Shown here piece by piece: positions 1 through 64,000 of a stretch of 64,000 nucleotides of DNA (position 1 is the stretch's first letter; each line of letters starts with the position of its first letter). Location of the stretch: assembly GCF_026278345.1 (NCBI RefSeq), contig NZ_CP111085.1, positions 5,180,282 to 5,244,281 on the forward strand, read 5' to 3'. The position numbers were made by a program, and so were the translations under genes. The notes beneath the pieces are model-generated. The model worked only from the letters and a program-made list of their open reading frames with translations, made no database searches and was not told where the DNA came from. The DNA comes from Tellurirhabdus rosea (lineage in GTDB: Bacteria; Bacteroidota; Bacteroidia; Cytophagales; Spirosomataceae).

Positions 1-23
1 CATTCAGTCATTCAATCAATCAA
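1..23. repeat. Half of a 3'-end inverted repeat cut by the window edge
   Basis: The first bases are made of the words ATTCAGTC and ATTCAATC and run straight into the stop codon of the next gene (TCA, 24-26). The right arm of the perfect hairpin at 3698-3776 has the same words and the same position relative to a stop codon. I infer that this is the right arm of another such element whose left arm lies outside the window. Confidence 0.5.
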
Positions 24-1388
24 TCATTCTTCATAATAGTACCCAAAAATAATTCCCATTTCCTCCTCACTGGTGAGGCCGAAGCTGACGGTTTTGGAGG
101 TCGTGTTGTTGTAGGTGATTTCCGAAGTCAGCCCTTCGCCCGCTTTGAGCGAAATCGGCGTGGGGAAGTTGATGATGTCGGGGTGTTCCCAGTCCGTGGT
201 CGTGTAGACCACTTCGCCGTCGCGGGAGCCACCCTTGATCCGGATGACAAACTTCTCGCCCAGTTTGTGCATGTGCGAGGTTAACGCCAGCACCTTGACA
301 TTCTTCGAAAACGTAAAACTCTTGATATGCGTCCGGCGCTGACCCGGCGGGGTGGTAATGCTCTCGTTGCTCCAGTTGATCGGCTTGACCGCGTATTTGA
401 CTTCGGCTTTATCGACCGTAAACAGGTTCAGAAACGCTTCGCCCTGAAACACCTTGTCGGACTTGTTGACGTAGTGCACATTCAGGTCGAGCGAGCTGTT
501 GGCGGGCAGCAGCAGGGCGGTGCCTTCCGGGAAGGTGTAATCGTGGTTGGGCGACTGGCTTCCGGCCATGAACACGTGGTTGGCCATCGACAGAAACGTG
601 GCGAGGTTGACCGAGTTGTCCGGATTGCGCAGGTCCCGCACTTGGTTCGCGGCGGGCAGGTTGGTCGTCCGGTCGAAGCCGTAGGCGATGAAGTGGTGGC
701 TGCCCGGCCGCATCTTGATCTGCACCCGTTTGACGTAAATGTCCGTCGAATTATTGAGCAGTCGCCGGACGAATAATTCCCGTTCGAAATTCGATTTGAC
801 GTCGAAGGGGTCAATTTTAAGCTGGAGTCCCTGTCCGGTAACCGGCGGCGCCAGCGGCGTAAAGGTGGCGTTGCTGCCGGTCTGGTCGTCCAGCAGGGCC
901 GCGTCCGCCACACTGCCCGTTTTGGGAGCGCCCGCCTCAATCCAGCGCCGTACAAACTCAATCTGTCCGGCCGAGAGGGGCGGTCGGCCCAGCGGCATGG
1001 GGTTGCCGTACTGTTTGCCGCCGTGGTGAGCCGCGTCGGTGTTCAGTTTGTGATAGAACAGGCTGCTCAGCGAATTGAACGGCTTTACGCGCAGCAGCCC
1101 ATCGGTTTTGGCGGAAGCATTGGCCGGGGCGACGTTGACCAGATTTTCGTAGGACTTCCCGGACGCCAGCACCAGCTTATGCTGTCCGAACGAGCCGTCC
1201 GACTCGGAGGCATGACAGCCGGTCATGGCGCAGTTCGTCGTCAGGATTTTCTCCTGAAGCAGATCAAAGCTGGCTTTTTCGGTGGGGTCCGGAGTATCCT
1301 CGGCGGGTTTGGTACAGGACAAAGTGCCCAGCAGCAAAGCCGCGCTCAACCCGGCTCCGTACGTAAATAGAGAAGATATTCTTCGCAT
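24..1388 (-). CDS. Lipoprotein with haem-like CX4CH motif and copper type II monooxygenase (PHM-like) fold
   Basis: 454 residues from the ATG at 1388; a TTG seven codons upstream is possible but would spoil the signal peptide. A hydrophobic leader ends in GTLSC (Cys25), which suggests a lipoprotein. Residues about 53-59 read CAMTGCH, a CX4CH variant of a haem c site. The middle has GSHHFIAYGF and the C-terminus has SHMHKLGEKF and EEEMGIIFGYYY, resembling the His-His, His-X-His and Met copper ligands of peptidylglycine monooxygenase-type proteins. The role is probably periplasmic or outer-membrane redox; the substrate is unknown. The CX4CH spacing is unusual and may not bind haem. Confidence 0.75.
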   Translation of the reverse strand: MRRISSLFTYGAGLSAALLLGTLSCTKPAEDTPDPTEKASFDLLQEKILTTNCAMTGCHASESDGSFGQHKLVLASGKSYENLVNVAPANASAKTDGLLRVKPFNSLSSLFYHKLNTDAAHHGGKQYGNPMPLGRPPLSAGQIEFVRRWIEAGAPKTGSVADAALLDDQTGSNATFTPLAPPVTGQGLQLKIDPFDVKSNFERELFVRRLLNNSTDIYVKRVQIKMRPGSHHFIAYGFDRTTNLPAANQVRDLRNPDNSVNLATFLSMANHVFMAGSQSPNHDYTFPEGTALLLPANSSLDLNVHYVNKSDKVFQGEAFLNLFTVDKAEVKYAVKPINWSNESITTPPGQRRTHIKSFTFSKNVKVLALTSHMHKLGEKFVIRIKGGSRDGEVVYTTTDWEHPDIINFPTPISLKAGEGLTSEITYNNTTSKTVSFGLTSEEEMGIIFGYYYEE

Positions 1389-1511
1389 ACAATCAGGATC
1401 AATCGGCAAGACTTACGAAGATAACGAAAAACCCCGCCATTTCGGCTGCCACCCGCCAGCGGAGGGGTTAAATTGTTATTAATCAGTGGTTGAGGCAGGG
1501 GAAGGTTTGGG

Positions 1512-1596
1512 GTTTAGGGTTTAGGGTTTATAGTTGCCCTGCCTCTTTACAATCACCTGATTGAGGCGGAGCAACTATAAACCCTAAACCCTAAAC
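1512..1596. repeat. 3'-end inverted repeat, 26-nt perfect arms
   Basis: The left arm 1512-1537 is exactly complementary to 1571-1596. Each arm holds reiterated GTTTAGG words ending in TATAGTTGC. The 33-nt loop has a further GCCTC/GAGGC pairing. The right arm ends 10 nt before the stop codon (1606) of the minus-strand methyltransferase, so the hairpin lies in the 3' end of its mRNA. Confidence 0.9.
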
Positions 1597-1605
1597 TCTA
1601 AACTT

Positions 1606-2379
1606 TTAAAACTTCAGCGTAAAATGCTGCTTCGGCTGCTGCTGCCGGAAAAAGACCAGGCCGACGTAAAACAGGTCCACCGTCACGACGACCTGTGGGT
1701 GGGCTTTGATAGCTTCCCAGGCCTGTTCCATCTCCGCCGACCAGTGAATGTCGTCGAAGACAAAACAGGTGTCGTTGTGAATCTTCGGCAGGCAGGTTTC
1801 AAAGTACCGGACCGTCGGCTCGTAGCGGTGATTGGCGTCGAAAAAGGCAAAATCGAGCCGGTCGATGGCGGCGATCTGCGCGGCCAGCGTTTCGTCCAGA
1901 TTGCCGACCACCGTCTGGATATTGGAATACCCGAGCCGGGCGAAATGGCTCCGGGCGCGGTCTGCCGTCTGAGGACAGCCTTCAAATGTGATGAGTTTTC
2001 CCTGCGGAACGGCCGCCGCTTCATAGAGGGTCGTCAGGCCGAGCGAGGTGCCGAGGTCGAACACCGTTTGGCACTCGAATCGGCGGAGCAGGCGGTACAG
2101 CAGTCGGGCAAACCGGGTCGGTTTCTGGGAGTGGCGGGCAATGTCGCGGATGGTGCGTTCGCGGGAGGCGTTGACTTTGGAACCGGCCCCGTAGTCCGTG
2201 ATGGCGATGGTTTCGCGGCTTTTCAGCAGTTCGCGGCGCAGGTCTTCGATGGGGGCAAAGGCCGGCTCGTCCGGTTCGTCGACCCGAATGGTTTTGGTGT
2301 ATAAATCGTAAAGAAACGGCGAATGAAGGGAATGCTCGTCGCGGGCATTCAGCAGGTAACGGAGGTACGCGGCAATCAA
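1606..2379 (-). CDS. Class I SAM-dependent methyltransferase
   Basis: 257 residues. The SAM-binding glycine-rich motif I, VFDLGTSLGLTTLYEA, lies near residue 110, followed by an acidic strand end (LITFEG). FAFFDANHRYEP near residue 175 and CFVFDDIHW near residue 205 resemble the metal and substrate region of O-methyltransferases of the class that includes catechol methyltransferases. No signal peptide, so cytoplasmic. The substrate cannot be told from sequence. It lies 87 bp downstream of apaG on the same strand, a gap that holds only a single GTTGAATGG-type word series. It is followed by the hairpin at 1512-1596. Confidence 0.8.
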   Translation of the reverse strand: MIAAYLRYLLNARDEHSLHSPFLYDLYTKTIRVDEPDEPAFAPIEDLRRELLKSRETIAITDYGAGSKVNASRERTIRDIARHSQKPTRFARLLYRLLRRFECQTVFDLGTSLGLTTLYEAAAVPQGKLITFEGCPQTADRARSHFARLGYSNIQTVVGNLDETLAAQIAAIDRLDFAFFDANHRYEPTVRYFETCLPKIHNDTCFVFDDIHWSAEMEQAWEAIKAHPQVVVTVDLFYVGLVFFRQQQPKQHFTLKF

Positions 2380-2466
2380 AAGAAAACGGTTAAAGTTGAA
2401 TGGTGAACGTTGAAGGCGGCCGACGCGGCGTTGACCTTTTGGTTCAAAATGATTTGATAATTGCTG

Positions 2467-2853
2467 TCAATTGAGGTGATAGGGCGTGATGAGCATGAAT
2501 TCGGGAATGTTGACCGTGATGCGACGGCCGTCGAAGAGGCGTTCCATGATGTAAATACCCTGCATTTTGCCCATGCCGGTCTTCAGGTTGCAGCCCGACA
2601 CGTAGGTATGCGACTCGCCCGGCTCCAGCACCGGCTGCTGCCCTACGACGCCCTCGCCCGAAACCTCCCGGACGACGCCGTTGGAATCGTAAATGGTCCA
2701 GTGCCGGTGCAGCAACTGCACGGTGTTTTCGCTGCCGTTCTCAATGGTGATCCGGTAGGTAAACACGTAGTGCGCGTGCATCGGGCTGGAGTGAGCCGGC
2801 TGGTACTCGGTCACCACACTGACTTTGACACCTTCTGTAACGGCAGAAACCAT
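2467..2853 (-). CDS. apaG: ApaG family protein
   Basis: 128 residues, the usual size for ApaG, a single-domain beta-sandwich protein linked to Co2+/Mg2+ resistance in enterobacteria but with no settled biochemical role. Family marks include VTEYQPAHSSPMHAHYVFTY near the N-terminus, LLHRHWTIYDSNG in the middle, and GVVGQQPVLEPGESHTYVSG followed by GxMxGxY (GMGKMQGIY). It starts 166 bp from the divergent ung start. No signal peptide. Confidence 0.93.
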   Translation of the reverse strand: MVSAVTEGVKVSVVTEYQPAHSSPMHAHYVFTYRITIENGSENTVQLLHRHWTIYDSNGVVREVSGEGVVGQQPVLEPGESHTYVSGCNLKTGMGKMQGIYIMERLFDGRRITVNIPEFMLITPYHLN

Positions 2854-3019
2854 GTTTTTGAACAGTTAACGCTTCTGGTTAGAACGAAAATTAGTTTTGT
2901 CAGTTTATAATTCCAAAAGTTCGCTTTTATTTTCTGGACTTATAAACAGCATCCGGGCAATTTTGTCCCTGAACGTCCGGTTTCGCCTGACCGCATCTCC
3001 GTTCTTAACATACCAATTG

Positions 3020-3685
3020 ATGAAAGTTGTCATTGAGCCTTCCTGGCAGCAGCGCCTGCACGACGAGTTCGAAAAGCCCTATTTCCCCAAATTAGCCGAG
3101 TTTGTCCGGCAGGAATATTCCACCCAGCGTTGTTATCCACCGGGTAAGCTGATTTTCAATGCCTTCGACCAGTGTCCTTTCGACGCGGTCAGGGTGGTGA
3201 TTCTGGGCCAGGACCCGTACCACGGCGAGGGGCAGGCCAACGGACTGGCCTTTTCGGTCAGCGACGGCATCACCAAGCCGCCTTCGCTGGTGAATATCTT
3301 CAAAGAAATTCAGGACGATCTCGGGAAGCCCGTTCCCAAATCGGGTAATCTAGAACGCTGGGCCGTACAAGGCGTGCTGTTGCTCAACGCCACGCTAACC
3401 GTCCGGGCGGGCCAGGCCGGGTCGCACCAGGGCAAGGGCTGGGAAGCGTTTACGGACGCCGCCATCAAACACGTTTCCGACGAAAAAGAAAATGTGGTTT
3501 TCCTGCTCTGGGGCGCTTACGCGCAAAAAAAAGGAGCCATCATCGACAGCTCCAAACACCTGGTCCTGACCTCCAAACACCCTTCTCCAATGGCCGCGCA
3601 ATGGGGCGGCTGGTTCGGCAACAAGCACTTCAGCCAAACCAACGAGTATCTGCGGAGCAAGGGGCTGGGGGAGATTGATTGGTAG
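3020..3685 (+). CDS. ung: Uracil-DNA glycosylase, family 1
   Basis: 221 residues from the ATG at 3020; the open frame extends 41 codons upstream but family proteins begin near here. It removes uracil from DNA in base-excision repair. The catalytic motif GQDPYHGEGQANGL (Asp general base and Tyr) lies near residue 66, the LLLNATLTV segment near 125, and the HPSPMAA minor-groove/His motif near 190. Divergent from apaG and convergent with lepB; a perfect 33-nt hairpin lies between the ung and lepB stop codons. Confidence 0.96.
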   Translation: MKVVIEPSWQQRLHDEFEKPYFPKLAEFVRQEYSTQRCYPPGKLIFNAFDQCPFDAVRVVILGQDPYHGEGQANGLAFSVSDGITKPPSLVNIFKEIQDDLGKPVPKSGNLERWAVQGVLLLNATLTVRAGQAGSHQGKGWEAFTDAAIKHVSDEKENVVFLLWGAYAQKKGAIIDSSKHLVLTSKHPSPMAAQWGGWFGNKHFSQTNEYLRSKGLGEIDW

Positions 3686-3697
3686 GTAATAACTGAA

Positions 3698-3776
3698 TGA
3701 TTGAATGACTGAATGACTGATTAGCTTCGCTAATTCTAGCCTTGCGAAGCTAATCAGTCATTCAGTCATTCAATCA
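3698..3776. repeat. 3'-end inverted repeat, 33-nt perfect arms, between convergent ung and lepB
   Basis: 3698-3730 is exactly complementary to 3744-3776 with a 13-nt loop. The arms carry GAATGACT words outside and TTAGCTTCGC inside. The right arm contains the lepB stop codon (3770-3772) and its last Asp codon; the left arm begins 12 nt after the ung stop. It would form a hairpin in both mRNAs. Confidence 0.95.
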
Positions 3777-4939
3777 ATAATATTGAACAGCCGGTTCCAC
3801 CGGATCTTGTTCAGGAATCCGTCCGGGTTGGGATCGACGGACATCCAGATGAAGACGGCTTTGCCGACGATATGGTCTTCGGGGACGAAGCCCCAGAAAC
3901 GGGAGTCGTAGGAGTTGTGGCGGTTGTCCCCCATCATGAAAAAGTAATCCTGCTGGAAGGTGTACGACGTGATGGCCTTGCCGTCGATGGAAACCGAGTT
4001 GGCGGTCAGGTCTACCTTTTCGTGCCCTTCAAAACGCTGGATGACCGGGCCGTAGAACAGGATGTTTTTGGCGTCGAGTTGAACGGTAACGCCTTTTTTG
4101 GGCACCGTCAGCGGACCAAAATTGTCAACCGTCCAGTTGTATTTGCCGCCGTCGTACAGACCCGACATCGACGGCTGACCCGGCTGCGGCGTTTCCTCGT
4201 AGGCCACCACTTCCTTGCACCAGTCGAACTGTTTGAACTGCTGGGCCGTCTGGTCGGTCGTCACGACGCGGTAGCCGATCAGCTTACCGGCGTTCGCCGA
4301 ATCGGCCTGCTCGGTAACGGGCTGCCAGTTGAGCGTCGGGCTGCTGGGGTCGCGGAAGTCGTTGACGATGTTGTATTTCCGGAAAAAATTCTCGTCCAGT
4401 TCGTAGCCGTTTGTCCGGATGAAATACGAGAACTGCATTTCTGTCGGGTTTTCGGCGGCTTTTCCGTTGACGAAGACTTGCCGGTGGCGCACTTCGACCA
4501 CGTCGCCCGGCAGACCGATGCAGCGTTTGATGTAGTTGGTCCGCAGGTCGGTCGGGTATTCGCTTTCGGGCGGGTAGTTGAACACCACCACGTCGCCGTG
4601 CTTCACGCTCGAAAAGCCCGGTAGCCGGTACTGCGGCAGCTGAATGGCCGTAGAATAGGAGGGAATGTCGGTGCCCCAGATTTTCTGGTGGGTCAGCGGG
4701 ACCTGAAGGGGCGTTTTGGGCGTCCGGGTTCCGTAATGCAGTTTACTGACAAACAAAAAATCGCCCACCAGGAGGCTCTTTTCCATCGAGGGCGTCGGGA
4801 TGGTAAACGCCTCCATGAACAGCCAGCGGATCAGGGTTGCCGCCACGACCGCAAACACGATGGAATCCAGCCACTCGCGGACGACCGATTTATTTTTTAC
4901 GGCGGGTTTAGTTTTGTTTTCCTGTTTGATAATTGCCAT
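3770..4939 (-). CDS. lepB: Signal peptidase I
   Basis: 389 residues; cleaves signal peptides of exported proteins at the outer face of the inner membrane. A membrane segment near residues 22-45 precedes the catalytic Ser in FTIPTPSMEKSLLVGD. The Lys base lies in YIKRCIGLPGDVVEV near residue 138, and box E is MMGDNRHNSYDSR near 342. Residues about 165-310 form an insertion larger than in the E. coli enzyme, as is common in Bacteroidota. It is last in the conserved string parA-parB-DUF5683-dapB-lepB and lies 84 bp after dapB. Confidence 0.95.
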   Translation of the reverse strand: MAIIKQENKTKPAVKNKSVVREWLDSIVFAVVAATLIRWLFMEAFTIPTPSMEKSLLVGDFLFVSKLHYGTRTPKTPLQVPLTHQKIWGTDIPSYSTAIQLPQYRLPGFSSVKHGDVVVFNYPPESEYPTDLRTNYIKRCIGLPGDVVEVRHRQVFVNGKAAENPTEMQFSYFIRTNGYELDENFFRKYNIVNDFRDPSSPTLNWQPVTEQADSANAGKLIGYRVVTTDQTAQQFKQFDWCKEVVAYEETPQPGQPSMSGLYDGGKYNWTVDNFGPLTVPKKGVTVQLDAKNILFYGPVIQRFEGHEKVDLTANSVSIDGKAITSYTFQQDYFFMMGDNRHNSYDSRFWGFVPEDHIVGKAVFIWMSVDPNPDGFLNKIRWNRLFNIID

Positions 4940-5023
4940 ACAATAGAGTCTGGAAAAAGGCTCTTTACATTAAGTTTCTACAAGTTTACTAAAATTTGCT
5001 GAGACCGCAGGCACTTCCCCGGT

Positions 5024-5749
5024 TCAGGCCAGCAAATCATCCATGCCGAAAATTCCGCTGCGTCCGGCGAGCCATTCCGCCGCCACCACGGCCCCGAGCG
5101 CAAAGCCCTGCCGACTGTGGGCTTCGTGTCTGATTTCCAGCGTGTCCACGTCCGAAACGTAGCGGATAACGTGCGTTCCCGGCACGGTGCCCTCCCGCAG
5201 CGATTCGATGGGTAGCTCGTCCGCGGCATTGCCGTGCGAGTCGGCGGCCTGGTGCGCCCAGCGGTTTTTGTGCGGCAGATTTTCCAGAATTCCCTCGGCC
5301 AGGGTGATAGCCGTGCCGCTCGGCGCGTCCTTCTTCTCGGTATGATGAACTTCCGTCATCGACACGTGGTAGGACGGGTAATTGCGCATGAACTGCGCCA
5401 AAACCTTATTAAGCCGGAAAAACAGATTCACGCCGATGCTGTAGTTGGAGGCGTAAAAAAAGGCACCGCCTGTCTGCCGCGTGAGCTCTTCGATTTCGGC
5501 CTGGTGGCTCAGCCAGCCCGTTGTGCCGCACACCACCGGCCAGCCTTTCTGCAGGCAATATTTCAGATTGTCAACGGCGGCTTCCGGCGAGCTGAATTCA
5601 ATGACGGCGTCCACGTCGTCGCGGCCCAGGGCGTCCATGTCGGCGCGGTTGCTCAGGTCGATGCGTCCGGCAATGGTGTGCCCCCGCTGGAGGGCAAGCT
5701 GTTCAATCGTACGGCCCATTTTGCCGTAGCCAAGGAGGAGGATATTCAT
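5024..5749 (-). CDS. dapB: 4-hydroxy-tetrahydrodipicolinate reductase
   Basis: 241 residues, slightly short for the family. Catalyses the NAD(P)H-dependent step of lysine and diaminopimelate synthesis. The N-terminal nucleotide motif is LLGYGKMGRTIE, CGTTGW lies near residue 95, and the catalytic and substrate segment TEVHHTEKKDAPSGTA near residue 131 has the two His, the Lys and the GT that contact the substrate. Located between DUF5683 and lepB on the same strand. A long hairpin sits between its start and the DUF5683 stop. Confidence 0.96.
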   Translation of the reverse strand: MNILLLGYGKMGRTIEQLALQRGHTIAGRIDLSNRADMDALGRDDVDAVIEFSSPEAAVDNLKYCLQKGWPVVCGTTGWLSHQAEIEELTRQTGGAFFYASNYSIGVNLFFRLNKVLAQFMRNYPSYHVSMTEVHHTEKKDAPSGTAITLAEGILENLPHKNRWAHQAADSHGNAADELPIESLREGTVPGTHVIRYVSDVDTLEIRHEAHSRQGFALGAVVAAEWLAGRSGIFGMDDLLA

Positions 5750-5764
5750 TTCAAACTGTTTTGT

Positions 5765-5873
5765 GTTTTGTGTTTTGTGTTTTGTGTTTTCCGTTTACGT
5801 AATGAGGCTAAACCAACTCAAGGCAACCAATTGAAAACCGCAAACGGAAAACAGAAAACACAAAACAGAAAAC
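5765..5873. repeat. 3'-end inverted repeat of TTTTGTG words
   Basis: 32-nt arms 5765-5796 and 5842-5873 pair at 30 of 32 positions. The left arm is GTTTTGT words ending in CCGTTT; the right arm has the complementary AAAACAC/AAAACAG series and reaches the DUF5683 stop codon (5873-5875). It lies between DUF5683 and dapB on the minus strand, 15 nt upstream of the dapB start. Confidence 0.9.
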
Positions 5874-6601
5874 TATTTAAACTGCAACGCCACCCGGATG
5901 CCCGGTGCGATTACGGGGGGAGCGATGTCGCCACCCACGCCAAAGGAGGGCTGGACCCGGAGGGTGAGGTCGTCTGAGAGGTCAAAGGTTTTGAGGTGAG
6001 CCGAGACGTTGGCATCCATGATGTTGAGACCCCAGAGCGCCACGCCGAGCAGGACGTTAAGGTCGCGGTAGCGGCGGAAGGAGTTGTAGCCCCGTTCGAG
6101 CTGGCTTTCGGTCACTGTCCGCAGACGGCCGTCGAGTTCGAGTTGAACCGTTTTGCTGGTGCTGGCGTACGCCTTTTCCCAGTTCGTCCGGTAAAACTTC
6201 ATGCGGCCGCTCATGTAATTGATGAAATAACCGATCGTCCCGAAGCCGGCGTAAATGATGGGAATCTTCCAGTATTGCCGGTTGTACGCCTGACCCAGAC
6301 CGGGCAGGATGGCCGAGCGAACGGTCGCTTTTTTGGGGATAATCTTTCGGATTTGGGCGGTCTGCCGGTCGCTGAGCCGTACGGTATCTGCCGCCGGCAG
6401 CGTCCGCACCGTGTCGCCGCCCGAGATGAGCGCCGACCCGCCGACCCGCACGGTATCGGGTCGGGCCGCGTCCGGTCGGGCCGCGTCCGGTCGGGCCGCG
6501 TCCGGTCGGGCCGCGTTCGGTGTTACCTGTGCCTGCACGGCCGGGATGCTCAGCGCCACGGTCATCAGTCCCGTCAATATACTTCGTATCAAGGTAGTCA
6601 T
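5873..6601 (-). CDS. DUF5683 domain-containing protein
   Basis: 242 residues from the ATG at 6601 (MTTLIRSILTG); a TTG four codons earlier is less likely. A signal peptide ends near AVQAQ. A low-complexity linker of four AARPD units follows, encoded by a 15-bp tandem repeat. The DUF5683 domain runs from about residue 85 (KATVRSAILPGLGQAYNRQYWK) with membrane-like segments near IPIIYAGFGTIGYFI and LNVLLGVALWGLNIMDA. The function is unknown. The family usually sits between parB and dapB in Bacteroidota; here it is separated from parB by three other genes. Confidence 0.85.
   Translation of the reverse strand: MTTLIRSILTGLMTVALSIPAVQAQVTPNAARPDAARPDAARPDAARPDTVRVGGSALISGGDTVRTLPAADTVRLSDRQTAQIRKIIPKKATVRSAILPGLGQAYNRQYWKIPIIYAGFGTIGYFINYMSGRMKFYRTNWEKAYASTSKTVQLELDGRLRTVTESQLERGYNSFRRYRDLNVLLGVALWGLNIMDANVSAHLKTFDLSDDLTLRVQPSFGVGGDIAPPVIAPGIRVALQFK
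6461..6520. repeat. 15-bp in-frame tandem repeat, four units
   Basis: Units of TCGGGCCGCGTCCGG start at 6461, 6476, 6491 and 6506; the first three are identical and the last has one C-to-T change. The length is a multiple of three, so gain or loss of units would change only the length of the AARPD linker in the DUF5683 protein. Near-identical units suggest recent slippage. Confidence 0.95.
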
Positions 6602-6764
6602 TCGCAATTCCAAAGCCAGTGTGCGGTTGTAAAAGGTCTGCTTCTTCCCAACGTCGCGGGAGGGCCAATGGCTATGGCGTTAACATTTTTTAGCGTTTTC
6701 GGTTTTCCCGCCGCCAAACGGGTGCGTAAAGATAGTCCTTTTAGGTAGAATGGCGCGGGGTGTT

Positions 6765-6856
6765 TCTCGCAGATTTACGCGGATTTCCGGTCGCAGATCA
6801 GCGCAGAAAAAACACCTGCGGAAATCTGCGACGGAAATTCGCGTAAATCTGCGAGA
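6765..6856. repeat. 3'-end inverted repeat of GCAGATTTACGC words
   Basis: Left arm 6765-6798 and right arm 6824-6856 pair along about 33 nt with one gap and few mismatches (TCTCGCAGATTTACGCG outer part). The right arm ends 10 nt before the stop codon (6867) of the epimerase-family gene. The same words build the elements at 32410 and 40801. Confidence 0.88.
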
Positions 6857-6866
6857 CAAAAGGGGC

Positions 6867-8219
6867 TTATTTATGCGCTGTCTGCCCCGGCCGTGAACGG
6901 TCCACGCAGCCCGTCAGGGCACGGTAGGTGTGGTAGGCGGCTTTCCAGATATGGCCTTTGTTGGCCGTGCGGCGCTGCGGGTCGTGGTCAAGCCCTTCTT
7001 CGTACCAGTCGCCGTGCTGGTGGTCGATCATATAGGTCTGCACGTATTTCCACAGCTTTTTGTACTGGTCGAAATAGCGCATCGGGTCGTTAGGGAACCG
7101 GTCGGCCATCAGCAGCAGCGTATTCAGTCCCTCGGCCTGCGACCACCAGTTCTTGCTCTCGCGGATAATGGTCATGCCGGGTTTGTCCCGGAAATAATAG
7201 CCCTGGTCGTAGAAGCCGCCGAGTTTTTTGTCCCAGCCGTTGCGGAGGGCGTGATCGACCATCCGCTTGCCGACTTCCAGCGTTCGGGCATCGCCCTTCA
7301 GTCCCAGCACGTGCGACGCTTCCAGCATCAGGTAAGCCGTCTCGACGTCGTGCCCGAACGAGACGTGGTCGATGTAACGGTGCTTCAGAATGACCGCTTC
7401 CGACGAGTCGCGGTAGGAGACCGGCGTCCAGTCGGGCTGGAAAAACAGGACGAGGTTGCCTTTGGGCGAGGTGATGACGTCGCGGACGAGCACGAGCATT
7501 TCCTGAAGCCGTTCGCGGACCAGCGGGTCGGGCCAGACGGTATAAAGCTCGGTCAGGGCTTCGAGCAGGTGGATGGAACTATTCTGGTCCTTGTAGCCGG
7601 TGTTGGCCGTCGAGGCGATGGAGGCGTCGCGGCGGATGGGCGTGCCGTCGCGGCGCAGGTGCTGGAAATAGCCTTTGTGAACGGGGTCGTGGCTGTGTTG
7701 TTCGAGCCAGTAGAACGACTTTTTGGCCAGATTGAGCGCCGCCGTATCTTTCGACATGTGATAATAGGCGCTCAGCGCGTAGAGCCCGAAGGCGTTGCCA
7801 TAGGCGTCCTTGTTCGGTTCGCCTTTCACCCGGCCCTGCCGATCTACGAGCGTGTAGAACCCGCCGAATTCTTTATCCCACATCACATCGCGCAGGAACT
7901 GGAAGCCGTGCCGGGCGTTTTCGCGGTAATGCGCCACGGTCGGGTACCGTTCGGCGGCTTTGGCGGTGGTCCAGGTGTGGCGGGCCTGCGTGACGATCAT
8001 TTTGTCCTGCGGACCGGTCGGTTTGAAATCGTACGTGAACGTGCTGAGGTAGCCGCCAAACTCCCGGTCCACGGCCTGGGGGTACCATTTATTGAGCATT
8101 TCCTTCCGGATGGAGTTTTCCATCTCGACGGCAATGCGGATGCGGTCGTCTTGCCGGGACTGCGCCACAGCGGTGCCGACCGCCAGACCGGCTACCAGAA
8201 AGCAGGTGACAATTTTCAT
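6867..8219 (-). CDS. Exported N-acylglucosamine 2-epimerase (AGE) family protein
   Basis: 450 residues with an N-terminal signal peptide ending near GTAVAQ. The rest fits the (alpha/alpha)6-barrel AGE family, which includes N-acetylglucosamine 2-epimerase, cellobiose/mannobiose 2-epimerases and aldose isomerases: MENSIRKEMLNKWYPQAVD at the start, QARHTWTTAKAAERYP, GGFYTLVDRQG, and conserved His segments DHVSFGHDVETAYL and KGHIWKAAYHTYRAL that suit catalytic residues. Export is unusual for this mostly cytosolic family. The substrate is not predictable. It lies in a block inserted between parB and DUF5683. Confidence 0.82.
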   Translation of the reverse strand: MKIVTCFLVAGLAVGTAVAQSRQDDRIRIAVEMENSIRKEMLNKWYPQAVDREFGGYLSTFTYDFKPTGPQDKMIVTQARHTWTTAKAAERYPTVAHYRENARHGFQFLRDVMWDKEFGGFYTLVDRQGRVKGEPNKDAYGNAFGLYALSAYYHMSKDTAALNLAKKSFYWLEQHSHDPVHKGYFQHLRRDGTPIRRDASIASTANTGYKDQNSSIHLLEALTELYTVWPDPLVRERLQEMLVLVRDVITSPKGNLVLFFQPDWTPVSYRDSSEAVILKHRYIDHVSFGHDVETAYLMLEASHVLGLKGDARTLEVGKRMVDHALRNGWDKKLGGFYDQGYYFRDKPGMTIIRESKNWWSQAEGLNTLLLMADRFPNDPMRYFDQYKKLWKYVQTYMIDHQHGDWYEEGLDHDPQRRTANKGHIWKAAYHTYRALTGCVDRSRPGQTAHK

Positions 8220-8418
8220 GGATGAAAGTTGCGAAACGGGATTCTGCCCGGAAACTGCCGCGGGCGTTCTGGCAGGAAAGTCCGGAACGTCGTGGATTTA
8301 CTTTGCCCGGCGAAACCGGAGATGAGGGGGAAGCGCAAACCGGGCCTGACAGCCTTCGGCCAGTCCGCCGCCGAACCGCTACCGAAAGCTGTTCCCGACA
8401 GGCAGGGGAATGGGCGGG

Positions 8419-8928
8419 TTACCAAACGGGTTTTTCCGCCGGAGAAGTAAAAAGGCGGTTCAGCAGCCGACGAGCAATCACGGCTTCATAGCAAAAGCCG
8501 CCCGCGAACATAAAATAGAGAAAAGCGATCAGAAGCAGGGGTTTCTTAAACGAACCCTCAAAATGCCCGGTAACAACGACCTGATACAAAACGGAGGTCA
8601 ACACGGGAACGATTCCCAAAAGGAGGAAAACTCCTATGGCCAGCGCAAATGGATGCAGCCGCATCACGATCCGAATCTGCACGCCTTCTTCGGAGGGAAG
8701 GAAGCGACCGTAGATTTGGGGTAAAAAGGAATTTCGGTAATGAATAATCCGCCGGATTTGAAAGCCATCTTCCGAAACGGTACCCGTAAAAGGCTGCGGT
8801 CTGGTGTCCCAGACCCGAAAAAGACGAAATTTCAGGGGTGCCACCGCGTCCGAAAGCCGCGCCAGGGCTTCCTCACGGCTCAATGACGTGTGGATGATGA
8901 ATCTCCAGTAAGGAAAAAGCGGTATCAT
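8419..8928 (-). CDS. Hypothetical membrane protein
   Basis: 169 residues; family not recognised. Residues 1-100 are soluble with alternating beta-like strands (LSREEALARLSDAVAP, FTGTVSEDGFQIRRI). Two hydrophobic segments follow at about 102-125 (FALAIGVFLLLGIVPVLTSV) and 137-155 (LLLIAFLYFMFAGGF). The C-terminal tail is short and basic. The arrangement suggests a small inner-membrane protein with a cytoplasmic N-terminal domain. About 200 bp of sequence without visible features separate it from the AGE-family gene, and 130 bp without features separate it from the NTF2 gene. Confidence 0.6.
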   Translation of the reverse strand: MIPLFPYWRFIIHTSLSREEALARLSDAVAPLKFRLFRVWDTRPQPFTGTVSEDGFQIRRIIHYRNSFLPQIYGRFLPSEEGVQIRIVMRLHPFALAIGVFLLLGIVPVLTSVLYQVVVTGHFEGSFKKPLLLIAFLYFMFAGGFCYEAVIARRLLNRLFTSPAEKPVW

Positions 8929-9058
8929 GTGCGTGCATCAAGGCGGTACGGATACATCGGGAAGGATGGCGGGCCGGAGCAGGCGCGTAATCCACCGCTT
9001 AGTCGGACAGGCAGACGCAGGAGGAAACACCGCACCTCACGACTTTTGGAGGCCTGAA

Positions 9059-9427
9059 TCAGCTGTAATCGCTGATCCGCGTGAATTTGCCGTTACGCAT
9101 TTCAAAAATACTGACGCCCCTCAGTTGCAGCGACTGGCCCGAGGTAAGCCCGTTGGGCAGATCCTGGGCAACCGTGGCCCGGTAGTCGATTTCGACGGCC
9201 GCGGCGCTGTCGCTCAACACGGCGAAACGAACCGCCTGCCTGCGTTCCGAAAAATAGGGCAGGGACTGGCGGGCAAGCTGCTCAAACGCCTGTCGGGTCG
9301 TGGTGCGGGTAATACCGGCCGAATTGGAGACATTTTCAAAGATGATTTCGTCGTCCAGTAAGGCCAGCATTGCCGGTACGTCTTTGGCGTTGTAGGCTTC
9401 GATATAGCGCTGAATGGCTTCTTCCAT
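9059..9427 (-). CDS. SnoaL/NTF2-like protein
   Basis: 122 residues from the ATG at 9427 (MEEAIQRYIEAYNAKDV); the open frame continues 28 codons upstream through the parB terminator and is unlikely to be used. It fits the NTF2-like cone fold: N-terminal helix IQRYIEAYNAKDVPAMLALL, then DDEIIFENVS, a helix with the F-X-X-L pattern, and beta strands ending FEMRNGKFTRISDYS. Members include ketosteroid-isomerase-like enzymes and stress-related binding proteins; no specific substrate can be assigned. Confidence 0.75.
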   Translation of the reverse strand: MEEAIQRYIEAYNAKDVPAMLALLDDEIIFENVSNSAGITRTTTRQAFEQLARQSLPYFSERRQAVRFAVLSDSAAAVEIDYRATVAQDLPNGLTSGQSLQLRGVSIFEMRNGKFTRISDYS

Positions 9428-9472
9428 GCTGTTGCAGAAGGGAACTTTGACGGATTGTTTGCCAAAAAAGCA

Positions 9473-9500
9473 AAAAGGCCGGTATCCAAACCAGCCTTTT
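9473..9500 (-). terminator. Intrinsic terminator after parB
   Basis: Read on the minus strand, AAAAGGCTGG and CCGGCCTTTTT form a 10-bp stem (one G-U pair) around an 8-nt loop and end in a T run, 20 nt after the parB stop. Confidence 0.8.
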
Positions 9501-9519
9501 CGAGTTGACATCCGAAATT

Positions 9520-10440
9520 TTATGCCTTGTAGTTCAGCACTTCCAGAATCCGGTCCAGTTCTTCCTGCGTCGTGAACGGAATCTTGATTTCGCCCTTATG
9601 CTTTTCGTCGGCTTTGATGGAAACCTTGGTGCCGAACATGGACGAGAGCTTGAATTGCAGGCTGCGGATTTCCTGTTTGTAAGGTGTCGAACGGCGTTCG
9701 GGCAGCACTTCGGCGGGATTCGACACGTTGCGGACGGCCTCTTCCACCTTGCGCACCGACCAGTCTTCTTCAATCGTCTTGTTGAAAAGCTTGATCTGGA
9801 TGTCCGGGTTGTCGATGTTGATAATCGCCCGGGCGTGGCCCATCGAAATCTTGTTGTCGCGCAGGGCCGCCTGAATCACGGGGGGCAGTTTCAGCAGGCG
9901 AATGTAGTTGTTCACCGTCGTGCGGTTCTTGCCCACGCGCTCGCCCAGTTCTTCCTGCTTCAGGCTACATTCGGTAATGAGCCGCTGGTAGCTGAGGGCA
10001 ATTTCGATGGAGTTGAGGTTTTCGCGCTGGATGTTCTCGATCAGGGCCATTTCTAACATCTGCTGGTCGTTGGCCTGCCGGACATACGCCGGAATGTGCG
10101 TCAGCCCCGCGATCTTGGACGCCTGCAGACGGCGTTCGCCGGAAATCAGCTGGTAATGGTCCTTGCCCATCTGCCGCACCGTGATCGGCTGGATGATGCC
10201 CTGAACCTTGATCGACTCGGCCAGTTCGTGCAGCGCCTCCTGGTCGAAGCGCGTCCGGGGCTGGAACGGGTTGGTATCAATGTGATTGAGGTTAATCTCG
10301 GTCATGGTCGAGATCGACTCATAAGGCGACGGCTTACTCGGCCGGTTGACCGAATCGCTGTCCTGAAGTAAGGCTCCCAGTCCGCGACCCAAACCTATCA
10401 TTTTTTTATTGGCGCTGGTTTTTGCGTTGCTGTTATCCAT
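9520..10440 (-). CDS. parB: ParB/Spo0J chromosome partition protein
   Basis: 306 residues. CTP-dependent DNA clamp that loads at parS sites and acts with ParA in origin segregation. The ParB N-terminal domain runs from about residue 48 (INLNHIDTNPFQPRTRFD) with the arginine-rich ISGERRLQASKIAGL box and the LIENIQRENLNSIEIA segment. The helix-turn-helix follows near residue 155 (EELGERVGKNRTTVNNYIRL), then the dimerisation region. It has the leader segment IGLGRGLGALL typical of chromosomal ParB. It lies downstream of parA with a 152-bp gap that holds an inverted repeat, and ends in an intrinsic terminator. Confidence 0.96.
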   Translation of the reverse strand: MDNSNAKTSANKKMIGLGRGLGALLQDSDSVNRPSKPSPYESISTMTEINLNHIDTNPFQPRTRFDQEALHELAESIKVQGIIQPITVRQMGKDHYQLISGERRLQASKIAGLTHIPAYVRQANDQQMLEMALIENIQRENLNSIEIALSYQRLITECSLKQEELGERVGKNRTTVNNYIRLLKLPPVIQAALRDNKISMGHARAIINIDNPDIQIKLFNKTIEEDWSVRKVEEAVRNVSNPAEVLPERRSTPYKQEIRSLQFKLSSMFGTKVSIKADEKHKGEIKIPFTTQEELDRILEVLNYKA

Positions 10441-10495
10441 GTCTTTCCAATCGTTGAGGCACTTCGTCGAGACAGTACCGTGTGGATATTTTATC

Positions 10496-10590
10496 AGTCG
10501 TAAGCGGTCCGCCGCTGCGGTTAGTTGATTGTAAGCGGCTTTTGCCTGATGCCCTCCGACTTACGACTTGCGGCTAACCGCCTTATGACT
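10496..10590. repeat. Imperfect 3'-end inverted repeat between parA and parB
   Basis: The left arm 10496-10515 (AGTCGTAAGCGGTCCGCCGC) pairs with 10570-10590 with three mismatches and one gap. The inner region repeats GTAAGCGG and CGACTTACGACTT words. The right arm ends 2 nt before the parA stop codon. The AGTCGTAAG word is shared with the element at 19711. Confidence 0.75.
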
Positions 10591-10592
10591 CC

Positions 10593-11381
10593 CTACGCAA
10601 CCTGGTCCTGCGGCAGCATCCCGTTTTTGGTCAGGATTTCGCGGGCGAGATTCAGGTAACTAATGGCTCCCTTGCTGTCGGCATCCTGGGCAATCACGGG
10701 CAGGCCGAAGCTCGGCGATTCGCTCAGGCGGATGTTGCGCGGGATGATGGTGTTGAATACCATGTGCTGAAAATGCGCCGTCACTTCGCCCACTACCTGA
10801 TTGGACAGGCGCACGCGGAGGTCGTACATCGTCAGCAGGATGCCTTCGATGGTCAGCCGGGTGTTGAGCCGCGACTGGATAATTTTGATGGTATTGAGCA
10901 GTTTGCCGAGGCCTTCCAGGGCGAAATATTCACACTGCACCGGAATAATGACCGAATCGGCGGCGGTGAGGCTGTTGATCGTAATCAGACCGAGCGAAGG
11001 CGAGCAGTCGATGATGATGAAGTCGTAGTCGCCGATCACATCGGCGAGTGCTTCCTTCATTTTTTCTTCCCGGCTCTTGAGGTTAATCATCTCGATTTCG
11101 GCCCCGACCAGGTCGATGTGCGAAGGCAGCAGGTCGAGATTAGGAAAATCGGTCTGGATGATGGTATCGCGGGTGCGAACGCCCTCCACCATGCATTCGT
11201 AAATGCTGTTTTCGATTTCCTTCGGGTTGTAACCAAGGCCCGACGTAGAGTTGGCCTGCGGATCCGCGTCAACGATCAACGTCCGAAATTCAAGGGCCGC
11301 CAGACTGGCCGCCAGGTTAATCGTGGTGGTGGTTTTACCAACGCCGCCCTTCTGGTTGGCAATTGCAATGACTTTACCCAT
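10593..11381 (-). CDS. parA: ParA/Soj partition ATPase
   Basis: 262 residues. Walker-type ATPase that drives chromosome segregation with ParB. The deviant Walker A, NQKGGVGKTTTTINLA, lies at residues 9-24, Walker A' near VDADPQANSTSGL, and Walker B near YDFIIIDCSPSLG at about residue 115. The length and absence of an N-terminal DNA-binding domain fit the chromosomal (Soj) type. First gene of the parA-parB pair; parS-like half-sites lie 56-170 bp upstream of its start. Confidence 0.96.
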   Translation of the reverse strand: MGKVIAIANQKGGVGKTTTTINLAASLAALEFRTLIVDADPQANSTSGLGYNPKEIENSIYECMVEGVRTRDTIIQTDFPNLDLLPSHIDLVGAEIEMINLKSREEKMKEALADVIGDYDFIIIDCSPSLGLITINSLTAADSVIIPVQCEYFALEGLGKLLNTIKIIQSRLNTRLTIEGILLTMYDLRVRLSNQVVGEVTAHFQHMVFNTIIPRNIRLSESPSFGLPVIAQDADSKGAISYLNLAREILTKNGMLPQDQVA

Positions 11382-11436
11382 GGGTCTGTTCGTTACAGTC
11401 CCAAATATCTAGAGTCGGGTTTAGAAATACAAGGAA

Positions 11437-11551
11437 TGTTTCACGGAAATTATAAAACGTTTCACAACAGTAAGTTAATGGCTTTTATATGCTTAATTGT
11501 CAAAAATAAGCGTATTTTTTAAGCTTATACTGTTTCACGGGGTGTTTCACG
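11437..11551. promoter_or_regulatory. Cluster of parS-like half-sites upstream of parA
   Basis: TGTTTCACG, the left half of the parS consensus (TGTTTCACGTGAAACA), occurs exactly at 11437-11445, 11531-11539 and 11543-11551, and CGTTTCACA at 11458-11466 is close. All point the same way and none is a complete 16-bp palindrome. The rest of the 292-bp gap (11382-11673) is AT-rich around 11450-11530 and shows no gene. Confidence 0.6.
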
Positions 11552-11673
11552 AGCGGTCCTAATGGCCTGTTTGTCACCCACAGAACCCCGCAGGGCCTTT
11601 TTTCCGGACCGTTCCGATCAGCGCGACCGGGCCGGAGGGGCATCCGAAGAACCGCCGTGAGAGGCGTGCCGGT

Positions 11674-12696
11674 CTAGGCCCATACGTTGATTCCTTCCGT
11701 GCAGTTTCGACACATTTCAATCTCCGACCGCGAGCGAATCAGCGACTGCCGGAACGCCTGGTAGGGTTCGCTCTGCCAGAGTTGCCGGAAGGACTGTTCT
11801 TTCAGGTCGCCCATCCGGTGGTGCGCGTCCTTGTCGAAGCAGCAGGGCACTACGAGGCCGTCCCAAGTCACGACGCAGGAATGCCACATTTTCCAGCAGT
11901 TGTCGCCGAAGCCGTTTTTGGTGGTATACGTCCCGTCGGGCTGCCGGGCGTAGCGGGCGTATTTGTCAATCGTAGGAATGAGGTCCGAGCCGTTTTCGTA
12001 GTCGTAGATCTGCGCCGTTTTGAGGCCGACCTCATCCACGCCGAGTTCTTCGGCCAGTTTCCGGACGTCCTCAATCTGGTGTTCGTTGGGCCGGACGACC
12101 AGAAACTGGAAAATGACGTGCGGGGTCCGGGATTTAAGCTCCTTTTTCCATTTCAGAATGTTCTTCGTCCCCTCAATCACCTTGTGCAGCTTGCCGCCGA
12201 CGCGGTACTGCTGGTACACTTCCTGGGTGGTGCCGTCGATGCTGATGATGAGCCGGTCGAGACCCGATTCCACCGTTTTGCGGGCGGCCGCGTCGGTCAG
12301 GTAGTGGGCGTTGGTGGAAGTGGCGGTATAAATGCCTTTCTGGTGGGCGTAGCCGACCAGGTCCAGAAACTGCGGGTGCAGGTAGGGTTCGCCCTGAAAG
12401 TAAAAAATAAGGTACAGCAGCGTGTCGGCCAGTTCGTCGATGGTGCGTTTGAAGAGGTCTTCCGGCAGCATGCCCGTCGGGCGGGTAAACGACCGCAGGC
12501 CGCTGGGGCACTCGGGGCAGCGGAGGTTGCAGGAGGTCGTCGGTTCAAACGAGAGCGCGATGGGCAGCCCGCGATGAACCGGCTTGCCCGTCCATTTCGA
12601 TTCGTAAAAGCTGGAGAGGACTTTCAGCGCGTTCCAGGCCCGGCGGGGGGTTACTTTGGAAAAAAAATTGAGGCCGTCGGACAGGTTGCGGTTCAT
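11674..12696 (-). CDS. Radical SAM/SPASM domain protein
   Basis: 340 residues from the ATG at 12696 (MNRNLSDGLNFFSKV); the longer open frame upstream reads through a non-coding inverted repeat. The radical SAM cluster CX3CX2C is visible in TTSCNLRCPECPSG near residue 60. The TIM-barrel core follows (FYFQGEPYLHP, LIISIDGTTQEVYQQYRVGG). The C-terminal SPASM part has WHSCVVTWDGLVVPCCFD and MCRNC, which would bind an auxiliary 4Fe-4S cluster. Such proteins modify peptides or act on cofactors and sugars; no peptide substrate is visible nearby. Confidence 0.88.
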   Translation of the reverse strand: MNRNLSDGLNFFSKVTPRRAWNALKVLSSFYESKWTGKPVHRGLPIALSFEPTTSCNLRCPECPSGLRSFTRPTGMLPEDLFKRTIDELADTLLYLIFYFQGEPYLHPQFLDLVGYAHQKGIYTATSTNAHYLTDAAARKTVESGLDRLIISIDGTTQEVYQQYRVGGKLHKVIEGTKNILKWKKELKSRTPHVIFQFLVVRPNEHQIEDVRKLAEELGVDEVGLKTAQIYDYENGSDLIPTIDKYARYARQPDGTYTTKNGFGDNCWKMWHSCVVTWDGLVVPCCFDKDAHHRMGDLKEQSFRQLWQSEPYQAFRQSLIRSRSEIEMCRNCTEGINVWA

Positions 12697-12734
12697 AAGC
12701 GTACGTGAGTTTCTGCCAAAAATACGATAAATAA

Positions 12735-12857
12735 AGTTCCCGCAGATGGCCGGTTCGCCGCTGTGCCGATTTGGGGCCGGATTTTTACAGCGCTGTGCTG
12801 CGTACATCGGCGTGTCAAATCTGCGTCGCGGCGGTGAACCGGCAAGATGCGGGAACT
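12735..12857. repeat. 3'-end inverted repeat with 27-nt arms
   Basis: 12735-12761 pairs with 12831-12857 at 23 of 27 positions (AGTTCCCGCA outer part, GCCGGTT inner part). The right arm ends 14 nt before the DUF305 stop codon (12871). It lacks clear tandem words but has the position of the other elements. Confidence 0.8.
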
Positions 12858-12870
12858 TCGGGAACAAGTG

Positions 12871-13527
12871 CTATTTAATGATCTGTTTCATCGCCTCAAT
12901 CTCGCGCTGGCTGTTGGCCACCATCCGTTCGGCATGCGCGCGAAGCGTCGGGTTTTTGGCATATTTGAGATACGTCTGCGACAGGTCGATGCCGTCCTGA
13001 TGATGCTGGATCATCGTGGCAATCAGGTCCTTGTCGGCATCGCCCGTCATGCGTCCGTTCATGCCTTTCTGGGTGTCCATATCCATGGCGTTCAGCTTTT
13101 GGTTGATTTCCTGCGAGAAAGAGGGGTTGGCCGAGGCCGCCGTCAGTTCGCGGGAAAGCTGATTGAGCTCGGCCAGGTCTTTTTCTTTCTCCGGAACCAG
13201 ATTGCGCATGAACGTCATCAGTTCCGGATTCTTGCCGCTTTTGAGGCCCTGCTGGATGAGGTCGATCTCCGACTGGTGGTGAATTTTCGTCAGCGTGGCG
13301 TAATCCATGTCCGGATCGCCGGTCTTGCGGGCCGATTTCATCTGGCTGGCCATCTGCGTCATCGGCTGAACCAGGGCGCTGTTGGCGTTGGTCGGGCGGC
13401 TTTCCCGTCCCTGGGCCGCCGAGCCGGTCGGGGTAGACTGGGCCAGTCCGCTGGTGCAGCCGATCACCGCCAGAAAGGCGGCCAGCCACAGGCCCGTACG
13501 TTCGGGCAAAAAGGTATGTCGTTTCAT
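12871..13527 (-). CDS. DUF305 (ferritin-like) exported protein
   Basis: 218 residues. The N-terminus has a hydrophobic stretch LWLAAFLAVIGC, either a lipoprotein signal (Cys25) or a signal peptide cut after GLAQ. Two DUF305 halves follow, each with the His-rich helix typical of this family: DYATLTKIHHQSEIDLIQQG near residue 75 and IATMIQHHQDGIDLSQTY near 165, each ending in a helix that leads to MV-X-S/N-Q. DUF305 proteins are often found with copper-handling genes and may bind metal; the actual function is not settled. Confidence 0.88.
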   Translation of the reverse strand: MKRHTFLPERTGLWLAAFLAVIGCTSGLAQSTPTGSAAQGRESRPTNANSALVQPMTQMASQMKSARKTGDPDMDYATLTKIHHQSEIDLIQQGLKSGKNPELMTFMRNLVPEKEKDLAELNQLSRELTAASANPSFSQEINQKLNAMDMDTQKGMNGRMTGDADKDLIATMIQHHQDGIDLSQTYLKYAKNPTLRAHAERMVANSQREIEAMKQIIK

Positions 13528-13651
13528 AACGTCGTTGATTGGTTGTTTTCTCTAATAACTATTTTTTGGAAAAGGAGTTGGCAGAAACCACCGGCTGCCC
13601 GGCTGATTCAGACCTATTGGCTGTTTTAATTTAGAATTATTACAAAGAATC

Positions 13652-13682
13652 TTGACAGCTATGCAGATCCCTTGTACTTTTA
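13652..13682 (+). promoter_or_regulatory. Bacteroidota-type promoter of the 13712 gene
   Basis: TTG at 13652-13654 and TACTTTTA at 13675-13682, 20 bp apart, match the -33/-7 (TTTG, TAnnTTTG) pattern except for the last base. The box ends 29 bp before the start codon. Confidence 0.5.
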
Positions 13683-13711
13683 CAGTGTGAAAGCGGCCAG
13701 GAACGGCCGGT

Positions 13712-14101
13712 GTGTTTTCTGAATTTGTACGTAAAGTGCCGACTGATCTTTTTGCACATACTTCGCTGACCGAGTTATACAGCAACGCTAAAGGCGCCAC
13801 TTTCCAGTGTGACCGCACCAACCGGCTCATTGTGCAGTTTGGCGACGCCCGGATTGCCCTGCGCGTGGCGGACTTCGTGACCTTCAAGCGGCGGGTGGAT
13901 TCCGTGGACATTCACACGATGCTTTTCAATCTGGACGATGCCTACGACGTCGAAATCATCAGCGCGCCCCGCACCGACCATCTGTTTGTCCTGACGCTCT
14001 GTGACCTCATTGCCCTCCGCGACCTCCTCGACGGTACGCGCTTTGTCCTTGATCTGAACTCGCTGCTGTGCGAGCGGCTGTACACTTCGCTGGTTTACTA
14101 G
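13712..14101 (+). CDS. Conserved-looking hypothetical protein
   Basis: 129 residues; family not recognised. No signal peptide or membrane segment, so probably cytoplasmic. It looks like an alpha/beta protein: SLTELYSNAKGATFQCDRTN, RLIVQFGDARIALRVADFVT, FKRRVDSVDIHTMLFNLDDA, DYDVEIISAPRTDHLFVLTL, then a helix-rich end (LIALRDLLDG, LNSLLCERLYTSL). It has a good promoter upstream and an intrinsic terminator downstream, so it is probably a real single-gene transcript. Confidence 0.65.
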   Translation: MFSEFVRKVPTDLFAHTSLTELYSNAKGATFQCDRTNRLIVQFGDARIALRVADFVTFKRRVDSVDIHTMLFNLDDAYDVEIISAPRTDHLFVLTLCDLIALRDLLDGTRFVLDLNSLLCERLYTSLVY

Positions 14102-14121
14102 ATAAATTATTACTTCGGAGA

Positions 14122-14157
14122 ACGGTGTCGCCCCTTACGGTCGTGGCACCGTTTTTC
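14122..14157 (+). terminator. Intrinsic terminator
   Basis: ACGGTGTC (14122) pairs with GGCACCGT (14145-14152, one G-U pair) and is followed by a T run. It lies 20 nt after the stop of the 13712 gene. The rest of the gap to the ferritin gene (to 14350) shows no gene. Confidence 0.75.
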
Positions 14158-14350
14158 TTTGCCTTTTTCGGTTCGCCGAAAGGGCCGGATTGCTTTGCTG
14201 CACCTCGTCAGCCTGGCACCGCTGTACTTAGACTCATTTCAAATTGCTCCTCTTCTGGCCTCTGAGCAAACTTTTTTTCAAAAAACTGATTAGTATTACT
14301 ACCAGAAATAAGAAACAGGCACAGCCCTCTTTTATAAAATTGATAACCAG

Positions 14351-14887
14351 ATGAAAGATTTAGTCAGAATGCGGACCTCGCTCAAGGAAGAAATTGAGCG
14401 GATTCTCAACGAACAGATAAAAATGGAAGCTCACTCGTCGGCGATTTACCTGTCGATGGCTTCGTGGTGCGACCGCAACGGCTTTGATTACAGCGCCAAC
14501 TACTTCTATAAACAGTCCAACGAAGAACGGAACCACATGCTGAAGATCTTCAAGTATGTGGCCGATATGGGCGGAACGGCTGTTTCGCCGGAAGTGACCA
14601 ATGTGCCCCAGGATTTTGCCGGTTTCCGCGACATTTTCGAACTGGCACTGGAGCAGGAGATTGCCGTCACGCACTCCATCAACCGGATTGTGGACGCCGC
14701 CCGCCGGGTGTACGACTTCAACACGGAAGAATTCATGATGTGGTTCGTGAAGGAACAGCGCGAAGAAGAGTACGTAGCCCGTCGCGCCGTCGAACTGTTC
14801 GACGTGATCGGTGAAGAAGGCGTTGGCCGGTACATGATCGACAAGGCAATTCCGAAAATCTCCTACGACGGCGGAGAAGCGGAATAA
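14351..14887 (+). CDS. Ferritin (non-haem, bacterial Ftn type)
   Basis: 178 residues, the usual ferritin size. Stores iron in a 24-mer cage. The four-helix bundle carries the ferroxidase-site residues: Glu in EIERILNEQIKMEAHSS near residue 17, the NEERNHMLKIFKYV helix with Glu and His near 57-60, Glu near 101 (LALEQEIAVTH), and QREEEYVARR near 135. No haem-binding Met of bacterioferritin is evident. Transcribed alone and ended by a strong hairpin terminator. Confidence 0.95.
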   Translation: MKDLVRMRTSLKEEIERILNEQIKMEAHSSAIYLSMASWCDRNGFDYSANYFYKQSNEERNHMLKIFKYVADMGGTAVSPEVTNVPQDFAGFRDIFELALEQEIAVTHSINRIVDAARRVYDFNTEEFMMWFVKEQREEEYVARRAVELFDVIGEEGVGRYMIDKAIPKISYDGGEAE

Positions 14888-14906
14888 GCAATAGTCCAAC
14901 AAAGGG

Positions 14907-14965
14907 AAGGGTAATGCAGGGGCGCAAAGGATTTCTGGCGCTCGGGCATTACCCTTTCTGCTTTT
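14907..14965 (+). terminator. Intrinsic terminator after ferritin
   Basis: AAGGGTAATGC (14907-14917) pairs perfectly with GCATTACCCTT (14946-14956) around a 28-nt loop with its own GGCGC/GCGC pairing, followed by a T-rich tail. Confidence 0.85.
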
Positions 14966-15040
14966 CGGCAAGAGAAGTGGCGGGTCCGACAAACCTTTCG
15001 GGTCTACAAATCGCTTTATCAAAAACGATTCTCCGTTTTC

Positions 15041-16168
15041 ATGGATGTACTCATCATCGGCGGCGGACTGGCCGGACTTGTAAGCGCGCTGGAACTGGCC
15101 CGCAAAGGCTTTCGGATTACGTTAATTGAGAAGAAAACGTACCCTTTTCACAAAGTCTGCGGGGAGTACGTATCCAACGAAGTGCGGCCGTACCTGGAGT
15201 CGCTGGGCGTTGACCTGCGGGCGCTGGGCGCGTTGGTCATCGAACGCTTCCGGTTTACCTCGCCCTCGGGCCGTATGCTCGAAACGCGGCTGGACCTGGG
15301 CGGATTCGGTGTCAGTCGCTACACGCTCGACTACGCGCTCTACCAACTGGCCGAAGACGCCGGGGTGCAGTTTGTGCTCGGCAAGCAGGTGGACCGGGTG
15401 GACTTCGACGGCAATCAGTTCACAGCGGAACTTGCCGACGGGCAGCGGCTGGCGGCCCGGCTGGTGATCGGTGCTTTCGGCAAGCGTTCGAGGCTGGACA
15501 AACAACTGGGGCGGGCGTTCATGGAAAAGCCGTCGCCCTACGTGGGCGTCAAGTACCACATCCGACAGGGACCAACGCACCGGGGCTTTCCTACGGATAT
15601 TATTGCCCTGCATAATTTTCAGGACGGCTACTGCGGAATGTCGGCCATTGAGGAGGGCAAATACTGTTTCTGCTACCTCACTACCCGCGAAAATGTCCGG
15701 CAGTACGGCAGCATTCCGGCGATGGAACATGCCCTGATGTACCAAAATCCGCATCTGAAGGCTGTTTTCGAAACGTTCGAGTTTGTTTTTGACAAGCCCG
15801 AAGTCATCAACGAAATCTCTTTTGCGCCCAAACGGGCCGTCGAAGACCATATCCTGATGGCCGGCGACTCCGCCGGGCTGATTACGCCGCTCTGCGGCAA
15901 CGGCATGGCTATGGCCATTCATGGGGCCAAACTCGTCAGCGACGTATCCGCCGAATTTCTGCAAAACCGCATCAGCCGTTCGCAACTGGAAGCCCGGTAC
16001 GAGCAGGAGTGGCAGCGGCAGTTTGCCCGTCGTCTGTGGGTAGGCCGCACCGTGCAGAAGCTTTTCGGTGCCCCCCGCCTCTCCGAACTCGCCATCTCCG
16101 TCTTCGGCTTCAAACCCCTTCTCCACGGAGTCATGCGCCAAACGCACGGGAAGGTGCTGGTGGGGTGA
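15041..16168 (+). CDS. FAD-dependent oxidoreductase, geranylgeranyl-reductase-like
   Basis: 375 residues. The N-terminal dinucleotide motif is DVLIIGGGLAGLVSALELAR with the acidic strand end LIEKK near residue 34. KVCGEYVSNE follows, where the family has a conserved Cys-Gly, and the second FAD motif is MAGDSAGLITPLCGNGM near residue 275. These place it in the p-hydroxybenzoate hydroxylase-like group with geranylgeranyl reductases and related enzymes that hydrogenate or halogenate lipids. A role in polyene pigment or isoprenoid lipid modification is a guess. Convergent with the Lrp gene; the shared 3' region is a large inverted repeat. Confidence 0.82.
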   Translation: MDVLIIGGGLAGLVSALELARKGFRITLIEKKTYPFHKVCGEYVSNEVRPYLESLGVDLRALGALVIERFRFTSPSGRMLETRLDLGGFGVSRYTLDYALYQLAEDAGVQFVLGKQVDRVDFDGNQFTAELADGQRLAARLVIGAFGKRSRLDKQLGRAFMEKPSPYVGVKYHIRQGPTHRGFPTDIIALHNFQDGYCGMSAIEEGKYCFCYLTTRENVRQYGSIPAMEHALMYQNPHLKAVFETFEFVFDKPEVINEISFAPKRAVEDHILMAGDSAGLITPLCGNGMAMAIHGAKLVSDVSAEFLQNRISRSQLEARYEQEWQRQFARRLWVGRTVQKLFGAPRLSELAISVFGFKPLLHGVMRQTHGKVLVG

Positions 16169-16413
16169 AGAAAGGGGAATTTTGAATGATTGAATGACAG
16201 AATGACTGATAGGGCTGTCGGGGCGGTTGAATGATGAATGGTTGAATTTTGAATGTTGAATGTTGGCTCCGCAGGGGTTAAGGAAGTGGAGTAACTCAAC
16301 CGCCTCGGCGGCCCCATCAACCCGCCGGCCCCATCATCTATCAGTCATTCAGTCACTCAGTCATTGAACATTCAAAATTCAATCATTCAAAATTCCCCCT
16401 TTCTCACCCCACC
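16159..16413. repeat. Large compound inverted repeat between two convergent genes
   Basis: The outer arms start inside both genes: GGTGGGGTGA at 16159-16168 (oxidoreductase end) pairs with TCACCCCACC at 16404-16413 (Lrp gene end), each including a stop codon. The stem continues through GAAAGGGG and AATTTTGAATGATTGAAT, then GAATGACTGAT. A nested stem pairs GGGGCGGTTGA (16220 region) with TCAACCGCC. The arms differ in the number of GAATG-type words. Confidence 0.88.
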
Positions 16414-16868
16414 GGCACTACGGTCGTGTTTTTCACTTCTGCCATCACGAAAAAGCTGCTGATGTGGAGGATGCCGGGGATGACCGAAAGGCGGTTCTGG
16501 TAGAACTGGTTATAGCTTTCCATGTCGCGGACGATGATCTTCAGCAGGTAGTCGAAGGAACCCGAAACCCGGTTGCATTCCAAGATCTCGGGTAGGCTGG
16601 CGGCGGCCTGGTCGAAGTCGGCGAAGGTGTCGCGAGTCTGTTTGTCGAGCGTCACCTGACAGTAGACCATGAGCGTATTCCCGAGTTTTTTCTTGTTGAC
16701 GAGCATCACGTAGCGGTCGATAACGCCCTCTCGTTCGAGGCGCTTAATGCGTTCATGGACAGGCGTTTTTGACAGGTTGATCTGCTGGCCGATTTCCTGG
16801 ATGGTCAGCCGGGCATCTTCCTGGAGAAGCTTCAGAATCTTCTGGTCAATCGCATCGAGTTCGGTCAT
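16404..16868 (-). CDS. Lrp/AsnC family transcriptional regulator
   Basis: 154 residues, standard length. The N-terminal winged helix-turn-helix is DAIDQKILKLLQEDARLTIQ to SKTPVHERIKRLEREGVIDR. The C-terminal RAM/ligand domain follows from about residue 65 (VYCQVTLDKQTRDTFADF, CNRVSGSFDYLLKIIVRDME). Such regulators sense amino acids. It is divergent from alanine dehydrogenase, and the 192-bp space holds two perfect palindromes and a repeat overlapping the ald start point, so it very likely controls ald and itself. Confidence 0.94.
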   Translation of the reverse strand: MTELDAIDQKILKLLQEDARLTIQEIGQQINLSKTPVHERIKRLEREGVIDRYVMLVNKKKLGNTLMVYCQVTLDKQTRDTFADFDQAAASLPEILECNRVSGSFDYLLKIIVRDMESYNQFYQNRLSVIPGILHISSFFVMAEVKNTTVVPVG

Positions 16869-16912
16869 GGTAGAACATTTTCCTGAAAAAGCCCGGATAA
16901 ATTAATTTCTTG

Positions 16913-16947
16913 GAATATATTCCTACATAAATACGGATTATAATCCC
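16913..16947. promoter_or_regulatory. Two 12-bp palindromes, candidate Lrp operators
   Basis: GGAATATATTCC (16913-16924) and GGATTATAATCC (16936-16947) are both perfect palindromes with starts 23 bp apart, about two helical turns. They lie 45 bp upstream of the Lrp-family start and about 50 bp upstream of the ald promoter box, a spacing that suits a wrapping, multimeric Lrp protein. Confidence 0.65.
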
Positions 16948-16994
16948 ATTTTCCCAATAATTCCTTCATACTTAGAACTAATGCACTGAAATTG

Positions 16995-17045
16995 TACTTT
17001 TGTGAAGTCAAGATTACACTTCACGCGAGTCAAGATTACACTTCA
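16995..17045 (+). promoter_or_regulatory. ald promoter box with overlapping repeat
   Basis: TACTTTTG at 16995-17002 matches the TAnnTTTG -7 box. Directly after it, GTGAAGT (17002-17008) and ACTTCAC (17018-17024) form an inverted repeat, and AGTCAAGATTACACTTCA occurs twice (17006-17023, 17028-17045), 22 bp apart. The repeats cover the expected transcription start and leader, so they may be an operator. Confidence 0.65.
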
Positions 17046-17060
17046 TATTTTTCTTGCCCT

Positions 17061-18200
17061 ATGATTATTGGTGTTCCCAAAGAAATTAAGAACAACGAGA
17101 ACCGCGTTGCCCTCACGCCCGCCGGTGTTGCAGAACTGAAAAAGTACGGACACACGGTTTATGTGCAGACCAACGCCGGTCAGGGAAGCGGGTTTGTGGA
17201 TGCCGAATACAAGGAAGCCGGAGCCACCATTTTGCCGACGATTGAGGAAGTGTACGGCATTGCCGACATGATCATCAAGGTAAAGGAGCCGATTGCTTCT
17301 GAGTATAACCTGATTAAAGAAAATCAACTGCTTTTCACTTATTTCCACTTTGCCTCGTCGGAAGAACTGACGCGGGCGATGATTGAGCGGAAAGCGGTCT
17401 GTCTGGCTTACGAAACGGTAGAAAAAACAGACCGTTCGCTGCCGCTGCTGGTTCCGATGTCGGAAGTAGCCGGCCGGATGGCAATTCAGGAAGGAGCCAA
17501 GTATCTGGAGAAACCGCTAAAAGGGCGGGGTATCCTGCTGGGCGGCGTGCCGGGCGTAAAGCCGGCCAATGTCCTGGTGCTGGGCGGCGGAATCGTCGGC
17601 ACGCAGGCGGCCAAAATGGCGGCCGGTCTGGGCGCTCACGTGACGATCATGGACGTCAGCCTGCCGCGGCTGCGTTACCTCTCGGATATCATGCCGCCGA
17701 ACGTGGTGACGATGATGTCCAATGACTACAGCATTCGGGAGCAGGTCAAAGGCGCCGACCTGATCGTTGGCGCGGTGCTGATTCCGGGTGCCAAAGCGCC
17801 GCACCTGATTACCCGCGACATGCTGAAAACCATGCGTCCGGGTACCGTTCTGGTGGACGTGGCGGTTGACCAGGGGGGCTGCATCGAAACCTGCACCCCG
17901 ACGACGCACGAAAACCCGACGTACATCATCGACGACGTGGTTCACTACTGCGTAGCCAACATGCCGGGCGCTGTGCCTTACACCTCAACGCTGGCGCTGA
18001 CGAACGCCACCCTGCCGTACGCGTTGCAACTGGCGAACAAAGGATGGGTGAAAGCCTGCCAGCAGAACGAAGAGCTTTGCAAAGGCCTCAACGTGGTGAA
18101 CGGCAAAGTGGTGTACCAAGGCGTAGCGGATGCTTTCGGCCTGCCGCTGACCGGCATCGCCGACGTTCTACAGGAAGAGACGGCCGAATTACAGGCTTAA
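17061..18200 (+). CDS. ald: Alanine dehydrogenase
   Basis: 379 residues from the ATG at 17061 (MIIGVPKEIKNNENRVALTP), the family start. Interconverts L-alanine and pyruvate with NAD+ and ammonia. The N-terminal substrate domain has the Arg of NRVALTP and the Lys of MIIKVKEP. The Rossmann motif VLGGGIVGTQAAKMAAGLGA lies near residue 175, and VDQGGCIETCTPTTHENPTY near 270 contains the conserved catalytic Asp. VANMPGAVPYTST is a family mark. Divergent from an Lrp regulator and ended by a strong terminator. Confidence 0.95.
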   Translation: MIIGVPKEIKNNENRVALTPAGVAELKKYGHTVYVQTNAGQGSGFVDAEYKEAGATILPTIEEVYGIADMIIKVKEPIASEYNLIKENQLLFTYFHFASSEELTRAMIERKAVCLAYETVEKTDRSLPLLVPMSEVAGRMAIQEGAKYLEKPLKGRGILLGGVPGVKPANVLVLGGGIVGTQAAKMAAGLGAHVTIMDVSLPRLRYLSDIMPPNVVTMMSNDYSIREQVKGADLIVGAVLIPGAKAPHLITRDMLKTMRPGTVLVDVAVDQGGCIETCTPTTHENPTYIIDDVVHYCVANMPGAVPYTSTLALTNATLPYALQLANKGWVKACQQNEELCKGLNVVNGKVVYQGVADAFGLPLTGIADVLQEETAELQA

Positions 18201-18245
18201 TACGATACTTAATAAAGTTAAGGGTTTAGGAATAAAATGAATCAG

Positions 18246-18277
18246 AAAAGCGCGGCCAGTTTGTGCCGCGCTTTTTT
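18246..18277 (+). terminator. Intrinsic terminator after ald
   Basis: AAAAGCGCGGC pairs with GCCGCGCTTTT around a short loop and is followed by a run of six T. Confidence 0.88.
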
Positions 18278-18323
18278 CAAAAAATAAATGCCATATCTGC
18301 GAGATATGGCATTTATTTTTTGA
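18277..18323. terminator. Bidirectional terminator between ald and hisS
   Basis: A perfect 21-bp stem (TCAAAAAATAAATGCC outer part to ATATC) with the 5-nt loop TGCGA. A/T-rich flanks give T runs on either strand. It lies 10 nt after the minus-strand hisS stop, so it mainly serves hisS and backs up the ald terminator. Confidence 0.85.
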
Positions 18324-18332
18324 AAAAAGAAG

Positions 18333-19694
18333 TTAGGCGACAGCGGCAACGATCGCTTCGGCCGAAAGCTTCTGCTGCTCCCCCGTAACCATATTTTTCA
18401 GCGCCAGAAGGCCCGTCCGCATCTCCTCCGAACCAATCAGCACGACGTACGGAATTTCCTTCTGGTTAGCGTAATCCAGCTGTTTTTTTAGCTTGGCCGA
18501 ATCCGGGTAGGCTTCCGCCGGGATGTCGGCGGCCCGGAGGCGCGTCAGCAGGGGCAGGCCCACCGCGCGGGCTTCGGGGTCCATGTGTACCACCAGCACC
18601 CGGGTCGTTTGCAGTTGCGTATCCGGCCAGAGGTTCAGCTCTTCCATGACGTCGTAGATCCGGTCGACGCCCAGCGAAATGCCCACGCCCGATAGGCCCG
18701 GCATGCCGAACGTACCCGTCAGGTTGTCGTACCGGCCGCCGCCGCTGATCGAGCCGATCTGCACCCTGCCCGCTTTGACCTCAAAAATAGCCCCGGTATA
18801 GTAGGAGAGCCCCCGCGCCAGCGTGATGTCGAACTGCATCTGCGTATTTTCCAGACCGTACTGACGGACCAGCTGCCAGACTTCTTCCAGTTCGGCCAGC
18901 CCTTTGAGGCCCACTTCCGAACCGGCCAGCCAGGTTTTGAGCTGGGCAAAGGCGGCCCCAGTTTCGTCCGGAAAGGCAAACATCGGCTCCAGGCGGGCGA
19001 TGGCTTCGTCGGTCAGGCCGCGCTGCTGCAGTTCCTCGATTACTTTTTCCTTGCCGATTTTATCCAGCTTATCGATGGCTACGGCCAGCGTACTTTCCTG
19101 TCCCGGTGCCCCGATGACTTCCGAGATGCCGGTCAGAATCTTGCGGTTGTTGATTTTCACCGTAAAATCCCGAACGCCGAGGTTGCGCAGGGCCTCGTGG
19201 AGCATGAGCACAATCTCCGCTTCGCACAGGAGCGAATCCGTCCCGACGACATCGGCGTCGCATTGCACAAATTCGCGGTAGCGGCCTTTCTGCGGCCGGT
19301 CGGCGCGCCAGACGGGCTGAATCTGGTAGCGTTTGAACGGCATCGGCAGGGCGTGCCGGTTCATGACCACGTAACGGGCAAAGGGAACGGTCAGGTCATA
19401 ACGCAGACCTTTTTCCGAGATTTTCAGGGCCAGTTTCCGGGAGCCTTCAGCCAGGTCGGTGGCGGTTAGTTTATCGGCGAATTCGCCGGAATTCAGAACT
19501 TTAAACAGAAGTTGGTCGCCTTCCTCGCCGTATTTTCCCATCAGGACCGACAGGTTTTCGAGGGCGGGCGTTTCGAGCGGCTGAAACCCGTAGCGCCGGA
19601 AGGTTTCGCGGATGGTATTCAGCAGAAACATCCGTTTGCGCATCTGTTCCGGCCCAAAATCGCGGGTGCCGCGAGCTAAGCTTGGTTTTTGCAT
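18333..19694 (-). CDS. hisS: Histidyl-tRNA synthetase
   Basis: 453 residues from the ATG at 19694 (MQKPSLARGTRDFGPEQM). Class II aminoacyl-tRNA synthetase. Motif 2 is RYQIQPVWRADRPQKGRYREF near residue 113, with the histidine motifs around LARGLSYYTGAIFEV near 270 and SGGGRYDNLTGTFG near 298. The anticodon-binding domain occupies the last 100 residues. A TACTTTTG promoter box lies only 5 bp upstream of the start codon, so the mRNA may have almost no leader. Confidence 0.95.
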   Translation of the reverse strand: MQKPSLARGTRDFGPEQMRKRMFLLNTIRETFRRYGFQPLETPALENLSVLMGKYGEEGDQLLFKVLNSGEFADKLTATDLAEGSRKLALKISEKGLRYDLTVPFARYVVMNRHALPMPFKRYQIQPVWRADRPQKGRYREFVQCDADVVGTDSLLCEAEIVLMLHEALRNLGVRDFTVKINNRKILTGISEVIGAPGQESTLAVAIDKLDKIGKEKVIEELQQRGLTDEAIARLEPMFAFPDETGAAFAQLKTWLAGSEVGLKGLAELEEVWQLVRQYGLENTQMQFDITLARGLSYYTGAIFEVKAGRVQIGSISGGGRYDNLTGTFGMPGLSGVGISLGVDRIYDVMEELNLWPDTQLQTTRVLVVHMDPEARAVGLPLLTRLRAADIPAEAYPDSAKLKKQLDYANQKEIPYVVLIGSEEMRTGLLALKNMVTGEQQKLSAEAIVAAVA

Positions 19695-19698
19695 GGCG

Positions 19699-19706
19699 CA
19701 AAAGTA
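19699..19706 (-). promoter_or_regulatory. hisS -7 box right before the start codon
   Basis: Minus-strand TACTTTTG (plus CAAAAGTA) matches TAnnTTTG and ends 4 nt before the ATG at 19694. Initiation 5-7 nt after the box would fall on or next to the start codon. No good -33 TTTG is visible at the usual distance. Confidence 0.55.
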
Positions 19707-19710
19707 CAAA

Positions 19711-19802
19711 CAAAGTCGTAAGTCATAAAGTCGCAGGTAGCTCTGCCAGGCTAGAAAACGGCAAACCACCTACGACTTGCGACTTTATGACTTACGACTT
19801 TG
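19711..19802. repeat. Inverted repeat between divergent hisS and a small ORF, 25-nt perfect arms
   Basis: 19711-19735 (CAAAGTCGTAAGTCATAAAG...) is exactly complementary to 19778-19802. It has AGTCGTAAG words like the parA element. Unlike most family members it lies between divergent genes; the right arm includes the -33 TTTG of the plus-strand promoter. Confidence 0.92.
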
Positions 19803-19830
19803 CTTACTTGCCTACTCTTTCGTACTTTTG
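19799..19830 (+). promoter_or_regulatory. Promoter of the small basic protein gene
   Basis: TTTG at 19799-19802 and TACTTTTG at 19823-19830, 20 bp apart, match the Bacteroidota -33/-7 consensus. The box ends 37 bp before the ATG at 19868. Confidence 0.7.
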
Positions 19831-19867
19831 CGAACTATTTTGAACCAGATATAAAATTCATACAACA

Positions 19868-20032
19868 ATGGGAGTTTCAGAACTGAAGCGCAAAGACCGC
19901 AAAAATAAGGCTCGTGCCAACAACAAACAGCAGAAGATTAAGCAGCTGCTGCGCCGTCCGGACATCAAAAACGTAGACGTAGAAGCCATCAAGGCCTCTT
20001 TCGCCGAGAAGAAGCAGCAGGCGGCGGAGTAA
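19868..20032 (+). CDS. Small basic protein, function unknown
   Basis: 54 residues, MGVSELKRKDRKNKARANNK to KASFAEKKQQAAE. Nearly half the residues are Lys, Arg, Gln or Glu; it is probably helical and could bind nucleic acid or ribosomes. It has a good promoter with a 37-bp gap to the ATG and a terminator at 20128, which supports it as a real gene. Family not recognised with confidence. Confidence 0.75.
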   Translation: MGVSELKRKDRKNKARANNKQQKIKQLLRRPDIKNVDVEAIKASFAEKKQQAAE

Positions 20033-20127
20033 AGTTGGATGGCGTCGGGGCGAAGCGGCCCGGTAGCCTCTGAGGCGACCCGCCCGGCCTTTATCCCGTA
20101 GCCACTCTGAAACTCTGTTATTGATAC

Positions 20128-20165
20128 AAAACCTCGTTACGGCTTACGGACGGGGTTTTCTTTTT
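20128..20165 (+). terminator. Intrinsic terminator
   Basis: AAAACCTCGT pairs with ACGGGGTTTT (one G-U pair) around a 12-nt loop and is followed by C and a T run. It ends the small basic protein transcript and overlaps the 3' end of the minus-strand gene at 20137. Confidence 0.7.
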
Positions 20166-20481
20166 TCAACAGGAGTCGAATCTCTTTTTTGAGGCGGCGG
20201 CGGTATTCGCGGCGAATCGTCATCTGGGCCCGGTACACAATAGCCTGGCCGAATAACGAGATACCGGCGTTGATGACAACCAAACTGTACGTTCCCAGCA
20301 GAAACCAGCGGCTGAAGGGCTCTCCGTGTTCCTTGAGCATCGCGGCGCTATGAAACACACAAAGACCGTAACCGATCATCATCAGACTGATGGGCGAGAG
20401 CAGGAGCCATTTGGTCCGGGTGCTCATGTTCTTCAGCAGGCGTCTGCCGGGCGGCTTGTGGGGTTTCGGCGGTGTCGTCAT
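20137..20481 (-). CDS. Small two-segment membrane protein, unknown function
   Basis: 114 residues from the ATG at 20481 (MTTPPKPHKPPGRRLLKN); an ATG 12 codons upstream is possible. A basic, proline-rich N-terminus is followed by hydrophobic segments near 25-47 (WLLLSPISLMMIGYGLCVF) and 62-82 (FLLGTYSLVVINAGISLFG), then a strongly basic tail (IRREYRRRLKKEIRLLLKK). Probably an inner-membrane protein with both ends in the cytoplasm. No family recognised. Its end overlaps the converging terminator. Confidence 0.65.
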   Translation of the reverse strand: MTTPPKPHKPPGRRLLKNMSTRTKWLLLSPISLMMIGYGLCVFHSAAMLKEHGEPFSRWFLLGTYSLVVINAGISLFGQAIVYRAQMTIRREYRRRLKKEIRLLLKKENPVRKP

Positions 20482-20604
20482 GGGGTGAAAAGTATTGGTT
20501 GACAAATGTATGAGCAAAGCAACATTTTGTAGACTTTTGTTCCAAAGTAGTTATAAAATGGCGTTTTTTGCTCAAACCTGCCGTGGTTTTAGGTCTGATA
20601 ATTC

Positions 20605-21372
20605 ATGAAAAAGCTGATAAGTTTTGTTCTCCGGTATGTGCCGCGCCCGATGTTGCAGCGCGTGAGCCATTATGCCCTGAAAGGAATGGCTGTTTTTTAC
20701 CGGGGAAACAAGGTGGAATGTCCGGTCTGCGGCAGCCATTTCCGGGAATTTGTGCCTTACGGCCGCATGCCCGCCCGCCCCAACGCCCTTTGCCCGGATT
20801 GCCTGTCGCTCGAACGGCACCGCCTGATGTACCTGTATCTGCAACGGAAAACCAACTTTTTCCAGAGCAACCTGAAAGTACTGCACGTGGCCCCGGAGCA
20901 CTGCTTCATCAAACGCTTCGAAAAGCAGAAAAACCTCGATTACATTACCGCGGACATCGAATCGCCGCTGGCTAAGGTGAAAATGGACATCCACCACATT
21001 CCTTTTGCTGACAATACCTTCGACGTGGCGTTCTGCAACCACGTCATGGAACACGTGGACGACGATGTCCGGGCGAGCAGTGAACTGTACCGCGTGCTGA
21101 AACCCGGCGGCTGGGCCATCATCCAGTCACCCATCGACTACAGCCGGGCGACTACGTTTGAAGACCCCACCATCACCGACCCCAAAGAACGGGAACGCCT
21201 GTTCTGGCAAAGCGACCACGTCCGGCTCTACGGACAGGATTACGCAGAACGCCTCGCCAAAGGCGGTTTTTCCGTCAAAGAAGACCGGTTTGTGATGGAG
21301 ATGCCCAAAGAGGAAGTGCAGCGGTTCGCGCTGCCGGGGGGAGAGATTATCTACTTCTGCAAGAAAATCTGA
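20605..21372 (+). CDS. Class I SAM methyltransferase with N-terminal zinc-ribbon-like motif
   Basis: 255 residues. Residues 35-75 contain CPVCGSHFREF and CPDCLSLERHR, two CXXC pairs that could bind zinc. The methyltransferase part is of the Methyltransf_11 type: VLHVAPEHCFIKRF near 95, TADIESPLAKVKMDIHHIPF, the NTFDVAFCNHVMEHV motif near 135, and LKPGGWAIIQSPID near 165. The usual glycine-rich motif I is replaced by a His-Val-Ala-Pro-Glu version. Such proteins often sit in surface polysaccharide regions, but no such cluster is visible here. Confidence 0.8.
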   Translation: MKKLISFVLRYVPRPMLQRVSHYALKGMAVFYRGNKVECPVCGSHFREFVPYGRMPARPNALCPDCLSLERHRLMYLYLQRKTNFFQSNLKVLHVAPEHCFIKRFEKQKNLDYITADIESPLAKVKMDIHHIPFADNTFDVAFCNHVMEHVDDDVRASSELYRVLKPGGWAIIQSPIDYSRATTFEDPTITDPKERERLFWQSDHVRLYGQDYAERLAKGGFSVKEDRFVMEMPKEEVQRFALPGGEIIYFCKKI

Positions 21373-21396
21373 ACCGGGATTCACCGGAGGTCTGGA

Positions 21397-21484
21397 ACCG
21401 GGATTACACAGATTTAAGGATTCACTTGATTTTTTATTGAGGCGAAGCAATCATAGTTAATCCTTTAATCTGTGTAATCCCGGT
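21397..21484. repeat. 3'-end inverted repeat between convergent genes, 26-nt arms
   Basis: 21397-21422 (ACCGGGATTACACAGATT...) pairs with 21459-21484 with one mismatch. The loop contains TTGAGGCGAAGCAATCATA, nearly the same as TTGAGGCGGAGCAACTATA in the element at 1512. The right arm ends 8 nt before the serine hydrolase stop. Confidence 0.9.
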
Positions 21485-21491
21485 CAAGACG

Positions 21492-22658
21492 TTACAGCAC
21501 TGCCTCGTACACCTTATCCCGAGCTTTCTCCAGTCCCACGTGCAGGGGGCTGTCGGTGACGGTTCCCAGATTGACTCCGATGAACACGTAGACGCCCTCT
21601 TTCGGAAAATAATATAGTTCGCAGCCCGCGCCGATGCCGCCGCCCGAATGGCCCCAGCCTTCGTGGCCGTTGATGGTCGTTGGAATGAGGCCCAGGCCGT
21701 AGGCCGGTTTGCCCTGCGGGTCGTTCACCCAGGTTTTCATCTGCGCCATGGTTGCGGCAGAAAGCAGTTTTCCCTCCATCAGCCCTTTCAGAAATTTGAC
21801 CGCATCAACGGGCGTCGCCACGATGCCATCGTCGCCGATGAGGGCAGCCACGTTGTTGCGCTGGAGCCGGGAGGCATTCTCGACAATGCCGTCGCTGTGG
21901 CGATCCCAGTAGGCGTTGACCAGATTCGGGTAGTTCAGGTAGCCCGGCTGGCTGCGGTAGAAGGTCTGCGTCAGGCCCAGCGGCTCAAAAATGGTCTGGG
22001 TGATAAACCGGGCGTGGTCGCCGGTAAGGGCGTCGGTCAGCAGGGCCAGCAGCACAAAGTTGGTGTTGCGGTACGAATGCCGGCTGCCGGGCTCGAAGGT
22101 CAGCGGCTTGCCATTAATGTATTTCAGGTAATCTTCCGGCGTAAACGGATAGTCCGGCTTCTGGAGGAGCGTCGTGACGTAAGCCGGCTCGCTGTTGTAC
22201 TCCGGAACGCCGGAGGTGTGGTTCAGCAGCATGCGCACCGTGATTTTTTGGGCATCGGCAATGTAGCGGCTGTAGCGATCGGGCAGGTACCGCGTCATGG
22301 GCGCATCCAGATCCACTTTGCCCTGCTCATATAACTTCAGGACCGCCACGGCCATGTAAGTTTTCGCCACGCTTTGCAGATACTGGAGGTGGCAGGGTTC
22401 CATCGCCGTTTTGTCTTCAATTTTGGCGTAACCCGCCGATGTCGTCCACCAGCCTTCTTTGGAATAAACGGCCAGTACGGCACCCGGAACCCCCGATTTG
22501 GCGAGCTCTTTGATCGCCGCACCGGCGGCGGCCGCCCGGGAATATTCGGCGTTTATAATTTCGGATGAATTGCACTTGGCTGACGGAAGATCCGCGCGGT
22601 AGACGGAGCAATTCGTCAGAAAAAATAGCAAAAGAAAAAGAGAAAAAATCGATTTCAT
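21492..22658 (-). CDS. Serine hydrolase, beta-lactamase/class C PBP family, lipoprotein
   Basis: 388 residues. A hydrophobic leader ends in LTNCS (Cys17), so it is probably lipid-anchored. The catalytic SXXK is SVAK in LQSVAKTYMAVAVL near residue 90, the YXN motif is YRN in SYRNTNFVLLA near 197, and the third motif is HSGGG in GWGHSGGGIGAG near 340. These proteins act as DD-peptidases, esterases or D-amino-acid amidases more often than true beta-lactamases. Third gene of a minus-strand run after the LytTR regulator and an outer-membrane protein. Confidence 0.88.
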   Translation of the reverse strand: MKSIFSLFLLLFFLTNCSVYRADLPSAKCNSSEIINAEYSRAAAAGAAIKELAKSGVPGAVLAVYSKEGWWTTSAGYAKIEDKTAMEPCHLQYLQSVAKTYMAVAVLKLYEQGKVDLDAPMTRYLPDRYSRYIADAQKITVRMLLNHTSGVPEYNSEPAYVTTLLQKPDYPFTPEDYLKYINGKPLTFEPGSRHSYRNTNFVLLALLTDALTGDHARFITQTIFEPLGLTQTFYRSQPGYLNYPNLVNAYWDRHSDGIVENASRLQRNNVAALIGDDGIVATPVDAVKFLKGLMEGKLLSAATMAQMKTWVNDPQGKPAYGLGLIPTTINGHEGWGHSGGGIGAGCELYYFPKEGVYVFIGVNLGTVTDSPLHVGLEKARDKVYEAVL

Positions 22659-22691
22659 GACTTTACGTTTCAGAAGTATTTGTTGTTTGAA

Positions 22692-23291
22692 TTAATGAAA
22701 ATGGATACGCGAACCTACCTGAATCAGCGTTTGCGGCACAAGCGGAATGCTCTGGTTATAGCCGTTAACCAGCACCATCTGGTAACTGGCAAAGGGTGAA
22801 AAAGGCGTGCGCGAATTGGGATTGTTATACCCAATAGAAATTCCAACCGGAACGGCCAGCATGCCTTTTCCTTTATGCCCGACGGAGACCCATTCGCCCT
22901 CAACGGATTTGTAGGATTCTACTGGACGAAAAGACATCAGATAACCGGCTCCGGCTTTGACTTCCGTATAAATATTGGAAAAAAGAGCCGGTCGCCAGGC
23001 CGTTTGGGTGTAGGCCAGCACACCGTTGCCGACCACTTTGTTCCGGTACCAGACCACATTGAATTGCTGGGCCCAGTTGTGCCGTCCGTTCAGGCTTACT
23101 TCGGTGCCCAGGCCGAGGCCGACGTTCGTGAAGTTGGTCTTCAGATCCCGGAAGGGGAGCGAGAGGGAGTGGAATTGGAGCGTGACCACCAGCGGGAAAT
23201 TTCGATAGGCCCGCGGCGCCTCCGTCTGGCCGCGGGAGATGAGGGCCAGAAGACAGCCCAGTACGGTTCCGATTAGCTTTGTTGTTTTCAT
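22692..23291 (-). CDS. Outer-membrane beta-barrel-like protein, unknown
   Basis: 199 residues from the ATG at 23291 (MKTTKLIGTVLGCLLALI). A signal peptide ends near SRGQ. The rest alternates polar and aromatic residues in strand-like stretches (PLVVTLQFHSLSLPF, VGLGLGTEVSLNGRHNWAQQ, NIYTEVKAGAGYLMSF, GMLAVPVGISIGYNN, FASYQMVLVNG) and ends in GSRIHFH, with a terminal aromatic, as in small outer-membrane barrels. No family assigned. It lies 33 bp upstream of the serine hydrolase and 100 bp downstream of the LytTR gene. Confidence 0.65.
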   Translation of the reverse strand: MKTTKLIGTVLGCLLALISRGQTEAPRAYRNFPLVVTLQFHSLSLPFRDLKTNFTNVGLGLGTEVSLNGRHNWAQQFNVVWYRNKVVGNGVLAYTQTAWRPALFSNIYTEVKAGAGYLMSFRPVESYKSVEGEWVSVGHKGKGMLAVPVGISIGYNNPNSRTPFSPFASYQMVLVNGYNQSIPLVPQTLIQVGSRIHFH

Positions 23292-23391
23292 GCGCAATTT
23301 TTTTGCGCAAGGTAAAGCTCAAAAAGTGCGTACAGAGGCTGTCCGGGCCGATTTTCCGGTGAAGTGTAGCCGATTTCCCGACGAAATGAAC

Positions 23392-24213
23392 TTACTCGGG
23401 CCGAAACCAGGCCTTGAATGCGGCGGCTTTGATGCGGCTGACGGGGATTTCGGAGGGGAACAGTTCGGTTTTTTGCAGCAGGACCAGCAGCTTTCCGTTT
23501 TCCGCCCGTTTGAAGCCCGTAATAAACTGCCGGTGCAGAATGTACTGCCGGTTCAGCCGGAAGAAAAAAGCGGGCGGGATTTGCTGCTCAACTTTGTCGA
23601 GCGACTGGTCGAGGTAATATTTATTGCCCGCCAGATGACAGGCCACGGCATAGTCGCCTTCGACGTAAAAACCGGGAATTTCGTCAAATTTTAACCACAA
23701 TTCCTTTTTGCCGAATCGGACGGGAAAACCTTCCTGTTTAATGCGGTTTTCTTCCTGTCGTTTGTTTTCGGCATCCTGCAATTCGTAGTAATAATGAAGC
23801 CCGATGTAAATGCCGTTGATGACAAAAAACCAGATGCTGATGATGAACAGGTCGCGGGTATAAAAAATCAGCGGAGCTGGTTTTCCCAGCGCAATCCAGC
23901 TGACCAGTTCGGTCAATAAACTAATGACGGCCAGACCAAGCAGCGTGGTGCTGAGCGCCTGAAAAAGAATGCGCTTTAATGGCCCTCTGTAATAGGGCCA
24001 TTTTTTGTCGAGGTAAATGATAAACTGACGCACCGCGTACCAGGCCAGATAGCCCTGCACCGTATCAATTGTAAAGGTCAATAATAAAAAACCATTGAAC
24101 TGAATATTCGGGTAGGTCAGGTAATAATTAAAACCGCTGATAAACGGAATTAAAATCAAAAACAAAGGCACATCCGGATGGTACGGGTTTTTTAACTCGC
24201 GTTGCGCCTGCAT
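23392..24213 (-). CDS. Membrane-bound LytTR-type transcriptional regulator
   Basis: 273 residues. The first 150 hold four hydrophobic segments (LFLILIPFISGFNYYLTY, FLLLTFTIDTVQGYLAWY, LLGLAVISLLTELVSWI, LFIISIWFFVINGIYIGLHY). A short coiled linker (ELQDAENKRQEENRIKQE) follows and then a LytTR DNA-binding domain at about 170-273 (FDEIPGFYVEGDYAVACHLA, FFRLNRQYILHRQFITGFKR, LPVSR-like IPVSRIKAAAFKAW). There is no receiver domain, so control must come through the membrane part. It is followed by the outer-membrane protein and serine hydrolase genes, its likely targets. Confidence 0.9.
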   Translation of the reverse strand: MQAQRELKNPYHPDVPLFLILIPFISGFNYYLTYPNIQFNGFLLLTFTIDTVQGYLAWYAVRQFIIYLDKKWPYYRGPLKRILFQALSTTLLGLAVISLLTELVSWIALGKPAPLIFYTRDLFIISIWFFVINGIYIGLHYYYELQDAENKRQEENRIKQEGFPVRFGKKELWLKFDEIPGFYVEGDYAVACHLAGNKYYLDQSLDKVEQQIPPAFFFRLNRQYILHRQFITGFKRAENGKLLVLLQKTELFPSEIPVSRIKAAAFKAWFRPE

Positions 24214-24233
24214 GGAAGATAACGGTTAAAAAG

Positions 24234-25241
24234 TCAGGAAGGGTACTCCATAAATTCACCGGTTTCGCGGTGGCCTTTCGGCTCGCGCAGCTTTTTCCAG
24301 CCTTCGCTCAGAAAACCGACACCGTAGCCGGTCAGCTGGACAAAAGCGGCGATGACGCTCAGCAGACCCACTTTCAGACTTTTCTCCCTGCGGGTGCCGT
24401 CGATCAAGATAGCTAATGAAAACAACAAAAGAAAGCCGAGCGCCAGGCCGAACAGAACCGGACTGATCAGCGCCAGCAAAGGCACCGAGGCCAGCCCTAG
24501 CGTAAAGACCGCCGGAAAGGTATGGACGAGCTTTAACTCAGCCGGAAAAAACCGGGAAATGTTGATCCGCGCCCGTCCGAAGAACCGCAGTTGCCGGTAA
24601 AACTGCCGGAAGTCCGTGCGCCGCTTGTGGTAGATGAACGCCTCCGGAATGAGACCCGTTTTGAAGCCGTTTTCGATAATCCGGATAGCAAACTCGATGT
24701 CTTCGCCCATCCGGCTGATTTTGTACCCGCCGATTTTCTCGTAGACCTGCCGCGAAAGGCCCATGTTGAAGCTGCGGGGGTGGTACGTTCCGCCCAGATT
24801 TTTGCTGCTGCCCCGGATACCGCCCGTTGTGAAGGGCGAGGTCATGGAATAGCTGATGGCTTTCTGAACAGGCGTGAAATCCGGGTGAGCCGCGTCCGGA
24901 CCGCCGTAAGCGTCGAGCCAGGACGTTTGAAGCCGCTTTTCAACGGCTTCGAAATAATGCGGCGGCACCAGGGCGTCGGAGTCGAAAATGACGAAATAGT
25001 CGCCCGTCGCCCGCTGAAAACCGTAGTTGCGCGTGAAGCCCTGCCCGCTGTTGGGCTTGAAGAAATACCGGATAGGGAGCCGGTCGCGGAATGAGTCGGC
25101 CACCTGCTCCGCCTTGTCCACCGAGCCGTCTTCGATGACCAGAATCTCGTCGGGAATACGGGTTTGTTTCGCCAGCGAATCCAGCAGCTCGCGCAGTTCG
25201 TCGGGGCGATTGTAGACGGGGATGAGAACGGTGAAACGCAT
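24234..25241 (-). CDS. Family 2 glycosyltransferase with C-terminal membrane segments
   Basis: 335 residues from the ATG at 25241 (MRFTVLIPVYNRPDELRELL); the open frame upstream enters an inverted repeat. The GT-A fold is shown by IPVYNRP, ILVIEDGSVD near residue 39, and the DXD motif FDSDALVPP near 91. The GEDIEFAIRI segment near 183 suits the acceptor region. Residues about 250-300 contain two hydrophobic stretches (VFTLGLASVPLLALISPVLF, ALGFLLLFSLAILI). Probably transfers a sugar to a membrane acceptor. 20 bp upstream of the LytTR gene, so likely co-transcribed. Confidence 0.87.
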   Translation of the reverse strand: MRFTVLIPVYNRPDELRELLDSLAKQTRIPDEILVIEDGSVDKAEQVADSFRDRLPIRYFFKPNSGQGFTRNYGFQRATGDYFVIFDSDALVPPHYFEAVEKRLQTSWLDAYGGPDAAHPDFTPVQKAISYSMTSPFTTGGIRGSSKNLGGTYHPRSFNMGLSRQVYEKIGGYKISRMGEDIEFAIRIIENGFKTGLIPEAFIYHKRRTDFRQFYRQLRFFGRARINISRFFPAELKLVHTFPAVFTLGLASVPLLALISPVLFGLALGFLLLFSLAILIDGTRREKSLKVGLLSVIAAFVQLTGYGVGFLSEGWKKLREPKGHRETGEFMEYPS

Positions 25242-25254
25242 GATCGTTGAATTT

Positions 25255-25323
25255 TGAAGGATGAATGCTGAAGGCGGCCTCGCTCGATACAAAGCGGCGC
25301 AGCCATTCAACATTCATCCTTCA
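25255..25323. repeat. 3'-end inverted repeat between hemL and the glycosyltransferase
   Basis: TGAAGGATGAATG words: 25255-25275 pairs with 25302-25323 with one mismatch and one gap. The loop contains GGCCTCGCT and AGCGGCGC. The right arm ends 3 nt before the hemL stop codon. Confidence 0.85.
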
Positions 25324-25326
25324 GCA

Positions 25327-26610
25327 CTAAATAACCTCTTTCAGGCTCTCCTCGTTCGCCGCAATGACCTCCTCCACCAGCTCGTCGGTCAGGGCTGTGG
25401 ACAGGAAGAGGCTTTCGAACTGGGAGGGGGCCAGGTACACGCCGCGCCGGAGCATGGCGTGGAAATAACGGCCGAACAGCGGAAGGTCGCAGGTTTTGGC
25501 TTCCTCAAAATTCGTCACCGGCTTGTCGGTCATAAACAGCGTGAACATCGAGCCCAGGTGGTTGATGGTGAAGGGAAGCCCCAGCTTTTGGAGGCTGTTC
25601 TGGAAGCCCGTCACCATTTTGCTGCCGATTTCCTCCAGACGCGTGTACACCTCCGGATGCCCGTGCAGGTGCCGCAGCATGGCCAGACCCGCCGACATGG
25701 CGATCGGGTTGCCCGAAAGCGTGCCCGCCTGGTACACCGGACCCGCCGGCGAAACGACGTTCATGATGTCCGCGCGACCGCCGTAGGCCCCCACGGGCAT
25801 GCCGCCGCCGATGATCTTGCCCATCGTCGTCAGGTCCGGGCGGATGCCGAAGCGCTCCTGCGCCCCGCCTTTCGCCAGCCGGAAGCCGGTCATGACCTCG
25901 TCAAAAATCAGCAGAATGTCGTTCTTGTCGCAAAGCTCGCGGATGCCTTCCAGAAAGCCCGGCTCGGGCAGGACGCAGCCCATGTTGCCAACAACCGGCT
26001 CCAGAATGATCGCCGCAATCTGGTTGTGGTTGTTGTCGATGAGCATTTCAACGGCCCGGAGGTCGTTGTAGGGCGCCGTGAGCGTGTCGTGGGCCGTGGC
26101 CTTCGTCACGCCGGGACTGTCGGGCACGCCCATCGTGACCGCTCCGCTGCCGGCGGCAATCAGGAAGGAGTCGCCGTGACCGTGGTAACAGCCCTCGAAC
26201 TTGATGATTTTATCGCGGCCGGTAAAGCCCCGGGCTACCCGGATAGCCGCCATCGTCGCTTCGGTGCCGGAATTTACCATCCGGACTTTCTCGACCGACG
26301 GAACGATCTCCGTAATCAGTTCGGCCATTTCCACCTCCTTGCGGGTCGGGGCGCCGAACGAAAACGAGTGCTGGATGGCCTCGCGCACGGCTTCCTCCAC
26401 CGGCTCGAAGGCGTGACCGAGAATCATCGGCCCCCAGGAATTGATGAGTTCGATATAGCGGTTGCCGTCTTCGTCGTAGATGTACGGTCCTTTGGCAGAT
26501 TTAATAAACAGCGGTGTGCCGCCCACCGCCCGAAACGCCCGTACCGGCGAGTTTACCCCCCCCGGAATGAGCGTCTTGGCCTGTTCGAAAAGTTGCTGGC
26601 TGGTTGTCAT
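25327..26610 (-). CDS. hemL: Glutamate-1-semialdehyde 2,1-aminomutase
   Basis: 427 residues. PLP enzyme that makes 5-aminolevulinate in the C5 route to tetrapyrroles. GGVNSPVRAFRAVGGTPLFI lies near residue 17, the phosphate-binding MVNSGTEATMAAIRVAR near 122, LIFDEVMTGFR near 243 with the PLP Asp, and the Schiff-base Lys in TMGKIIGGGMPVGAYGG near 267. YQAGTLSGNPIAMSAG is a family mark. Inverted repeats flank it on both sides. Confidence 0.96.
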   Translation of the reverse strand: MTTSQQLFEQAKTLIPGGVNSPVRAFRAVGGTPLFIKSAKGPYIYDEDGNRYIELINSWGPMILGHAFEPVEEAVREAIQHSFSFGAPTRKEVEMAELITEIVPSVEKVRMVNSGTEATMAAIRVARGFTGRDKIIKFEGCYHGHGDSFLIAAGSGAVTMGVPDSPGVTKATAHDTLTAPYNDLRAVEMLIDNNHNQIAAIILEPVVGNMGCVLPEPGFLEGIRELCDKNDILLIFDEVMTGFRLAKGGAQERFGIRPDLTTMGKIIGGGMPVGAYGGRADIMNVVSPAGPVYQAGTLSGNPIAMSAGLAMLRHLHGHPEVYTRLEEIGSKMVTGFQNSLQKLGLPFTINHLGSMFTLFMTDKPVTNFEEAKTCDLPLFGRYFHAMLRRGVYLAPSQFESLFLSTALTDELVEEVIAANEESLKEVI

Positions 26611-26622
26611 AATTTAATGAGT

Positions 26623-26732
26623 GAATGAGTGAATGAGCGGTCCGCCGCCGCGGTGGATAGCTTCGCTGTCCAACATCAATGCTTGTCAGCGGAGCTATTC
26701 ACCGCGGCGGCGGACCGCTCATTCACTCATTC
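26623..26732. repeat. 3'-end inverted repeat, 46-nt arms, longest in the window
   Basis: 26623-26668 pairs with 26687-26732 at 44 of 46 positions around an 18-nt loop. The outer part is GAATGAGTGAATGA words, then GCGGTCCGCCGCCGCGG, then ATAGCTTCGCTG. The right arm covers the stop codon (26723-26725) and last codons of the TPR/binding protein gene. The left arm begins 13 nt upstream of the hemL start. Confidence 0.95.
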
Positions 26733-28441
26733 GCAATGATAAACTGTCCTTCTTCAAATTTAACAATTGGAACCCGGCGGTTTTCGTTCGACTGGCTGTA
26801 GTCGAAGCCGGCAATGAGGTAGTCTTCGCGCTCGCTTTTCAGCGGCGGTCCCTGGGGAAGCACGCCCCGGTTGCGGGCAAGCATGCGGCCGAAGAACAGC
26901 AGCATGTCGTAGCCCTGGTAGGCAAAAACGGACGGAATGATGTTGCGGGTTTCCAGATACGCCTGATTGAAGCTCTCCACCTCCGGCCGTTTGTTGTCCA
27001 CGAAATCTGGATAGAGCAGGTATAACTCGCTGCGCTCGAAGACCGAAAGCGAATTTTTGGTAAAATCAAAAGCCCCGGACGTAGCGATCACGGGAGCCGT
27101 TACCTTTCGCGCCGAAAGCGTTTTTAGTAGTTTGGGTCCGGTTTTTTCGTCGCTGCTCACCAGCAGAATATGGGCCGCCCGGCTGGCTTCGGTCAGGGTG
27201 ATCTGTTCGGTGTCGCCGGCCAGTTTCTTGAATTCAAGGATCTGGAACCCGACTTTCCGGGCCTCCTGCTGATAGATGGCGGCCAGCGTTGAGTCTTTGC
27301 GCGTGCTGCCAAAATAAATGGCGACCCGTTTGCCCATGCCCAGCGTACGGGCAAAAGTCAGGGTTTGCAGGGCTTGCTGGGTGAGCGACGGCTGGGCCAG
27401 AAACGCCAGCGGCTGACTGGCCACCAGTTCGCTGCTGGTCGAAATGGGATTGACCAGCGGCAGGCCGTTGCGGCTGGCAAATTCAGTGGCAATCCGGTTG
27501 GGTTCGGCGTAAAGCGGCCCGAACAGCAGGTCGTTCTGAATGAACGACGGGTTGTTGAGCAGTTCGGTCATCTTCGCCGCGTCGTTTTCCACGTCATAGG
27601 CAAACAGATTGACCGTAACGCCTTCCTGCTGCAGCTTTTCCTGGGCCAGCTTCATCCCGTTGTACAAATCCAGCGCATACTGGTTCGAACGGGCCGTTCC
27701 GCCCGGGTTCAACTGGTTCAGGCGGAAAGGAAACAGCACGCCGACATTGAAGTAACCTTTGTTGCGGTTCCGCTCCGGACGGGCCGGATTCACGCCCGAT
27801 GCCGTCGTGGAGGCCACCGGCTCGGTGACCGCAGGCCGGTTGGAAGCCGAAGCCGTCGGAACGCCGAAGCGGTTGGTCAGCCGGTCGGAAAGCTCCAGGT
27901 CCGAGCGGTCCGTGGACGTCCGCTGAATGAGGTCGATGAGCGCCAGGGCCAGGTTTCGGTTGTCGGGATATTCCCGTTGCAGCGATTTCAACCGGTTCAG
28001 CTCCGTGATGCGGGCAAAATGGGCGGACTCCAGCTTCTGCACATCGGCTTTCAGGGAAGTTCCGGAAAGGCGCGACAGAAAGGTCAGCCCTTCCTCGTAC
28101 AGCCCGCCTTCAAAACTGGCCGCGGCCATCAGGTAATAGGCGTCGTCGGCCTTGTTCCAGTCCGGAAAACGGTCGAGCAGCTGCCGGAGCATCAGCCGGG
28201 CGCCGGTTTGATTTTTAAGGCGAAAATCGGCCAGGGCGTGGTAATAGTGGGCATACGGGCCGAGGCCGTCCCGCCGCTGAAGCAGGGGCGTCAGTTCGGC
28301 TTTGGCTTTTTCGTACTGTCCCTGCTGCACGAGCTGAACCCCCTGGCGGTAGCGGCGCTCGGCCGCGTCCTGGGCCCGGGCGATTCCCACCGTGAGGCAG
28401 AGAACGGCGAAAAGAATATTCTGTAGGTAACGAAGCGTCAT
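26723..28441 (-). CDS. TPR plus type 1 periplasmic-binding-fold protein (LpoA-like)
   Basis: 572 residues from the ATG at 28441 (MTLRYLQNILFAVLCLTVGI). A signal peptide ends near ARAQ. TPR-like helices occupy about residues 25-150 (RRYRQGVQLVQQGQYEKAKAE, AHYYHALADFRLKN, YYLMAAASFEGGLYEEGL). A linker of Ser, Pro and Arg follows, and a periplasmic-binding fold from about 235 (YFNVGVLFPFRL, LFGPLYAEPNRIATEFASRN, GMGKRVAIYFGSTRKDS). The layout resembles LpoA, an activator of peptidoglycan synthases, though it may instead bind an unknown ligand. Confidence 0.78.
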   Translation of the reverse strand: MTLRYLQNILFAVLCLTVGIARAQDAAERRYRQGVQLVQQGQYEKAKAELTPLLQRRDGLGPYAHYYHALADFRLKNQTGARLMLRQLLDRFPDWNKADDAYYLMAAASFEGGLYEEGLTFLSRLSGTSLKADVQKLESAHFARITELNRLKSLQREYPDNRNLALALIDLIQRTSTDRSDLELSDRLTNRFGVPTASASNRPAVTEPVASTTASGVNPARPERNRNKGYFNVGVLFPFRLNQLNPGGTARSNQYALDLYNGMKLAQEKLQQEGVTVNLFAYDVENDAAKMTELLNNPSFIQNDLLFGPLYAEPNRIATEFASRNGLPLVNPISTSSELVASQPLAFLAQPSLTQQALQTLTFARTLGMGKRVAIYFGSTRKDSTLAAIYQQEARKVGFQILEFKKLAGDTEQITLTEASRAAHILLVSSDEKTGPKLLKTLSARKVTAPVIATSGAFDFTKNSLSVFERSELYLLYPDFVDNKRPEVESFNQAYLETRNIIPSVFAYQGYDMLLFFGRMLARNRGVLPQGPPLKSEREDYLIAGFDYSQSNENRRVPIVKFEEGQFIIANE

Positions 28442-28483
28442 GTCAGTACTAACAGCTTTGGGGCGGGTAGGGTTATGTTCCTG

Positions 28484-28491
28484 CAAAGGTA
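28484..28491 (-). promoter_or_regulatory. -7 box of the TPR/binding protein gene
   Basis: Minus-strand TACCTTTG matches TAnnTTTG and lies 43-50 bp upstream of the ATG at 28441. No clear -33 element at the preferred distance. Confidence 0.5.
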
Positions 28492-28594
28492 CGACCGGAA
28501 TCCATCAACCGTACCGAAGGGGGGGACAAAGATTAAGGGGCTGTCCATGATTTTTCGGATCATAGCCAGCCCCCCAATCGGTCCGCGTCTGCGC

Positions 28595-30463
28595 CTATTT
28601 TTTCTTGGTCCGCTGGTCGGCCCGTTTCTGGGCTTCTTCGGCTTTCTTCTTGGCTTCTTCCGCCTGTTGCAGCGACCGTTGCAGCATGTCCTGGAACTTG
28701 GACTTCTTGCCTTCGCCGCGCTCGAACTTCTTCTTGTTCTCGTCGAGCACCACCCGGATTTTGTCTTCGTTGACAAAGCGGCGGATCAGCTGCTGCTGCG
28801 CAATCGTCACCACGTTGGACACGAAGTAGTACCAGGTCAGACCCGCCGGGAACGAGTTCAGAATGAACATGAACATCAGCGGGAAAATGTACGCCATCGC
28901 CTTCATGTTGATCGGGCTGTTGGGCTGGGCGGGCGTCATCTGGTTGTTGTACCAGGCGTACGCCAGGCTGGAGGCCGTCATCAGGATGGTGAACAGGCTG
29001 ATGTGGTCGCCGGCAAACGGCAGACCAAACGGCAGGTTGATAAACGAGTCGTAGGTCGAGAGGTCACTCGCCCACAGGAACGGCTTCTGCCGGAGTTCGA
29101 TCAGGTTCGGAAACAGGAAGAACAGCGACATCAGGATCGGCATCGTCGCCAGCACCGGAATACAGCCGCTCAGCGGACTGACGCCGACCTGCTGGTAAAG
29201 CTTCATCTGCTCGGACTGCATCTTGGCCATGTCGTCGCCGACGCGCTCCTTGATTTCGTTGATTTCCGGCGTCAGGACCCGCATCTTGGCCATGCTCACG
29301 TACGATTTGTAGGTCAGCGGCGTCAGCAGCGCCTTAACGATGAGCACCAGCACCACGATCAGGATACCGTAGTTGCTGAACACCTTCTCCAGCAGGTTGA
29401 ACATCGGCACGAAGAAGAACTTGTTCAGCGGCTTCAGGACGGCGTAACCGAGGTAAACGTTGCGGTCGAATTCCGGGGCCACTTCGTCCAGAATCTGGTA
29501 GTCGTTGGGGCCGAAAAAGAAGCGGAAGTTGCCCTTGCCGGTTTTCAGGTCGCCCATCGGCAACTGCACGTCGGCCACGGCGAGCTTCACATACGAACTG
29601 TCAGCCGGGTTCACCAGCGTCCGGAACGTCGCCTTTTGCAGGGGTGAATTTTTGGCAACAAAGCTCGCCAGGAAATACTTGTGCTTGATAGAATACCACT
29701 GCACCGGCTCTTCGACGATCTGCTCGCGGTTGCCGGTCGCATCTTTGGGCAGTTCCTCGAAGTTCTCGTCGCCCGTCAGGTAGTGAATGGTCGCTTCCTT
29801 GCGGTTTTCGTTGAGGTCATTTTCAAACTGCCGCATCTTGTCCTGCCATACGAACCGGACGTTGTCGTTGGTGACGAGGCGGTCCATGCCCGTCAGTTTG
29901 AGGTCATACTCGACCGTGTAGCCTTCGGCCGGGATCGTGTAGGTCTGTTCGACGGTCTGTCCGCCCGCCAGCGCCAGCCGGAAGGTGACTTTCTGGCCGC
30001 TGCCCGAAACGGTCGAACGGGCCGGGGCGTCGGTCGTGAAGTAAAGCTTTTCGAGGTTGATCCGGCCGCGGTTGGTGGGCAGTTCCATCACCATTTCGCT
30101 GCTCTGTTCGTCAAACAGAACGAGGGGCTGGTTCGGCTGGCCGAAGGGCTGGTATTTTTTAAGAACAACTTCTTTCACGCGACCGCCCTGGGTGCTGAAC
30201 GTGAAGCGAACGTCGGCGTTTTCAACGACCACATCCTGCGTCTGGCCGATAGCGGCGGCGGCAAAATCGCCGTACTGGGCCCGGGCGGCGGCAGAGTCGA
30301 TAGGCTGGTCAGGCCGGGCTTTCTGAAGCGCGTTGGGGGAGGGCTGCGACTGAGCCGATTTTTTCTGGGGTTCTTTTTCCGGCTGCGGCTTTGGCATCAG
30401 CAACTGATACCCAAGCAGCATCGCCAGGATGAGGACAATTCCTACTACTTGATTACGATCCAT
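28595..30463 (-). CDS. yidC: Membrane protein insertase YidC
   Basis: 622 residues. Inserts and folds inner-membrane proteins with or without SecYEG. The N-terminal anchor VVGIVLILAMLLGYQLLM is followed by a charged linker and the periplasmic beta-sandwich domain (about 80-360). The conserved insertase core runs from about 370 (NYGILIVVLVLIVKALLTPL with the conserved pattern before YKSYVSMAKM, QVGVSPLSGCIPVLATMPI, LTWYYFVSNVVTIAQQ). The C-terminus is a strongly basic tail, often a ribosome contact. Downstream of pyrG with an inverted repeat between them. Confidence 0.96.
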   Translation of the reverse strand: MDRNQVVGIVLILAMLLGYQLLMPKPQPEKEPQKKSAQSQPSPNALQKARPDQPIDSAAARAQYGDFAAAAIGQTQDVVVENADVRFTFSTQGGRVKEVVLKKYQPFGQPNQPLVLFDEQSSEMVMELPTNRGRINLEKLYFTTDAPARSTVSGSGQKVTFRLALAGGQTVEQTYTIPAEGYTVEYDLKLTGMDRLVTNDNVRFVWQDKMRQFENDLNENRKEATIHYLTGDENFEELPKDATGNREQIVEEPVQWYSIKHKYFLASFVAKNSPLQKATFRTLVNPADSSYVKLAVADVQLPMGDLKTGKGNFRFFFGPNDYQILDEVAPEFDRNVYLGYAVLKPLNKFFFVPMFNLLEKVFSNYGILIVVLVLIVKALLTPLTYKSYVSMAKMRVLTPEINEIKERVGDDMAKMQSEQMKLYQQVGVSPLSGCIPVLATMPILMSLFFLFPNLIELRQKPFLWASDLSTYDSFINLPFGLPFAGDHISLFTILMTASSLAYAWYNNQMTPAQPNSPINMKAMAYIFPLMFMFILNSFPAGLTWYYFVSNVVTIAQQQLIRRFVNEDKIRVVLDENKKKFERGEGKKSKFQDMLQRSLQQAEEAKKKAEEAQKRADQRTKKK

Positions 30464-30473
30464 TCTTTATTTT

Positions 30474-30556
30474 AGGTATGAGGTATGAGGTATGAAAGAA
30501 GAGGCAACGGACCGGTTGGCGATCACCTCATGCTTCATACCGCATACCTCATACCT
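30474..30556. repeat. 3'-end inverted repeat of GGTATGA words
   Basis: 23-nt arms 30474-30496 and 30534-30556 pair at 22 positions; each arm is three GGTATGA-type words. It lies between the pyrG stop (30595) and the yidC start. Confidence 0.9.
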
Positions 30557-30594
30557 GTTTTCGTTTTTTTGCAAAACTACGGCATTCCCGCGCC

Positions 30595-32259
30595 TTAACC
30601 AACATTCGCCGGGGTGTCCACCAGGCGTTTCTGCTGGGAGAAGGCCAGTGCGGCCTTTATGAAATGCACAAACAGCGGCTGCGGGCTCATGACCGTGCTT
30701 TTCAGCTCCGGGTGAAACTGCACGCCGACGAACCACGGGTGATTTTTTAATTCGACGATCTCGACCAGACCCGTCTCCGGATTAATCCCCGTAGCAATCA
30801 TACCTGCCTTTTCAAACTGGGTCAGGTACTCGTTGTTGAACTCGTACCGGTGCCGGTGCCGTTCGCTGATCTGGGTTTTGCCGTAGACGGCATGGGCGTG
30901 CGATTCTTTCTTGATCTTACACGGATACGCCCCCAGACGCATGGTGCCGCCGAGGTTTTTCACCTGCTTCTGGCTTTCCATCATGTCGATAACGGGATGC
31001 GGCGTGGTCGGGTTCATTTCCGACGAATGCGCGTCGCTCATTCCCAGTACGTTGCGGGCAAATTCGATCACGGCGCACTGCATCCCGAGGCAGATGCCGA
31101 AGAACGGAATTCCGGCCTCCCGGGCGTACTGAATCGTGTTGATCTTGCCTTCAATGCCGCGTTCGCCAAAACCGGGGGCGACCAGAATACCGTCCAGATC
31201 GCGCAGCTTGTCGTGCAGGTTTTCGGGGTTGGCCAGCGTTTCCGACTGAATCCACTCGATATTGACCTTGCACTCGTTGGCCGCTCCGGCATGGATGAAC
31301 GCCTCGGCGATGGACTTGTACGCATCGTGCAGTTCCACGTACTTCCCGACCAGACCAATCGTCACGGAGTCCGATGGATTCTTGAGGCGGCCGAGGAAGT
31401 CCTTCCAGGCGTCGAGATCGGCGTCCTGGTCGTTGTAGATGTCGAGCATGTACAGCGCCCGCTGGTCGAGTTTTTCTTTCTTCATCAGCAGAGGCACGTC
31501 GTAGATCGTCTCGGCGTCGATGGCTTCGATGACCGAGCTGACCTGCACGTTGCAGAACAGCGCGATTTTGCGGCGGATATCCGGCGGTAGCGGGTGTTCG
31601 GTGCGGCAGACGATGATGTCCGGCTGAACGCCCGTTTCGAGCAGCATCCGGACCGAGTGCTGGGTGGGCTTCGTTTTGAGCTCACCCGCCGAGGCCAGGT
31701 ACGGAATCAGGGTCAGGTGAATCACCAGCGTGTCGTTTTCGCCCAGCTCGAACTTCAGCTGGCGCACCGCTTCGATGAACGGCAGCGACTCGATATCGCC
31801 CACACAGCCACCGATTTCGGTGATGATGATGTCGTATTCACCCGTTTCGCCCAGCAGCCGGATGTTGCGTTTGATCTCGTCGGTGATGTGCGGTACGACC
31901 TGCACCGTTTTGCCGAGGAAATCGCCGCGCCGTTCGCGGGTGATAACGTTGTTGTAAATACGTCCCGTGGTGATGTTGTTGGCCTGCGATGTCCGGATGT
32001 TCAGGAAGCGTTCGTAGTGGCCCAGATCAAGGTCCGTTTCGGCCCCATCGTCCGTCACGTAGCATTCCCCGTGTTCGTAGGGATTCAGCGTACCGGGGTC
32101 AATGTTGATGTAGGGGTCGAATTTTTGAATCGTGACCGAAAGGCCACGAGATTGAAGCAATTTGGCAAGTGAAGAAGCAATAATGCCCTTGCCGAGAGAA
32201 GATGTCACACCGCCCGTAACAAAAATGTACTTGGCGGTTTTCTGACCGGGTATAGCCAT
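30595..32259 (-). CDS. pyrG: CTP synthase
   Basis: 554 residues. Makes CTP from UTP, ATP and glutamine. The N-terminal synthetase domain has the [21 protein letters not shown]-loop and [20 protein letters not shown]. The glutaminase domain carries the catalytic Cys in [15 protein letters not shown] near residue 395 and the His/Glu pair in [10 protein letters not shown] near 525. An inverted repeat lies between its 5' flank and the divergent GNAT gene; a near-match promoter box TACCTTTA lies about 35 bp upstream of the start. Confidence 0.97.
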
Positions 32260-32409
32260 GTCGAAACCGTGTTTGCGTCGTTACGGGATGTAAAGGTACG
32301 GAGAATTTGGCGGAGGGGAAAGAAAAAAGTCGGGGGATTGGGATAAGGATTTGGCAGTCAGCAGAAATAAATCCGGACGGGTTTTCGGAAGAAGAAAAAG
32401 AGAGCAGTT

Positions 32410-32507
32410 GTTTGTTTCTCGCAGATTATCACAGATTTTATGCGCAGATTCAAAAATAGCTGCGCTAATCTGCGTCAGAAATTTGTGATAATCTGCGAGA
32501 AACAAAC
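32410..32507. repeat. Inverted repeat between divergent pyrG and a GNAT gene, 24-nt perfect arms
   Basis: 32410-32433 (GTTTGTTTCTCGCAGATTAT...) is exactly complementary to 32484-32507; weaker pairing with GCAGATT words continues inside. One of the few members not next to a stop codon; the right arm ends 12 nt before the GNAT start. Confidence 0.9.
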
Positions 32508-32519
32508 ACCTTTCCGTCC

Positions 32520-33125
32520 ATGCACTCATTCCATTTTTCCACCGATTACATCCTCGAAAACGACGGAGTCCGCCTCCGCCCCCTGACCCTCGACGACGTT
32601 TCCAACCTGCTCCACTTCTCCCTGCACGAACCTGAACTGTGGCAGTATTCGCTCGTACAGGCGGGCGGCGAAGAGGCCCTGCGCCACTACATCCGACAGG
32701 CCGTAGAAGCGCGGGAAGCCGGGCGGGAATATCCGTTTATCGTCTTCGACAAATCGCAGAATGTCTTTGCCGGAAGTACCCGTTTTTACGACATCCAGTT
32801 GGAGAACCGGACCCTGCTGCTGGGCTACACCTGGTACGGTAAAAATCACCAGGGAACGGGTCTGAACAAGCACTGCAAATACCTGCTGCTGCAATTTGCG
32901 TTCGAAACGATGGGCATGGAGCGGGTCGAGTTCCGGGCCGACAATGCCAACCAGCGCAGCATCCGGGCCATGAAAAGCATCGGCTGCGTGGAAGAGGGCC
33001 TGCTGCGGAGCCACGGCCGCCGTCCGGATGGTTCGCGGCGGGACAGCATCGTTCTGAGCATCCTCCGAAACGAGTGGTTCAATGGCGTAAAGGAAACTCT
33101 CGGCGCAAAACTTGCCCGGGTTTAG
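32520..33125 (+). CDS. GNAT acetyltransferase, RimJ/RimL-like
   Basis: 201 residues. The start is typical of this group (MHSFHFSTDYILENDGVRLR). GVRLRPLTLDDVSNLLHF is the N-terminal arm, FIVFDKSQNVFAGSTRFYDI the middle strand, and YHGTG-like YGKNHQGTGLNKHCKYLLLQ near residue 105 is the acetyl-CoA pyrophosphate loop. VEFRADNANQRSIRAMKSIG near 140 is a strong mark of RimJ/RimL-type proteins that acetylate protein N-termini or small amines. The acceptor is unknown. The 218 bp after it hold no feature I can support. Confidence 0.88.
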   Translation: MHSFHFSTDYILENDGVRLRPLTLDDVSNLLHFSLHEPELWQYSLVQAGGEEALRHYIRQAVEAREAGREYPFIVFDKSQNVFAGSTRFYDIQLENRTLLLGYTWYGKNHQGTGLNKHCKYLLLQFAFETMGMERVEFRADNANQRSIRAMKSIGCVEEGLLRSHGRRPDGSRRDSIVLSILRNEWFNGVKETLGAKLARV

Positions 33126-33343
33126 TCCGCCCTGCCAGCGGTCGCAAACCTTGACAGGGTTCCCTAAATCAACCCCGCAGCTCCCGTAGGTTTCCAGCCT
33201 TGCCCGGCACCGGCCTTATCCGTCAGCGAAGCGACTCAGGGACTGGCGGTGCTTCTCCGGAATTTTCAGGGTCCGGTCGGTAGAACTGAGCCGGAAGTTG
33301 CCTTTTTTACTTAAATAATTGTACCTAAACCCGATAATTTTGT

Positions 33344-34294
33344 ATGAAACGTTTCATGGTCGCAATAGCTGCGCTGTTGCTTCATGGGCTTACGCCAACC
33401 GCGAAGGCCCAGCAGATTTCCCGCGAAGAACTGATTTTTTTAACGCCCGAATGGAAAGGCGAACGGTTCCCCGACGGTCGTCCCAAGGTGCCGGATGCCA
33501 TTCTGAAGCGCATGAAGCTCGTTACGCTCGAAGAAGCCTGGGCCGTGCTGAAAGGCGACAATTTTAAACACCAGTACGCCGAAGGCTGGCAGTGCATCAA
33601 TCCCGACAGCGTGCTGGTGGGCCGCGCCGTAACGGCCACTTTCATGCCCGGTCGCCCGGACGTGCACCGGGTCATCGATAAAAAAGGCCACGAAAAAGAC
33701 GGCCGGGTGAAGTCCCAGAACTCCTGGCCGATCGACATGCTTGTGAAAGGCGATGTGTACGTAGTCGACCAGTTTGGCGCGCACGAGGACGGCCCGACCA
33801 TCGGCGACAACCTCGGCAACTCGATTTACGCCAAAACCGGCAACGGCATCGTCTACGAAGGAGCCGTCCGCGACGTGGCCGGGCTGAAGGAAATCGGCGG
33901 TTTTACCTCCTTCTTCCGGTCGTACCACCCCTCGCACCACCTCAACAACCCGGACGGCGACCTGAACACCACGCTCGTCGGAATCAACCGCCCGACGCGC
34001 ATCGGCGGAGCGATGGTCATGCCCGGCGATGTGGTGCTGGGTCGCAATGGAGCCGTCATGTTCATTCCGCCGCATCTGGCCGAGAAAGTGGTAAAAACCT
34101 CCGAAATCGTGCGGCTGCGGGATATGTTCGGGCACCAGCGCCTCCGGGAGCAGAAATACACCCCGGGCCAGATCGACAGCCGCTGGTCGGCGGACATCGA
34201 GAAGGACTTTTCGCAGTGGCTCAACGCCTACATCGACAAACTGCCCGTTCCCAAAGAGCAGATTCAGGAATACCTCAAAACCCGTACCTGGTAA
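33344..34294 (+). CDS. Exported RraA family protein
   Basis: 316 residues. An N-terminal Sec signal peptide ends near PTAKAQ. The RraA/HMG-aldolase fold covers about residues 55-270: WAVLKGDNFKHQYAEGWQC, LVGRAVTATFMPG, and the core GAHEDGPTIGDNLGNSIYAK followed by GIVYEGAVRDVAGLKEIGGF, which hold the Asp and Arg typical of the family's metal and oxaloacetate site. A C-terminal extension to about 316 is longer than E. coli RraA. Relatives include 4-hydroxy-4-methyl-2-oxoglutarate aldolases and sugar-acid enzymes. It precedes an enolase-superfamily gene, so a sugar-acid role is plausible. Confidence 0.85.
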   Translation: MKRFMVAIAALLLHGLTPTAKAQQISREELIFLTPEWKGERFPDGRPKVPDAILKRMKLVTLEEAWAVLKGDNFKHQYAEGWQCINPDSVLVGRAVTATFMPGRPDVHRVIDKKGHEKDGRVKSQNSWPIDMLVKGDVYVVDQFGAHEDGPTIGDNLGNSIYAKTGNGIVYEGAVRDVAGLKEIGGFTSFFRSYHPSHHLNNPDGDLNTTLVGINRPTRIGGAMVMPGDVVLGRNGAVMFIPPHLAEKVVKTSEIVRLRDMFGHQRLREQKYTPGQIDSRWSADIEKDFSQWLNAYIDKLPVPKEQIQEYLKTRTW

Positions 34295-34308
34295 CGGCCT
34301 TCCAAAGT

Positions 34309-34384
34309 GTATCCACGGGCTTCAGCCCGTGAATGGCTAAGAGAAATCGAACCGTCCCCCTCACAGGCTGAAGCCTGTGGATAC
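34309..34384. repeat. 3'-end inverted repeat with GGGCTTCAGCCC palindromes
   Basis: 34309-34332 pairs with 34361-34384 at 22 of 24 positions. Each arm holds a smaller palindrome (CGGGCTTCAGCCCG or AGGCTTCAGCCT). A third copy of the CGGGCTGAAGCCCG unit lies near 34405-34420. It begins 15 nt after the RraA-like stop codon. Confidence 0.9.
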
Positions 34385-34427
34385 TCCATTTTAAGCCAAA
34401 ACCTCCGGGCTGAAGCCCGCCTACAGC

Positions 34428-35708
34428 ATGAAAACTTCCCGTCGTTCCTTTCTCACCAAAAGCGCCATTGCCACGGCACTGGCCGCCGGTTCTTTATCCA
34501 ATACCTTCGGAGAAGGTCTCGAAACGGCCGTAGACCGGACCCCCAAATCCTCCGCCCCGTCGGACCTGAAAATCACCGATATCAAATGCGGTTACATCCG
34601 CAACGGCCACAGTCTGTTCGTCAAAGTCCATACCAACCAGGGCATCTGGGGCTGCGGCGAAGCCGTCGACGCTACGCCGGGGACCTACCACCTCGTCAAG
34701 ATGATGGGCGACCGCATCCGGGGAAAAAGCCCGCTGAACGTCCACCGGATTTTTGAGGATGTCCGCCGCGCCGGATTTTTTGAAGGGGCGCAGGCAGGGA
34801 TGTACATCTCCGTCCTGTCGGCGGTCGAAACGGCGCTGTGGGATCTGGTCGGCAAAGCCCTTGGCATGCCGGTCTATCAGCTGCTGGGCGGAAAATTCCG
34901 CGATAAAATCCGGGTTTACTGCGATACGGGAGCCTATCGGGAAAAGGACACCAGCCCCGAATCCTTCGCCCGGTCGGCCAAGCGGGCCGTGGATATGGGC
35001 TTCAACGCCGTCAAATTCGACATCGACGAGCGCAACGATCCCAGCAAGTACGATGCCTACAACTGGACCGCCAGCCAGGGCGAACTGCAGCGGATGTACA
35101 ACCAGATCGCGGCCGTCCGGCAGGCGGTTGGTCCCAAAATCGACATCTGCGTGGACATGCACGGCCGCTACGACGTCACGACGGGTCGCAGGGTGGCGAA
35201 GATGATGGAGCCGCTCAATCTGCTGTTTCTGGAAGAGCCCATTCCGGCCGAAAACGCCGAGGCCTACCGACAGGTACGCGAAGCGTCCAACACGCCCATC
35301 TGCGCCGGGGAAAACCATTATCTGGCGCACGGCTTCCGGAAGCTGCTCGAAATTGGGGCCGTGGACATCATCATGCCGGATTTGCAGAAAGCGGGCGGAC
35401 TGGGCGAGGCGCAGCGCATTGCCAACCTGTCGAACCTCTACTACGTTCCGTTTGCGCCGCACATGGTGGCTTCCTACCTCGGCGCAATGGCTTCTTCGCA
35501 CGTGTGCGCTTCGGTGCCCAACTTCCTGATTCTGGAATGGCAGATTTATTTCCACGACGATCCGATGTTCAAGGATATTGTGACCTTCGACGGACCGATG
35601 GTAAAAGACGGCTTCATTCCGCTGTCCGAAAAGCCCGGTATCGGCGTCGAAATCAACGAGGAAGGCATGAAGAAATACGCCACCAAGGACGTGCCGTTCT
35701 TTGTGTAA
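34428..35708 (+). CDS. Tat-exported enolase-superfamily acid-sugar dehydratase (MR/MLE family)
   Basis: 426 residues. The N-terminus SRRSFLTKSAIATALAAG is a twin-arginine signal. The enolase-superfamily barrel follows, with metal ligands visible as CVDMHGRYD near residue 240, LFLEEPIP near 268 and CAGENHY near 294, and the downstream His in YVPFAPHMVAS near 345. The pattern fits the mandelate racemase subgroup with galactonate, gluconate and related dehydratases. Export of such an enzyme is notable. It precedes the IS256 insertion and uxuA. Confidence 0.85.
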   Translation: MKTSRRSFLTKSAIATALAAGSLSNTFGEGLETAVDRTPKSSAPSDLKITDIKCGYIRNGHSLFVKVHTNQGIWGCGEAVDATPGTYHLVKMMGDRIRGKSPLNVHRIFEDVRRAGFFEGAQAGMYISVLSAVETALWDLVGKALGMPVYQLLGGKFRDKIRVYCDTGAYREKDTSPESFARSAKRAVDMGFNAVKFDIDERNDPSKYDAYNWTASQGELQRMYNQIAAVRQAVGPKIDICVDMHGRYDVTTGRRVAKMMEPLNLLFLEEPIPAENAEAYRQVREASNTPICAGENHYLAHGFRKLLEIGAVDIIMPDLQKAGGLGEAQRIANLSNLYYVPFAPHMVASYLGAMASSHVCASVPNFLILEWQIYFHDDPMFKDIVTFDGPMVKDGFIPLSEKPGIGVEINEEGMKKYATKDVPFFV

Positions 35709-35882
35709 GAGAGACAAGAGATTAGAGAAAAGAAGAAAGAGAAGGGAGGGAAGTGATGAGGGACATTGGACGAGGGAGATTTGACAAATAGACAATAGAC
35801 ATTAGACAAGAGACTAGTGGTCAGTGGTCAGTGACAGAAGAACTAAGATGTGTTTTTGGGAATGGCGAGGAAGCTGCCTGGT

Positions 35883-37206
35883 GAGACTGCTCGCTGAACT
35901 GTGTCAGGCCACAGGGTGAATAGAAGGAAAGAAAAGCCTACATTCACAACTATGACCGACCAATTCGATTTTGAGGCCTTCAAACAGGCCGCCATCAAGG
36001 GCCTTTACGAAGGTAAACCCCTGACGGGAGAGAACGGTTTGTTTGCGCCTCTGCTGAAGCACTTTTTAGAGTCCGCTTTGGAAGGGGAAATGGATAGTCA
36101 CCTCGCCCAGACTCGGCAGGTAGAACAGAACCGACGTAACGGCAAGACAACCAAGCGCGTCAAAAGCAGTGCCGGTTTGCTAGACTTACAGACGCCCCGC
36201 GACCGTACGGGTAGCTACCAGCCTCAGCTTGTGCCCAAGCGCCAGGTAGTACTCACACCCCAACTTGAGCAGAAGGTATTATCACTCTACAGCGTGGGTA
36301 ACAGCTATGCCGACATCAGCCAGCACTTGCAGGAGATGTATGGCTACGCACTCTCCGACAGCGAGTTAACGGCCATTACTGACAAAGTCATTCCTGCTAT
36401 GCGGGAGTGGCAGAACCGGCCTTTGGAGAGCCTATATACCCTGGTCTGGCTCGATGGTATTTATTACAAAGTGCGCCACGAGGGGCGTGTGGTAAGTCGG
36501 GTGCTCTACAGCGTGATCGGCCTGAATCTGTCAGGCAAAAAGCAGGTGTTGGGCATTTATACAGCAGAAACCGAGTCAGCCAAGTTCTGGCTTTCGGTGC
36601 TCACCGACCTCAAACAGCGGGGTGTAGAGGACCTGTTGATCACATGTGTGGACGGCCTAAAGGGCTTCGATGTGGCCATCAACAACGTTTACCCAGCCGC
36701 CACCGTCCAGCTTTGTATTGTCCATCAGCTACGCAATTCTTTCCGCTTCGTACCCGATAAGTTGCTCAAAGACTTCGCTAAAGATCTTAAGACGGTCTAT
36801 CAGGCTCCAGACCGGGAGCAGGCCATGGAAAACTTACTACTGGTACAGGAGCGATGGGGCGGTATGTACCCCAAAGCCGTTCAACCGTGGCTCGACAAAT
36901 GGGAATTACTCTCGCCCTTTTTCGACTATCCGCCTGCTATTCGCAAGGTAATGTATACGACCAATACGGTAGAGGGCTACCATCGTCAGTTACGCAAGGT
37001 TACCAAAACAAAAGGAGCTTTCAGCTCGGATGTTGCCCTGCAAAAATTAGTCTATTTGACGGTTCAAAACCTGCAAATCAAATGGGAAACGACCACCTAC
37101 AACTGGAAGGAAGTCGTCAACCAGTTTAGTATTATCTTTGAAGAACGCATCAAACAACATCGCTTCGACTAGAACCCTAGGCTGACACAGTTCAGCAAGC
37201 ACTCCC
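35883..37206 (+). mobile_element. IS256-family insertion sequence, 1324 bp
   Basis: The element is bounded by 8-bp direct repeats TGCCTGGT (35875-35882 and 37207-37214), the usual target duplication size for IS256. Terminal inverted repeats of about 25 bp are visible: the left end GAGACTGCTCGCTGAACTG continues to TGTCAG, and the right end read inward gives GGGAGTGCTTGCTGAACTG to TGTCAG. The inner 16 bp of these (GCTGAACTGTGTCAG) are identical. One intact transposase gene fills it. The perfect target copies suggest a fairly recent insertion. Confidence 0.93.
35952..37172 (+). CDS. IS256-family transposase, intact
   Basis: 406 residues from the ATG at 35952 (MTDQFDFEAFKQAAIKGL). Mutator-type DDE enzyme. 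The N-terminal region has FLESALEGEMDSHLAQTR and the NGKTTKRVKSSAGLLDLQTP segment. The catalytic acidic residues are visible in WLDGIYYKVR near residue 160 and CVDGLKGFDVAINNVYP near 228, with the C/H motif QLCIVHQLRNSFRFV near 250, and the final Glu in TTNTVEGYHRQLRKVTKTKG near 335. No frameshift or stop. Expected to cut and paste or copy the element. Confidence 0.95.
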   Translation: MTDQFDFEAFKQAAIKGLYEGKPLTGENGLFAPLLKHFLESALEGEMDSHLAQTRQVEQNRRNGKTTKRVKSSAGLLDLQTPRDRTGSYQPQLVPKRQVVLTPQLEQKVLSLYSVGNSYADISQHLQEMYGYALSDSELTAITDKVIPAMREWQNRPLESLYTLVWLDGIYYKVRHEGRVVSRVLYSVIGLNLSGKKQVLGIYTAETESAKFWLSVLTDLKQRGVEDLLITCVDGLKGFDVAINNVYPAATVQLCIVHQLRNSFRFVPDKLLKDFAKDLKTVYQAPDREQAMENLLLVQERWGGMYPKAVQPWLDKWELLSPFFDYPPAIRKVMYTTNTVEGYHRQLRKVTKTKGAFSSDVALQKLVYLTVQNLQIKWETTTYNWKEVVNQFSIIFEERIKQHRFD

Positions 37207-37395
37207 TGCCTGGTTGCCTGTCTTTGTCCTGTGTCGCTTGTCTCTCCTCTCTTGTCCATAATCTCTTTTCTCTAATCTCTTTTCTCTCCTCTCTTGTCCT
37301 TTCTCTTTTCTCCCTTCTCTTTTCTCTTTTTCATTGTCTTTTATCGCTTGTCTTCAATATTTGCAGATTGAATACAACCCATAACCAAGTATCGA

Positions 37396-38640
37396 ATGAG
37401 AATGCAACAAACCATGCGCTGGTTTGGTCCCAACGATCCGGTTTCCCTGATGGATATCCGGCAGGCGGGCTGCTCCGGCGTGGTAACAGCCCTGCACCAG
37501 ATTCCGGTCGGTGAGGTCTGGTCGATTGAGGAGATCGAAGCCCGGAAGAAACTGGTCGAGGCGGCCAATGATCGTTATTCCCCGCTGCACTGGGCGGTGG
37601 TCGAAAGCCTGCCGGTCCACGAAGACATCAAGAAAGCCCGCCCCGAACGGGAACGGTACATCGAAAATTACAAACAATCCCTCCGGAATCTGGCCGCCTG
37701 CGGTATCCGGACGGTCTGCTACAACTTCATGCCGGTGCTGGACTGGTCGCGGACGAATCTCCGGTACGAAATGCCCGACGGCTCGCTGGCGCTGCGGTTC
37801 GAGAAGGAAGCCTTCGTCGCGTTTGATGTCTGCATCCTGAAACGCCCCGGTGCCGAAGCCGATTACCCGGCCGAACAGGTGGCCTCCGCAAAAGCCCGGT
37901 TTGACCGGATGACGCCCGCCCAGATCGAGAACCTCTCGGCGACGGTGTTGCTCGGGCTGCCGGGGTCGGAAGAAAGCTTTACGCTCGAAACGTTTCAGGG
38001 CCTGCTGGACGAATACGCGGCCATCGGCGACCAGCAGCTTCGCCAGAACCTCTATTATTTCGTTCAGCAGGTAGCGCCCGTCGCGCAGGAGGTGGGCGTC
38101 AATCTGTGCATTCACCCGGACGATCCCCCGTTCCCGTTGTTGGGTCTGCCGCGCGTCGTCGGTACGGAGGCCGATCTGGCACAGCTTATGGCGGCCTGCG
38201 ACCTCAGGGCCAACGGCATTACCTTCTGCACCGGCTCGCTGGGCGTCCGCCCCGACAACGACCTGCCGGGCATGGTCCGCCGCTTCGGCGACCGGATTCA
38301 CTTCATCCACCTCCGGACCACCAAACGCGACGAGCAGGGCAACTTCTTCGAAGCCGACCACCTGGCGGGCGATGTGGACATGTACGCTGTGGTGAAGGAG
38401 CTTGTGCTCGAACAGCGCCGCCGGGCAGAAGCCGGGCTGGGCCTAACGTCCATCCCGATGCGGCCGGACCACGGACACCAGATGCTCGATGATCTGAAGA
38501 AAACAACGTACCCCGGCTATTCGGCCATCGGGCGGCTGCGCGGGCTGGCCGAACTCCGCGGACTGGAACTGGGCATCGTGCGGGGGCTGGAAGAAAACGG
38601 AGTTGTGTCGCGGAAGATGGCGGAGGAAAGTCAGGTGTAG
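37396..38640 (+). CDS. uxuA: Mannonate dehydratase
   Basis: 414 residues. Dehydrates D-mannonate to 2-keto-3-deoxygluconate in glucuronate breakdown, with a divalent metal. Family marks: [20 protein letters not shown] at the start, [33 protein letters not shown] near residue 115, [17 protein letters not shown] near 238 (His and Asp metal region), and [13 protein letters not shown] near 355. No signal peptide, so cytoplasmic. The start is followed by another ATG two codons later. It heads the uxuA-GH67-SDR group after the IS element. Confidence 0.95.
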
Positions 38641-38696
38641 CACAAACGCCGCTTCCTCGTTTTAACTCTGTTAAACGCTGAGAATAGCCTTAATTT

Positions 38697-40793
38697 ATGA
38701 AAAACCTACTGTTCCTGTTTGTCCTGCTTTCCACCCTTTGCCGCGCCGACGATGGCTACCGGCTTTGGCTCAAATACGATTTGATTAAAGACGCCGCCCG
38801 CCGCGCCGAGTACGCCGGGGCAGCTCAGTTCATTGCCGCGGCGGACAAAAGCCCCGTCGTGCAAACGGCGGCCCAGGAGCTTCAGGCCGGTTTGCAGGGT
38901 CTTCTGGGCAAGCCGGTGGCGATGGCGCCGGGCGCAGGCGGGAAGACCGGCGGCATTCTGCTGACGGTCGATGCCAATACCAATACGGCCAATGCGGAAG
39001 GTTACCAGATCACCCGCCGGCAGAACAACATTGTGGTGTCGGCCAAAACACCGGCGGGCGTCCTGTACGGCACGTTTGCGCTGCTGCGTCACCTGCAGAC
39101 CGGGCAGTCGCTGGCAAATCTGGCCCTGAGCAGCAGTCCGAAGGTGAAAATCCGGATGCTGAATCACTGGGACAATGTCAACGGCTCCATTGAACGGGGG
39201 TACGCCGGTTCGAGTCTCTGGAAATGGTACGAACTGCCCGAGCGGCTGGACCCGCGCTACCGCGATTATGCCCGCGCCAACGCTTCGCTGGGCATCAACG
39301 GCACGGTGCTCAACAACGTGAATGCCAGCCCGCGCTTCATGACGACCGAGTACCTCAGAAAGGTAGCGGCCCTGGCCGGCGTTTTCCGGCCCTACGGCAT
39401 CAAGGTGTACCTGTCGGTGTATTTCCCGGCGCCGAAAACAATCGGCAGACTGCCGGGCGCCGACCCGCTCGACCCGCAGACGCAGCAGTGGTGGAACGCC
39501 AAGGTGAAGGAAATCTACGGCCTCATTCCCGACTTCGGCGGCTTTCTGGTCAAGGCCAATTCGGAAGGCGAACCGGGTCCGCAGGATTACGGCCGCAGCC
39601 ACGCCGACGGGGCCAATATGCTGGGCAAGGCGCTGGAACCGTACGAGGGCGTGGTGCTCTGGCGGGCGTTCGTCTACAAAGCCGACCCGAAAGGCGACCG
39701 GTTCAAAGCCGCCTACGAAGAGTTTAAGCCCTTCGACGGCAAGTTTCACCCCAAAGTGATCGTGCAGGTGAAGAACGGCCCGATCGACTTTCAGGTCCGG
39801 GAGCCGTTCAGCCCGCTGTTCGGAGCGATGCCGCAGACGCCGCTGGCGATGGAATTTCAGCTGACGCAGGAATACCTTGGGTTCGCCACGCATCTGGTCT
39901 TCGAAGCGCCGCTGTTCAAGGAAACGCTGGATTCGGACACTTACGCGAAAGGCAAAGGCTCGACGGTGGCGAAGGTCATCGACGGCAGTGTGCACGGTTA
40001 TCCGCTGACGGCAATGGCGGGCGTGGCCAACACCGGCTCCGACCGCAACTGGACGGGCCACACCATGGGCCAGGCCAACTGGTACGCCTATGGACGGCTG
40101 GCCTGGGACCACACGCTGCCTTCCGAACAGATCGCCGGCGAATGGGTGCGGATGACGCTGACCCAGGAACCCAATGCGGTAAAACGGATCACGAACCTGC
40201 TGATGAGGTCGCGCGAAACCTACGTCGATTACACCAATCCGCTGGGTCTGCACCACATCATGGGCTACGGCATTCACTACGGACCGGAGCCCTGGCTCGA
40301 CCGCGCCCCGCGCCCCGACTGGCGGCACACCTACTACCACCGCGCCGATTCGATCGGCGTCGGCTTCGACCGCACGGCTTCGGGCAGCAACGCCCTGGCG
40401 CTGTACGCTCCCGAGGTGCAGAAACAGTGGAACAAACCCGAAACCTGTCCGCTGCCGTACCTGCTCTGGTTTCACCACGTGCCCTGGACCCAAAAGCTCA
40501 GCACGGGCCGTACGCTCTGGGACGAACTTTGCACCCGGTACTATTCCGGAGCCGAGGCCGTGGCGGGCATGCAGAAAGAATGGGATGCCGTTCGGCCTGC
40601 GGTGGACCCCGAAATTTTTGATGACGTAGCCGGGCGACTGGCCGTTCAGCGCAAGGAAGCGCTCTGGTGGCGCGACGCCTGTGTGCTGTATTTCCAGCAG
40701 TTTTCAAAGCAGCCGATTCCGGCCCCGCTGCCTAAGCCGGAGCGGACGCTGGCCGAGGTAAAAGAACTGGTGGATATTTATCAGATGCGATAG
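38697..40793 (+). CDS. Alpha-glucuronidase, GH67
   Basis: 698 residues, the normal size for GH67. Releases (4-O-methyl)glucuronic acid from xylo-oligosaccharides. A signal peptide ends near STLCRA, so it acts in the periplasm or at the surface. The N-terminal domain is followed by the barrel with VKIRMLNHWDNVNGSIERGY, and the catalytic region with GGFLVKANSEGEPGPQDYGR near residue 285, WRAFVYKADPKGDR near 320, and FQLTQEYLGFATHL near 390. Follows uxuA by 56 bp, consistent with a glucuronoxylan operon. Confidence 0.95.
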   Translation: MKNLLFLFVLLSTLCRADDGYRLWLKYDLIKDAARRAEYAGAAQFIAAADKSPVVQTAAQELQAGLQGLLGKPVAMAPGAGGKTGGILLTVDANTNTANAEGYQITRRQNNIVVSAKTPAGVLYGTFALLRHLQTGQSLANLALSSSPKVKIRMLNHWDNVNGSIERGYAGSSLWKWYELPERLDPRYRDYARANASLGINGTVLNNVNASPRFMTTEYLRKVAALAGVFRPYGIKVYLSVYFPAPKTIGRLPGADPLDPQTQQWWNAKVKEIYGLIPDFGGFLVKANSEGEPGPQDYGRSHADGANMLGKALEPYEGVVLWRAFVYKADPKGDRFKAAYEEFKPFDGKFHPKVIVQVKNGPIDFQVREPFSPLFGAMPQTPLAMEFQLTQEYLGFATHLVFEAPLFKETLDSDTYAKGKGSTVAKVIDGSVHGYPLTAMAGVANTGSDRNWTGHTMGQANWYAYGRLAWDHTLPSEQIAGEWVRMTLTQEPNAVKRITNLLMRSRETYVDYTNPLGLHHIMGYGIHYGPEPWLDRAPRPDWRHTYYHRADSIGVGFDRTASGSNALALYAPEVQKQWNKPETCPLPYLLWFHHVPWTQKLSTGRTLWDELCTRYYSGAEAVAGMQKEWDAVRPAVDPEIFDDVAGRLAVQRKEALWWRDACVLYFQQFSKQPIPAPLPKPERTLAEVKELVDIYQMR

Positions 40794-40800
40794 GGGTTGT

Positions 40801-40873
40801 TTCTCGCCGATTTACGCCGATTTCAGACGCCGATTTGTAGTAATCAGCGCAAATCCGCGTAAATCGGCGAGAA
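40801..40873. repeat. 3'-end inverted repeat of CGATTTACGC words
   Basis: The core arms TTCTCGCCGATTTACGC (40801-40817) and 40857-40873 pair perfectly over 17 nt, with weaker pairing inside. It begins 7 nt after the GH67 stop codon and precedes the SDR gene. Same word type as at 6765 and 32410. Confidence 0.85.
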
Positions 40874-40911
40874 CCGCCCCACTAATTTGTCATTTTCAAC
40901 TTTTACATACT

Positions 40912-41667
40912 TTGACTATTTTCTCTCTCGAAGGCAAAGTCGCCCTCATCACCGGTGGAGGAACCGGTATCGGATTCGATATTGCCAAATGCATGATTGA
41001 AGCCGGGGCCACCGTGGTCATCACCGGTCGTCGGGAACAGCCGCTGCAGGACGCCGTGGCCCAACTGGGCGAACGGGCGCATTATTTCACCAACGACGTC
41101 ACCGACCTGGCGGGTCTGGAGCCGCTGGTGGAGGCCATCGAAGCCAAACTCGGCCCGGTTGATATTCTGGTGAACAACGCCGGAATCAACATGAAAAAAC
41201 CGGCTCTGGACGTTTCGGACGAAGATTTCGGGCGGATCATCAATACCAACCTGAACGCCGTTTTTGCCCTTACGCGGACCTGCGCCCGGCGCATGGTGGA
41301 ACGGCAGAGCGGCAGCATCATCATGATCACTTCCATGGCGGCCTATTACGGCATCGACCGGGTGGCGGCTTATGCGGCTTCCAAATCAGCCGTGGCCGGT
41401 ATGGTGAAAGTGCTGGCTTCGGAATGGTCCGGGAAAAACGTGCGCATCAACGCCATTGCCCCGGGCTTTATCGAAACCGAAATGAGTCGTACGGCCATGA
41501 ACAACGATCCCGAACGCCGCGACCGGGCCATGCGCCGCACCCCGATGGGGAAATTCGGCAAACCCGAGGACATCGGCTGGGCGGCGGTCTACCTCGCTTC
41601 CGACGCCGCGAAGTACGTAACAGGCGCTTCCCTGCCGGTCGATGGAGGGAACTCGGTTGGGTTCTAA
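40912..41667 (+). CDS. SDR-family oxidoreductase, probable mannonate/fructuronate or gluconate dehydrogenase
   Basis: 251 residues, starting at a TTG (40912); no ATG fits the family start LEGKVALITGGGTGIG. The Rossmann motif TGGGTGIG lies near residue 15, NNAG near 89 (LVNNAGI), and the catalytic Ser-Tyr-Lys are in MITSMAAYYGIDRVAAYAASK near 140-160. Beside uxuA and GH67 it most likely reduces D-fructuronate to D-mannonate, replacing the unrelated UxuB; a gluconate 5-dehydrogenase is the alternative. Confidence 0.85.
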   Translation: MTIFSLEGKVALITGGGTGIGFDIAKCMIEAGATVVITGRREQPLQDAVAQLGERAHYFTNDVTDLAGLEPLVEAIEAKLGPVDILVNNAGINMKKPALDVSDEDFGRIINTNLNAVFALTRTCARRMVERQSGSIIMITSMAAYYGIDRVAAYAASKSAVAGMVKVLASEWSGKNVRINAIAPGFIETEMSRTAMNNDPERRDRAMRRTPMGKFGKPEDIGWAAVYLASDAAKYVTGASLPVDGGNSVGF

Positions 41668-41670
41668 CCG

Positions 41671-41793
41671 TAACGCGGAGTGATACTCCGAAAAAACCTG
41701 TAACGCGGAGTATCACTCCGCGCAGACCCGTAAGAGCCAAAATTAAAAGCCAAATCCTGCGGTTTTTCGCGGAGTATCACTCCGCGTTACAGG
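41671..41793. repeat. Three-copy inverted repeat between convergent SDR and FGE-like genes
   Basis: TAACGCGGAGTGATACTCCG (41671-41690) pairs perfectly with 41771-41790, and a second copy at 41697-41722 pairs with 41768-41793 at 23 of 26 positions. Each unit is itself nearly palindromic (GCGGAGT/ACTCCGC). The right arm contains the stop codon (41787-41789) and the last Leu codon of the FGE-like gene, and CCTGTAACGCGG is copied to the other arm. Confidence 0.9.
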
Positions 41794-42722
41794 TCCTTCA
41801 CGCACCGAAAGCCAACGTGCATCAGGCTGGTTTCCGGAGAGGTAAACGACCGTCCGGAAACCCGGTAGCCGTGGCACCAGCCCGGTTCACAGAGAAACGA
41901 ACCGCCGCGCTGTACCTTTTCGGTCGGGTTCTGCGGCGGTGTTCCGGCCACCAGGTCCGCGTAGTTCTGTTTCCAGTCGTCGCACCATTCCCAGACGTTG
42001 CCCGACATATCCGTCAGTCCCAGCGGGGTTTTTCCAAACTGCCCGACCGGCGAGGTGTGGTGAAAGCCGTCCGCCACGGCATCGTGCTGCGGAAACCTGC
42101 CGTTCCAGGTGTTGGCCAGAAAGTTGCCGGAGGCATCCTGCAAGTCGTTTCCAAACGGGTATTTGGTGCGGCTGTTGACCCCGTTGCGGGCGGCGTGTTC
42201 CCATTCAAATTCCGAGGGCAGGCGTTTCCCGGCCCAGCGGGCGTAGGCGACGGCGTCGTTCCAGGACACCTGCGTAACGGGGTGGTTGTCCGGCGCGGCG
42301 GGCTCGCCGGGGCCCTGCGGATGGTGCCAGGAGGCTCCCGCTTTCAGGGCCCATTGCCCGGTTTCTTCGTTGAGCGTGCCGCCGTCGCCAAACGTTTCGG
42401 CCTGCGTGCGGTAATGGGTCGTTTCCACAAACTTCCGGAAGTCCGCCACCGTAACGGGGTGTTCGTCCATAAAAAACGGCCTGATCTGCACCCAGAACAG
42501 CGGTTTTTCCCACTCCATACCGGCCTCATCCCCAATCTGGGTCTGCCCGCCCGGAACCAGAACCATCCCCGGCGGCGGAGTCCGGCCGGCTACCGGCAGG
42601 GCCACAGAAGCCGGAGAAGGCTTCTCGGCAAAGAGGGTCACCCCGGAAGAATACGCCCGGCTTTCCGGCTCCGACTGGCAGGCAAAGACCAGGCAACTCG
42701 CCGCGATGAGGATTGTACGCAT
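41787..42722 (-). CDS. Formylglycine-generating-enzyme-like lipoprotein (SUMF1/FGE-sulfatase domain)
   Basis: 311 residues. A short leader ends LVFACQS (Cys15), so a lipoprotein. The FGE domain covers about 50-308: MVLVPGGQTQIGD, MDEHPVTVADFRKFVE, HPVTQVSWNDAVAYARWAGK, RLPSEFEWEHAARNG and LTDMSGNVWEWCDDW. The final motif RGGSFLCEPGWCHGYRVSGR retains two Cys in the positions of the FGE copper-binding pair, so it may be a true sulfatase activator. No sulfatase lies in the window, so it could instead have another ligand role like many family members. Confidence 0.88.
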   Translation of the reverse strand: MRTILIAASCLVFACQSEPESRAYSSGVTLFAEKPSPASVALPVAGRTPPPGMVLVPGGQTQIGDEAGMEWEKPLFWVQIRPFFMDEHPVTVADFRKFVETTHYRTQAETFGDGGTLNEETGQWALKAGASWHHPQGPGEPAAPDNHPVTQVSWNDAVAYARWAGKRLPSEFEWEHAARNGVNSRTKYPFGNDLQDASGNFLANTWNGRFPQHDAVADGFHHTSPVGQFGKTPLGLTDMSGNVWEWCDDWKQNYADLVAGTPPQNPTEKVQRGGSFLCEPGWCHGYRVSGRSFTSPETSLMHVGFRCVKDL

Positions 42723-42737
42723 ATAAGTTCGTTTAAG

Positions 42738-42814
42738 GTGTAAAGTTTAAGGTTGAACGCAAGAGCAACCGCGAGAGGCTTTTCACTTTCAACGTTAAAC
42801 CCTAAACTTTACAC
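42738..42814. repeat. 3'-end inverted repeat of GTTTAGG-type words
   Basis: 22-nt arms 42738-42759 (GTGTAAAGTTTAAGG...) and 42793-42814 pair at 20 positions. The right arm ends 4 nt before the stop codon of the GH109-like gene. Related to the elements at 1512, 51098 and 56315. Confidence 0.85.
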
Positions 42815-42818
42815 TCTT

Positions 42819-44183
42819 TTAATAAATCGCATTCAACCCGAAGATCGGTTTGTTGGTTTTCCATTTGCCCCGGGTGAAATCCGGGATTTCGACCGGTTTG
42901 CTGCCCTGGGCGATGCTTTGTTCGGACAGCGGACTGATCACGCTCCAGGCGGCGGCATCGTACACGTCGATGGGCGGCGCGGTCTGCGCCTTGATGGATT
43001 CGATGAACGCCCGCAGCACAAAGAAGTCAATGCCGCCATGCCCGGCGTTCTCGGCCGACTGGGCGTGCTGCTTCCAGAGCGGGTGATCGTATTTTTCCTG
43101 ATACGCCGCAAACGGCTCCCACTGGTGCGCTTTCTGGCTGACGCCTTCGAGGTAAATCGTGTCGCCATCGTCCATCCAGATGCCCTGCGTGCCCTGCGCC
43201 CGGAAGCCCAGCGAATAGGGGCGGGGCGAGTTGGTGTCGTGCATGATGACAATATTTTCCCCGTTGGCGCACTGGATTACGGTCGTAACGACGTCGCCCA
43301 GTTTAAAATTCACCTTGGCGTTGGGATGGTCGGGGCCGCCTTTATCGACCACGTATTTGTGCAGACTGCGGGCTTTGGTGGCGGTGCTGGTCAGGTGCGT
43401 AAAGCGGTTGCCCCGGTTGATGTTCATCCAGTGCGCCACGGGACCGAGGCCGTGCGTGGGGTACAGGTCGCCGTTGCGGTCCACGGAGTGCTGGGTGCGC
43501 CAGCGGGCTTCCGAAATGGCTTTTTCGCCAAATTCCACCCCGCCGCCATGCGCCCGTTTCCCGTCGTTGAACTTCACTTCCCGCAGGTCGTGCTGGTAGC
43601 CGCAGTGGGCGTACAGCATTTCGCCGAACATCCCCTGCCGGATCATGTTGAGCACGGCCATTACGTCGCGGCGATAGCAGACGTTTTCGAGCAGCATGCA
43701 GTGCGAGCCGGTTTTCTCGAACGTATTGACCAGGTCCCACGACTCTTTCAGCGTGACCGTTGCCGACACTTCCAGGCCCGCGTACTTGCCCGCTTTCATG
43801 GTGGCGACGGCCATGGGCGTATGCCATTCCCAGGGCGTCGCGATGACAACCCCGTCGATATCGTCGCGCTTGAGGAGGTTCAGGAAATCCTGATCGCCTT
43901 TGGCGTAGACTGCCGGTTCTTTACGGCCCGCTTTCTGAATCATGGCGTTGGATTTGGCGATGGCGTCCGGGTCAACGTCGCAGATGGCCGTCACCTCCAC
44001 GTCGTCGCGGTAGAGGGCCTGTTGCAGGTGATTGCGGCCGCGCAGGCCCACGCCGATAAACGCCAGCCGGACTTTGGACAGGACCGGCGGCGGGGCGGCC
44101 TGTAGGAGCGAAGAGGCAAACGGCAGCGCGGCTCCCGTCAGGGCGGCCGTGCGGAGGAAGGAACGACGGGTAGTGGAGTTCAT
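42819..44183 (-). CDS. Tat-exported Gfo/Idh/MocA oxidoreductase, GH109-like
   Basis: 454 residues. TTRRSFLRTAALTGAAL is a twin-arginine signal. The NAD-binding motif is LAFIGVGLRGRNHLQQAL near residue 40, with the acidic ICDVDPDAI and VVIATPWEWH later. The C-terminal part carries YPTHGLGPVAHWMNINRGN near 243 and NAGHGGIDFFVLRAFIES near 385, marks of the GH109 alpha-N-acetylgalactosaminidase group, which uses NAD+ in hydrolysis. Activity on N-acetylgalactosamine is possible but other sugars cannot be excluded. Followed by the FGE-like gene. Confidence 0.88.
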   Translation of the reverse strand: MNSTTRRSFLRTAALTGAALPFASSLLQAAPPPVLSKVRLAFIGVGLRGRNHLQQALYRDDVEVTAICDVDPDAIAKSNAMIQKAGRKEPAVYAKGDQDFLNLLKRDDIDGVVIATPWEWHTPMAVATMKAGKYAGLEVSATVTLKESWDLVNTFEKTGSHCMLLENVCYRRDVMAVLNMIRQGMFGEMLYAHCGYQHDLREVKFNDGKRAHGGGVEFGEKAISEARWRTQHSVDRNGDLYPTHGLGPVAHWMNINRGNRFTHLTSTATKARSLHKYVVDKGGPDHPNAKVNFKLGDVVTTVIQCANGENIVIMHDTNSPRPYSLGFRAQGTQGIWMDDGDTIYLEGVSQKAHQWEPFAAYQEKYDHPLWKQHAQSAENAGHGGIDFFVLRAFIESIKAQTAPPIDVYDAAAWSVISPLSEQSIAQGSKPVEIPDFTRGKWKTNKPIFGLNAIY

Positions 44184-44230
44184 GGAAGGGAATGGTTTGT
44201 CAACGGTGTAAAGGTAAAAAGCGGAGGACT

Positions 44231-44632
44231 TTAACCGATTTTTTGGTCGTAAGTCTTTTTTCGGCTTCTGGAATAAGACTTTTCAATCAATAGAATCGCG
44301 GCGACGCCTAAGCTATACGCCAGAATATCAATCCACTCGAAGTTGGTGCCGAGGACAATTTTAGCCAGGCGGTTGTGCTCCAGCCCCGCCCAGGCAATAA
44401 AGTTGACATACTGCAGGGCTTCCACGAAAAACGCAAACAGCAATACCCCGAAAGCCAGTTTGTTAACCGACGTTTCAAGAATTGATTTAACCGCGTAATA
44501 GACCAGAAAGACCACCAGAAAATCCCCGAAATAAGGCCGGACGAAGCGGTCGTGGACGTAAGCGGCAATCAGGACTTCGGTGATGAAAAGCGCAATGGCC
44601 AGGAGAAAGGAGGGGAGATGGAAGCGGAACAT
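44231..44632 (-). CDS. DUF2809 membrane protein
   Basis: 133 residues from the ATG at 44632 (MFRFHLPSFLLAIALFITEV). Four hydrophobic segments: FLLAIALFITEVLIAAYV, GDFLVVFLVYYAVKSI, LAFGVLLFAFFVEALQYV, and ILAYSLGVAAILLIE. The strings RPYFGDFLVV and EWIDILAYSLG are DUF2809 marks, in a family distantly like VanZ. The function is unknown. It is separated from the GH109-like gene by 47 bp and from deaD by a perfect palindromic terminator. Confidence 0.85.
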   Translation of the reverse strand: MFRFHLPSFLLAIALFITEVLIAAYVHDRFVRPYFGDFLVVFLVYYAVKSILETSVNKLAFGVLLFAFFVEALQYVNFIAWAGLEHNRLAKIVLGTNFEWIDILAYSLGVAAILLIEKSYSRSRKKTYDQKIG

Positions 44633-44726
44633 GCGTGAAAAACTGTAAAAAACATTGACATCCGGAGTCTCAGGGGTGGAAAAATGCGGGAAACGCGATT
44701 GACCGGACGGCGGCATGAAATGCACA

Positions 44727-44756
44727 AAAAGCCCACGGTTTAAACCGTGGGCTTTT
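44727..44756. terminator. Terminator after deaD, 30-bp perfect palindrome
   Basis: AAAAGCCCACGGTTT followed by its exact complement. It lies 25 nt after the deaD stop on the minus strand and gives a T-rich end on either strand. Confidence 0.85.
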
Positions 44757-44781
44757 GTTATCTCACCTTGTCAGGCAAACC

Positions 44782-46668
44782 TTAGCGCGCTACCTCGATG
44801 TTCACGCGGCGGCCTTTGATGGTATTGTCTTCCATCGCGTCCAGCACTTTGTTCACGTGTTCGCGCGGCACGTCGACCAGCGTGTGCTTGTCGAAGATGT
44901 CGATATGGCCGATGGTGCTGCCCGGAATGTTGGCTTCGCCGGCAATGGCACCCACGATGTCGCCCGGACGGACGTAATCGCGGCGACCGATGCTCACAAA
45001 CAGACGCACCATGTTGGCTTCCCGCTCACGCGGAGCCCGGTTGTTGTCACGGTCGAAGAAGCCCTTGCGGCCACCTTCTTCCCGACCACCCCGGTCGCGG
45101 TCCGGTCCGTCGTTACGGGCAAAGCGGCCTTCGCCCCGGCGGCTATCGGTACGGTCGCCGAAACGACCTTCGCCCCGACGGCTGTCCCGGTCGCCAAAAC
45201 GGCCTCCCCGCTCGCGGTCGCCGAAACGGCTGCCGCGGTCCGGTCCGTCGTTACGGCCGAAACGGTCGCCCCGACGGTCGTCTTCCAGACCGAGGTTCTG
45301 GTCGCTGAATTCGTTCTTTTCGATGCCCATGCTGCGTTTTACCAGTGCGGCAACAATCTGCTCGGTCGTGAAACCGGAGTGGTGCAGCGCCGTCAGCAGG
45401 TCTTCGTACAGGTTCAGGTCCTGGCTCTGCTCGATGGTTTCTTTCACCTGATCGATGAAGCGGGCCTTCCGCAAGCCGACGATGTCTTCGAACGACGGAA
45501 TCACGCCTTTTTCAACCTTGACCTTCGTATAGTTCTGGATTTCCCGGAAGCGGTACTTTTCGTCCTTGCCAACCAGCGAGAACGCTTTTCCTGACTTCCC
45601 GGCGCGGCCCGTCCGGCCAATCCGGTGTACGTAATATTCTTCGTCGAGCGGAATATCGAAGTTGATTACCGCGTCTACGTCGTCCACGTCGATACCGCGG
45701 GCAGCTACGTCCGTCGCAACCAGGATGTTGGTCACGCCCGAACGGAACTTCGACATCACGTTGTTCCGCTGCGCCTGGCGCAGGTCACCGTGCAGACCTT
45801 CTGCCGAATAACCGCGAACCTGCAGGGATTCAACGAGTTCGTCCACCCGCTTCTTCTGGTTACAGAACACCAGCATCAGCTTCAGGTTGTGCATGTCGAT
45901 CAGACGGCACATCACTTCGATTTTTGCTTTCGGCTTTACTTCGAAGTACACCTGTTCGATGTTCGTGTTCGTCAGCTCCGTCTTCACCACCTTCACCAGC
46001 ACGGGATCGTTCTGGAATTTCTTGGTGATCGCCATGATGGGCTTCGACATGGTAGCCGAGAAGAGGATGGTCTGCCGTTCGGCGGGCATCTCTTCCAGAA
46101 TGCTTTCGATGTCTTCGCGGAAGCCCATGTCCAGCATTTCGTCGGCTTCGTCGAGGATCATCATCCGGACGTTGTCGAGCTTGAGCGTGTTGCGCTCCAT
46201 GTGGTCCATCACGCGGCCCGGCGTACCGATTACGATATGCACGCCCGTCTTGAGGGAGCGAATCTGGCGTTCGATGGAGTCGCCGCCGTAGATGGCTTCG
46301 ACGCGAATGCCTCTTTTAAATTTGGAAAGTTTCTTCACCTCGTCGGCTACCTGCAGCGCGAGTTCGCGGGTGGGGCAGAGGACGAGCACCTGCGGGTGAC
46401 GTTCGGCTACATCGATAAGCTCGATGGCCGGAATCCCGAAGGCGGCGGTTTTACCGGTGCCGGTCTGGGCCTGACCAATGACGTCACGGCCCGCCAGAAT
46501 CGGCGGAATAGCTTCGGCCTGAATCGGAGAGGGATTGGTAAAGCCCATCTCGGTGACGGCCTGCATGATTTGCTCTGAAAGCTCCAGCTTTGCAAAGCCA
46601 TTTTCATTTTGGACGGGAGCCTGCTCGATCGCTTCCTGCTCCTGCGTTTCCTGAATGTCCTGGTTCAT
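44782..46668 (-). CDS. deaD: DEAD-box RNA helicase, DeaD/CsdA type
   Basis: 628 residues from the ATG at 46668 (MNQDIQETQEQEAIEQAPVQ). ATP-dependent RNA unwinding in ribosome assembly and cold adaptation. The Q motif is near GFTNPSPIQ, Walker A is AQTGTGKTAAFG, the DEAD box ILDEADEMLDMGF near residue 175, SAT near 208, and motif VI HRIGRTGRAGKSG near 350. A linker rich in Arg, Gly and Asp (GGRFGDRDSRRGEGRFGDR repeats) spans about 455-530, then a DbpA-like RNA-binding domain. It has a long leader and its own terminator. Confidence 0.95.
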   Translation of the reverse strand: MNQDIQETQEQEAIEQAPVQNENGFAKLELSEQIMQAVTEMGFTNPSPIQAEAIPPILAGRDVIGQAQTGTGKTAAFGIPAIELIDVAERHPQVLVLCPTRELALQVADEVKKLSKFKRGIRVEAIYGGDSIERQIRSLKTGVHIVIGTPGRVMDHMERNTLKLDNVRMMILDEADEMLDMGFREDIESILEEMPAERQTILFSATMSKPIMAITKKFQNDPVLVKVVKTELTNTNIEQVYFEVKPKAKIEVMCRLIDMHNLKLMLVFCNQKKRVDELVESLQVRGYSAEGLHGDLRQAQRNNVMSKFRSGVTNILVATDVAARGIDVDDVDAVINFDIPLDEEYYVHRIGRTGRAGKSGKAFSLVGKDEKYRFREIQNYTKVKVEKGVIPSFEDIVGLRKARFIDQVKETIEQSQDLNLYEDLLTALHHSGFTTEQIVAALVKRSMGIEKNEFSDQNLGLEDDRRGDRFGRNDGPDRGSRFGDRERGGRFGDRDSRRGEGRFGDRTDSRRGEGRFARNDGPDRDRGGREEGGRKGFFDRDNNRAPREREANMVRLFVSIGRRDYVRPGDIVGAIAGEANIPGSTIGHIDIFDKHTLVDVPREHVNKVLDAMEDNTIKGRRVNIEVAR

Positions 46669-47201
46669 AAACAAAAGTTTGAATGAGATTACGGTCTGAA
46701 GTTTATGGTTTGGGTTCGGCGATCCGCATAGCGCAGTGATCAACACTGAACGTTAAACCCTAAACTAAAAACCAACTTTGCTGAACAAGCGGCGGCAGGT
46801 GGAGTGGCGCGTCAGAACCCTTGATACCTGAGCACAGCGGCGTATCGCCTTTGCTGAGAAGGTAACTGTCTAGAAACCGTTACGGTTGCGATTGAAAGTC
46901 AGAAATGCCCGCTAAAGCCCCCACAACGAATGTGCAACCCCTTTTGCCGATTGACATCCGTGTTTGGCCCTGTGTGACTGGAAGAAATACCCGATGGGAA
47001 AAGACCCGCTACAGAGGATGGGACGGATGCCCGCTTGAAATTTTGCTGGTGCAAAGGTAAGAACGTTTGCTGAAGAAAGCAAGGGGTTGGTGCTAAAAAA
47101 CTGTAATTATTTAAGAAGGACATTAAAAAGGAGTGAAAAAAGGGCGGCTGGTTTATAAGGATAACAATACGAGCCTCCTTTCGCGGTCCTGTCGGGGCGC
47201 G
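46669..47201 (-). promoter_or_regulatory. Long 5' leader and promoter of deaD
   Basis: No convincing gene lies here. Minus-strand TACCTTTG (47052-47059) with TTG (47080-47082) 20 bp further upstream matches the Bacteroidota promoter. This predicts a leader of about 370-380 nt before the ATG at 46668. It holds several short inverted repeats and, near the start codon, a diverged inverted repeat of the intergenic family (about 46698-46717 with 46751-46771). Long leaders that mediate autocontrol are known for deaD-type helicases. 47060-47201 is AT-rich and otherwise empty. Confidence 0.6.
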
Positions 47202-48509
47202 CTAGACCAGCACCGCCAGCATCGCCGACGCTTTCAGCAGACACTCGTCGTACTCCGCCGCCGGGTCGGCATCGAAGGTGATGGCGCTGCCTACCGAAAA
47301 GGACAGATACCCCGTCCGGGCATTGTACAGCATACTCCGGATCACCACGTTGAAATCGAAATCGCCTTCCGGCGTGATATAGCCAACGGTGCCGGAATAC
47401 AGGCCCCGCCGGCTGGCTTCGTACTGCTCGATGAGTTCCATCGCCCGGACCTTCGGCGCGCCCGTCATGCTGCCCATCGGGAAGGCGTGGCGGATGGCGT
47501 CTGTGAACGGCACGTCGGGCCGCAGCGTGGCCGAGACGGTCGAAATCATCTGATGCACCTGCCGGAAGGTGTAAATGCCGAACAGTTCCTCGACCCGCAC
47601 GGAGCCGGTTTCGGCGCTGCGGGCGAGGTCGTTGCGCACCAGATCCACAATCATCAGGTTCTCAGCCTGTTCTTTTTCGTTGTTGCGGAGAGCCTCCTTC
47701 AACTGCTCGTCCTCCCCGGGCGTCTGTCCGCGCCGGATGGTGCCTTTGATGGGCTGGGAAACCAGACGGGTGCCTTCTTTTTTCAGAAAACGCTCCGGCG
47801 AGGCCCCCATCAGGTACACGTCACCCACTTTCTGAAAAACAGAAAACGGCATCGGCGACCGTTCGTTGAGGCGGCAATAGAGGGCGAACGGGTCCAGCCG
47901 GACGTTCTCCGCGTAAAACTCCATGCAATAGTTTAACTCATACACATCACCGGCCAGAATGTGCTCCCGGATGCGCCGGACATTCGCCAGATACTCCTCC
48001 CGGCTGACCCGGCAGCGGACGGAGACCGTCGGGGAAAGGGAAGCCGAAGCGGGAACGGCCGTGCGGTCGATCTGGTCGAGAACGGCTTCCGGCTCGGGAC
48101 CGGCAACGACAACCCGGTCGGCCCCAAAATCAAAGCGGTAGGCCGGTTCGTAGAAATAGCCGTCAGGAAGCGCAAGGTGGTCGGAGTGGCGGCTTTCGAG
48201 GGCTTCGAGCCGGTTCTTGAAATCGTAGGTCAGAAAACCGGCCAGGCAGGAGGGGCGCTCCCGAAAGGCCGCCTGCACCTCGTTCAGGAAGTCGCCCGGA
48301 CCGGGGCGCAGGTCCCGCCGGGTGCCGACCATCAGCCGATTGGGAAACGGCCCGCCGGGATACGACAGGCCGTTGTTATTCAGAAACGTAAAAGGCTGCT
48401 GGCGGCGGACAGCTTCGTGACAGGCCCAGCGCAGCGCTTTCCAGCGCCATTCGGGGTCATGCCCGTCCATCACTTCCCTGCTGCCGTCGCGCACGCCGAA
48501 TGGATTCAT
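47202..48509 (-). CDS. pabB: Aminodeoxychorismate synthase component I
   Basis: 435 residues. Chorismate-binding enzyme for p-aminobenzoate and folate synthesis. The C-terminal core contains YELNYCMEFYAENVRL, FLKKEGTRLVSQPIKGTIRR near residue 255 (the PIKGT Lys of PabB, where TrpE has PIAGT), DLVRNDLARSAETGSVRV, and FPMGSMTGAPKVRAMELIEQ near 355. The N-terminal region is diverged. It overlaps the NYN gene stop by one base (TGATG), so the two are translationally coupled. No pabA or pabC is visible nearby. Confidence 0.93.
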   Translation of the reverse strand: MNPFGVRDGSREVMDGHDPEWRWKALRWACHEAVRRQQPFTFLNNNGLSYPGGPFPNRLMVGTRRDLRPGPGDFLNEVQAAFRERPSCLAGFLTYDFKNRLEALESRHSDHLALPDGYFYEPAYRFDFGADRVVVAGPEPEAVLDQIDRTAVPASASLSPTVSVRCRVSREEYLANVRRIREHILAGDVYELNYCMEFYAENVRLDPFALYCRLNERSPMPFSVFQKVGDVYLMGASPERFLKKEGTRLVSQPIKGTIRRGQTPGEDEQLKEALRNNEKEQAENLMIVDLVRNDLARSAETGSVRVEELFGIYTFRQVHQMISTVSATLRPDVPFTDAIRHAFPMGSMTGAPKVRAMELIEQYEASRRGLYSGTVGYITPEGDFDFNVVIRSMLYNARTGYLSFSVGSAITFDADPAAEYDECLLKASAMLAVLV

Positions 48510-49489
48510 CAGTGGTTGTTGACCAGCCGCACCTCGACGGCAATGTCCTTGCCCTCGGCGTTTTTACCGATATGGAACGACACCTCGTCGTCGATGTTCA
48601 GTTCGTTGAAGTCCGAACCCATTAGGCTGGTGTAGTGGAAAAACAGGTTGTTGGGCGGGTAATTGATGAAGCCGTACCCGTTTTTCAGCGTCCGGATGGT
48701 GCTGATTTTGATTTCGTTCGGATCGTCGTCATACGCCCCATCATCATCCCCATCAAAGCTGAAGTTCAGACCGTCGGTGATGCTTACCGCCGCGCCGTTG
48801 GTGACCCCGTTCTGTACGCGCGTGGCCGACTGTTTGACAAACAGGTTGTTCACCAGCGAATCGCCCGTACGCAGGCCGTTTTCGATGCGTTCGTGCATGG
48901 CTACGGGGTACGAAACTTCGCGCAGCAGGTCCTGCGATGTGCGCGTTACCTGGCGGTCGCCTTCGTCGTTGTAATATTCAAAATCCCAGCTCAGCACCAT
49001 AACCCGGGTGCCGAGGGTGTTCAGTTTGCGGATCAGGGGAACATAATCGCCGTCGGCCGTGATGAGAACCAGCACGTCGAAGTTCTTGTAAAACGCCAGT
49101 TCGTACGCTTCCAGGGCGAGCCAGACGTCAATTCCTTTTTCCTGGCGCTTATCGTGGTAGGTTTTTACTGGAAGGTAGTGCGTTACCACGCCTTCCGACA
49201 TCAGAATATCATCGAACAGCCGGTCGTAGAACAGCTGGTTTCCGCGCTGGCTGGCTTCATGGGCGTTGAGGCGACCCCGGAAATAGTGGGCATCCACAAT
49301 CTGGCAAAGGCGGGGGTCGTTATCTTCGGCTTCAGCTACCTGCTGACGAATAAACTCGTGGAGGCCGGAAATGCTGATCCGGCTGCGTCTTTCGTGAGAA
49401 TAATTGTAGTAGTTACTTACATGCAGAAAATAATTCCCATCATAGAATACCGCAATACGTGTAAGCTTGCTGTTTTTTTCAGTGTGCAT
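48509..49489 (-). CDS. NYN-domain protein with C-terminal cold-shock-like domain
   Basis: 326 residues. The N-terminal NYN (PIN-like) nuclease fold runs from about residue 10 to 195: RIAVFYDGNYFLHVSNYYNY with the first acidic residue, EKGIDVWLALEAYELAF near 115, and DVLVLITADGDYVPLIRKLN near 140, which would bind metal. After an acidic linker (FDGDDDGAYDDDPNE), residues about 260-325 resemble a cold-shock/S1-like RNA-binding domain (TLKNGYGFINYPPNNLFFHY, DEVSFHIG). It is probably an RNA-binding endonuclease. First gene of a pair with pabB. Confidence 0.87.
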   Translation of the reverse strand: MHTEKNSKLTRIAVFYDGNYFLHVSNYYNYSHERRSRISISGLHEFIRQQVAEAEDNDPRLCQIVDAHYFRGRLNAHEASQRGNQLFYDRLFDDILMSEGVVTHYLPVKTYHDKRQEKGIDVWLALEAYELAFYKNFDVLVLITADGDYVPLIRKLNTLGTRVMVLSWDFEYYNDEGDRQVTRTSQDLLREVSYPVAMHERIENGLRTGDSLVNNLFVKQSATRVQNGVTNGAAVSITDGLNFSFDGDDDGAYDDDPNEIKISTIRTLKNGYGFINYPPNNLFFHYTSLMGSDFNELNIDDEVSFHIGKNAEGKDIAVEVRLVNNH

Positions 49490-49631
49490 TTTATATAAAA
49501 ACTAATCGGATGGTTATTTTTTCATTTTTAAAAGAAGCGGCAGTACTTATGTAAAGGATAGTATGCTGTTGATCTGCCTTTGTTTTCTAATAACGATGCG
49601 CTTTAGGGAATAGTTTATGAGAACGGGACCG

Positions 49632-49639
49632 CAAAAATA
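49632..49639 (-). promoter_or_regulatory. -7 box of the NYN-pabB pair
   Basis: Minus-strand TATTTTTG matches TAnnTTTG; it implies a leader of about 135 nt before the ATG at 49489. The -33 element is unclear (TTTG at 49653-49656 is too near). The 236-bp gap to hisB shows no other gene. Confidence 0.45.
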
Positions 49640-49699
49640 ACGCTTTGACGCACAAATGAAAGAATTGTAGAAAACGACGGTCAAGCGAATGGGAATCGT

Positions 49700-49707
49700 T
49701 AGTTTTG
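49700..49707 (+). promoter_or_regulatory. -7 box of hisB
   Basis: TAGTTTTG matches TAnnTTTG and ends 18 bp before the ATG at 49726, predicting a leader of only about 12 nt. Confidence 0.55.
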
Positions 49708-49725
49708 CAGTCTGGTATTTATCGT

Positions 49726-50874
49726 ATGAAAAAAGTCTTATTTATTGACCGTGACGGTACCCTGATTCTGGAGCCGCAACCCAGTCAGCAGGTGGATTCG
49801 CTGGAAAAACTGGTGTTCATTCCCAAAGTGTTATCGGCCCTGCGGCGGATTGCGGAAGAGACGGATTATGAACTGGTGATGGTCACCAACCAGGACGGGC
49901 TCGGTACGGATTCGTTCCCGGAAGAAACTTTCTGGCCCGCCCAGAATCGCATGTTGGAAACTTTCGCCGGCGAAAATATTCACTTCAGCGGCGTGCACAT
50001 CGACCGGACTTTTGCCCGGGAAGGCGCACCCACCCGCAAACCCGGCACCGGCCTGCTGACGCAGTACCTCACCGGCGACTATGACCTGGCCAATAGTTTC
50101 GTGATTGGTGACCGCCTGACGGACGTGCAATTAGCCGTAAACCTCGGCGCCAAAGCCATCCTGTTCCTGCCGCCCAACCTGACGGAAACCGCCCAGCTGG
50201 CCGACGTATCGGGTCGGACCGAGGCCATGCAGGCCGCCATCGCGCTCGAATCCGGCAACTGGGACGAAATCTACGAATTCCTGAAGCTGCCCGCCCGCAC
50301 GGCCACCATCGAGCGCAATACGAAAGAAACGCAGATCGTCATCGACCTCAACCTCGACGGTCGCGGCCGCTCGGACATCCGGACCGGGCTGGGCTTTTTC
50401 GACCACATGCTCGACCAGCTGGCCAAGCATTCCGGGGCCGACCTGACCATCCGGGTGCAGGGTGATCTGCACATCGACGAGCACCACACGATCGAGGACA
50501 CCGCGCTGGCCCTGGGCGAAGCGTACCGGCGGGCCCTGGGCGACAAGCGGGGAATCAGCCGCTACGGTTTTCTGCTGCCCATGGACGAAGCGCTGGCCCA
50601 GGTAGGAATTGATTTTTCGGGTCGCCCGTGGCTGGTCTGGGAGGCGGAGTTTCGCCGCGAGAAAATCGGGGAGATGCCGACCGAAATGTTCTACCATTTC
50701 TTCAAGTCCTTCTCCGATACGGCGCTCTGCAACCTGAACATCAAAGTCGAGGGGCAGAACGAACACCATAAAATCGAAGCGATTTTCAAGGCGTTTGCCA
50801 AGGCGATCCGGATGGCTGTCCGCCGCGACATTCGGGAACTGGATACGCTGCCGAGCACGAAAGGAGTGCTGTAA
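49726..50874 (+). CDS. hisB: Bifunctional histidinol-phosphatase/imidazoleglycerol-phosphate dehydratase
   Basis: 382 residues from the ATG at 49726 ([18 protein letters not shown]). Two steps of histidine synthesis. The N-terminal HAD phosphatase has DRDGTL at 8-13, [14 protein letters not shown] near 57 and [20 protein letters not shown] near 125. The C-terminal IGPD domain has [18 protein letters not shown] near 218, [20 protein letters not shown] near 252, and [20 protein letters not shown] near 340, the manganese-binding His clusters. No other his biosynthetic gene is in the window. Confidence 0.96.
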
Positions 50875-50949
50875 GCGCCTGATTCTGGGGAGACCGGAAA
50901 AAAAATCCGGTTATTCCGGCGATTCGTGTCGACGCAGACGCTAATTGCT

Positions 50950-50957
50950 TATTTTTG
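50950..50957 (+). promoter_or_regulatory. Promoter box of the small membrane protein
   Basis: TATTTTTG matches TAnnTTTG and lies 30 bp upstream of the ATG at 50988. The 113 bp between hisB and this ATG hold nothing else clear. Confidence 0.6.
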
Positions 50958-50987
50958 TGCCAACATTCTCATAAAGCCTGTATCGCC

Positions 50988-51086
50988 ATGTTAATGACAA
51001 TCATTGCTATTGCTTTCTTTGTAGTACTGCTGGTCGCTTCGTTCATCACCGGCCGCTGGCTCGAAAACAAAGAGCGTAAATATTGA
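50988..51086 (+). CDS. 32-residue single-pass membrane protein
   Basis: MLMTIIAIAFFVVLLVASFI, then TGRWLENKERKY and stop. One hydrophobic helix (about residues 4-20) and a short basic/polar tail suggest a small inner-membrane protein with the tail in the cytoplasm. Support: a good promoter box 30 bp upstream, both an inverted repeat and a strong intrinsic terminator downstream, and no other gene in the space between hisB and the lipoprotein gene. The function is unknown. Confidence 0.7.
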   Translation: MLMTIIAIAFFVVLLVASFITGRWLENKERKY

Positions 51087-51097
51087 TAAGTTTAGAG

Positions 51098-51166
51098 TTT
51101 ATAGTTTAGGGTTGATAGTTAGGCGCTGCAGAGCAACTATATAACCTAAACTCTACACTATGAACT
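51098..51166. repeat. Imperfect 3'-end inverted repeat of AGTTTAGG words
   Basis: AGTTTAGGGTTGATAGTT (51103-51120) pairs with the series AACTATATAACCTAAACT (51135-51152) with gaps, and outer GAGTTTATAG with CTATGAACTC. It starts just after the stop codon of the small membrane protein and is followed by an intrinsic terminator. Confidence 0.7.
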
Positions 51167-51171
51167 CTTTT

Positions 51172-51193
51172 AGGCTCCCGGGAGCCTTTTTTT
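51172..51193 (+). terminator. Intrinsic terminator
   Basis: AGGCTCC-CG-GGAGCCT followed by seven T. Ends the small membrane protein transcript. Confidence 0.88.
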
Positions 51194-51272
51194 ATGCTTT
51201 TTTTGCTGGGATGCCAACCCTTGCCGGGTGCTTCGGGTCATGCAGGAGAACAACAAACAATAGTAAGTACCG

Positions 51273-51704
51273 ATGATGAAACGTACCCTATTCCTGTCAG
51301 CGATGCTGCTGGCCCTGACGCTGGGCGCCTGTCAGCGTGATTCTGTGAAAGCCCAGGCCGAAACGTCCGATCCGGTGGTGGTGTCGATGAGCAAATCCGC
51401 GCGCGTCAAGCAGTCCGGTGAATTGAAAGTAACCAAAATTGAAGACAGCCGCTGTCCGGCCAATGTCGTCTGCATCCAGTACGGAAGCGCTAAAGTCTTT
51501 TTTACGCTGACCAACAACGGCGCCTCCAAGACCGGAGAACTGTGTCTGGGCCAGTGCGGATCAACCCTGAAAAGCCAGGACACGGCCGCGCTGGAGGTCG
51601 GAGGCACCCAGTTTGAAATCCTGCTGACCGAAGTCCGCCCATTCCCCGGCACCTCCCCGACGCCCGTCGAACCCGAAGCCGTCGTAAAAATCACCACAAG
51701 GTAA
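51273..51704 (+). CDS. Small cysteine-containing lipoprotein
   Basis: 143 residues starting MMKRTLFLSAMLLALTLGAC; the lipobox LGAC makes Cys20 the probable lipid site. KVTKIEDSRCPANVVCIQYG followed by SAKVFFTL near residue 55 is a pattern seen in many small Bacteroidota lipoproteins, in which two Cys flank a short loop; another pair is in GELCLGQCGS near 90. Beta-rich, single domain, probably outer-membrane anchored. The function is unknown. It converges on radC with an inverted repeat between them. Confidence 0.75.
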   Translation: MMKRTLFLSAMLLALTLGACQRDSVKAQAETSDPVVVSMSKSARVKQSGELKVTKIEDSRCPANVVCIQYGSAKVFFTLTNNGASKTGELCLGQCGSTLKSQDTAALEVGGTQFEILLTEVRPFPGTSPTPVEPEAVVKITTR

Positions 51705-51715
51705 AGGGAATTAAG

Positions 51716-51827
51716 AGTTATGAGTTAAGAGTTATGAGTTGGCTTCGCTTATTGCGGTTATCTGCTCAAGCGAAGCCAACTCATAACTCATAACTCTTAA
51801 CTCTTAACTCATAATTCTTAATTCTTA
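51716..51827. repeat. 3'-end inverted repeat of GAGTTAT words between convergent genes
   Basis: The core arms GAGTTATGAGTTGGCTTCGC(TT) at 51729-51750 and 51768-51789 pair perfectly over 22 nt with a 17-nt loop. Outer arms continue as GAGTTAAGAGTTAT words, more numerous on the right, and reach the radC stop codon (51825-51827). Confidence 0.92.
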
Positions 51828-52562
51828 AAGTAGGCCTTCGTCGGCAAAACTGAAAAAGGTTCGGTCGGTGAAGATGAGGTGGTCCAGGATGGGAATGTCG
51901 AGGAGGCGGCCGGCCTCTTTGAGTTTGCGGGTGAGGTCTTTGTCCGCCTGGGAGGGCTGGAGATTTCCCGAAGGGTGATTGTGAACCAGAATAAGGGCGC
52001 TGGCCAGGTATTCCAGGGCATATTTGAAAATCAGTTTCGGATCGGCCACCGTGCCGGAAACGCCCCCCGCGCTGATCTGCACCGGCCGGATAACTTCGTT
52101 GGCCCGGTTGAGCAGCAGAATCCAGAATTCTTCGTGCGGTTTGTCGAGCAGATGCGGCTTGATTTCTTCGTACGCATCCCGCGAACCCGTAATGCGCGCC
52201 CGCTGCGGACGGTCCTGTTCCCGTCGACGCCGCCCCAGTTCCAGCGCCGCCACGATGCTGATGGCCTTGGCTTCCCCGATTCCTTTGAACTTCGATAAGT
52301 CTTTGACGCTGAGCCGGGCGAGTTCGTTCAGGTTGTGGCCGCTGCCCTGAAGGATGATTTTTGCCAGATCGACCGCCGACAGGTCGCGGGTTCCGGAGCC
52401 GATCAGGATCGCAATGAGTTCCGCATCGGTGAGGGCGCTGCGGCCTTTCAGCATTAATTTCTCGCGGGGACGGTCCTCTTCGGCCCAGCTCAGGATGTTG
52501 CGTTTGGTTTCGTACGTCACGGCTCCGGCGTTGTTTTCTGTTGGACTCGAAACGCCGGGCAA
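51825..52562 (-). CDS. radC: RadC family (JAB/MPN metalloprotease-fold) protein
   Basis: 245 residues from a TTG at 52562; a GTG at 52520 (giving MTYETKRNILSW) is an alternative start and fits the family N-terminus. An HhH-like part lies near residues 85-110 (LARLSVKDLSKFKGIGEAKA). The JAMM motif is LILVHNHPSGNLQPSQAD near residue 192, with the Glu of PHEEFWILLLN upstream. Despite its name, a direct role in DNA repair is doubtful for the family. Downstream of rpsT on the same strand, after a terminator. Confidence 0.9.
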   Translation of the reverse strand: MPGVSSPTENNAGAVTYETKRNILSWAEEDRPREKLMLKGRSALTDAELIAILIGSGTRDLSAVDLAKIILQGSGHNLNELARLSVKDLSKFKGIGEAKAISIVAALELGRRRREQDRPQRARITGSRDAYEEIKPHLLDKPHEEFWILLLNRANEVIRPVQISAGGVSGTVADPKLIFKYALEYLASALILVHNHPSGNLQPSQADKDLTRKLKEAGRLLDIPILDHLIFTDRTFFSFADEGLL

Positions 52563-52582
52563 AGTAACGGACCCCGGACATG

Positions 52583-52613
52583 AAAAAACCTTACGCCGTT
52601 GCCGGGTAAGGTT
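52583..52613 (-). terminator. Intrinsic terminator after rpsT
   Basis: Minus strand AACCTTACCCG/CGGCGTAAGG-type stem with AACCTTAC pairing GTAAGGTT, followed by TTTTTT. It lies 25 nt after the rpsT stop. Confidence 0.82.
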
Positions 52614-52637
52614 CCAGAATGTCGGTAAGAACGTCGA

Positions 52638-52904
52638 TTAAGCGGCGGCTACAGAAAGGCCGTTCACGTATTTCGCCAGCTTCGATTTGTTATTGGAAGC
52701 TTTGTTCTTGTGGATGATGTTGCGTTTCGCCAGCTTGTCGAGCAGGGAAGAAACGGTGATGTAAAGCGATTGAGCCGCTTCTTTGTCGGTCGTCAGACGC
52801 AGCCGCTTGATCATCGTGCGCGTCGTTTTGTGCTGGTAGCGGTTCAGCAGGCGCTTCTTTTCGTTGGCGCGAATCCGCTTCAGAGCTGATTTATGGTTTG
52901 CCAT
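52638..52904 (-). CDS. rpsT: 30S ribosomal protein S20
   Basis: 88 residues, very basic. Binds 16S rRNA early in small-subunit assembly. The start MANHKSALKRIRANEKKRLL is typical. The three-helix pattern includes NRYQHKTTRTMIKRLRL and LDKLAKRNIIHKNKASNNKS, the C-terminal HxNKA-type motif. Preceded by a TATTTTTG promoter box and ended by an intrinsic terminator, so probably a single-gene unit. Confidence 0.96.
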   Translation of the reverse strand: MANHKSALKRIRANEKKRLLNRYQHKTTRTMIKRLRLTTDKEAAQSLYITVSSLLDKLAKRNIIHKNKASNNKSKLAKYVNGLSVAAA

Positions 52905-52944
52905 TTTTTATTGAACTGAATTCAGTTGTCTCACAAAAGGTTTG

Positions 52945-52952
52945 CAAAAATA
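52945..52952 (-). promoter_or_regulatory. rpsT promoter
   Basis: Minus-strand TATTTTTG matches TAnnTTTG, 41 bp upstream of the ATG. TTG at 52973-52975, 20 bp further, suits the -33 element. A single, unpaired ACAGATTACGCAGATT word series lies just beyond at 52985-53001. Confidence 0.65.
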
Positions 52953-53040
52953 GGGTATTGTCCTAAAAAAAGCAACTCCTGGTCACAGATTACGCAGATT
53001 TAATCCTTCTGTACTAGTAGACGTAATCCGATTCAACAAA

Positions 53041-53069
53041 AAATCCCCGCTGGAGCTCTGCGGGGATTT
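53041..53069 (-). terminator. Intrinsic terminator after the Dabb gene
   Basis: AAATCCCCGC and GCGGGGATTT form a perfect 10-bp stem with a 9-nt loop; on the minus strand it runs into TTTTTTGTTG. It lies 41 nt after the stop at 53110. Confidence 0.85.
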
Positions 53070-53109
53070 CTGGTTCAAAAAAACCTTAAATGCTGCCAAA
53101 AAACAAAAA

Positions 53110-53505
53110 TCAGCGGATGTCTGCGTTGATTACGAACATCTTTTCGATGTCTGATGCATATTTTTTTGCAAACAGGCGATACTCCTGGGTCTGTTTGTAC
53201 ATCTCAATATCAGCTTCGCTCTGGAACGTGAGGTAGTTCATGACGTCATATTCAGGGCGCTGGCCGTTGTCTTTCAGCGTTGTACCCGCCGAATAAGAGA
53301 CAATCTGCGGAATTTCGTGCCGAAGCCCCGCAAAATCGCGCATATACTGATTAACTACTTCAGTTTTAACGTCATTTTTGAATTTTACACACACAATTTG
53401 CTGTTTTTGCGATTTTCTGGCGGGTGAGTAAGCGCCGTAGATGATAAGGCCGAAAATGCCGAACATCAGAATAATTAAAGTGTAACCAAGTGATTTGCGT
53501 TGCAT
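53110..53505 (-). CDS. Membrane-anchored Dabb (stress-responsive alpha/beta barrel) protein
   Basis: 131 residues. One N-terminal membrane helix (LGYTLIILMFGIFGLIIYGA) with a basic start MQRKS, so probably anchored with the domain outside. The Dabb domain covers 37-125: QQIVCVKFKNDVKTEVVNQY, FAGLRHEIPQIVSYSAGTTL, VMNYLTFQSEADIEMYKQTQ, YRLFAKKY. Most Dabb proteins are dimers with diverse small-molecule roles; function here is unknown. Confidence 0.85.
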   Translation of the reverse strand: MQRKSLGYTLIILMFGIFGLIIYGAYSPARKSQKQQIVCVKFKNDVKTEVVNQYMRDFAGLRHEIPQIVSYSAGTTLKDNGQRPEYDVMNYLTFQSEADIEMYKQTQEYRLFAKKYASDIEKMFVINADIR

Positions 53506-53595
53506 GTCTGTATGACTTAAAGAAATTCTCAGAATAAAATTTGGTTACATCATACCGTTTATAAATAAAGTATAAACTTTACTTCGTTTAGTACA

Positions 53596-54588
53596 ATGTT
53601 AGAACAAAAGTACCAAAGCTTTTTTTGCCTGCAAGTTTTCGCTATAATTTTTTTCGTAAATTTTAAATATGACCATCCAAACTGGGGATTTACGGCCCAC
53701 CAGCGGATCAACCGGCAGGCGGTGTTTACGCTGCCGCCCGAGATGCTGGGTTTTTACAAAAGGCATATCGACTACCTGACGGAGAATGCCGTCAACCCCG
53801 ACAGGCGGCGGTATGCCGTCCCGGGTGAAGCGCCCCGTCATTTCATTGATCTGGATGCCTACCCGGATACCTCGACCGCCGTATTGCCCCGGTCCTGGAA
53901 AGCGGCCACGGAGAAGTACACCGAAGACACGCTGGCGCTGCACGGCATCGTTCCCTGGCATATCCAGCTGGCAAAGTACCAGCTGACGGAGGCGCTCCGG
54001 GCGAGAGATCCCCGGCGGATTCTGAAGATTTCGGCCGATCTGGGCCACTACATTGCCGATGCCAACGTGCCCCTCCACACCACCAGCAACTACAATGGCC
54101 AGAAAACCGGGCAGCAGGGCATACACGGCTTCTGGGAATCGCGGTTGCCCGAGCTGTTTCTGGAAGACTACGATTTTCTGACGGGTCCGGCGGAATACGA
54201 ATATTCGCCGCAGAAGCGGGCCTGGCGGGCTGTTTTTGGCGCGAATGCCGCGCTGGATTCGGTTTTGCGCCTCGAACGGGAACTGACCGCCGACTTTGGA
54301 GAACGTCGGAAATACGGCTTCGAAGAGCGCAACGGCATGACCGTCAAAGTGTATTCCGCCGAGTTTTCGCACGCCTACCACGAACGGCTGCGGGGGCAGG
54401 TCGAACGCCAGATGCGGGCGTCGGTGAAAATGGTCGGCGATTTCTGGTACACCTGCTGGGTCGATGCCGGGCAGCCGGACCTGCGGAAACTGGCGGACTT
54501 CCGGTGGTCGGAGGAAGACGCCAAAGCGGAGGAGGCCGAACAGCGGGGCTGGCTGCGGCGGCTGTTCGGCGTTCGGTCGGAGGATTGA
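53596..54588 (+). CDS. Zinc-dependent phospholipase C/S1-P1 nuclease-like protein
   Basis: 330 residues. The N-terminal hydrophobic stretch CLQVFAIIFFVNF suggests export or an anchor. NWGFTAHQRINRQAVFTLPP near residue 29 begins the mature fold, with the Trp and His typical of the zinc cluster. HFIDLDAYPD near 76, LGHYIADANVPLHTTSNYNG near 150 and GIHGFWESRLPELF near 176 supply further His, Asp and Glu ligands in the family order. The trinuclear zinc site therefore looks complete. It may cleave phosphodiesters; substrate unknown. Confidence 0.82.
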   Translation: MLEQKYQSFFCLQVFAIIFFVNFKYDHPNWGFTAHQRINRQAVFTLPPEMLGFYKRHIDYLTENAVNPDRRRYAVPGEAPRHFIDLDAYPDTSTAVLPRSWKAATEKYTEDTLALHGIVPWHIQLAKYQLTEALRARDPRRILKISADLGHYIADANVPLHTTSNYNGQKTGQQGIHGFWESRLPELFLEDYDFLTGPAEYEYSPQKRAWRAVFGANAALDSVLRLERELTADFGERRKYGFEERNGMTVKVYSAEFSHAYHERLRGQVERQMRASVKMVGDFWYTCWVDAGQPDLRKLADFRWSEEDAKAEEAEQRGWLRRLFGVRSED

Positions 54589-54630
54589 CGGGCCGGGCGC
54601 CCTTATTGATGGCGAAACCGGATTTTCCGG

Positions 54631-55095
54631 TTACCGGATGCGGTACCCCAGTTCGTGCTTGATTTCCTTGAGCACAAACGTGCTGTTGAGTGTTCCGATG
54701 TTCTCGATCCGCGAGAGTTTGTTCTTCACAAAATCGTGGTACTCTTCCAGACTGCCGACGTGGATTTTGAGCAGAAAATCGACCTGCCCGGCCATATGGT
54801 AGCACTCCTGCACTTCTTCCAGCTTTTTGATTTCCTGTTCAAAATTGTCGATGAACGCCTTGTCGTGGTACCGCATGGACACCTGGCAGAAAGTGGTGAT
54901 GGGGTGCCCCAGGCGGCTGCGGTCCAGCACGGCCACGTACTGCCGGATGACGCCGAGGTTCTCCAGCCGCCGAATACGCTCGTAAACCGGGGAAAGGCTC
55001 AGGCCCAGTTCCGCCGCCAGTTCTTTCGTCGTCAGCTTGGCGTCCTGCTGCAAAAGCCGGAGCAGTTTCTTGTCTATTTCGTCGAGAGATTCCAT
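54631..55095 (-). CDS. Lrp/AsnC family regulator, probable controller of tdh-kbl
   Basis: 154 residues from the ATG at 55095 (MESLDEIDKKLLRLLQQDAK). The DNA-binding part contains LTTKELAAELGLSLSPVYER and IRRLENLGVIRQYVAVLDR; the RAM domain has FCQVSMRYHDKAFIDNFEQE and CYHMAGQVDFLLKIHVGS. It differs clearly from the paralogue at 16404. Divergent from the threonine dehydrogenase gene, so it probably responds to an amino acid in threonine catabolism. Confidence 0.93.
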   Translation of the reverse strand: MESLDEIDKKLLRLLQQDAKLTTKELAAELGLSLSPVYERIRRLENLGVIRQYVAVLDRSRLGHPITTFCQVSMRYHDKAFIDNFEQEIKKLEEVQECYHMAGQVDFLLKIHVGSLEEYHDFVKNKLSRIENIGTLNSTFVLKEIKHELGYRIR

Positions 55096-55221
55096 ACCAA
55101 AAATTTTTCTGAAACCGGATTTTAGAAAACAGGCGATACCGCAATTCTTTTGGCAAGTAAGCGACAATTCCGGAAAATTTGCTGACTTAGCCCGACATCT
55201 TCCATTTTTTATCTTAAAATA

Positions 55222-55229
55222 TAACTTTG
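55222..55229 (+). promoter_or_regulatory. Promoter box of tdh
   Basis: TAACTTTG matches TAnnTTTG. It predicts a leader of about 115 nt that contains the inverted repeat at 55243-55329. The box sits 127 bp from the divergent Lrp-family start. Confidence 0.5.
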
Positions 55230-55242
55230 TACCGTTATTCAG

Positions 55243-55329
55243 TTTAACCACAGAGTTGCGCTGAGGTTGGTACGGAGTTGACCAGAGGCTATCAGTAAGT
55301 ATTCAACTCTGGCGTTTCCTGTGGTTAAA
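55243..55329. repeat. Inverted repeat in the tdh leader
   Basis: TTTAACCACAG (55243-55253) pairs with CTGTGGTTAAA (55319-55329), and AGAGTTG (55252-55258) with CAACTCT (55304-55310), the right arm carrying 8 extra bases. It lies between divergent genes, in the predicted tdh leader. Confidence 0.7.
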
Positions 55330-55349
55330 GCTTTGTCAACAAAACCACT

Positions 55350-56327
55350 ATGAAAGCAGACACCATTTTGGTTATTGGAGCAAATGGGCAGATTGGTACG
55401 GCCCTGCTGCCCCGGCTTCAAACCCTGTACGGCGAAGGGGCGGTCATCGCGACGGACCTTCGGCTTCCTGCCCGGCAGACCGGTCGCTTCGAAATCCTCG
55501 ACGCCACCGACGCTAAGGGGCTGGCCGAGCTGGTTCGCCGGCACGGAATCACCCAGATTTATCACCTCGCCGCCGTTCTTTCCGCCAAAGGCGAAGCCGA
55601 CCCGCTCTGGGCCTGGAACCTGAACATGCAGACGCTGTTGAACGTGCTGGAAGTAAGCCGCACGGAAGGCGTAAAAAAGGTCTTCATCCCGAGTTCCATC
55701 GCCGCTTTCGGCGAACACGCCCCGCAGACCGACACGCCGCAGAACGCCTACCTCGACCCGGCCACGGTCTACGGAATCAGCAAGGCCGCCGGCGAAAACT
55801 GGGGACAGTATTATGTCAAACGCTACGGTCTGGATGTGCGCTCGCTGCGCTATCCGGGCATCATCAGCTACGAAGCCCTGCCCGGCGGCGGCACCACCGA
55901 CTACGCCGTGGCTATCTTCCACGAAGCGGTGCAGGGCCGGAACTACGAGTGCTTTCTGGCCGAAAATACCCGCCTGCCGATGATGTACATGGACGACGCC
56001 CTGCGCGCCACCCTCGAACTGATGGAGGCGCCGGCCGGGCAGCTGACCGTCCGGACGTCGTACAACCTGGCCGGATTCAGTTTTACGCCTGCCGAACTGA
56101 CGACCGCCATCCGGCACCATTTCCCGGATTTCAGCGTCACCTACAAACCCGACTTCCGGCAGGCCATTGCGGAGTCGTGGCCGCGCTCAATCGATGATTC
56201 GGTTGCCCGGCAGGACTGGGGCTGGAAACCCGCCTACGACCTCAACCGGATGACCTACGAAATGATCGCCAACCTGACGGCGGTGTACGGCCGCACTGAT
56301 AAAGTCGTTGAAACGTTTAAGGTTTAA
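55350..56327 (+). CDS. NAD-dependent L-threonine dehydrogenase, SDR/epimerase type
   Basis: 325 residues. Oxidises L-threonine to 2-amino-3-oxobutyrate. The Rossmann motif is VIGANGQIGTALLPRL at 8-23, the catalytic Tyr-Lys pair is in TVYGISKAAGENWGQYYVKR near residue 140, and FIPSSIAAFGEHAP near 112 holds the Ser. RYPGIISYEALPGGGTTDYA near 168 is a strong mark of the epimerase-type threonine dehydrogenases. Followed by kbl, which completes the route to glycine. The stop codon lies in the left arm of an inverted repeat. Confidence 0.93.
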   Translation: MKADTILVIGANGQIGTALLPRLQTLYGEGAVIATDLRLPARQTGRFEILDATDAKGLAELVRRHGITQIYHLAAVLSAKGEADPLWAWNLNMQTLLNVLEVSRTEGVKKVFIPSSIAAFGEHAPQTDTPQNAYLDPATVYGISKAAGENWGQYYVKRYGLDVRSLRYPGIISYEALPGGGTTDYAVAIFHEAVQGRNYECFLAENTRLPMMYMDDALRATLELMEAPAGQLTVRTSYNLAGFSFTPAELTTAIRHHFPDFSVTYKPDFRQAIAESWPRSIDDSVARQDWGWKPAYDLNRMTYEMIANLTAVYGRTDKVVETFKV

Positions 56328-56408
56328 CGTTTAACGTGGCTCCGCCGCTGCGGTGTCTTCGCCCTGCTACAACCATCTGATGGGGCGGAGCCACGTTAAA
56401 CCTTAAAC
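56315..56408. repeat. 3'-end inverted repeat between tdh and kbl with one extra word in one arm
   Basis: 56384-56408 is perfectly complementary to 56315-56346 apart from one extra 7-nt TTTAACG copy in the left arm. The inner part is GTGGCTCCGCC. The left arm includes the tdh stop codon (56325-56327). It lies within the probable tdh-kbl operon, 23 nt before the kbl start. Confidence 0.92.
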
Positions 56409-56431
56409 TTTAAACCTTATAACCTAGATAT

Positions 56432-57640
56432 ATGTACGCTATAAAAAACCAACTCCAGCAGGAACTGGACGCTATCAGGGACGCCGGGCTGTATAAGGCC
56501 GAGCGCATTATTGTCACTCCCCAGTCCTCCGTGATCGGCATTGTCGACGGCCGGGAGGTGCTGAACTTCTGCGCCAACAATTACCTGGGCCTGTCGTCGC
56601 ATCCCGAGGTGGTGGAAGCCGCCCGCCGGACGCTCGACACCCACGGATTCGGTATGTCGTCGGTCCGCTTTATCTGCGGGACGCAGGACATTCATAAGGA
56701 ACTGGAACGCCGGACGGCGGAGTTCGTCGGGGCGGAAGACTGCATTCTGTACGCCGCGGCGTTCGACGCCAACGGGGGCGTGTTCGAGCCGTTGCTGAAC
56801 GAGCAGGACGCCATCATTTCCGACGAACTCAACCACGCCTCGATTATCGACGGAATCCGGCTCTGCAAAGCCAAACGTTTCCGCTACAAGCATAACGACA
56901 TGGCCGATCTGGAAGCCCAGCTGGAAGCGGCCAAAGGGAGCCGCCGCATCCTGATCGTGACGGACGGCGTGTTCTCGATGGACGGCACCATCGCCCAGCT
57001 CGACAAAATCTGTGACCTCGCCGACCGCTACGAAGCGATGGTGATGGTGGACGAATGTCACGCCAGCGGGTTCATGGGAAAAACAGGCCGCGGGACGCCC
57101 GAACACAAGGGCGTTTTCGGCCGCATCGACATCATCACGGGCACCTACGGCAAGGCGCTGGGCGGAGCCTCCGGCGGCTTCACGGCGGCCCGGAAAGAGA
57201 TTGTGGAACTGCTGCGCCAGCGTTCGCGGCCGTATCTGTTCTCCAATACGCTCGCTCCGGCCATCGTCGGCGCGTCGCTGAAAGTGCTGGACCTGCTGGA
57301 AGGCTCGACGGCCCTGCGCGACAAGCTGGAAGCCAACACCCGTTACTTCCGCGAGGCCATGACCGCCGTCGGCTTCGACATCCTGCCGGGCGAACACCCG
57401 ATTGTGCCGATCATGCTCTACGACGCCCCGCTGGCGCAGGAGTTTGCCGCGCGGCTGCTGCAGGAGGGCATTTACGTTATCGGCTTCTTCTATCCCGTGG
57501 TGCCCCAGGGCAAAGCCCGCATCCGGGTGCAGATTTCGGCCGGTCACGAGCCGGAGCATCTGGAGCGCGCCGTGGCGGCGTTCACCAAAGTGGGCCGCGA
57601 ACTGGGCGTTATCAAGTCCGGCGAAATGGCCGAGGCGTAA
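56432..57640 (+). CDS. kbl: Glycine C-acetyltransferase (2-amino-3-ketobutyrate CoA ligase)
   Basis: 402 residues. PLP enzyme that converts 2-amino-3-oxobutyrate and CoA to glycine and acetyl-CoA. [16 protein letters not shown] near residue 48, [16 protein letters not shown] near 75, the PLP Asp region [20 protein letters not shown] near 205, and the Schiff-base Lys in [14 protein letters not shown] near 243 are visible. [20 protein letters not shown] separates it from other alpha-oxoamine synthases. Paired with tdh. Confidence 0.95.
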
Positions 57641-57669
57641 GGCCGTTCTGCCGGAAAGACCAAACCGGG

Positions 57670-57722
57670 GCGGATGGGTGAGCGCGGCGTTTCAGACGCC
57701 GGGATCGCCCGTCCGCTTTTTT
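57670..57722 (+). terminator. Intrinsic terminator after kbl
   Basis: GCGGATGGG (57670-57678) pairs with CCCGTCCGC (57708-57716) with one G-T position; an inner GGCGTTTCAGACGCC hairpin stacks on it, and TTTTTT follows. Confidence 0.8.
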
Positions 57723-57724
57723 GT

Positions 57725-57994
57725 TTACGCGCAGTCCGCCAGTTCGCGGGCAAACCGCTCCAGCTGCCGCGCTTCGCTCACCACCAGCCGGGCCTTTTCG
57801 ATGATCAGACGGCCCCGCTGCGTCGGCTCAATGGGGGTGCGGCTCCGGTCGAAAATTTCTACCCTGAGATGTTCTTCCAGCACCCGGATCTGCTGGCTTA
57901 GGGTCGGCTGAGTCACGCAGCAGTTGTCTGCGGCTTTCGTAAAGCTCCGTTCGTTGTCCACGGCCACAATGTACTCCAATTGACGCAACAGCAT
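57725..57994 (-). pseudogene. OxyR-like LysR regulator truncated to the DNA-binding domain
   Basis: 89 residues (LysR proteins are about 300). LLRQLEYIVAVDNERSFTKA, ADNCCVTQPTLSQQIRVLEE and VEIFDRSRTPIEPTQRG match the winged helix-turn-helix of OxyR closely; the linker helix ends in FARELADCA and stops. The effector domain with its redox Cys is missing, and no remnant is visible in other frames before kbl. The stop lies next to the kbl terminator. It is either a decayed gene or a stand-alone DNA-binding protein. The 220 bp upstream (57995-58214) are AT-rich, with ATAGTATCTAT as the only clear dyad. Confidence 0.75.
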
Positions 57995-58214
57995 GAGACG
58001 ATAAGGTCGAAAGAATGGATCAAATTAACTCAGGTTTGGGGAAGAATAGCGGATTAAGACAGATAAAAATTGCTAAAATACTATAGAAGTCGTTAAAATT
58101 AGGTAGTAATACTTGCATTATTGATAGTATCTATTTGACAAGATGCCGTAGGTTTATAAGGTTTGTGCCAGCTTTTGTGGAATACATACCTAACCCTTGC
58201 CAAGTCTTGTACCT

Positions 58215-59885
58215 ATGCAGCACAAACTACGTATGCTGGGACTCACCGTCCTGCTGACCACCGCCTTAAGTAGTCAACTGGCTTTTGCCCAGGGATATTG
58301 GGCGGGTTCCAATTACAAAAACGGCTTACGTCTTTACCTGAACAAGGACAGTACCAGCTTTATTCGCCTCCTGATGTGGTCGCAGATCTGGCTGCGCTGG
58401 CAGCAGCAGAACCCCGGCACCAGCATCGCCGGCAACAACAACGTGGCCGAAACCTGGGACGTGGGAATTCGCCGGAGCCGCATCCTGATGCACGGCCAGC
58501 TGACTCCCCGAATCCTGGTCTTCTGGATTATCGGGGCCAACAACCAGACCTTCAACACGGGCGGGGGCGGGCTGCTCACCGGGCCCGACGGCGTCACGGA
58601 CGGCAAAAGGCAGGCCGTGTTTGTCCACGACGCCTGGACGGAGTTCAAGGCCAGCCGGGCCTTTTCGTTCGGGGCGGGACTGCTGACCTGGTCGGGACTT
58701 TCCCGGCTTTCCAGCGCCGCCACGCTGAATTTCATGACCTTTGATTCGCCGCTGTATGGCTGGGCGCTGCTGGATGCCAACGACCAGTTTGCCCGGACGT
58801 TTGGGGTGTACGCCAAAGGGGAAATCGGTAAGCTGAGCTACCGGGCCATTCTCTCCAAGCCCTTTACCATTCCGGAAGCGGCCACGGGCTGGACAACGCC
58901 CTACACCCTGGCCCAACGCACCGGAGCGTCGCCGATGACCACCCTCGCCGGGCGGGGCGCGGGCTGGGCAGCCGGACTGACGGCCCTGCCGAATGCCTAC
59001 AACATTTCGCAGTACAACTCGCGGACGCTCAACAAACCGCTGTACCAGTTGTACGCCACCTACGATTTCTTCGAACAGGAAAGCCAGACGCTGCCGTTTA
59101 TGGTCGGGTCGTACCTGGGCACAAAAAAGGTGTTTAACGTCGGGGCCGGGTTCATGATCCAGCCGGAGGCCATGTGGCACCGGACGCCCCGGACCGCCGC
59201 GCCGACGATTCCTGCCAGCGTTTCGCTCAATGCCCAGCAAACGGCCGAGCTCCAGGCGGGGCGTTATCCGGCGGCCATCACGGGTTTTGCCGGTTTGCCC
59301 GAAAACCAGCGGATCGCCCTGCAACTGGCCAACGTGGATACCGCCCGCACGGCCATGCGCCATTTTGCCATCGACAGTTTTCTGGACCTGCCCTTCGGTC
59401 CGGAAGGCGCCCAGCGCTCGGCCCTGACGGCGTATGCCGCGCATTACTGGTTCGACTACGGGCCCAATTACGTCCGGAACGCCGGTACGATGAACCTAGC
59501 CAGTGCCGCCACCCAGCCGGGCTCACAGCCGCAGGCGTTCAACGGGGCGGGCAATGCCTATCCGACCTGGGGCACCGGCCGCGTCTTTCACATCCAGGCA
59601 GGCTATATGTTTCCCCGGGCCTGGACGCAGACGTTCGGGCAGTTTCAGCCGTACGTGTCCTACAGCCGGGCCAATTTCGAACGCCTGAATCAGCCTCACA
59701 ACCTCCTGGAAGGCGGGATCAACTGGCTGCTGGCGGGGCACAACGCCAAAATCACCGTTCATTACCGGCCCCGCCCCATTTATTCGGCCGCTACCAACGA
59801 AGTGCCCGGACAGGAAGGGCTCGGCGGCATGCGCGTGGCGGACCGCAAGTCGGAAGTGATCACCCAGTTTTTTATCTTTTTCTGA
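58215..59885 (+). CDS. Outer-membrane porin-like protein
   Basis: 556 residues from the ATG at 58215 (MQHKLRMLGLTVLLTTALSS). A signal peptide ends near LAFAQ. The mature part is Trp/Tyr-rich with alternating strands (LRLYLNKDSTSFIRLLMWSQ, GIRRSRILMHGQLTPRILVF, FSFGAGLLTWSGLSRLSS, GRVFHIQAGYMFPRAWTQTF, QPYVSYSRANFERLN) and ends VITQFFIFF, a terminal aromatic typical of outer-membrane barrels. RRSRILMHGQLTPRI resembles phosphate-selective porins O and P. The ligand is unknown. 9 bp upstream of a small lipoprotein gene. Confidence 0.8.
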   Translation: MQHKLRMLGLTVLLTTALSSQLAFAQGYWAGSNYKNGLRLYLNKDSTSFIRLLMWSQIWLRWQQQNPGTSIAGNNNVAETWDVGIRRSRILMHGQLTPRILVFWIIGANNQTFNTGGGGLLTGPDGVTDGKRQAVFVHDAWTEFKASRAFSFGAGLLTWSGLSRLSSAATLNFMTFDSPLYGWALLDANDQFARTFGVYAKGEIGKLSYRAILSKPFTIPEAATGWTTPYTLAQRTGASPMTTLAGRGAGWAAGLTALPNAYNISQYNSRTLNKPLYQLYATYDFFEQESQTLPFMVGSYLGTKKVFNVGAGFMIQPEAMWHRTPRTAAPTIPASVSLNAQQTAELQAGRYPAAITGFAGLPENQRIALQLANVDTARTAMRHFAIDSFLDLPFGPEGAQRSALTAYAAHYWFDYGPNYVRNAGTMNLASAATQPGSQPQAFNGAGNAYPTWGTGRVFHIQAGYMFPRAWTQTFGQFQPYVSYSRANFERLNQPHNLLEGGINWLLAGHNAKITVHYRPRPIYSAATNEVPGQEGLGGMRVADRKSEVITQFFIFF

Positions 59886-59894
59886 AAACGAGCC

Positions 59895-60335
59895 ATGCAA
59901 CTTCGTCTGATCACCGCCCTGTTTTTGGTTCTGCTGGGTTCGGGATGCATCAATACCCGTCCCCGGCCCATGACGCTCACCTGCAACCTGAGCAAGGAGC
60001 AGTTTGTAGAGGAGTGTACCCGGCTGCTGCGGCAGAACGGGTATAAGATTATCGAGGAGAATGCCGCTATGGCGCGGGTCCGGGCTACGAAAGGGCAGAA
60101 CCAGACCAACATGGGCGAAAACATGCAGTACAATGGGCCGTATCTTTTCGATGCCACTTACGATGAAGGGCGAATTGTGGTGAGCGTCGCCACGATCATC
60201 CGGGTCATCAACGCCGACGAACAGCCGTTCATTCTGCAAACGCATAACGAAGGCCGGGGCACCAGCGGGGCCGACAAAAAGTTCTTCGTGCCGGTGCTGG
60301 ACGGGCTTCGAAAAAGGTGCGCCCGGTTGCCCTGA
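59895..60335 (+). CDS. Small lipoprotein, unknown
   Basis: 146 residues, MQLRLITALFLVLLGSGCIN with lipobox GSGC (Cys18). The mature domain has TCNLSKEQFVEECTRLLRQN followed by GYKIIEENAAMARVRATKG, an alpha/beta pattern, and VVSVATIIRVINADEQPFIL strands. No family recognised. It is probably co-transcribed with the porin-like gene and ends in a strong terminator. Confidence 0.75.
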   Translation: MQLRLITALFLVLLGSGCINTRPRPMTLTCNLSKEQFVEECTRLLRQNGYKIIEENAAMARVRATKGQNQTNMGENMQYNGPYLFDATYDEGRIVVSVATIIRVINADEQPFILQTHNEGRGTSGADKKFFVPVLDGLRKRCARLP

Positions 60336-60347
60336 GGCCATCGGGGA

Positions 60348-60376
60348 GGGCTGTGCACGGCACAGCCCTTTTTTTT
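60348..60376. terminator. Intrinsic terminator
   Basis: GGGCTGTG-CACGG-CACAGCCC, a perfect 8-bp stem, followed by eight T. Serves the lipoprotein gene; it lies 7 nt from the converging LacI-family stop. Confidence 0.88.
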
Positions 60377-60382
60377 GACCGT

Positions 60383-61405
60383 TTACCGTCGCAGCGACGA
60401 CTCGCGGACGATCAGCTTCGTCGGCATCACTTTCGTCTCCACCGGCACCGCTTCGTCGCCGGATTCCAGGTGGGCCAGCAGCAGCCGGACGGTTTCGAGC
60501 CCCATTTCCTGAATCGGCTGACTCACACTGGACAGCGAAGGGGAGAGGTAGGCCGAAACGGGTTCGTTGTTGAAACTCACCACCGCCAGATCTTCCGGAA
60601 TCCGTAACCCCCTCTGTTTCATTACGTACAAAGCCGGATAGGCGATCCGGTCGCTGATGGTCAGCAGGCCGTCCAGCGGCTGGGGGAGGCTCATCAGCGC
60701 CAGCGTCTGCATGATCGTGTTTTCCTGCGTGTAATCGCAATGGAAAATATGGTGATTCTCGACCGGGAGGCCGTGTTTTCGCAGCGCATCCTGATACCCG
60801 GCAATGCGGCGGTTGCTGAGCAGCAGCTGCGGCGGTCCGGCCAGAAAGCCAATGCGGCGGCAGCCCTGTTCAATCAGGTGCTCGGTCGCCTTAAAGGCCG
60901 CTTCGTGGTTATCGACGATCACCTTTGAGGCCGGAATGTCGTCCGCATACCGGTCAAACAGCACCAGCGGGAAATTCCGTCGGGTCAGGCGCTCGACATG
61001 CTGGTAGTTGTCGGTATCCCGCGAGAGCGAAATAATGATGCCTTCCACCTGGCTGCGCAGCAGGTTCTGAATCTGCGTCACCTCCCGCAGCGACGATTCG
61101 TTTGTCTGACAAACCAGCACGCTATAGCCCGCCTGAAGGGCCGCATCCTCGATGCTGTTAAGCATCGCCGAGAAGTAATAGTAACTCAGATTCGGAACAA
61201 TCACCCCGATCGTGCGCGTCCGGCTCTTGGCCAGGCTGGTAGCCAGCTGGTTGGGCTGGTAATCCATTTCTTCGGCCAGCTGCATGACGGCCCTGCGCGT
61301 GTCCGGATGAATTTCCGGCATGCCACGCAGCGCCCGGGAGACGGTCGAAATAGAGATGTTCAGAGACTGAGCAATATCCTTGATGCGGACGGGAGTATTT
61401 TTCAT
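60383..61405 (-). CDS. LacI family transcriptional regulator
   Basis: 340 residues. The N-terminal LacI helix-turn-helix is RIKDIAQSLNISISTVSRAL with the hinge region YQPNQLATSLAKSRTRTIGV. The periplasmic-binding-like ligand domain follows (IVPNLSYYYFSAMLNSIEDA, LVLFDRYADDIPASKVIVDN, RIGFLAGPPQLLLSNRRIAG). It is divergent from the GH88-SusC genes, so it likely controls them in response to a sugar. Confidence 0.94.
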   Translation of the reverse strand: MKNTPVRIKDIAQSLNISISTVSRALRGMPEIHPDTRRAVMQLAEEMDYQPNQLATSLAKSRTRTIGVIVPNLSYYYFSAMLNSIEDAALQAGYSVLVCQTNESSLREVTQIQNLLRSQVEGIIISLSRDTDNYQHVERLTRRNFPLVLFDRYADDIPASKVIVDNHEAAFKATEHLIEQGCRRIGFLAGPPQLLLSNRRIAGYQDALRKHGLPVENHHIFHCDYTQENTIMQTLALMSLPQPLDGLLTISDRIAYPALYVMKQRGLRIPEDLAVVSFNNEPVSAYLSPSLSSVSQPIQEMGLETVRLLLAHLESGDEAVPVETKVMPTKLIVRESSLRR

Positions 61406-61758
61406 GAGTAGGGGTAAGAGCCTGTTTTCATTTTTTCCGGAAAGGAACCGTTTGTGAAAGTTCTGTGCCTGGGTCAGTGTTGTTCTGGCCTGTTTTGGAA
61501 GTTGTCACAATTATAGGAAAAAAAGTAATATTTATTGAATCTACAAACCTTCATGCAAACGCTTGCGGTAGCGATTGCGGAAAAATTTTCGAACTATTTC
61601 TTGAATTAGCACAAAAAAAGCTTGCTCAGGGGGCATATGCCCTGTAGCTTCAAAGAACTATTGGCAACCGGGGTCCTGTCCGGTACCTGTAGGGAGTAAA
61701 TTACATAAGGATGCAACCCCTGAATCAAATTGTATTTTTCTAATCAAGTCCTTACCCA
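61406..61758. promoter_or_regulatory. 353-bp control region between LacI regulator and GH88
   Basis: GCAAACGCTTGC at 61555-61566 is a near-palindrome of the LacI-family operator type (central CG). AAGCTTGCTCAGGGGGCATA and the following bases to 61651 form a stem with CAGGG/CCCTG around GCATATGC, possibly in the GH88 leader. TATTTTTC at 61733-61740 is one base off a -7 box. No gene was seen here. Confidence 0.55.
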
Positions 61759-62943
61759 ATGAAACACGGTTTCCTGTTTGTTCTGCTGTTTGTCGCCCAG
61801 GCTGTTTCGGCGCAGAAGGCCATCAATGTCGATGCTGAATTTGCTTCTGCGGCAAAGCAGTACGAGGCCATGCTGCGGTCCCTGCCGGATACAACCCGCT
61901 TCCCGCAGTCGACGCTGCCCGACGGCAAACTCCGGCTGATGCCGTCGTCCTGGTGGTGCAGCGGATTTTTCGGCGGTTCTCTCTGGTATATCTTCGAACG
62001 GACGGGCGATGCCCGCTTCCGGGAGGCGGCCCACCGCTGGTCAATGGCTGTTCAGAAAGAGCAGGCCAACACCCGTACGCATGACCTCGGCTTTATGCTC
62101 TACTGCCCGCTGGGCAACGGCTACCGGCTCACCAAGAATCCGGCTTACCGTCCGATAATGCTGACCGGTGCCAAGTCGCTGGCTACCCGTTTCCGCCCGG
62201 ACTACGGCGTCATTAAGTCGTGGGACGGGTACAAGGACGGGGCGGGCAAGCGCTACGAATACCCGGTCATCATCGACAACATGATGAACCTGGAGTTCCT
62301 GTTCTGGGCCGCCCGCGAATCCGGCGACAAGACGCTCTATAACCTTTGCCTGTCGCATGCCGACAGCACGATGAAGTACCACTACCGCCCCGACATGAGC
62401 AGCTACCACGTCGTTTGTTACGGCGATGGCGGCAAGGTGCTGGCCCAGCGCACGCACCAGGGCGCCGCCGACGAGTCGGCCTGGGCACGCGGACAGGCCT
62501 GGGGTCTGTACGGTTATGTGGTCATGTACCGCGAAACGAAGGATAAAAAGTACCTGAACTTTGCCCGCCGCATTGCGGACTTCATCCTGAAGCACAAAAA
62601 CCTGCCCGCCGACAAGATTCCGTACTGGGATTTCGACCGGCCGGGCGAAGAGCGGGATGCCTCGGCGGGAGCCATCATGGCGTCGGCCCTGCTCGAACTG
62701 AGCACGTACGGCGGCGCGTCGAAGACTTACTTCAAAGCGGCCGAACAGATGCTGCAAAGCCTGTCGTCACCGACCTACAAAGCGGCTCCGGGCGAAAACA
62801 ACAACTTTATCCTGAAGCACAGCGTCGGCCACAAACCGGCCAAAAGCGAAGTCGATACGCCGCTGATTTACGCGGATTATTATTACCTGGAAGCCCTGCT
62901 GCGGTACGATGGACTGCGTAAAAAAACGGCGCTGAAATCGTAA
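61759..62943 (+). CDS. GH88 family glycoside hydrolase (unsaturated glucuronyl hydrolase)
   Basis: 394 residues. A signal peptide ends near AVSAQ. Removes the 4,5-unsaturated uronic acid left by polysaccharide lyases. The (alpha/alpha)6 barrel shows the two catalytic-region Asp motifs, NTRTHDLGFMLYCPLG near residue 115 and PVIIDNMMNLEFLFWA near 173. SSWWCSGFFGGSLWYIFE near 60 and HQGAADESAWARGQAWGLYG near 235 are family marks. Followed by SusC, as in a polysaccharide-utilisation locus. Confidence 0.93.
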   Translation: MKHGFLFVLLFVAQAVSAQKAINVDAEFASAAKQYEAMLRSLPDTTRFPQSTLPDGKLRLMPSSWWCSGFFGGSLWYIFERTGDARFREAAHRWSMAVQKEQANTRTHDLGFMLYCPLGNGYRLTKNPAYRPIMLTGAKSLATRFRPDYGVIKSWDGYKDGAGKRYEYPVIIDNMMNLEFLFWAARESGDKTLYNLCLSHADSTMKYHYRPDMSSYHVVCYGDGGKVLAQRTHQGAADESAWARGQAWGLYGYVVMYRETKDKKYLNFARRIADFILKHKNLPADKIPYWDFDRPGEERDASAGAIMASALLELSTYGGASKTYFKAAEQMLQSLSSPTYKAAPGENNNFILKHSVGHKPAKSEVDTPLIYADYYYLEALLRYDGLRKKTALKS

Positions 62944-62945
62944 GG

Positions 62946-63038
62946 TGCCCGGGTGATGCTGGATAGGGGACGTTTGACACTGGACAGTAGACACTAGACA
63001 CTGATCTGTCTCCAGCGCCAACCCTCCAGCGCCCGGCA
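62946..63038. repeat. Weak 3'-end inverted repeat after GH88
   Basis: TGCCCGGGTGATGCTGGA (62946-62963) pairs with TCCAGCGCCCGGCA (63025-63038) with gaps, and GGACAG with CTGTC inside. The interior has GACACTGGACAGTAGACACT words like those at the IS256 target site. It is a likely but diverged member. Confidence 0.45.
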
Positions 63039-63096
63039 TCCTTCGGACAAGGAACGAACTAATGACTTTATTTTCAATCAATTACCTTTACCTTCC

Positions 63097-64000
63097 ATGA
63101 GTACAAACGAATACTCCGGTGTTTCCAAACCGGGGCTGGGCCGGTTCGTGTGCGGCTCGGCGCTGCTGGTAGCCCTGATGATGCCCGGACTGTCGCTGGC
63201 ACGCCCGGAAAAATCAGTGCTGATCGCTACGGCCGAACAAACGGTGAGCGGCCGGGTGACCGACGAAAAAGGGGAGGCCCTGCCGGGAGTGAGTGTGTCG
63301 CTGAAAGGCACGACCCGGGGAACGTCCACCGACAATACCGGGCGTTTCCAACTAGTGGTGCCGGGACCCGAAGCCGTCCTGGTTTTCAGCTATATCGGCT
63401 ATGCCAATCAGGAAATCACGGTGGGCAACCGCCAGTCGTTCGATGTTAAACTGGTGTCGGACGAGCAGAACCTGAACGAAGTGGTGGTGGTCGGTTACGG
63501 CACCCAGCGCAAGAGTGATATTACCGGCTCGCTGTCGTCGGTATCGGCCAAGGAAATCCGGGCCACGCCGATCACGGGCGTCGGACAGGCGCTGCAGGGC
63601 CGGGCGGCCGGGGTGTTTGTGACCCAGGCTTCCAACGCGCCGGGCGGCGGCGTATCGATCCGCGTGCGGGGGGGTAACTCCATCAACGCCGGCAACGAGC
63701 CGCTGTACGTCATCGACGGCTTTCCGGTCTATAACGAAAACGGCCCGAACCTGAACCCCAACGATATTGAGTCGATGGAAATCCTGAAAGACGCCTCCGC
63801 CACGGCCATTTACGGTTCGCGGGGTGCTAACGGGGTAGTCCTTATCACGACCAAACGCGGAAAATCAGGCCAGAACCGTATCGAACTGGAAACGTATTAC
63901 GGCATCCAGAACGTCCGGAAGCAGATTCCGATGCTGAACGCCCGGGAGTACGCCCAGCTGGTGAACGAAGCGCAGGTCAATGCCGGGCGGCCGGTGGTCT
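63097..64000 (+). CDS. SusC/RagA TonB-dependent outer-membrane receptor, partial
   Basis: The first 301 residues of a protein normally near 1000; it runs off the window end. A leader with SALLVALMMPGLSLA precedes the N-terminal carboxypeptidase-like domain (VSGRVTDEKGEALPGVSVSL near residue 50, RGTSTDNTGRFQL). The SusC-specific stretch NLNEVVVVGYGTQRKSDITG follows near 125, then the plug domain (VRGGNSINAGNEPLYVIDGF, DASATAIYGSRGANGVVLIT). It imports glycans with a SusD partner, expected downstream. 153 bp after GH88, in one locus with the LacI regulator. Confidence 0.95.
   Translation, partial: MSTNEYSGVSKPGLGRFVCGSALLVALMMPGLSLARPEKSVLIATAEQTVSGRVTDEKGEALPGVSVSLKGTTRGTSTDNTGRFQLVVPGPEAVLVFSYIGYANQEITVGNRQSFDVKLVSDEQNLNEVVVVGYGTQRKSDITGSLSSVSAKEIRATPITGVGQALQGRAAGVFVTQASNAPGGGVSIRVRGGNSINAGNEPLYVIDGFPVYNENGPNLNPNDIESMEILKDASATAIYGSRGANGVVLITTKRGKSGQNRIELETYYGIQNVRKQIPMLNAREYAQLVNEAQVNAGRPVV

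Follow-up and report, generated by a model that had tools for sequence, protein, structure and literature searches.

The REP/BIME/REPIN sequences (PMC3733652, PMC3116915) comprise hundreds of intergenic palindromes, which mostly lie just 3′ of genes and are patchily distributed between species. The elements described here resemble them in all of these respects, and the property by which REPs and REPINs are recognized, namely a high copy number of palindromes in intergenic DNA shortly past stop codons, is found in them as well. However, our elements, which we refer to as word hairpins, have longer arms that are built of tandem 7/8-mers, carry no GTAG or CGTC tag at the stem base, do not flank the Y1 transposase genes that were inspected, and have arms that are rewritten in place. 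Furthermore, GT pairs are frequent in GTAG REPs (PMC3733652), whereas word hairpins show no G·U enrichment. A second related phenomenon is the correction of quasipalindromes by replication template switching, as described for E. coli reporters (PMC6357072), yeast (PMC8604942) and RNA genes (PMC8794818), which shares with our elements the homogenization of arms, the inversion of the spacer and compensatory changes of several bases. The known cases are scattered single sites, whereas here the process apparently maintains hundreds of elements per genome that are enriched at 3′ ends.

With respect to the words themselves, TAACTGA heptamer repeats are known from Beggiatoaceae, Cyanobacteria and some Bacteroidetes as direct repeats that mostly lie upstream of start codons (PMC4679880). 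Both kinds of sequence are intergenic 7-mers with stop codons rotating through all frames and a patchy occurrence across phyla, but the words described here form both arms of a hairpin at gene 3′ ends, with a strict polarity towards its core. The STRRs of cyanobacteria are further heptamer tandem repeats. Finally, cruciform-capable inverted repeats of E. coli are enriched just past stop codons, and a role at the DNA level has been suggested for some of them; the parts of that report considered here describe short arms and loops, many within intrinsic terminators, and contain no description of a word structure or common core (PMC6060812). The literature searched did not yield a comparable class for Bacteroidota.

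The stretch that drew our attention, henceforth the window, comprises 64,000 nt (positions 5180282-5244281) of the Tellurirhabdus rosea genome, a single contig of 5.58 Mb. For comparison, we used 400 kb of a genome of the same genus (G001) and stretches around yidC from Larkinella humicola (300 kb), Larkinella C7 (300 kb) and Larkinella punicea (200 kb). The YidC protein of the window matches that of G001 at 80%, those of Larkinella at 71-73% and those of Runella at 59-60%, which places the genome in the Spirosomataceae (Cytophagales, Bacteroidota); the Larkinella species compared have a nucleotide identity of approximately 92%. Genes were called with a home-made codon-usage model, and the assignment of spaces as convergent, tandem or divergent depends on these calls.

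A first-pass annotation of the window had claimed at least 20 intergenic spaces with a long inverted repeat, 19 of them near a stop codon. A gapless finder (score>=13) indeed returned 20 repeats in spaces, though 18 rather than 19 lie no more than 40 nt from a stop codon, and some of the 20 belong to other classes, i.e., a terminator-like sequence at 18271-18329 and REP-like palindromes at 34309 and 41670. By the codon-model gene calls, two (19711 and 32409) are in divergent spaces. The arms that had been quoted for 1512-1596, 3698-3776, 19711-19802, 32410-32507 and 26623-26732 are exact. An Rfam scan of the 64-kb window gave no match to a curated RNA family. The following features, none of which is assigned to a strand, are referred to below:

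1505..1603, word hairpin of GTTTAGG words; arms of 41 nt with 4 mismatches, loop of 17 nt, perfect part (26/26) at 1512-1596
3698..3776, word hairpin of TGAATGAC words with core GCTTCGC/GCGAAGC; arms perfect (33/33), fills a convergent space
5765..5873, word hairpin of GTTTTGT/GTTTTCT words; arms of 32 nt, loop of 45 nt, starting on the stop codon's final base
6765..6856, hairpin of the TCTCGCAGATTTACGCGGATT family; arms of 25 nt
16154..16418, long word hairpin; arms of 42 nt, fills a convergent space and reaches 15 nt into both genes
18271..18329, ordinary bidirectional intrinsic terminator; stem 28/28, loop of 3 nt, T tracts, a class apart from the word hairpins
19711..19802, word hairpin of AGTCGTA words; arms 25/25, divergent space by codon-model gene calls
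21397..21484, ACCGGGATTACACAGATTTAAGGATT-family hairpin located in a convergent space
26623..26732, word hairpin of GAATGAGT words with the CGGTCCGCCGCCGCGG module and a GCTTCGC core; arms 44/46, one of which includes a TPR gene's stop codon
30474..30556, word hairpin of AGGTATG words; arms of 23 nt, CTP synthase on one side and yidC on the other
32409..32508, TCTCGCAGATT-family hairpin with arms of 30 nt, of which the quoted part 32410-32507 is 24/24
34309..34384, REP-like palindrome (CACGGGCTTCAGCCCGTG); lacks the word structure and is included for its position only
40801..40873, TCTCGCCGATT-family hairpin that lies 7 nt 3′ of the stop of a GH67 gene
41670..41790, REP-like palindromes (CGGAGTATCACTCCG, several copies); convergent space, not word-built
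51711..51807, word hairpin of GAGTTAA/GAGTTAT words with core GGCTTCGC/GCGAAGCC; arms of 40 nt, convergent space
56315..56415, word hairpin of GTTTAAG words with core GGCTCCGCC; arms of 32 nt, outer arm extending 13 nt within the upstream gene

The survey was extended first to 464 kb and then, in stretches, to 1.264 Mb of the window genome. In the 464 kb, strong repeats (score>=18) numbered 73 between genes and 0 in coding DNA. The 1.264 Mb contained 170 strong inverted repeats in intergenic spaces, as opposed to none in three dinucleotide shuffles of every space. Elements were present in 59/134 (44%) convergent, 97/587 (17%) tandem and 13/153 (8%) divergent spaces, though the density per gene 3′ end is about the same in convergent and tandem spaces. 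The claimed proximity to stop codons holds: the distance from the stop codon to the arm of a tandem element has a median of 6 nt (at most 20 nt in 79 of the 97 elements), as compared to a median of 31 nt between the element and the next start codon. Convergent elements take up the full space, with a median of 1 nt left over; for element-free convergent spaces, the median length is 75 nt. At 49 of the 217 gene ends adjoining an element, the full stop codon lies within the arm, and the hairpin at 3698..3776 covers the final 7 nt of the minus-strand gene.

The elements share a common anatomy. Their arms, with a median length of 31 nt, have a strong periodicity at 7 nt (z=19) and 8 nt (z=12), and the layout is one of tandem 7/8-mer words, a GC-TNC-GC core, a loop of 13-23 nt (longer in individual window elements, e.g., 45 nt) and the reverse complement. 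The main word families are TGAATGAC, GAGTTAA, GTTTAAG and AGTCGTA, with TCTCGCAGATTTACGCGGATT as an additional family; one inner core is common to most elements of the first three and to some AGTCGTA elements. Polarity is strict, such that TGAATGA reads inward in 32 elements and GCTCCGC in 29, and neither ever reads outward. The core of the window genome occurs with TCC (67), TTC (38) or TAC (3) in the 1.26 Mb, whereas that of Larkinella is GC-TGAC-GC. On the opposite strand, these cores read GC-GNA-GC and GC-GTCA-GC (the latter of the GC-GNNA-GC type), sequences that presumably form very stable single-strand DNA mini-hairpins and that are here located on each 3′ arm; a role of this mini-hairpin core in priming is speculation. 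Stop codons occur in more frames on the inward-reading than on the outward-reading strand (76 versus 35 elements, p=0.0001). The first-pass annotation is supported in seeing one recurring 3′-end class rather than copies of one transposon.

Two elements of the window genome (1889-2010 and 7928-8075 of a joined 400-kb stretch) have an identical loop and core, and one of them carries the 16-nt module CGGTCCGCCGCCGCGG in both arms, which recurs at 26623-26732 of the window inside another word family. The orientation of 13-nt loops relative to transcription could be read for seven loops, one of them in a tandem space.

In G001, none of 21 orthologous spaces has an element, as compared to 8 elements in the same spaces of the window genome; therefore, the evolution of the arms was measured in Larkinella. 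The 400 kb of G001 contain 8 strong repeats, ordinary terminators among them, and G001 has no match to the TGAATGAC pattern, against 230 in the window genome. The space between the TPR gene and hemL, which holds the window element 26623-26732, has word hairpins of the same kind in Larkinella species and only decayed arm-like sequence in G001. Hence, this element looks ancestral, and would have been lost from G001.

Between Larkinella species, a space keeps its element in 24/41 and 21/24 cases (odds ratios 26 and 57), though presence and absence of elements also differ between sister species. This strong persistence of position could reflect a function. Complementary double changes in the arms were far more frequent than expected in the Larkinella pairs (15 vs 0.56, 17 vs 0.97 and 5 vs 0.16; Poisson p approximately 1e-16 for the first two), with the caveat that alignment of repetitive arms may misplace changes. 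At locus 96336, the identical change is found at arm positions 4, 11 and 18, that is, in three successive words, and in both arms. A stepwise intermediate is seen at locus 177625, where a change in the left arm is present in two species and the matching right arm in one only. At loci 109649 and 153863 the core is kept and the words are swapped; at 153863, furthermore, a stop inside the element's word stands in place of the stop codon of the neighboring gene in one species. Among 35 orthologous loops compared, 7 (at 6 loci) are inverted at z>5 and 10 are direct, where the test for inversion is passed by 0.9% of pairs of unrelated loops (p=2e-8); for example, AGGGTGGAACGTTTAGAAC corresponds to AGGATGGAACGTTTAAAAC after reverse complementation. 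These compensatory changes, concerted word changes and loop inversions bear out the suggestion that the arms are kept complementary while their sequence changes.

Covariation alone could stem from selection on a DNA or an RNA hairpin. For an RNA-level hairpin acting in termination, protection from exonucleases or RNase processing, and kept paired through compensatory mutation under selection, one would expect G·U on the transcribed strand to be tolerated more than A·C. In tandem spaces of the window genome and Larkinella, the stems of our elements have 98 G·U and 109 A·C mismatches. Intrinsic terminators of the same genomes and G001, scored with equal penalties, have 81 and 25, i.e., an excess of about 3:1 that the elements lack (Fisher p=7e-7). 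The RNA-level reading is weakened by this difference, and loops that are inverted between species, and thus flipped relative to the gene, also speak against it, as does the near absence of elements from G001, even though the space orthologous to 3698..3776 there carries a classic terminator, as a role in RNA would suggest. Moreover, most word hairpins have no T tracts, and G+C-rich hairpins with a T tract are found at a minority of element-adjoining 3′ ends, similar to element-free ends. The idea that elements and intrinsic terminators exclude each other is not supported: the odds ratios in the window genome are 0.97 (p=1) for tandem and 0.61 (p=0.09) for convergent spaces, and the Larkinella convergent ends gave 0/44 versus 9/110 (p=0.06), such that there is no statistically clear avoidance or replacement of terminators. 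A function in termination is putative at most. Tight placement after stop codons, persistence of position and arm covariation all agree with an RNA hairpin, but in view of the mismatches, the flipped loops, the terminators and G001, the first-pass proposal that the pairing serves one is improbable.

Pairing that is kept without the wobble signature of RNA would also fit a selected structure in the DNA, e.g., a cruciform that buffers topology or replication-transcription conflicts where genes converge, and indeed the share of spaces with an element peaks in convergent spaces, which the elements fill. Nevertheless, we consider this improbable, given that gene 3′ ends carry elements at similar densities whether the space is convergent or tandem, and that a sister genome, G001, manages without elements.

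Taking these observations together, the elements are probably REP-like 3′-end palindromes whose arms are kept matched at the DNA level by template switching during replication. The covariation of the arms, the inversion of loops, the persistence of position and the lack of wobble are shown by the data, and the homogenization of arms and the inversion of the spacer are the described outcomes of template switching (PMC8604942, PMC8794818). The matching gene ends at 16154-16418 and the 16-nt module present in both arms of one of two elements with equal loop and core also speak for this reading. We infer a switching event in which a hairpin would form during replication, and the nascent strand would move onto the other arm, or onto the sister strand, as template. 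One arm would thereby be copied over the other, such that mismatches are corrected, a changed word comes to lie in both arms and the loop may be inverted. Such copying could also extend the palindrome outward up to the coding sequence. Words with frequent stop codons on the inward-reading strand may be tolerated at the stop codon of a gene or might replace it, which may in part explain the location at 3′ ends. If termination is affected at all, this would be a side effect.

However, in-place correction alone is not a sufficient explanation for the presence of the same words and a genome-specific core at many loci. New elements could arise by ectopic template switching between elements, or through a transposase. 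The elements might even be palindromes that perpetuate themselves without an enzyme of their own, with template switching both maintaining and propagating them, the short core seeding fold-back copying, arms being formed from available words (gene ends among them), and an exchange of cores and words between loci giving each genome its own vocabulary at its gene ends; as yet, we regard this extension as unlikely.

Alternatively, the palindromes could be transposable (REP/REPIN or MITE-like) and moved by a RAYT or other transposase, the differences between arms then representing many subfamilies. The core that the word families of a genome have in common would fit this, as would the patchy copy number (0 to approximately 300 word matches per species within one family), the presence/absence differences between sister species, and the fact that Y1 transposase genes are present in the window genome and Larkinella and none in G001. 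But at the 12 Y1 loci inspected, there were other palindromes or none, and no word hairpins, and genome G127 has 30 word matches without a Y1 match; Y1 transposases thus appear not to be required for the spread. A RAYT origin was rejected on the same grounds. The stem base is not enriched in GTAG (16/340, versus 16 in control windows) or CGTC (17/340, versus 54), and the co-evolution of the arms in place is likewise at odds with subfamilies. As a full account, transposition therefore is somewhat doubtful, though it may account for the spread of the elements beside their maintenance by template switching. Two Y1/RAYT-like transposase genes (G000:C1:935989 and 3594555) are each flanked by their own palindromes (CGTCGCGTAGCGACC; AACCGTTTCAACGGTTT), and one of these genes has two internal stops.

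A 2017 paper, cited in PMC6357072, states in its title that exonuclease I aborts template switching in E. coli. The C-terminal domain of this enzyme was not detected in the 8 genomes tested, the window genome included, and exonuclease VII (XseA) was not detected in the window genome. G001 likewise lacks both, yet has no elements, and their absence is hence permissive at most and not sufficient. Loss of exonuclease VII as a switch was rejected, since the enzyme is also absent from G001 and many word-free genomes. In Spirosomataceae, the exonuclease VII large subunit is above cut-off in 46/201 genomes, nearly all of them in genera g3, g5, g9, g19 and g29.

Covariation in stems is usually taken as proof of a functional RNA structure. 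The loci described here are a natural warning case, because strong covariation at hundreds of loci per genome is accompanied by a mismatch pattern and loop inversions that point to DNA copying. Furthermore, the elements are a large natural data set for the measurement of template switching in bacteria, and they provide a testable explanation for the accumulation of long palindromes at the ends of genes.

The triple word GAGTTAW is found in 33/297 Bacteroidota genomes (21/141 genera). Words also occur without a hairpin, since some genomes hold tandem arrays on one strand: in G394, G431, G400, G386 and others, GAGTTAT words form strand-biased tandem arrays, e.g., 18 forward and 0 reverse.

At 16154-16418 of the window, the last 15 nt of both convergent genes match (GTGCTGGTGGGGTGA / GTGCCGGTGGGGTGA), whereas the ends of the L. 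humicola orthologs differ (GGGGAGGTTATCGCGGTCGAAAAATAG in the first gene, ATTCCGGTGTGA in the second). The simplest reading of this single locus is that one gene end may have been overwritten with a copy of the other. In L. humicola, a further single site (49101-49259), when compared to C7, is a nearly clean filled/empty site, with short flanks of similar sequence (GGAATT/GAAATT) that could be a target duplication.

Follow-up and report, generated by a model that had tools for sequence, protein, structure and literature searches.

Hairpins reaching from stop codon to stop codon at gene ends of Tellurirhabdus rosea, and a gene end apparently copied across one of them

The hairpin between the oxidoreductase and Lrp genes

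The window is the whole stretch of chromosomal DNA that was analysed, 64,000 nt of the T. rosea contig NZ_CP111085.1 (positions 5,180,282 to 5,244,281). About a quarter of the way along it, two convergent genes of unrelated function finish within the arms of a large inverted repeat. The features of this locus are:

15041–16168, + strand: FAD-dependent oxidoreductase gene (PF01494), product ending ...THGKVLVG*; putative recipient of the matching end
16154–16195, + strand: left outer arm, the first 15 nt of which are oxidoreductase codons including the TGA stop (16166–16168)
16177–16373: inner stem of TGAATGA-type units with a GGCTCCGC-containing centre (arms 16177–16212 and 16338–16373), located by repeat search and folding
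16377–16418, − strand: right outer arm, the last 15 nt of which (16404–16418) are Lrp codons including the stop (TCA at 16404–16406 on the + strand)
16404–16868, − strand: Lrp/AsnC-type regulator gene, product ending ...TTVVPVG*; likely donor of the matching end

The outer arms are 42 nt each and 90% complementary. Both enter their genes by 15 nt, with TGA opposite TGA in register, and the complementarity runs on beyond both stops. A 283 nt stretch around the repeat is predicted to fold, at −140.6 kcal/mol (z −10.9), into a single giant hairpin. Over their final 15 coding bases the two genes are identical at 14 positions in opposite orientation, stop against stop, so the observation from which the earlier note started, that the arms at 16159–16413 hold the last codons and stop codons of both genes, is borne out. 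In a 1.66 Mb sample of the chromosome, this is the sole 14/15 case among 214 convergent pairs, and a match of this quality was reached by 22 of 799,480 pairs among all gene ends and by none of 45,582 cross-pairs of convergent gene ends. This last figure argues that the match did not arise by chance, although the outer GTGC of the 15 nt is partly due to conserved codons (KVL in the relative L046). The shared end GTGCCGGTGGGGTGA is not a dispersed word of the genome; its 11-mers have 2 copies in the 1.66 Mb, close to the 0.8 expected by chance.

The two halves of the match differ in age. Lrp orthologues that end VPVG* or VPVE*, or in near-identical DNA, occur in relatives without the opposite arm (GTGCCGGTGGAGTGAGAAATGG in genome G211 and GTACCGGTTGGGTGAAGAA in G203; armless relatives have Lrp ends that match GTNCCNGTNGGGTGA or GTGCCGGTGGAGTGAGAAA), and the Lrp end is therefore ancestral. 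Oxidoreductase orthologues end THGKVLAVE*, THGEVIAV*, THGKIISVT* (in the congener) and similar, and of 90 distinct ends only one is Gly-final, with an unrelated tail. The oxidoreductase end in the window, GTGGGGTGA, matches Lrp orthologues at up to 13 of 15 positions and its own orthologues at no more than 11 of 15; two codons, the stop and the bases following it are all altered relative to the orthologues. These comparisons support a lineage-specific rewrite of the oxidoreductase end toward the older Lrp end, and through the hairpin the Lrp gene end seems to have been copied onto its unrelated neighbour. Comparing the C-terminal codons with relatives, as the earlier note proposed, thus shows an old Lrp end and an oxidoreductase end changed toward it; the objection that the match predates the hairpin applies to the Lrp half and fails for the oxidoreductase half. 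The genomes from which the ancestral oxidoreductase end is reconstructed share only about 70% protein identity, so substitutions accumulated step by step, with selection for pairing, could also have led to the present end. In the congener (G001) the Lrp and oxidoreductase genes lie in tandem, so the closest relative does not provide a before-and-after pair.

The same junction has a varied history in other genomes. Where the two genes are convergent and no hairpin is present, the gaps are 0–11 nt (loci L042–L045 and L058). At four loci (L059, L063, L104 and L118) quite different hairpins occupy the junction, with both stops inside and in register; the sequence is GTGTAGCCCAGACTCG in L059 with a related one in L063, and AGCCCCCTRACCCCCAGAG in L104 and L118. 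The oxidoreductase and Lrp proteins of L104 and L118 both end AP* within the arms, which is suggestive of an inserted unit. In L059 and L063 the Lrp gene has a TAG-ended tail resembling the oxidoreductase end, which is suggestive of copying in the reverse direction. One tentative proposal, which we think rather unlikely, is that hairpins between convergent genes extend their arms outward by template switching, taking the last codons and stop of one gene across to the other, so that unrelated proteins come to share C-termini, and that this has happened repeatedly at this junction and in both directions within the family (from Lrp to oxidoreductase here, from oxidoreductase to Lrp in genomes G212 and G224).

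Hairpins at gene 3′ ends across the chromosome

The sample of 1.66 Mb represents 30% of the 5.58 Mb chromosome. Genes were called with a purpose-built dicodon model, arms were found by an ungapped search, and hairpins scoring at least 20 were classed as strong. The search returned 301 hairpins, of which 189 were strong, a density of 11.4 per 100 kb. In G003 and G178, two species from a different genus of the family, the density of strong hairpins is 4.5–5.0 per 100 kb, and none was found in 27 kb of loci from the congener G001, against 11 per 100 kb here; from this small sample, a recent expansion of hairpins in the present genome is possible.

Per gap, strong hairpins are much commoner between convergent genes (73 in 214 gaps) than in tandem gaps (94 in 835) or divergent gaps (19 in 215). 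Among the 240 gene 3′ ends that face a strong hairpin, 58 have the whole stop codon inside the arm and 21 have at least 10 coding nucleotides inside it. The outer arm edges cluster at the stop codon, with 13.3 edges per nt at −3 to +2 compared to about 0.4 per nt beyond 30 nt, and the density drops within about 15 nt on either side. Arms hardly ever enter the start side of genes.

The arms are commonly built of 7 nt units (TGAATGA, GAGTTAA, GTTTAAG, AATAGCG, GTCGTAA), and 71 of 186 hairpins have a core of the GGCTYCGC/GCGRAGCC type; in 142 of these 186 the left arm is purine-rich. Core and heptad words are common to many hairpins, while the order of units in the arms is unique to each site. 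About half of the overlapped coding 11-mers are clear repeat words, mostly heptads, with 8–98 copies in 1.66 Mb (expectation 0.8), and E, D, N and S are over-represented as the last residue of proteins that end in arms. Since the heptads contain TAA or TGA, the arms often supply the stop; seven being 1 modulo 3, a heptad array brings a stop into each frame within 21 nt, and this alone causes genes to end inside arms. Two further components were seen. A six-copy hairpin family (one copy at 18271–18329 of the window) has a constant tip, CCATATCT-NNN-AGATATGG; its outer arms are specific to each site, mirror each other almost completely and are rich in A/T tracts. A GCGGTCCGCCGC(CGCGGT) module lies between heptad arm and core in some hairpins and has 22 copies in 1.66 Mb, including one at 26623–26732 of the window.

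Position and symmetry suggest that the hairpins are most likely bidirectional transcript-end stem-loops; fold, gap type and arm-edge position all agree with a stable stem at the gene 3′ end, as in a terminator. A simple scan for short loops followed by T-runs gave 8 hits between 14000 and 20000, compared to 8.0 in shuffled sequences, with none at 16154–16418. A strong terminator would not be expected between tdh and kbl, where one of the hairpins lies.

Other gene ends and the extent of copying

The earlier note listed five more places in the window where an arm overlaps a stop codon:

3698–3776: hairpin with TGAATGA heptad arms and a GCTTCGC core; holds the lepB stop (3770), with 7 nt of coding sequence in the arm
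5765–5873: hairpin with GTTTTGT heptad arms; the high-scoring arm takes in only the final base of the DUF5683 stop codon
26623–26732: hairpin GAATGAGTGAATGAGCGGTCCGCC...; holds the stop and last codons (10 nt) of the gene ending at 26723
41670–41794: nested palindromes of a TAACGCGGAGTATCACTCCGCG repeat where the FGE-like gene ends (41787), 4 nt past
56312–56418: hairpin with GTTTAAG heptad arms between tdh and kbl; the last 16 nt of tdh (56325/56327) are arm sequence

The overlap is clear at 3770, 26723 and 56325, marginal at 41787 (4 nt), and at 5873 reduced to the final base of the stop. The site at 41787 also has a longer, nested repeat copy of CCTGTAACGCGG (3 copies in 1.66 Mb). At 3770, 26723 and 56325 the arms overlap codons that are dispersed heptad repeat words with 12–55 copies in 1.66 Mb, and because of this it is mostly the repeat that supplies the gene end, not the gene that supplies the repeat.

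The tdh gene is the clearest of these. Its orthologues, including that of the congener, encode 316–320 aa, and kbl usually starts a few nt after the stop with no hairpin between. In the window the product is 325 aa, its last five residues (ETFKV) come largely from arm sequence, and the last seven codons look replaced. The gap to kbl is 104 nt with a heptad hairpin (56290–56440), compared to a few nt in relatives. Among the compared genomes the hairpin at this junction is found only in the present one (G000), the pattern of a MITE-like insertion into an intact site, although neither a target-site duplication nor transposase-matched ends were noticed there. By comparison with relatives this is a lineage-specific hairpin insertion in which the repeat rewrote the C-terminus of the gene.

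The lepB product ends in Ile-Asp in many relatives, and so the position of the stop is old and the arm merely reaches it. The lepB genes of G003 and G178 are 94.5% identical, yet the hairpins after them are unrelated, and in G003 the TAG stop of lepB sits within a dispersed GTAGAGACGCAA element. Congeneric genomes (L258–L264) have long near-perfect hairpins directly after the lepB stop with little sequence in common. The arm at one lepB locus (L281) was considered as a gene-end copy and rejected, as its extension into the codons is not a true copy. The gene at 26723 ends in AATGAGTGA beside a hairpin in three genera (26623–26732 of the window, and loci L318 and L319). It was set aside as a directional case, since a gene end shared in this way gives no readable direction; the hairpin may be of long standing, or the last codons of the gene may themselves have seeded its heptad type. 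A second copying candidate, a gene ending LQP* near position 4298724 of G000, was also set aside; its tail is variable in relatives and a donor could not be assigned.

In 86 hairpin-bearing convergent pairs, the in-register match between the two genes is raised at −2 and downstream of the stop, and none was detected beyond about 2–4 nt upstream of the stop. A comparison of 200 kb between G003 and G178 (about 90% median gene identity) found eight gene ends with a hairpin in only one of the two species, and in seven of these the stop and last residues were unchanged. The missing coding signal and the unchanged ends indicate that gene-end copying is uncommon. Pairing of stops in register was rejected as proof of copying: 10 pairs occur at shift 0 (score at least 12) versus about 11 over all other shifts, an excess that does not separate copying from insertion because about one third is expected when both genes enter identical arms. 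Paired genes have the same stop codon in 40 cases (33 expected), which is not a decisive difference. The note's idea that palindromes grow outward by template switching and copy gene ends accordingly holds up at 16159, with its older Lrp end and rewritten oxidoreductase end, but as a general rule it fails against the repeat words at 3770, 26723 and 56325, the tdh insertion and the seven unchanged ends.

Origin of the arms and related systems

Heptad order varies from hairpin to hairpin and agrees within each. In 75 heptad hairpins the arm-to-arm identity is 0.92, compared to 0.71 when shifted by one unit and 0.69 for adjacent units, a difference that is partly selection bias, as the register-0 alignment is best-scoring by construction. 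Ten arms of at least 30 nt show at least 97% arm-to-arm identity, with their own units only 58% alike. This likeness is what template switching between arms would give, in keeping with the mechanism in the earlier note, and selection for pairing could contribute.

The reading that probably describes these elements best is that of dispersed, probably terminator-like palindromes at gene 3′ ends, reaching from stop codon to stop codon, whose arms are heptad repeats and which often have a GGCTYCGC/GCGRAGCC core. Within a hairpin, the two arms would be kept alike by template switching (quasi-palindrome correction), with gene-end copying a rare by-product. At the oxidoreductase/Lrp junction, correction would have extended outward beyond the repeat, placing a copy of about 20 nt from the Lrp end (GGTGGGGTGA plus the bases that follow) at the end of the oxidoreductase gene. 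We infer template switching as the copying mechanism there; among the loci studied, only this one combines a unique flank on the other arm with a donor older than the recipient.

Pure insertion of a unit, in which a mobile palindrome inserts at gene ends and the reading frames on both sides run into identical arms without any copying of genes, is possible but rather doubtful as a full account. It would explain the tdh insertion, the shared AP* ends of L104 and L118, the G003 lepB stop in GTAGAGACGCAA with a different hairpin in G178, and the core conserved in 71 of 186 hairpins. It does not explain why heptad orders that differ among hairpins match within each, or why the non-dispersed end GTGCCGGTGGGGTGA is vertically inherited in Lrp. 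Less likely still is outward growth by template switching that generally copies gene ends onto the opposite arm. The 16159 case is of this kind, the six members of the CCATATCT tip family each have a different, nearly fully complementary outer arm, and the four other junction hairpins hold both stops in register; however, complementarity in register is gone beyond about −4 in the 86 convergent pairs, much of the overlapped coding sequence is dispersed repeat, and seven of eight lineage-specific hairpins left the stop and last residues as they were. Equally unlikely is selection alone, whereby pairing at the stem base, stops included, is advantageous and arises through compensatory point mutations, as it does in known terminators. 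Compensatory terminator evolution is documented in Bacillus cereus (PMC5381666), and the peak of arm edges at stops and the purine-rich left arms (142 of 186) are in line with it, but long near-perfect, locus-specific arms that are replaced between close species would be hard to build base by base, and at the oxidoreductase end two codons, the stop and the bases after it have all changed. Chance or protein constraint is a highly improbable cause of the 16159 match, which the cross-pair nulls reject and which goes on past both stops, even if the conserved VPV of Lrp and KV(L/I) of the oxidoreductase give part of it free.

Several known systems share features with these hairpins. Inverted repeats are enriched next to stop codons in E. 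coli (PMC6060812), and bidirectional intrinsic terminators between convergent genes are likewise symmetric hairpins just downstream of stops; the arms described here are up to 65 bp, often heptad arrays, and include the stop codons, and the hairpins often have no clean T-run and also occupy tandem gaps such as tdh–kbl. Template-switch mutations can create hairpins in one event (PMC8794818) and can change neighbouring codons in yeast (PMC8604942). Homogenised inverted-repeat arms are common to those cases and the present one, which differs in concerning bacterial gene ends, in a copied piece that includes the stop of another gene, and in being known from sequence comparison. Bacterial MITEs, small mobile repeats and the palindromic elements of Rickettsia, some of which fuse to reading frames (PMC2229807), are also dispersed palindromes with stops in several frames, whereas the hairpins here have no fixed sequence, no target duplication was noticed with them, and their arms differ at every site. 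Arrays of intergenic 7-mers, the TAACTGA heptamers, are known from Beggiatoaceae, Cyanobacteria and some Bacteroidetes (PMC4679880), but these are direct repeats mostly near start codons, unlike the inverted pairs at gene ends seen here. REP/BIME elements are likewise extragenic palindromes, for which roles in termination and mRNA stability have been proposed (PMC3733652). REPs are 20–40 bp long with tagged ends; in the present hairpins only a short core is constant, and the arms vary. Open-licence PubMed Central papers yielded no account of stop-to-stop heptad hairpins in this group.

If the copying is real, it would mean that a non-coding structure can alter, by mutation, the protein ends and stop codons of two genes together, and such paired rewrites would look like convergent evolution in sequence comparisons. 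With 189 strong hairpins in the sample, each with locus-specific, mutually matching arms, this group is a good natural system for studying how long hairpins originate and are maintained in bacteria.
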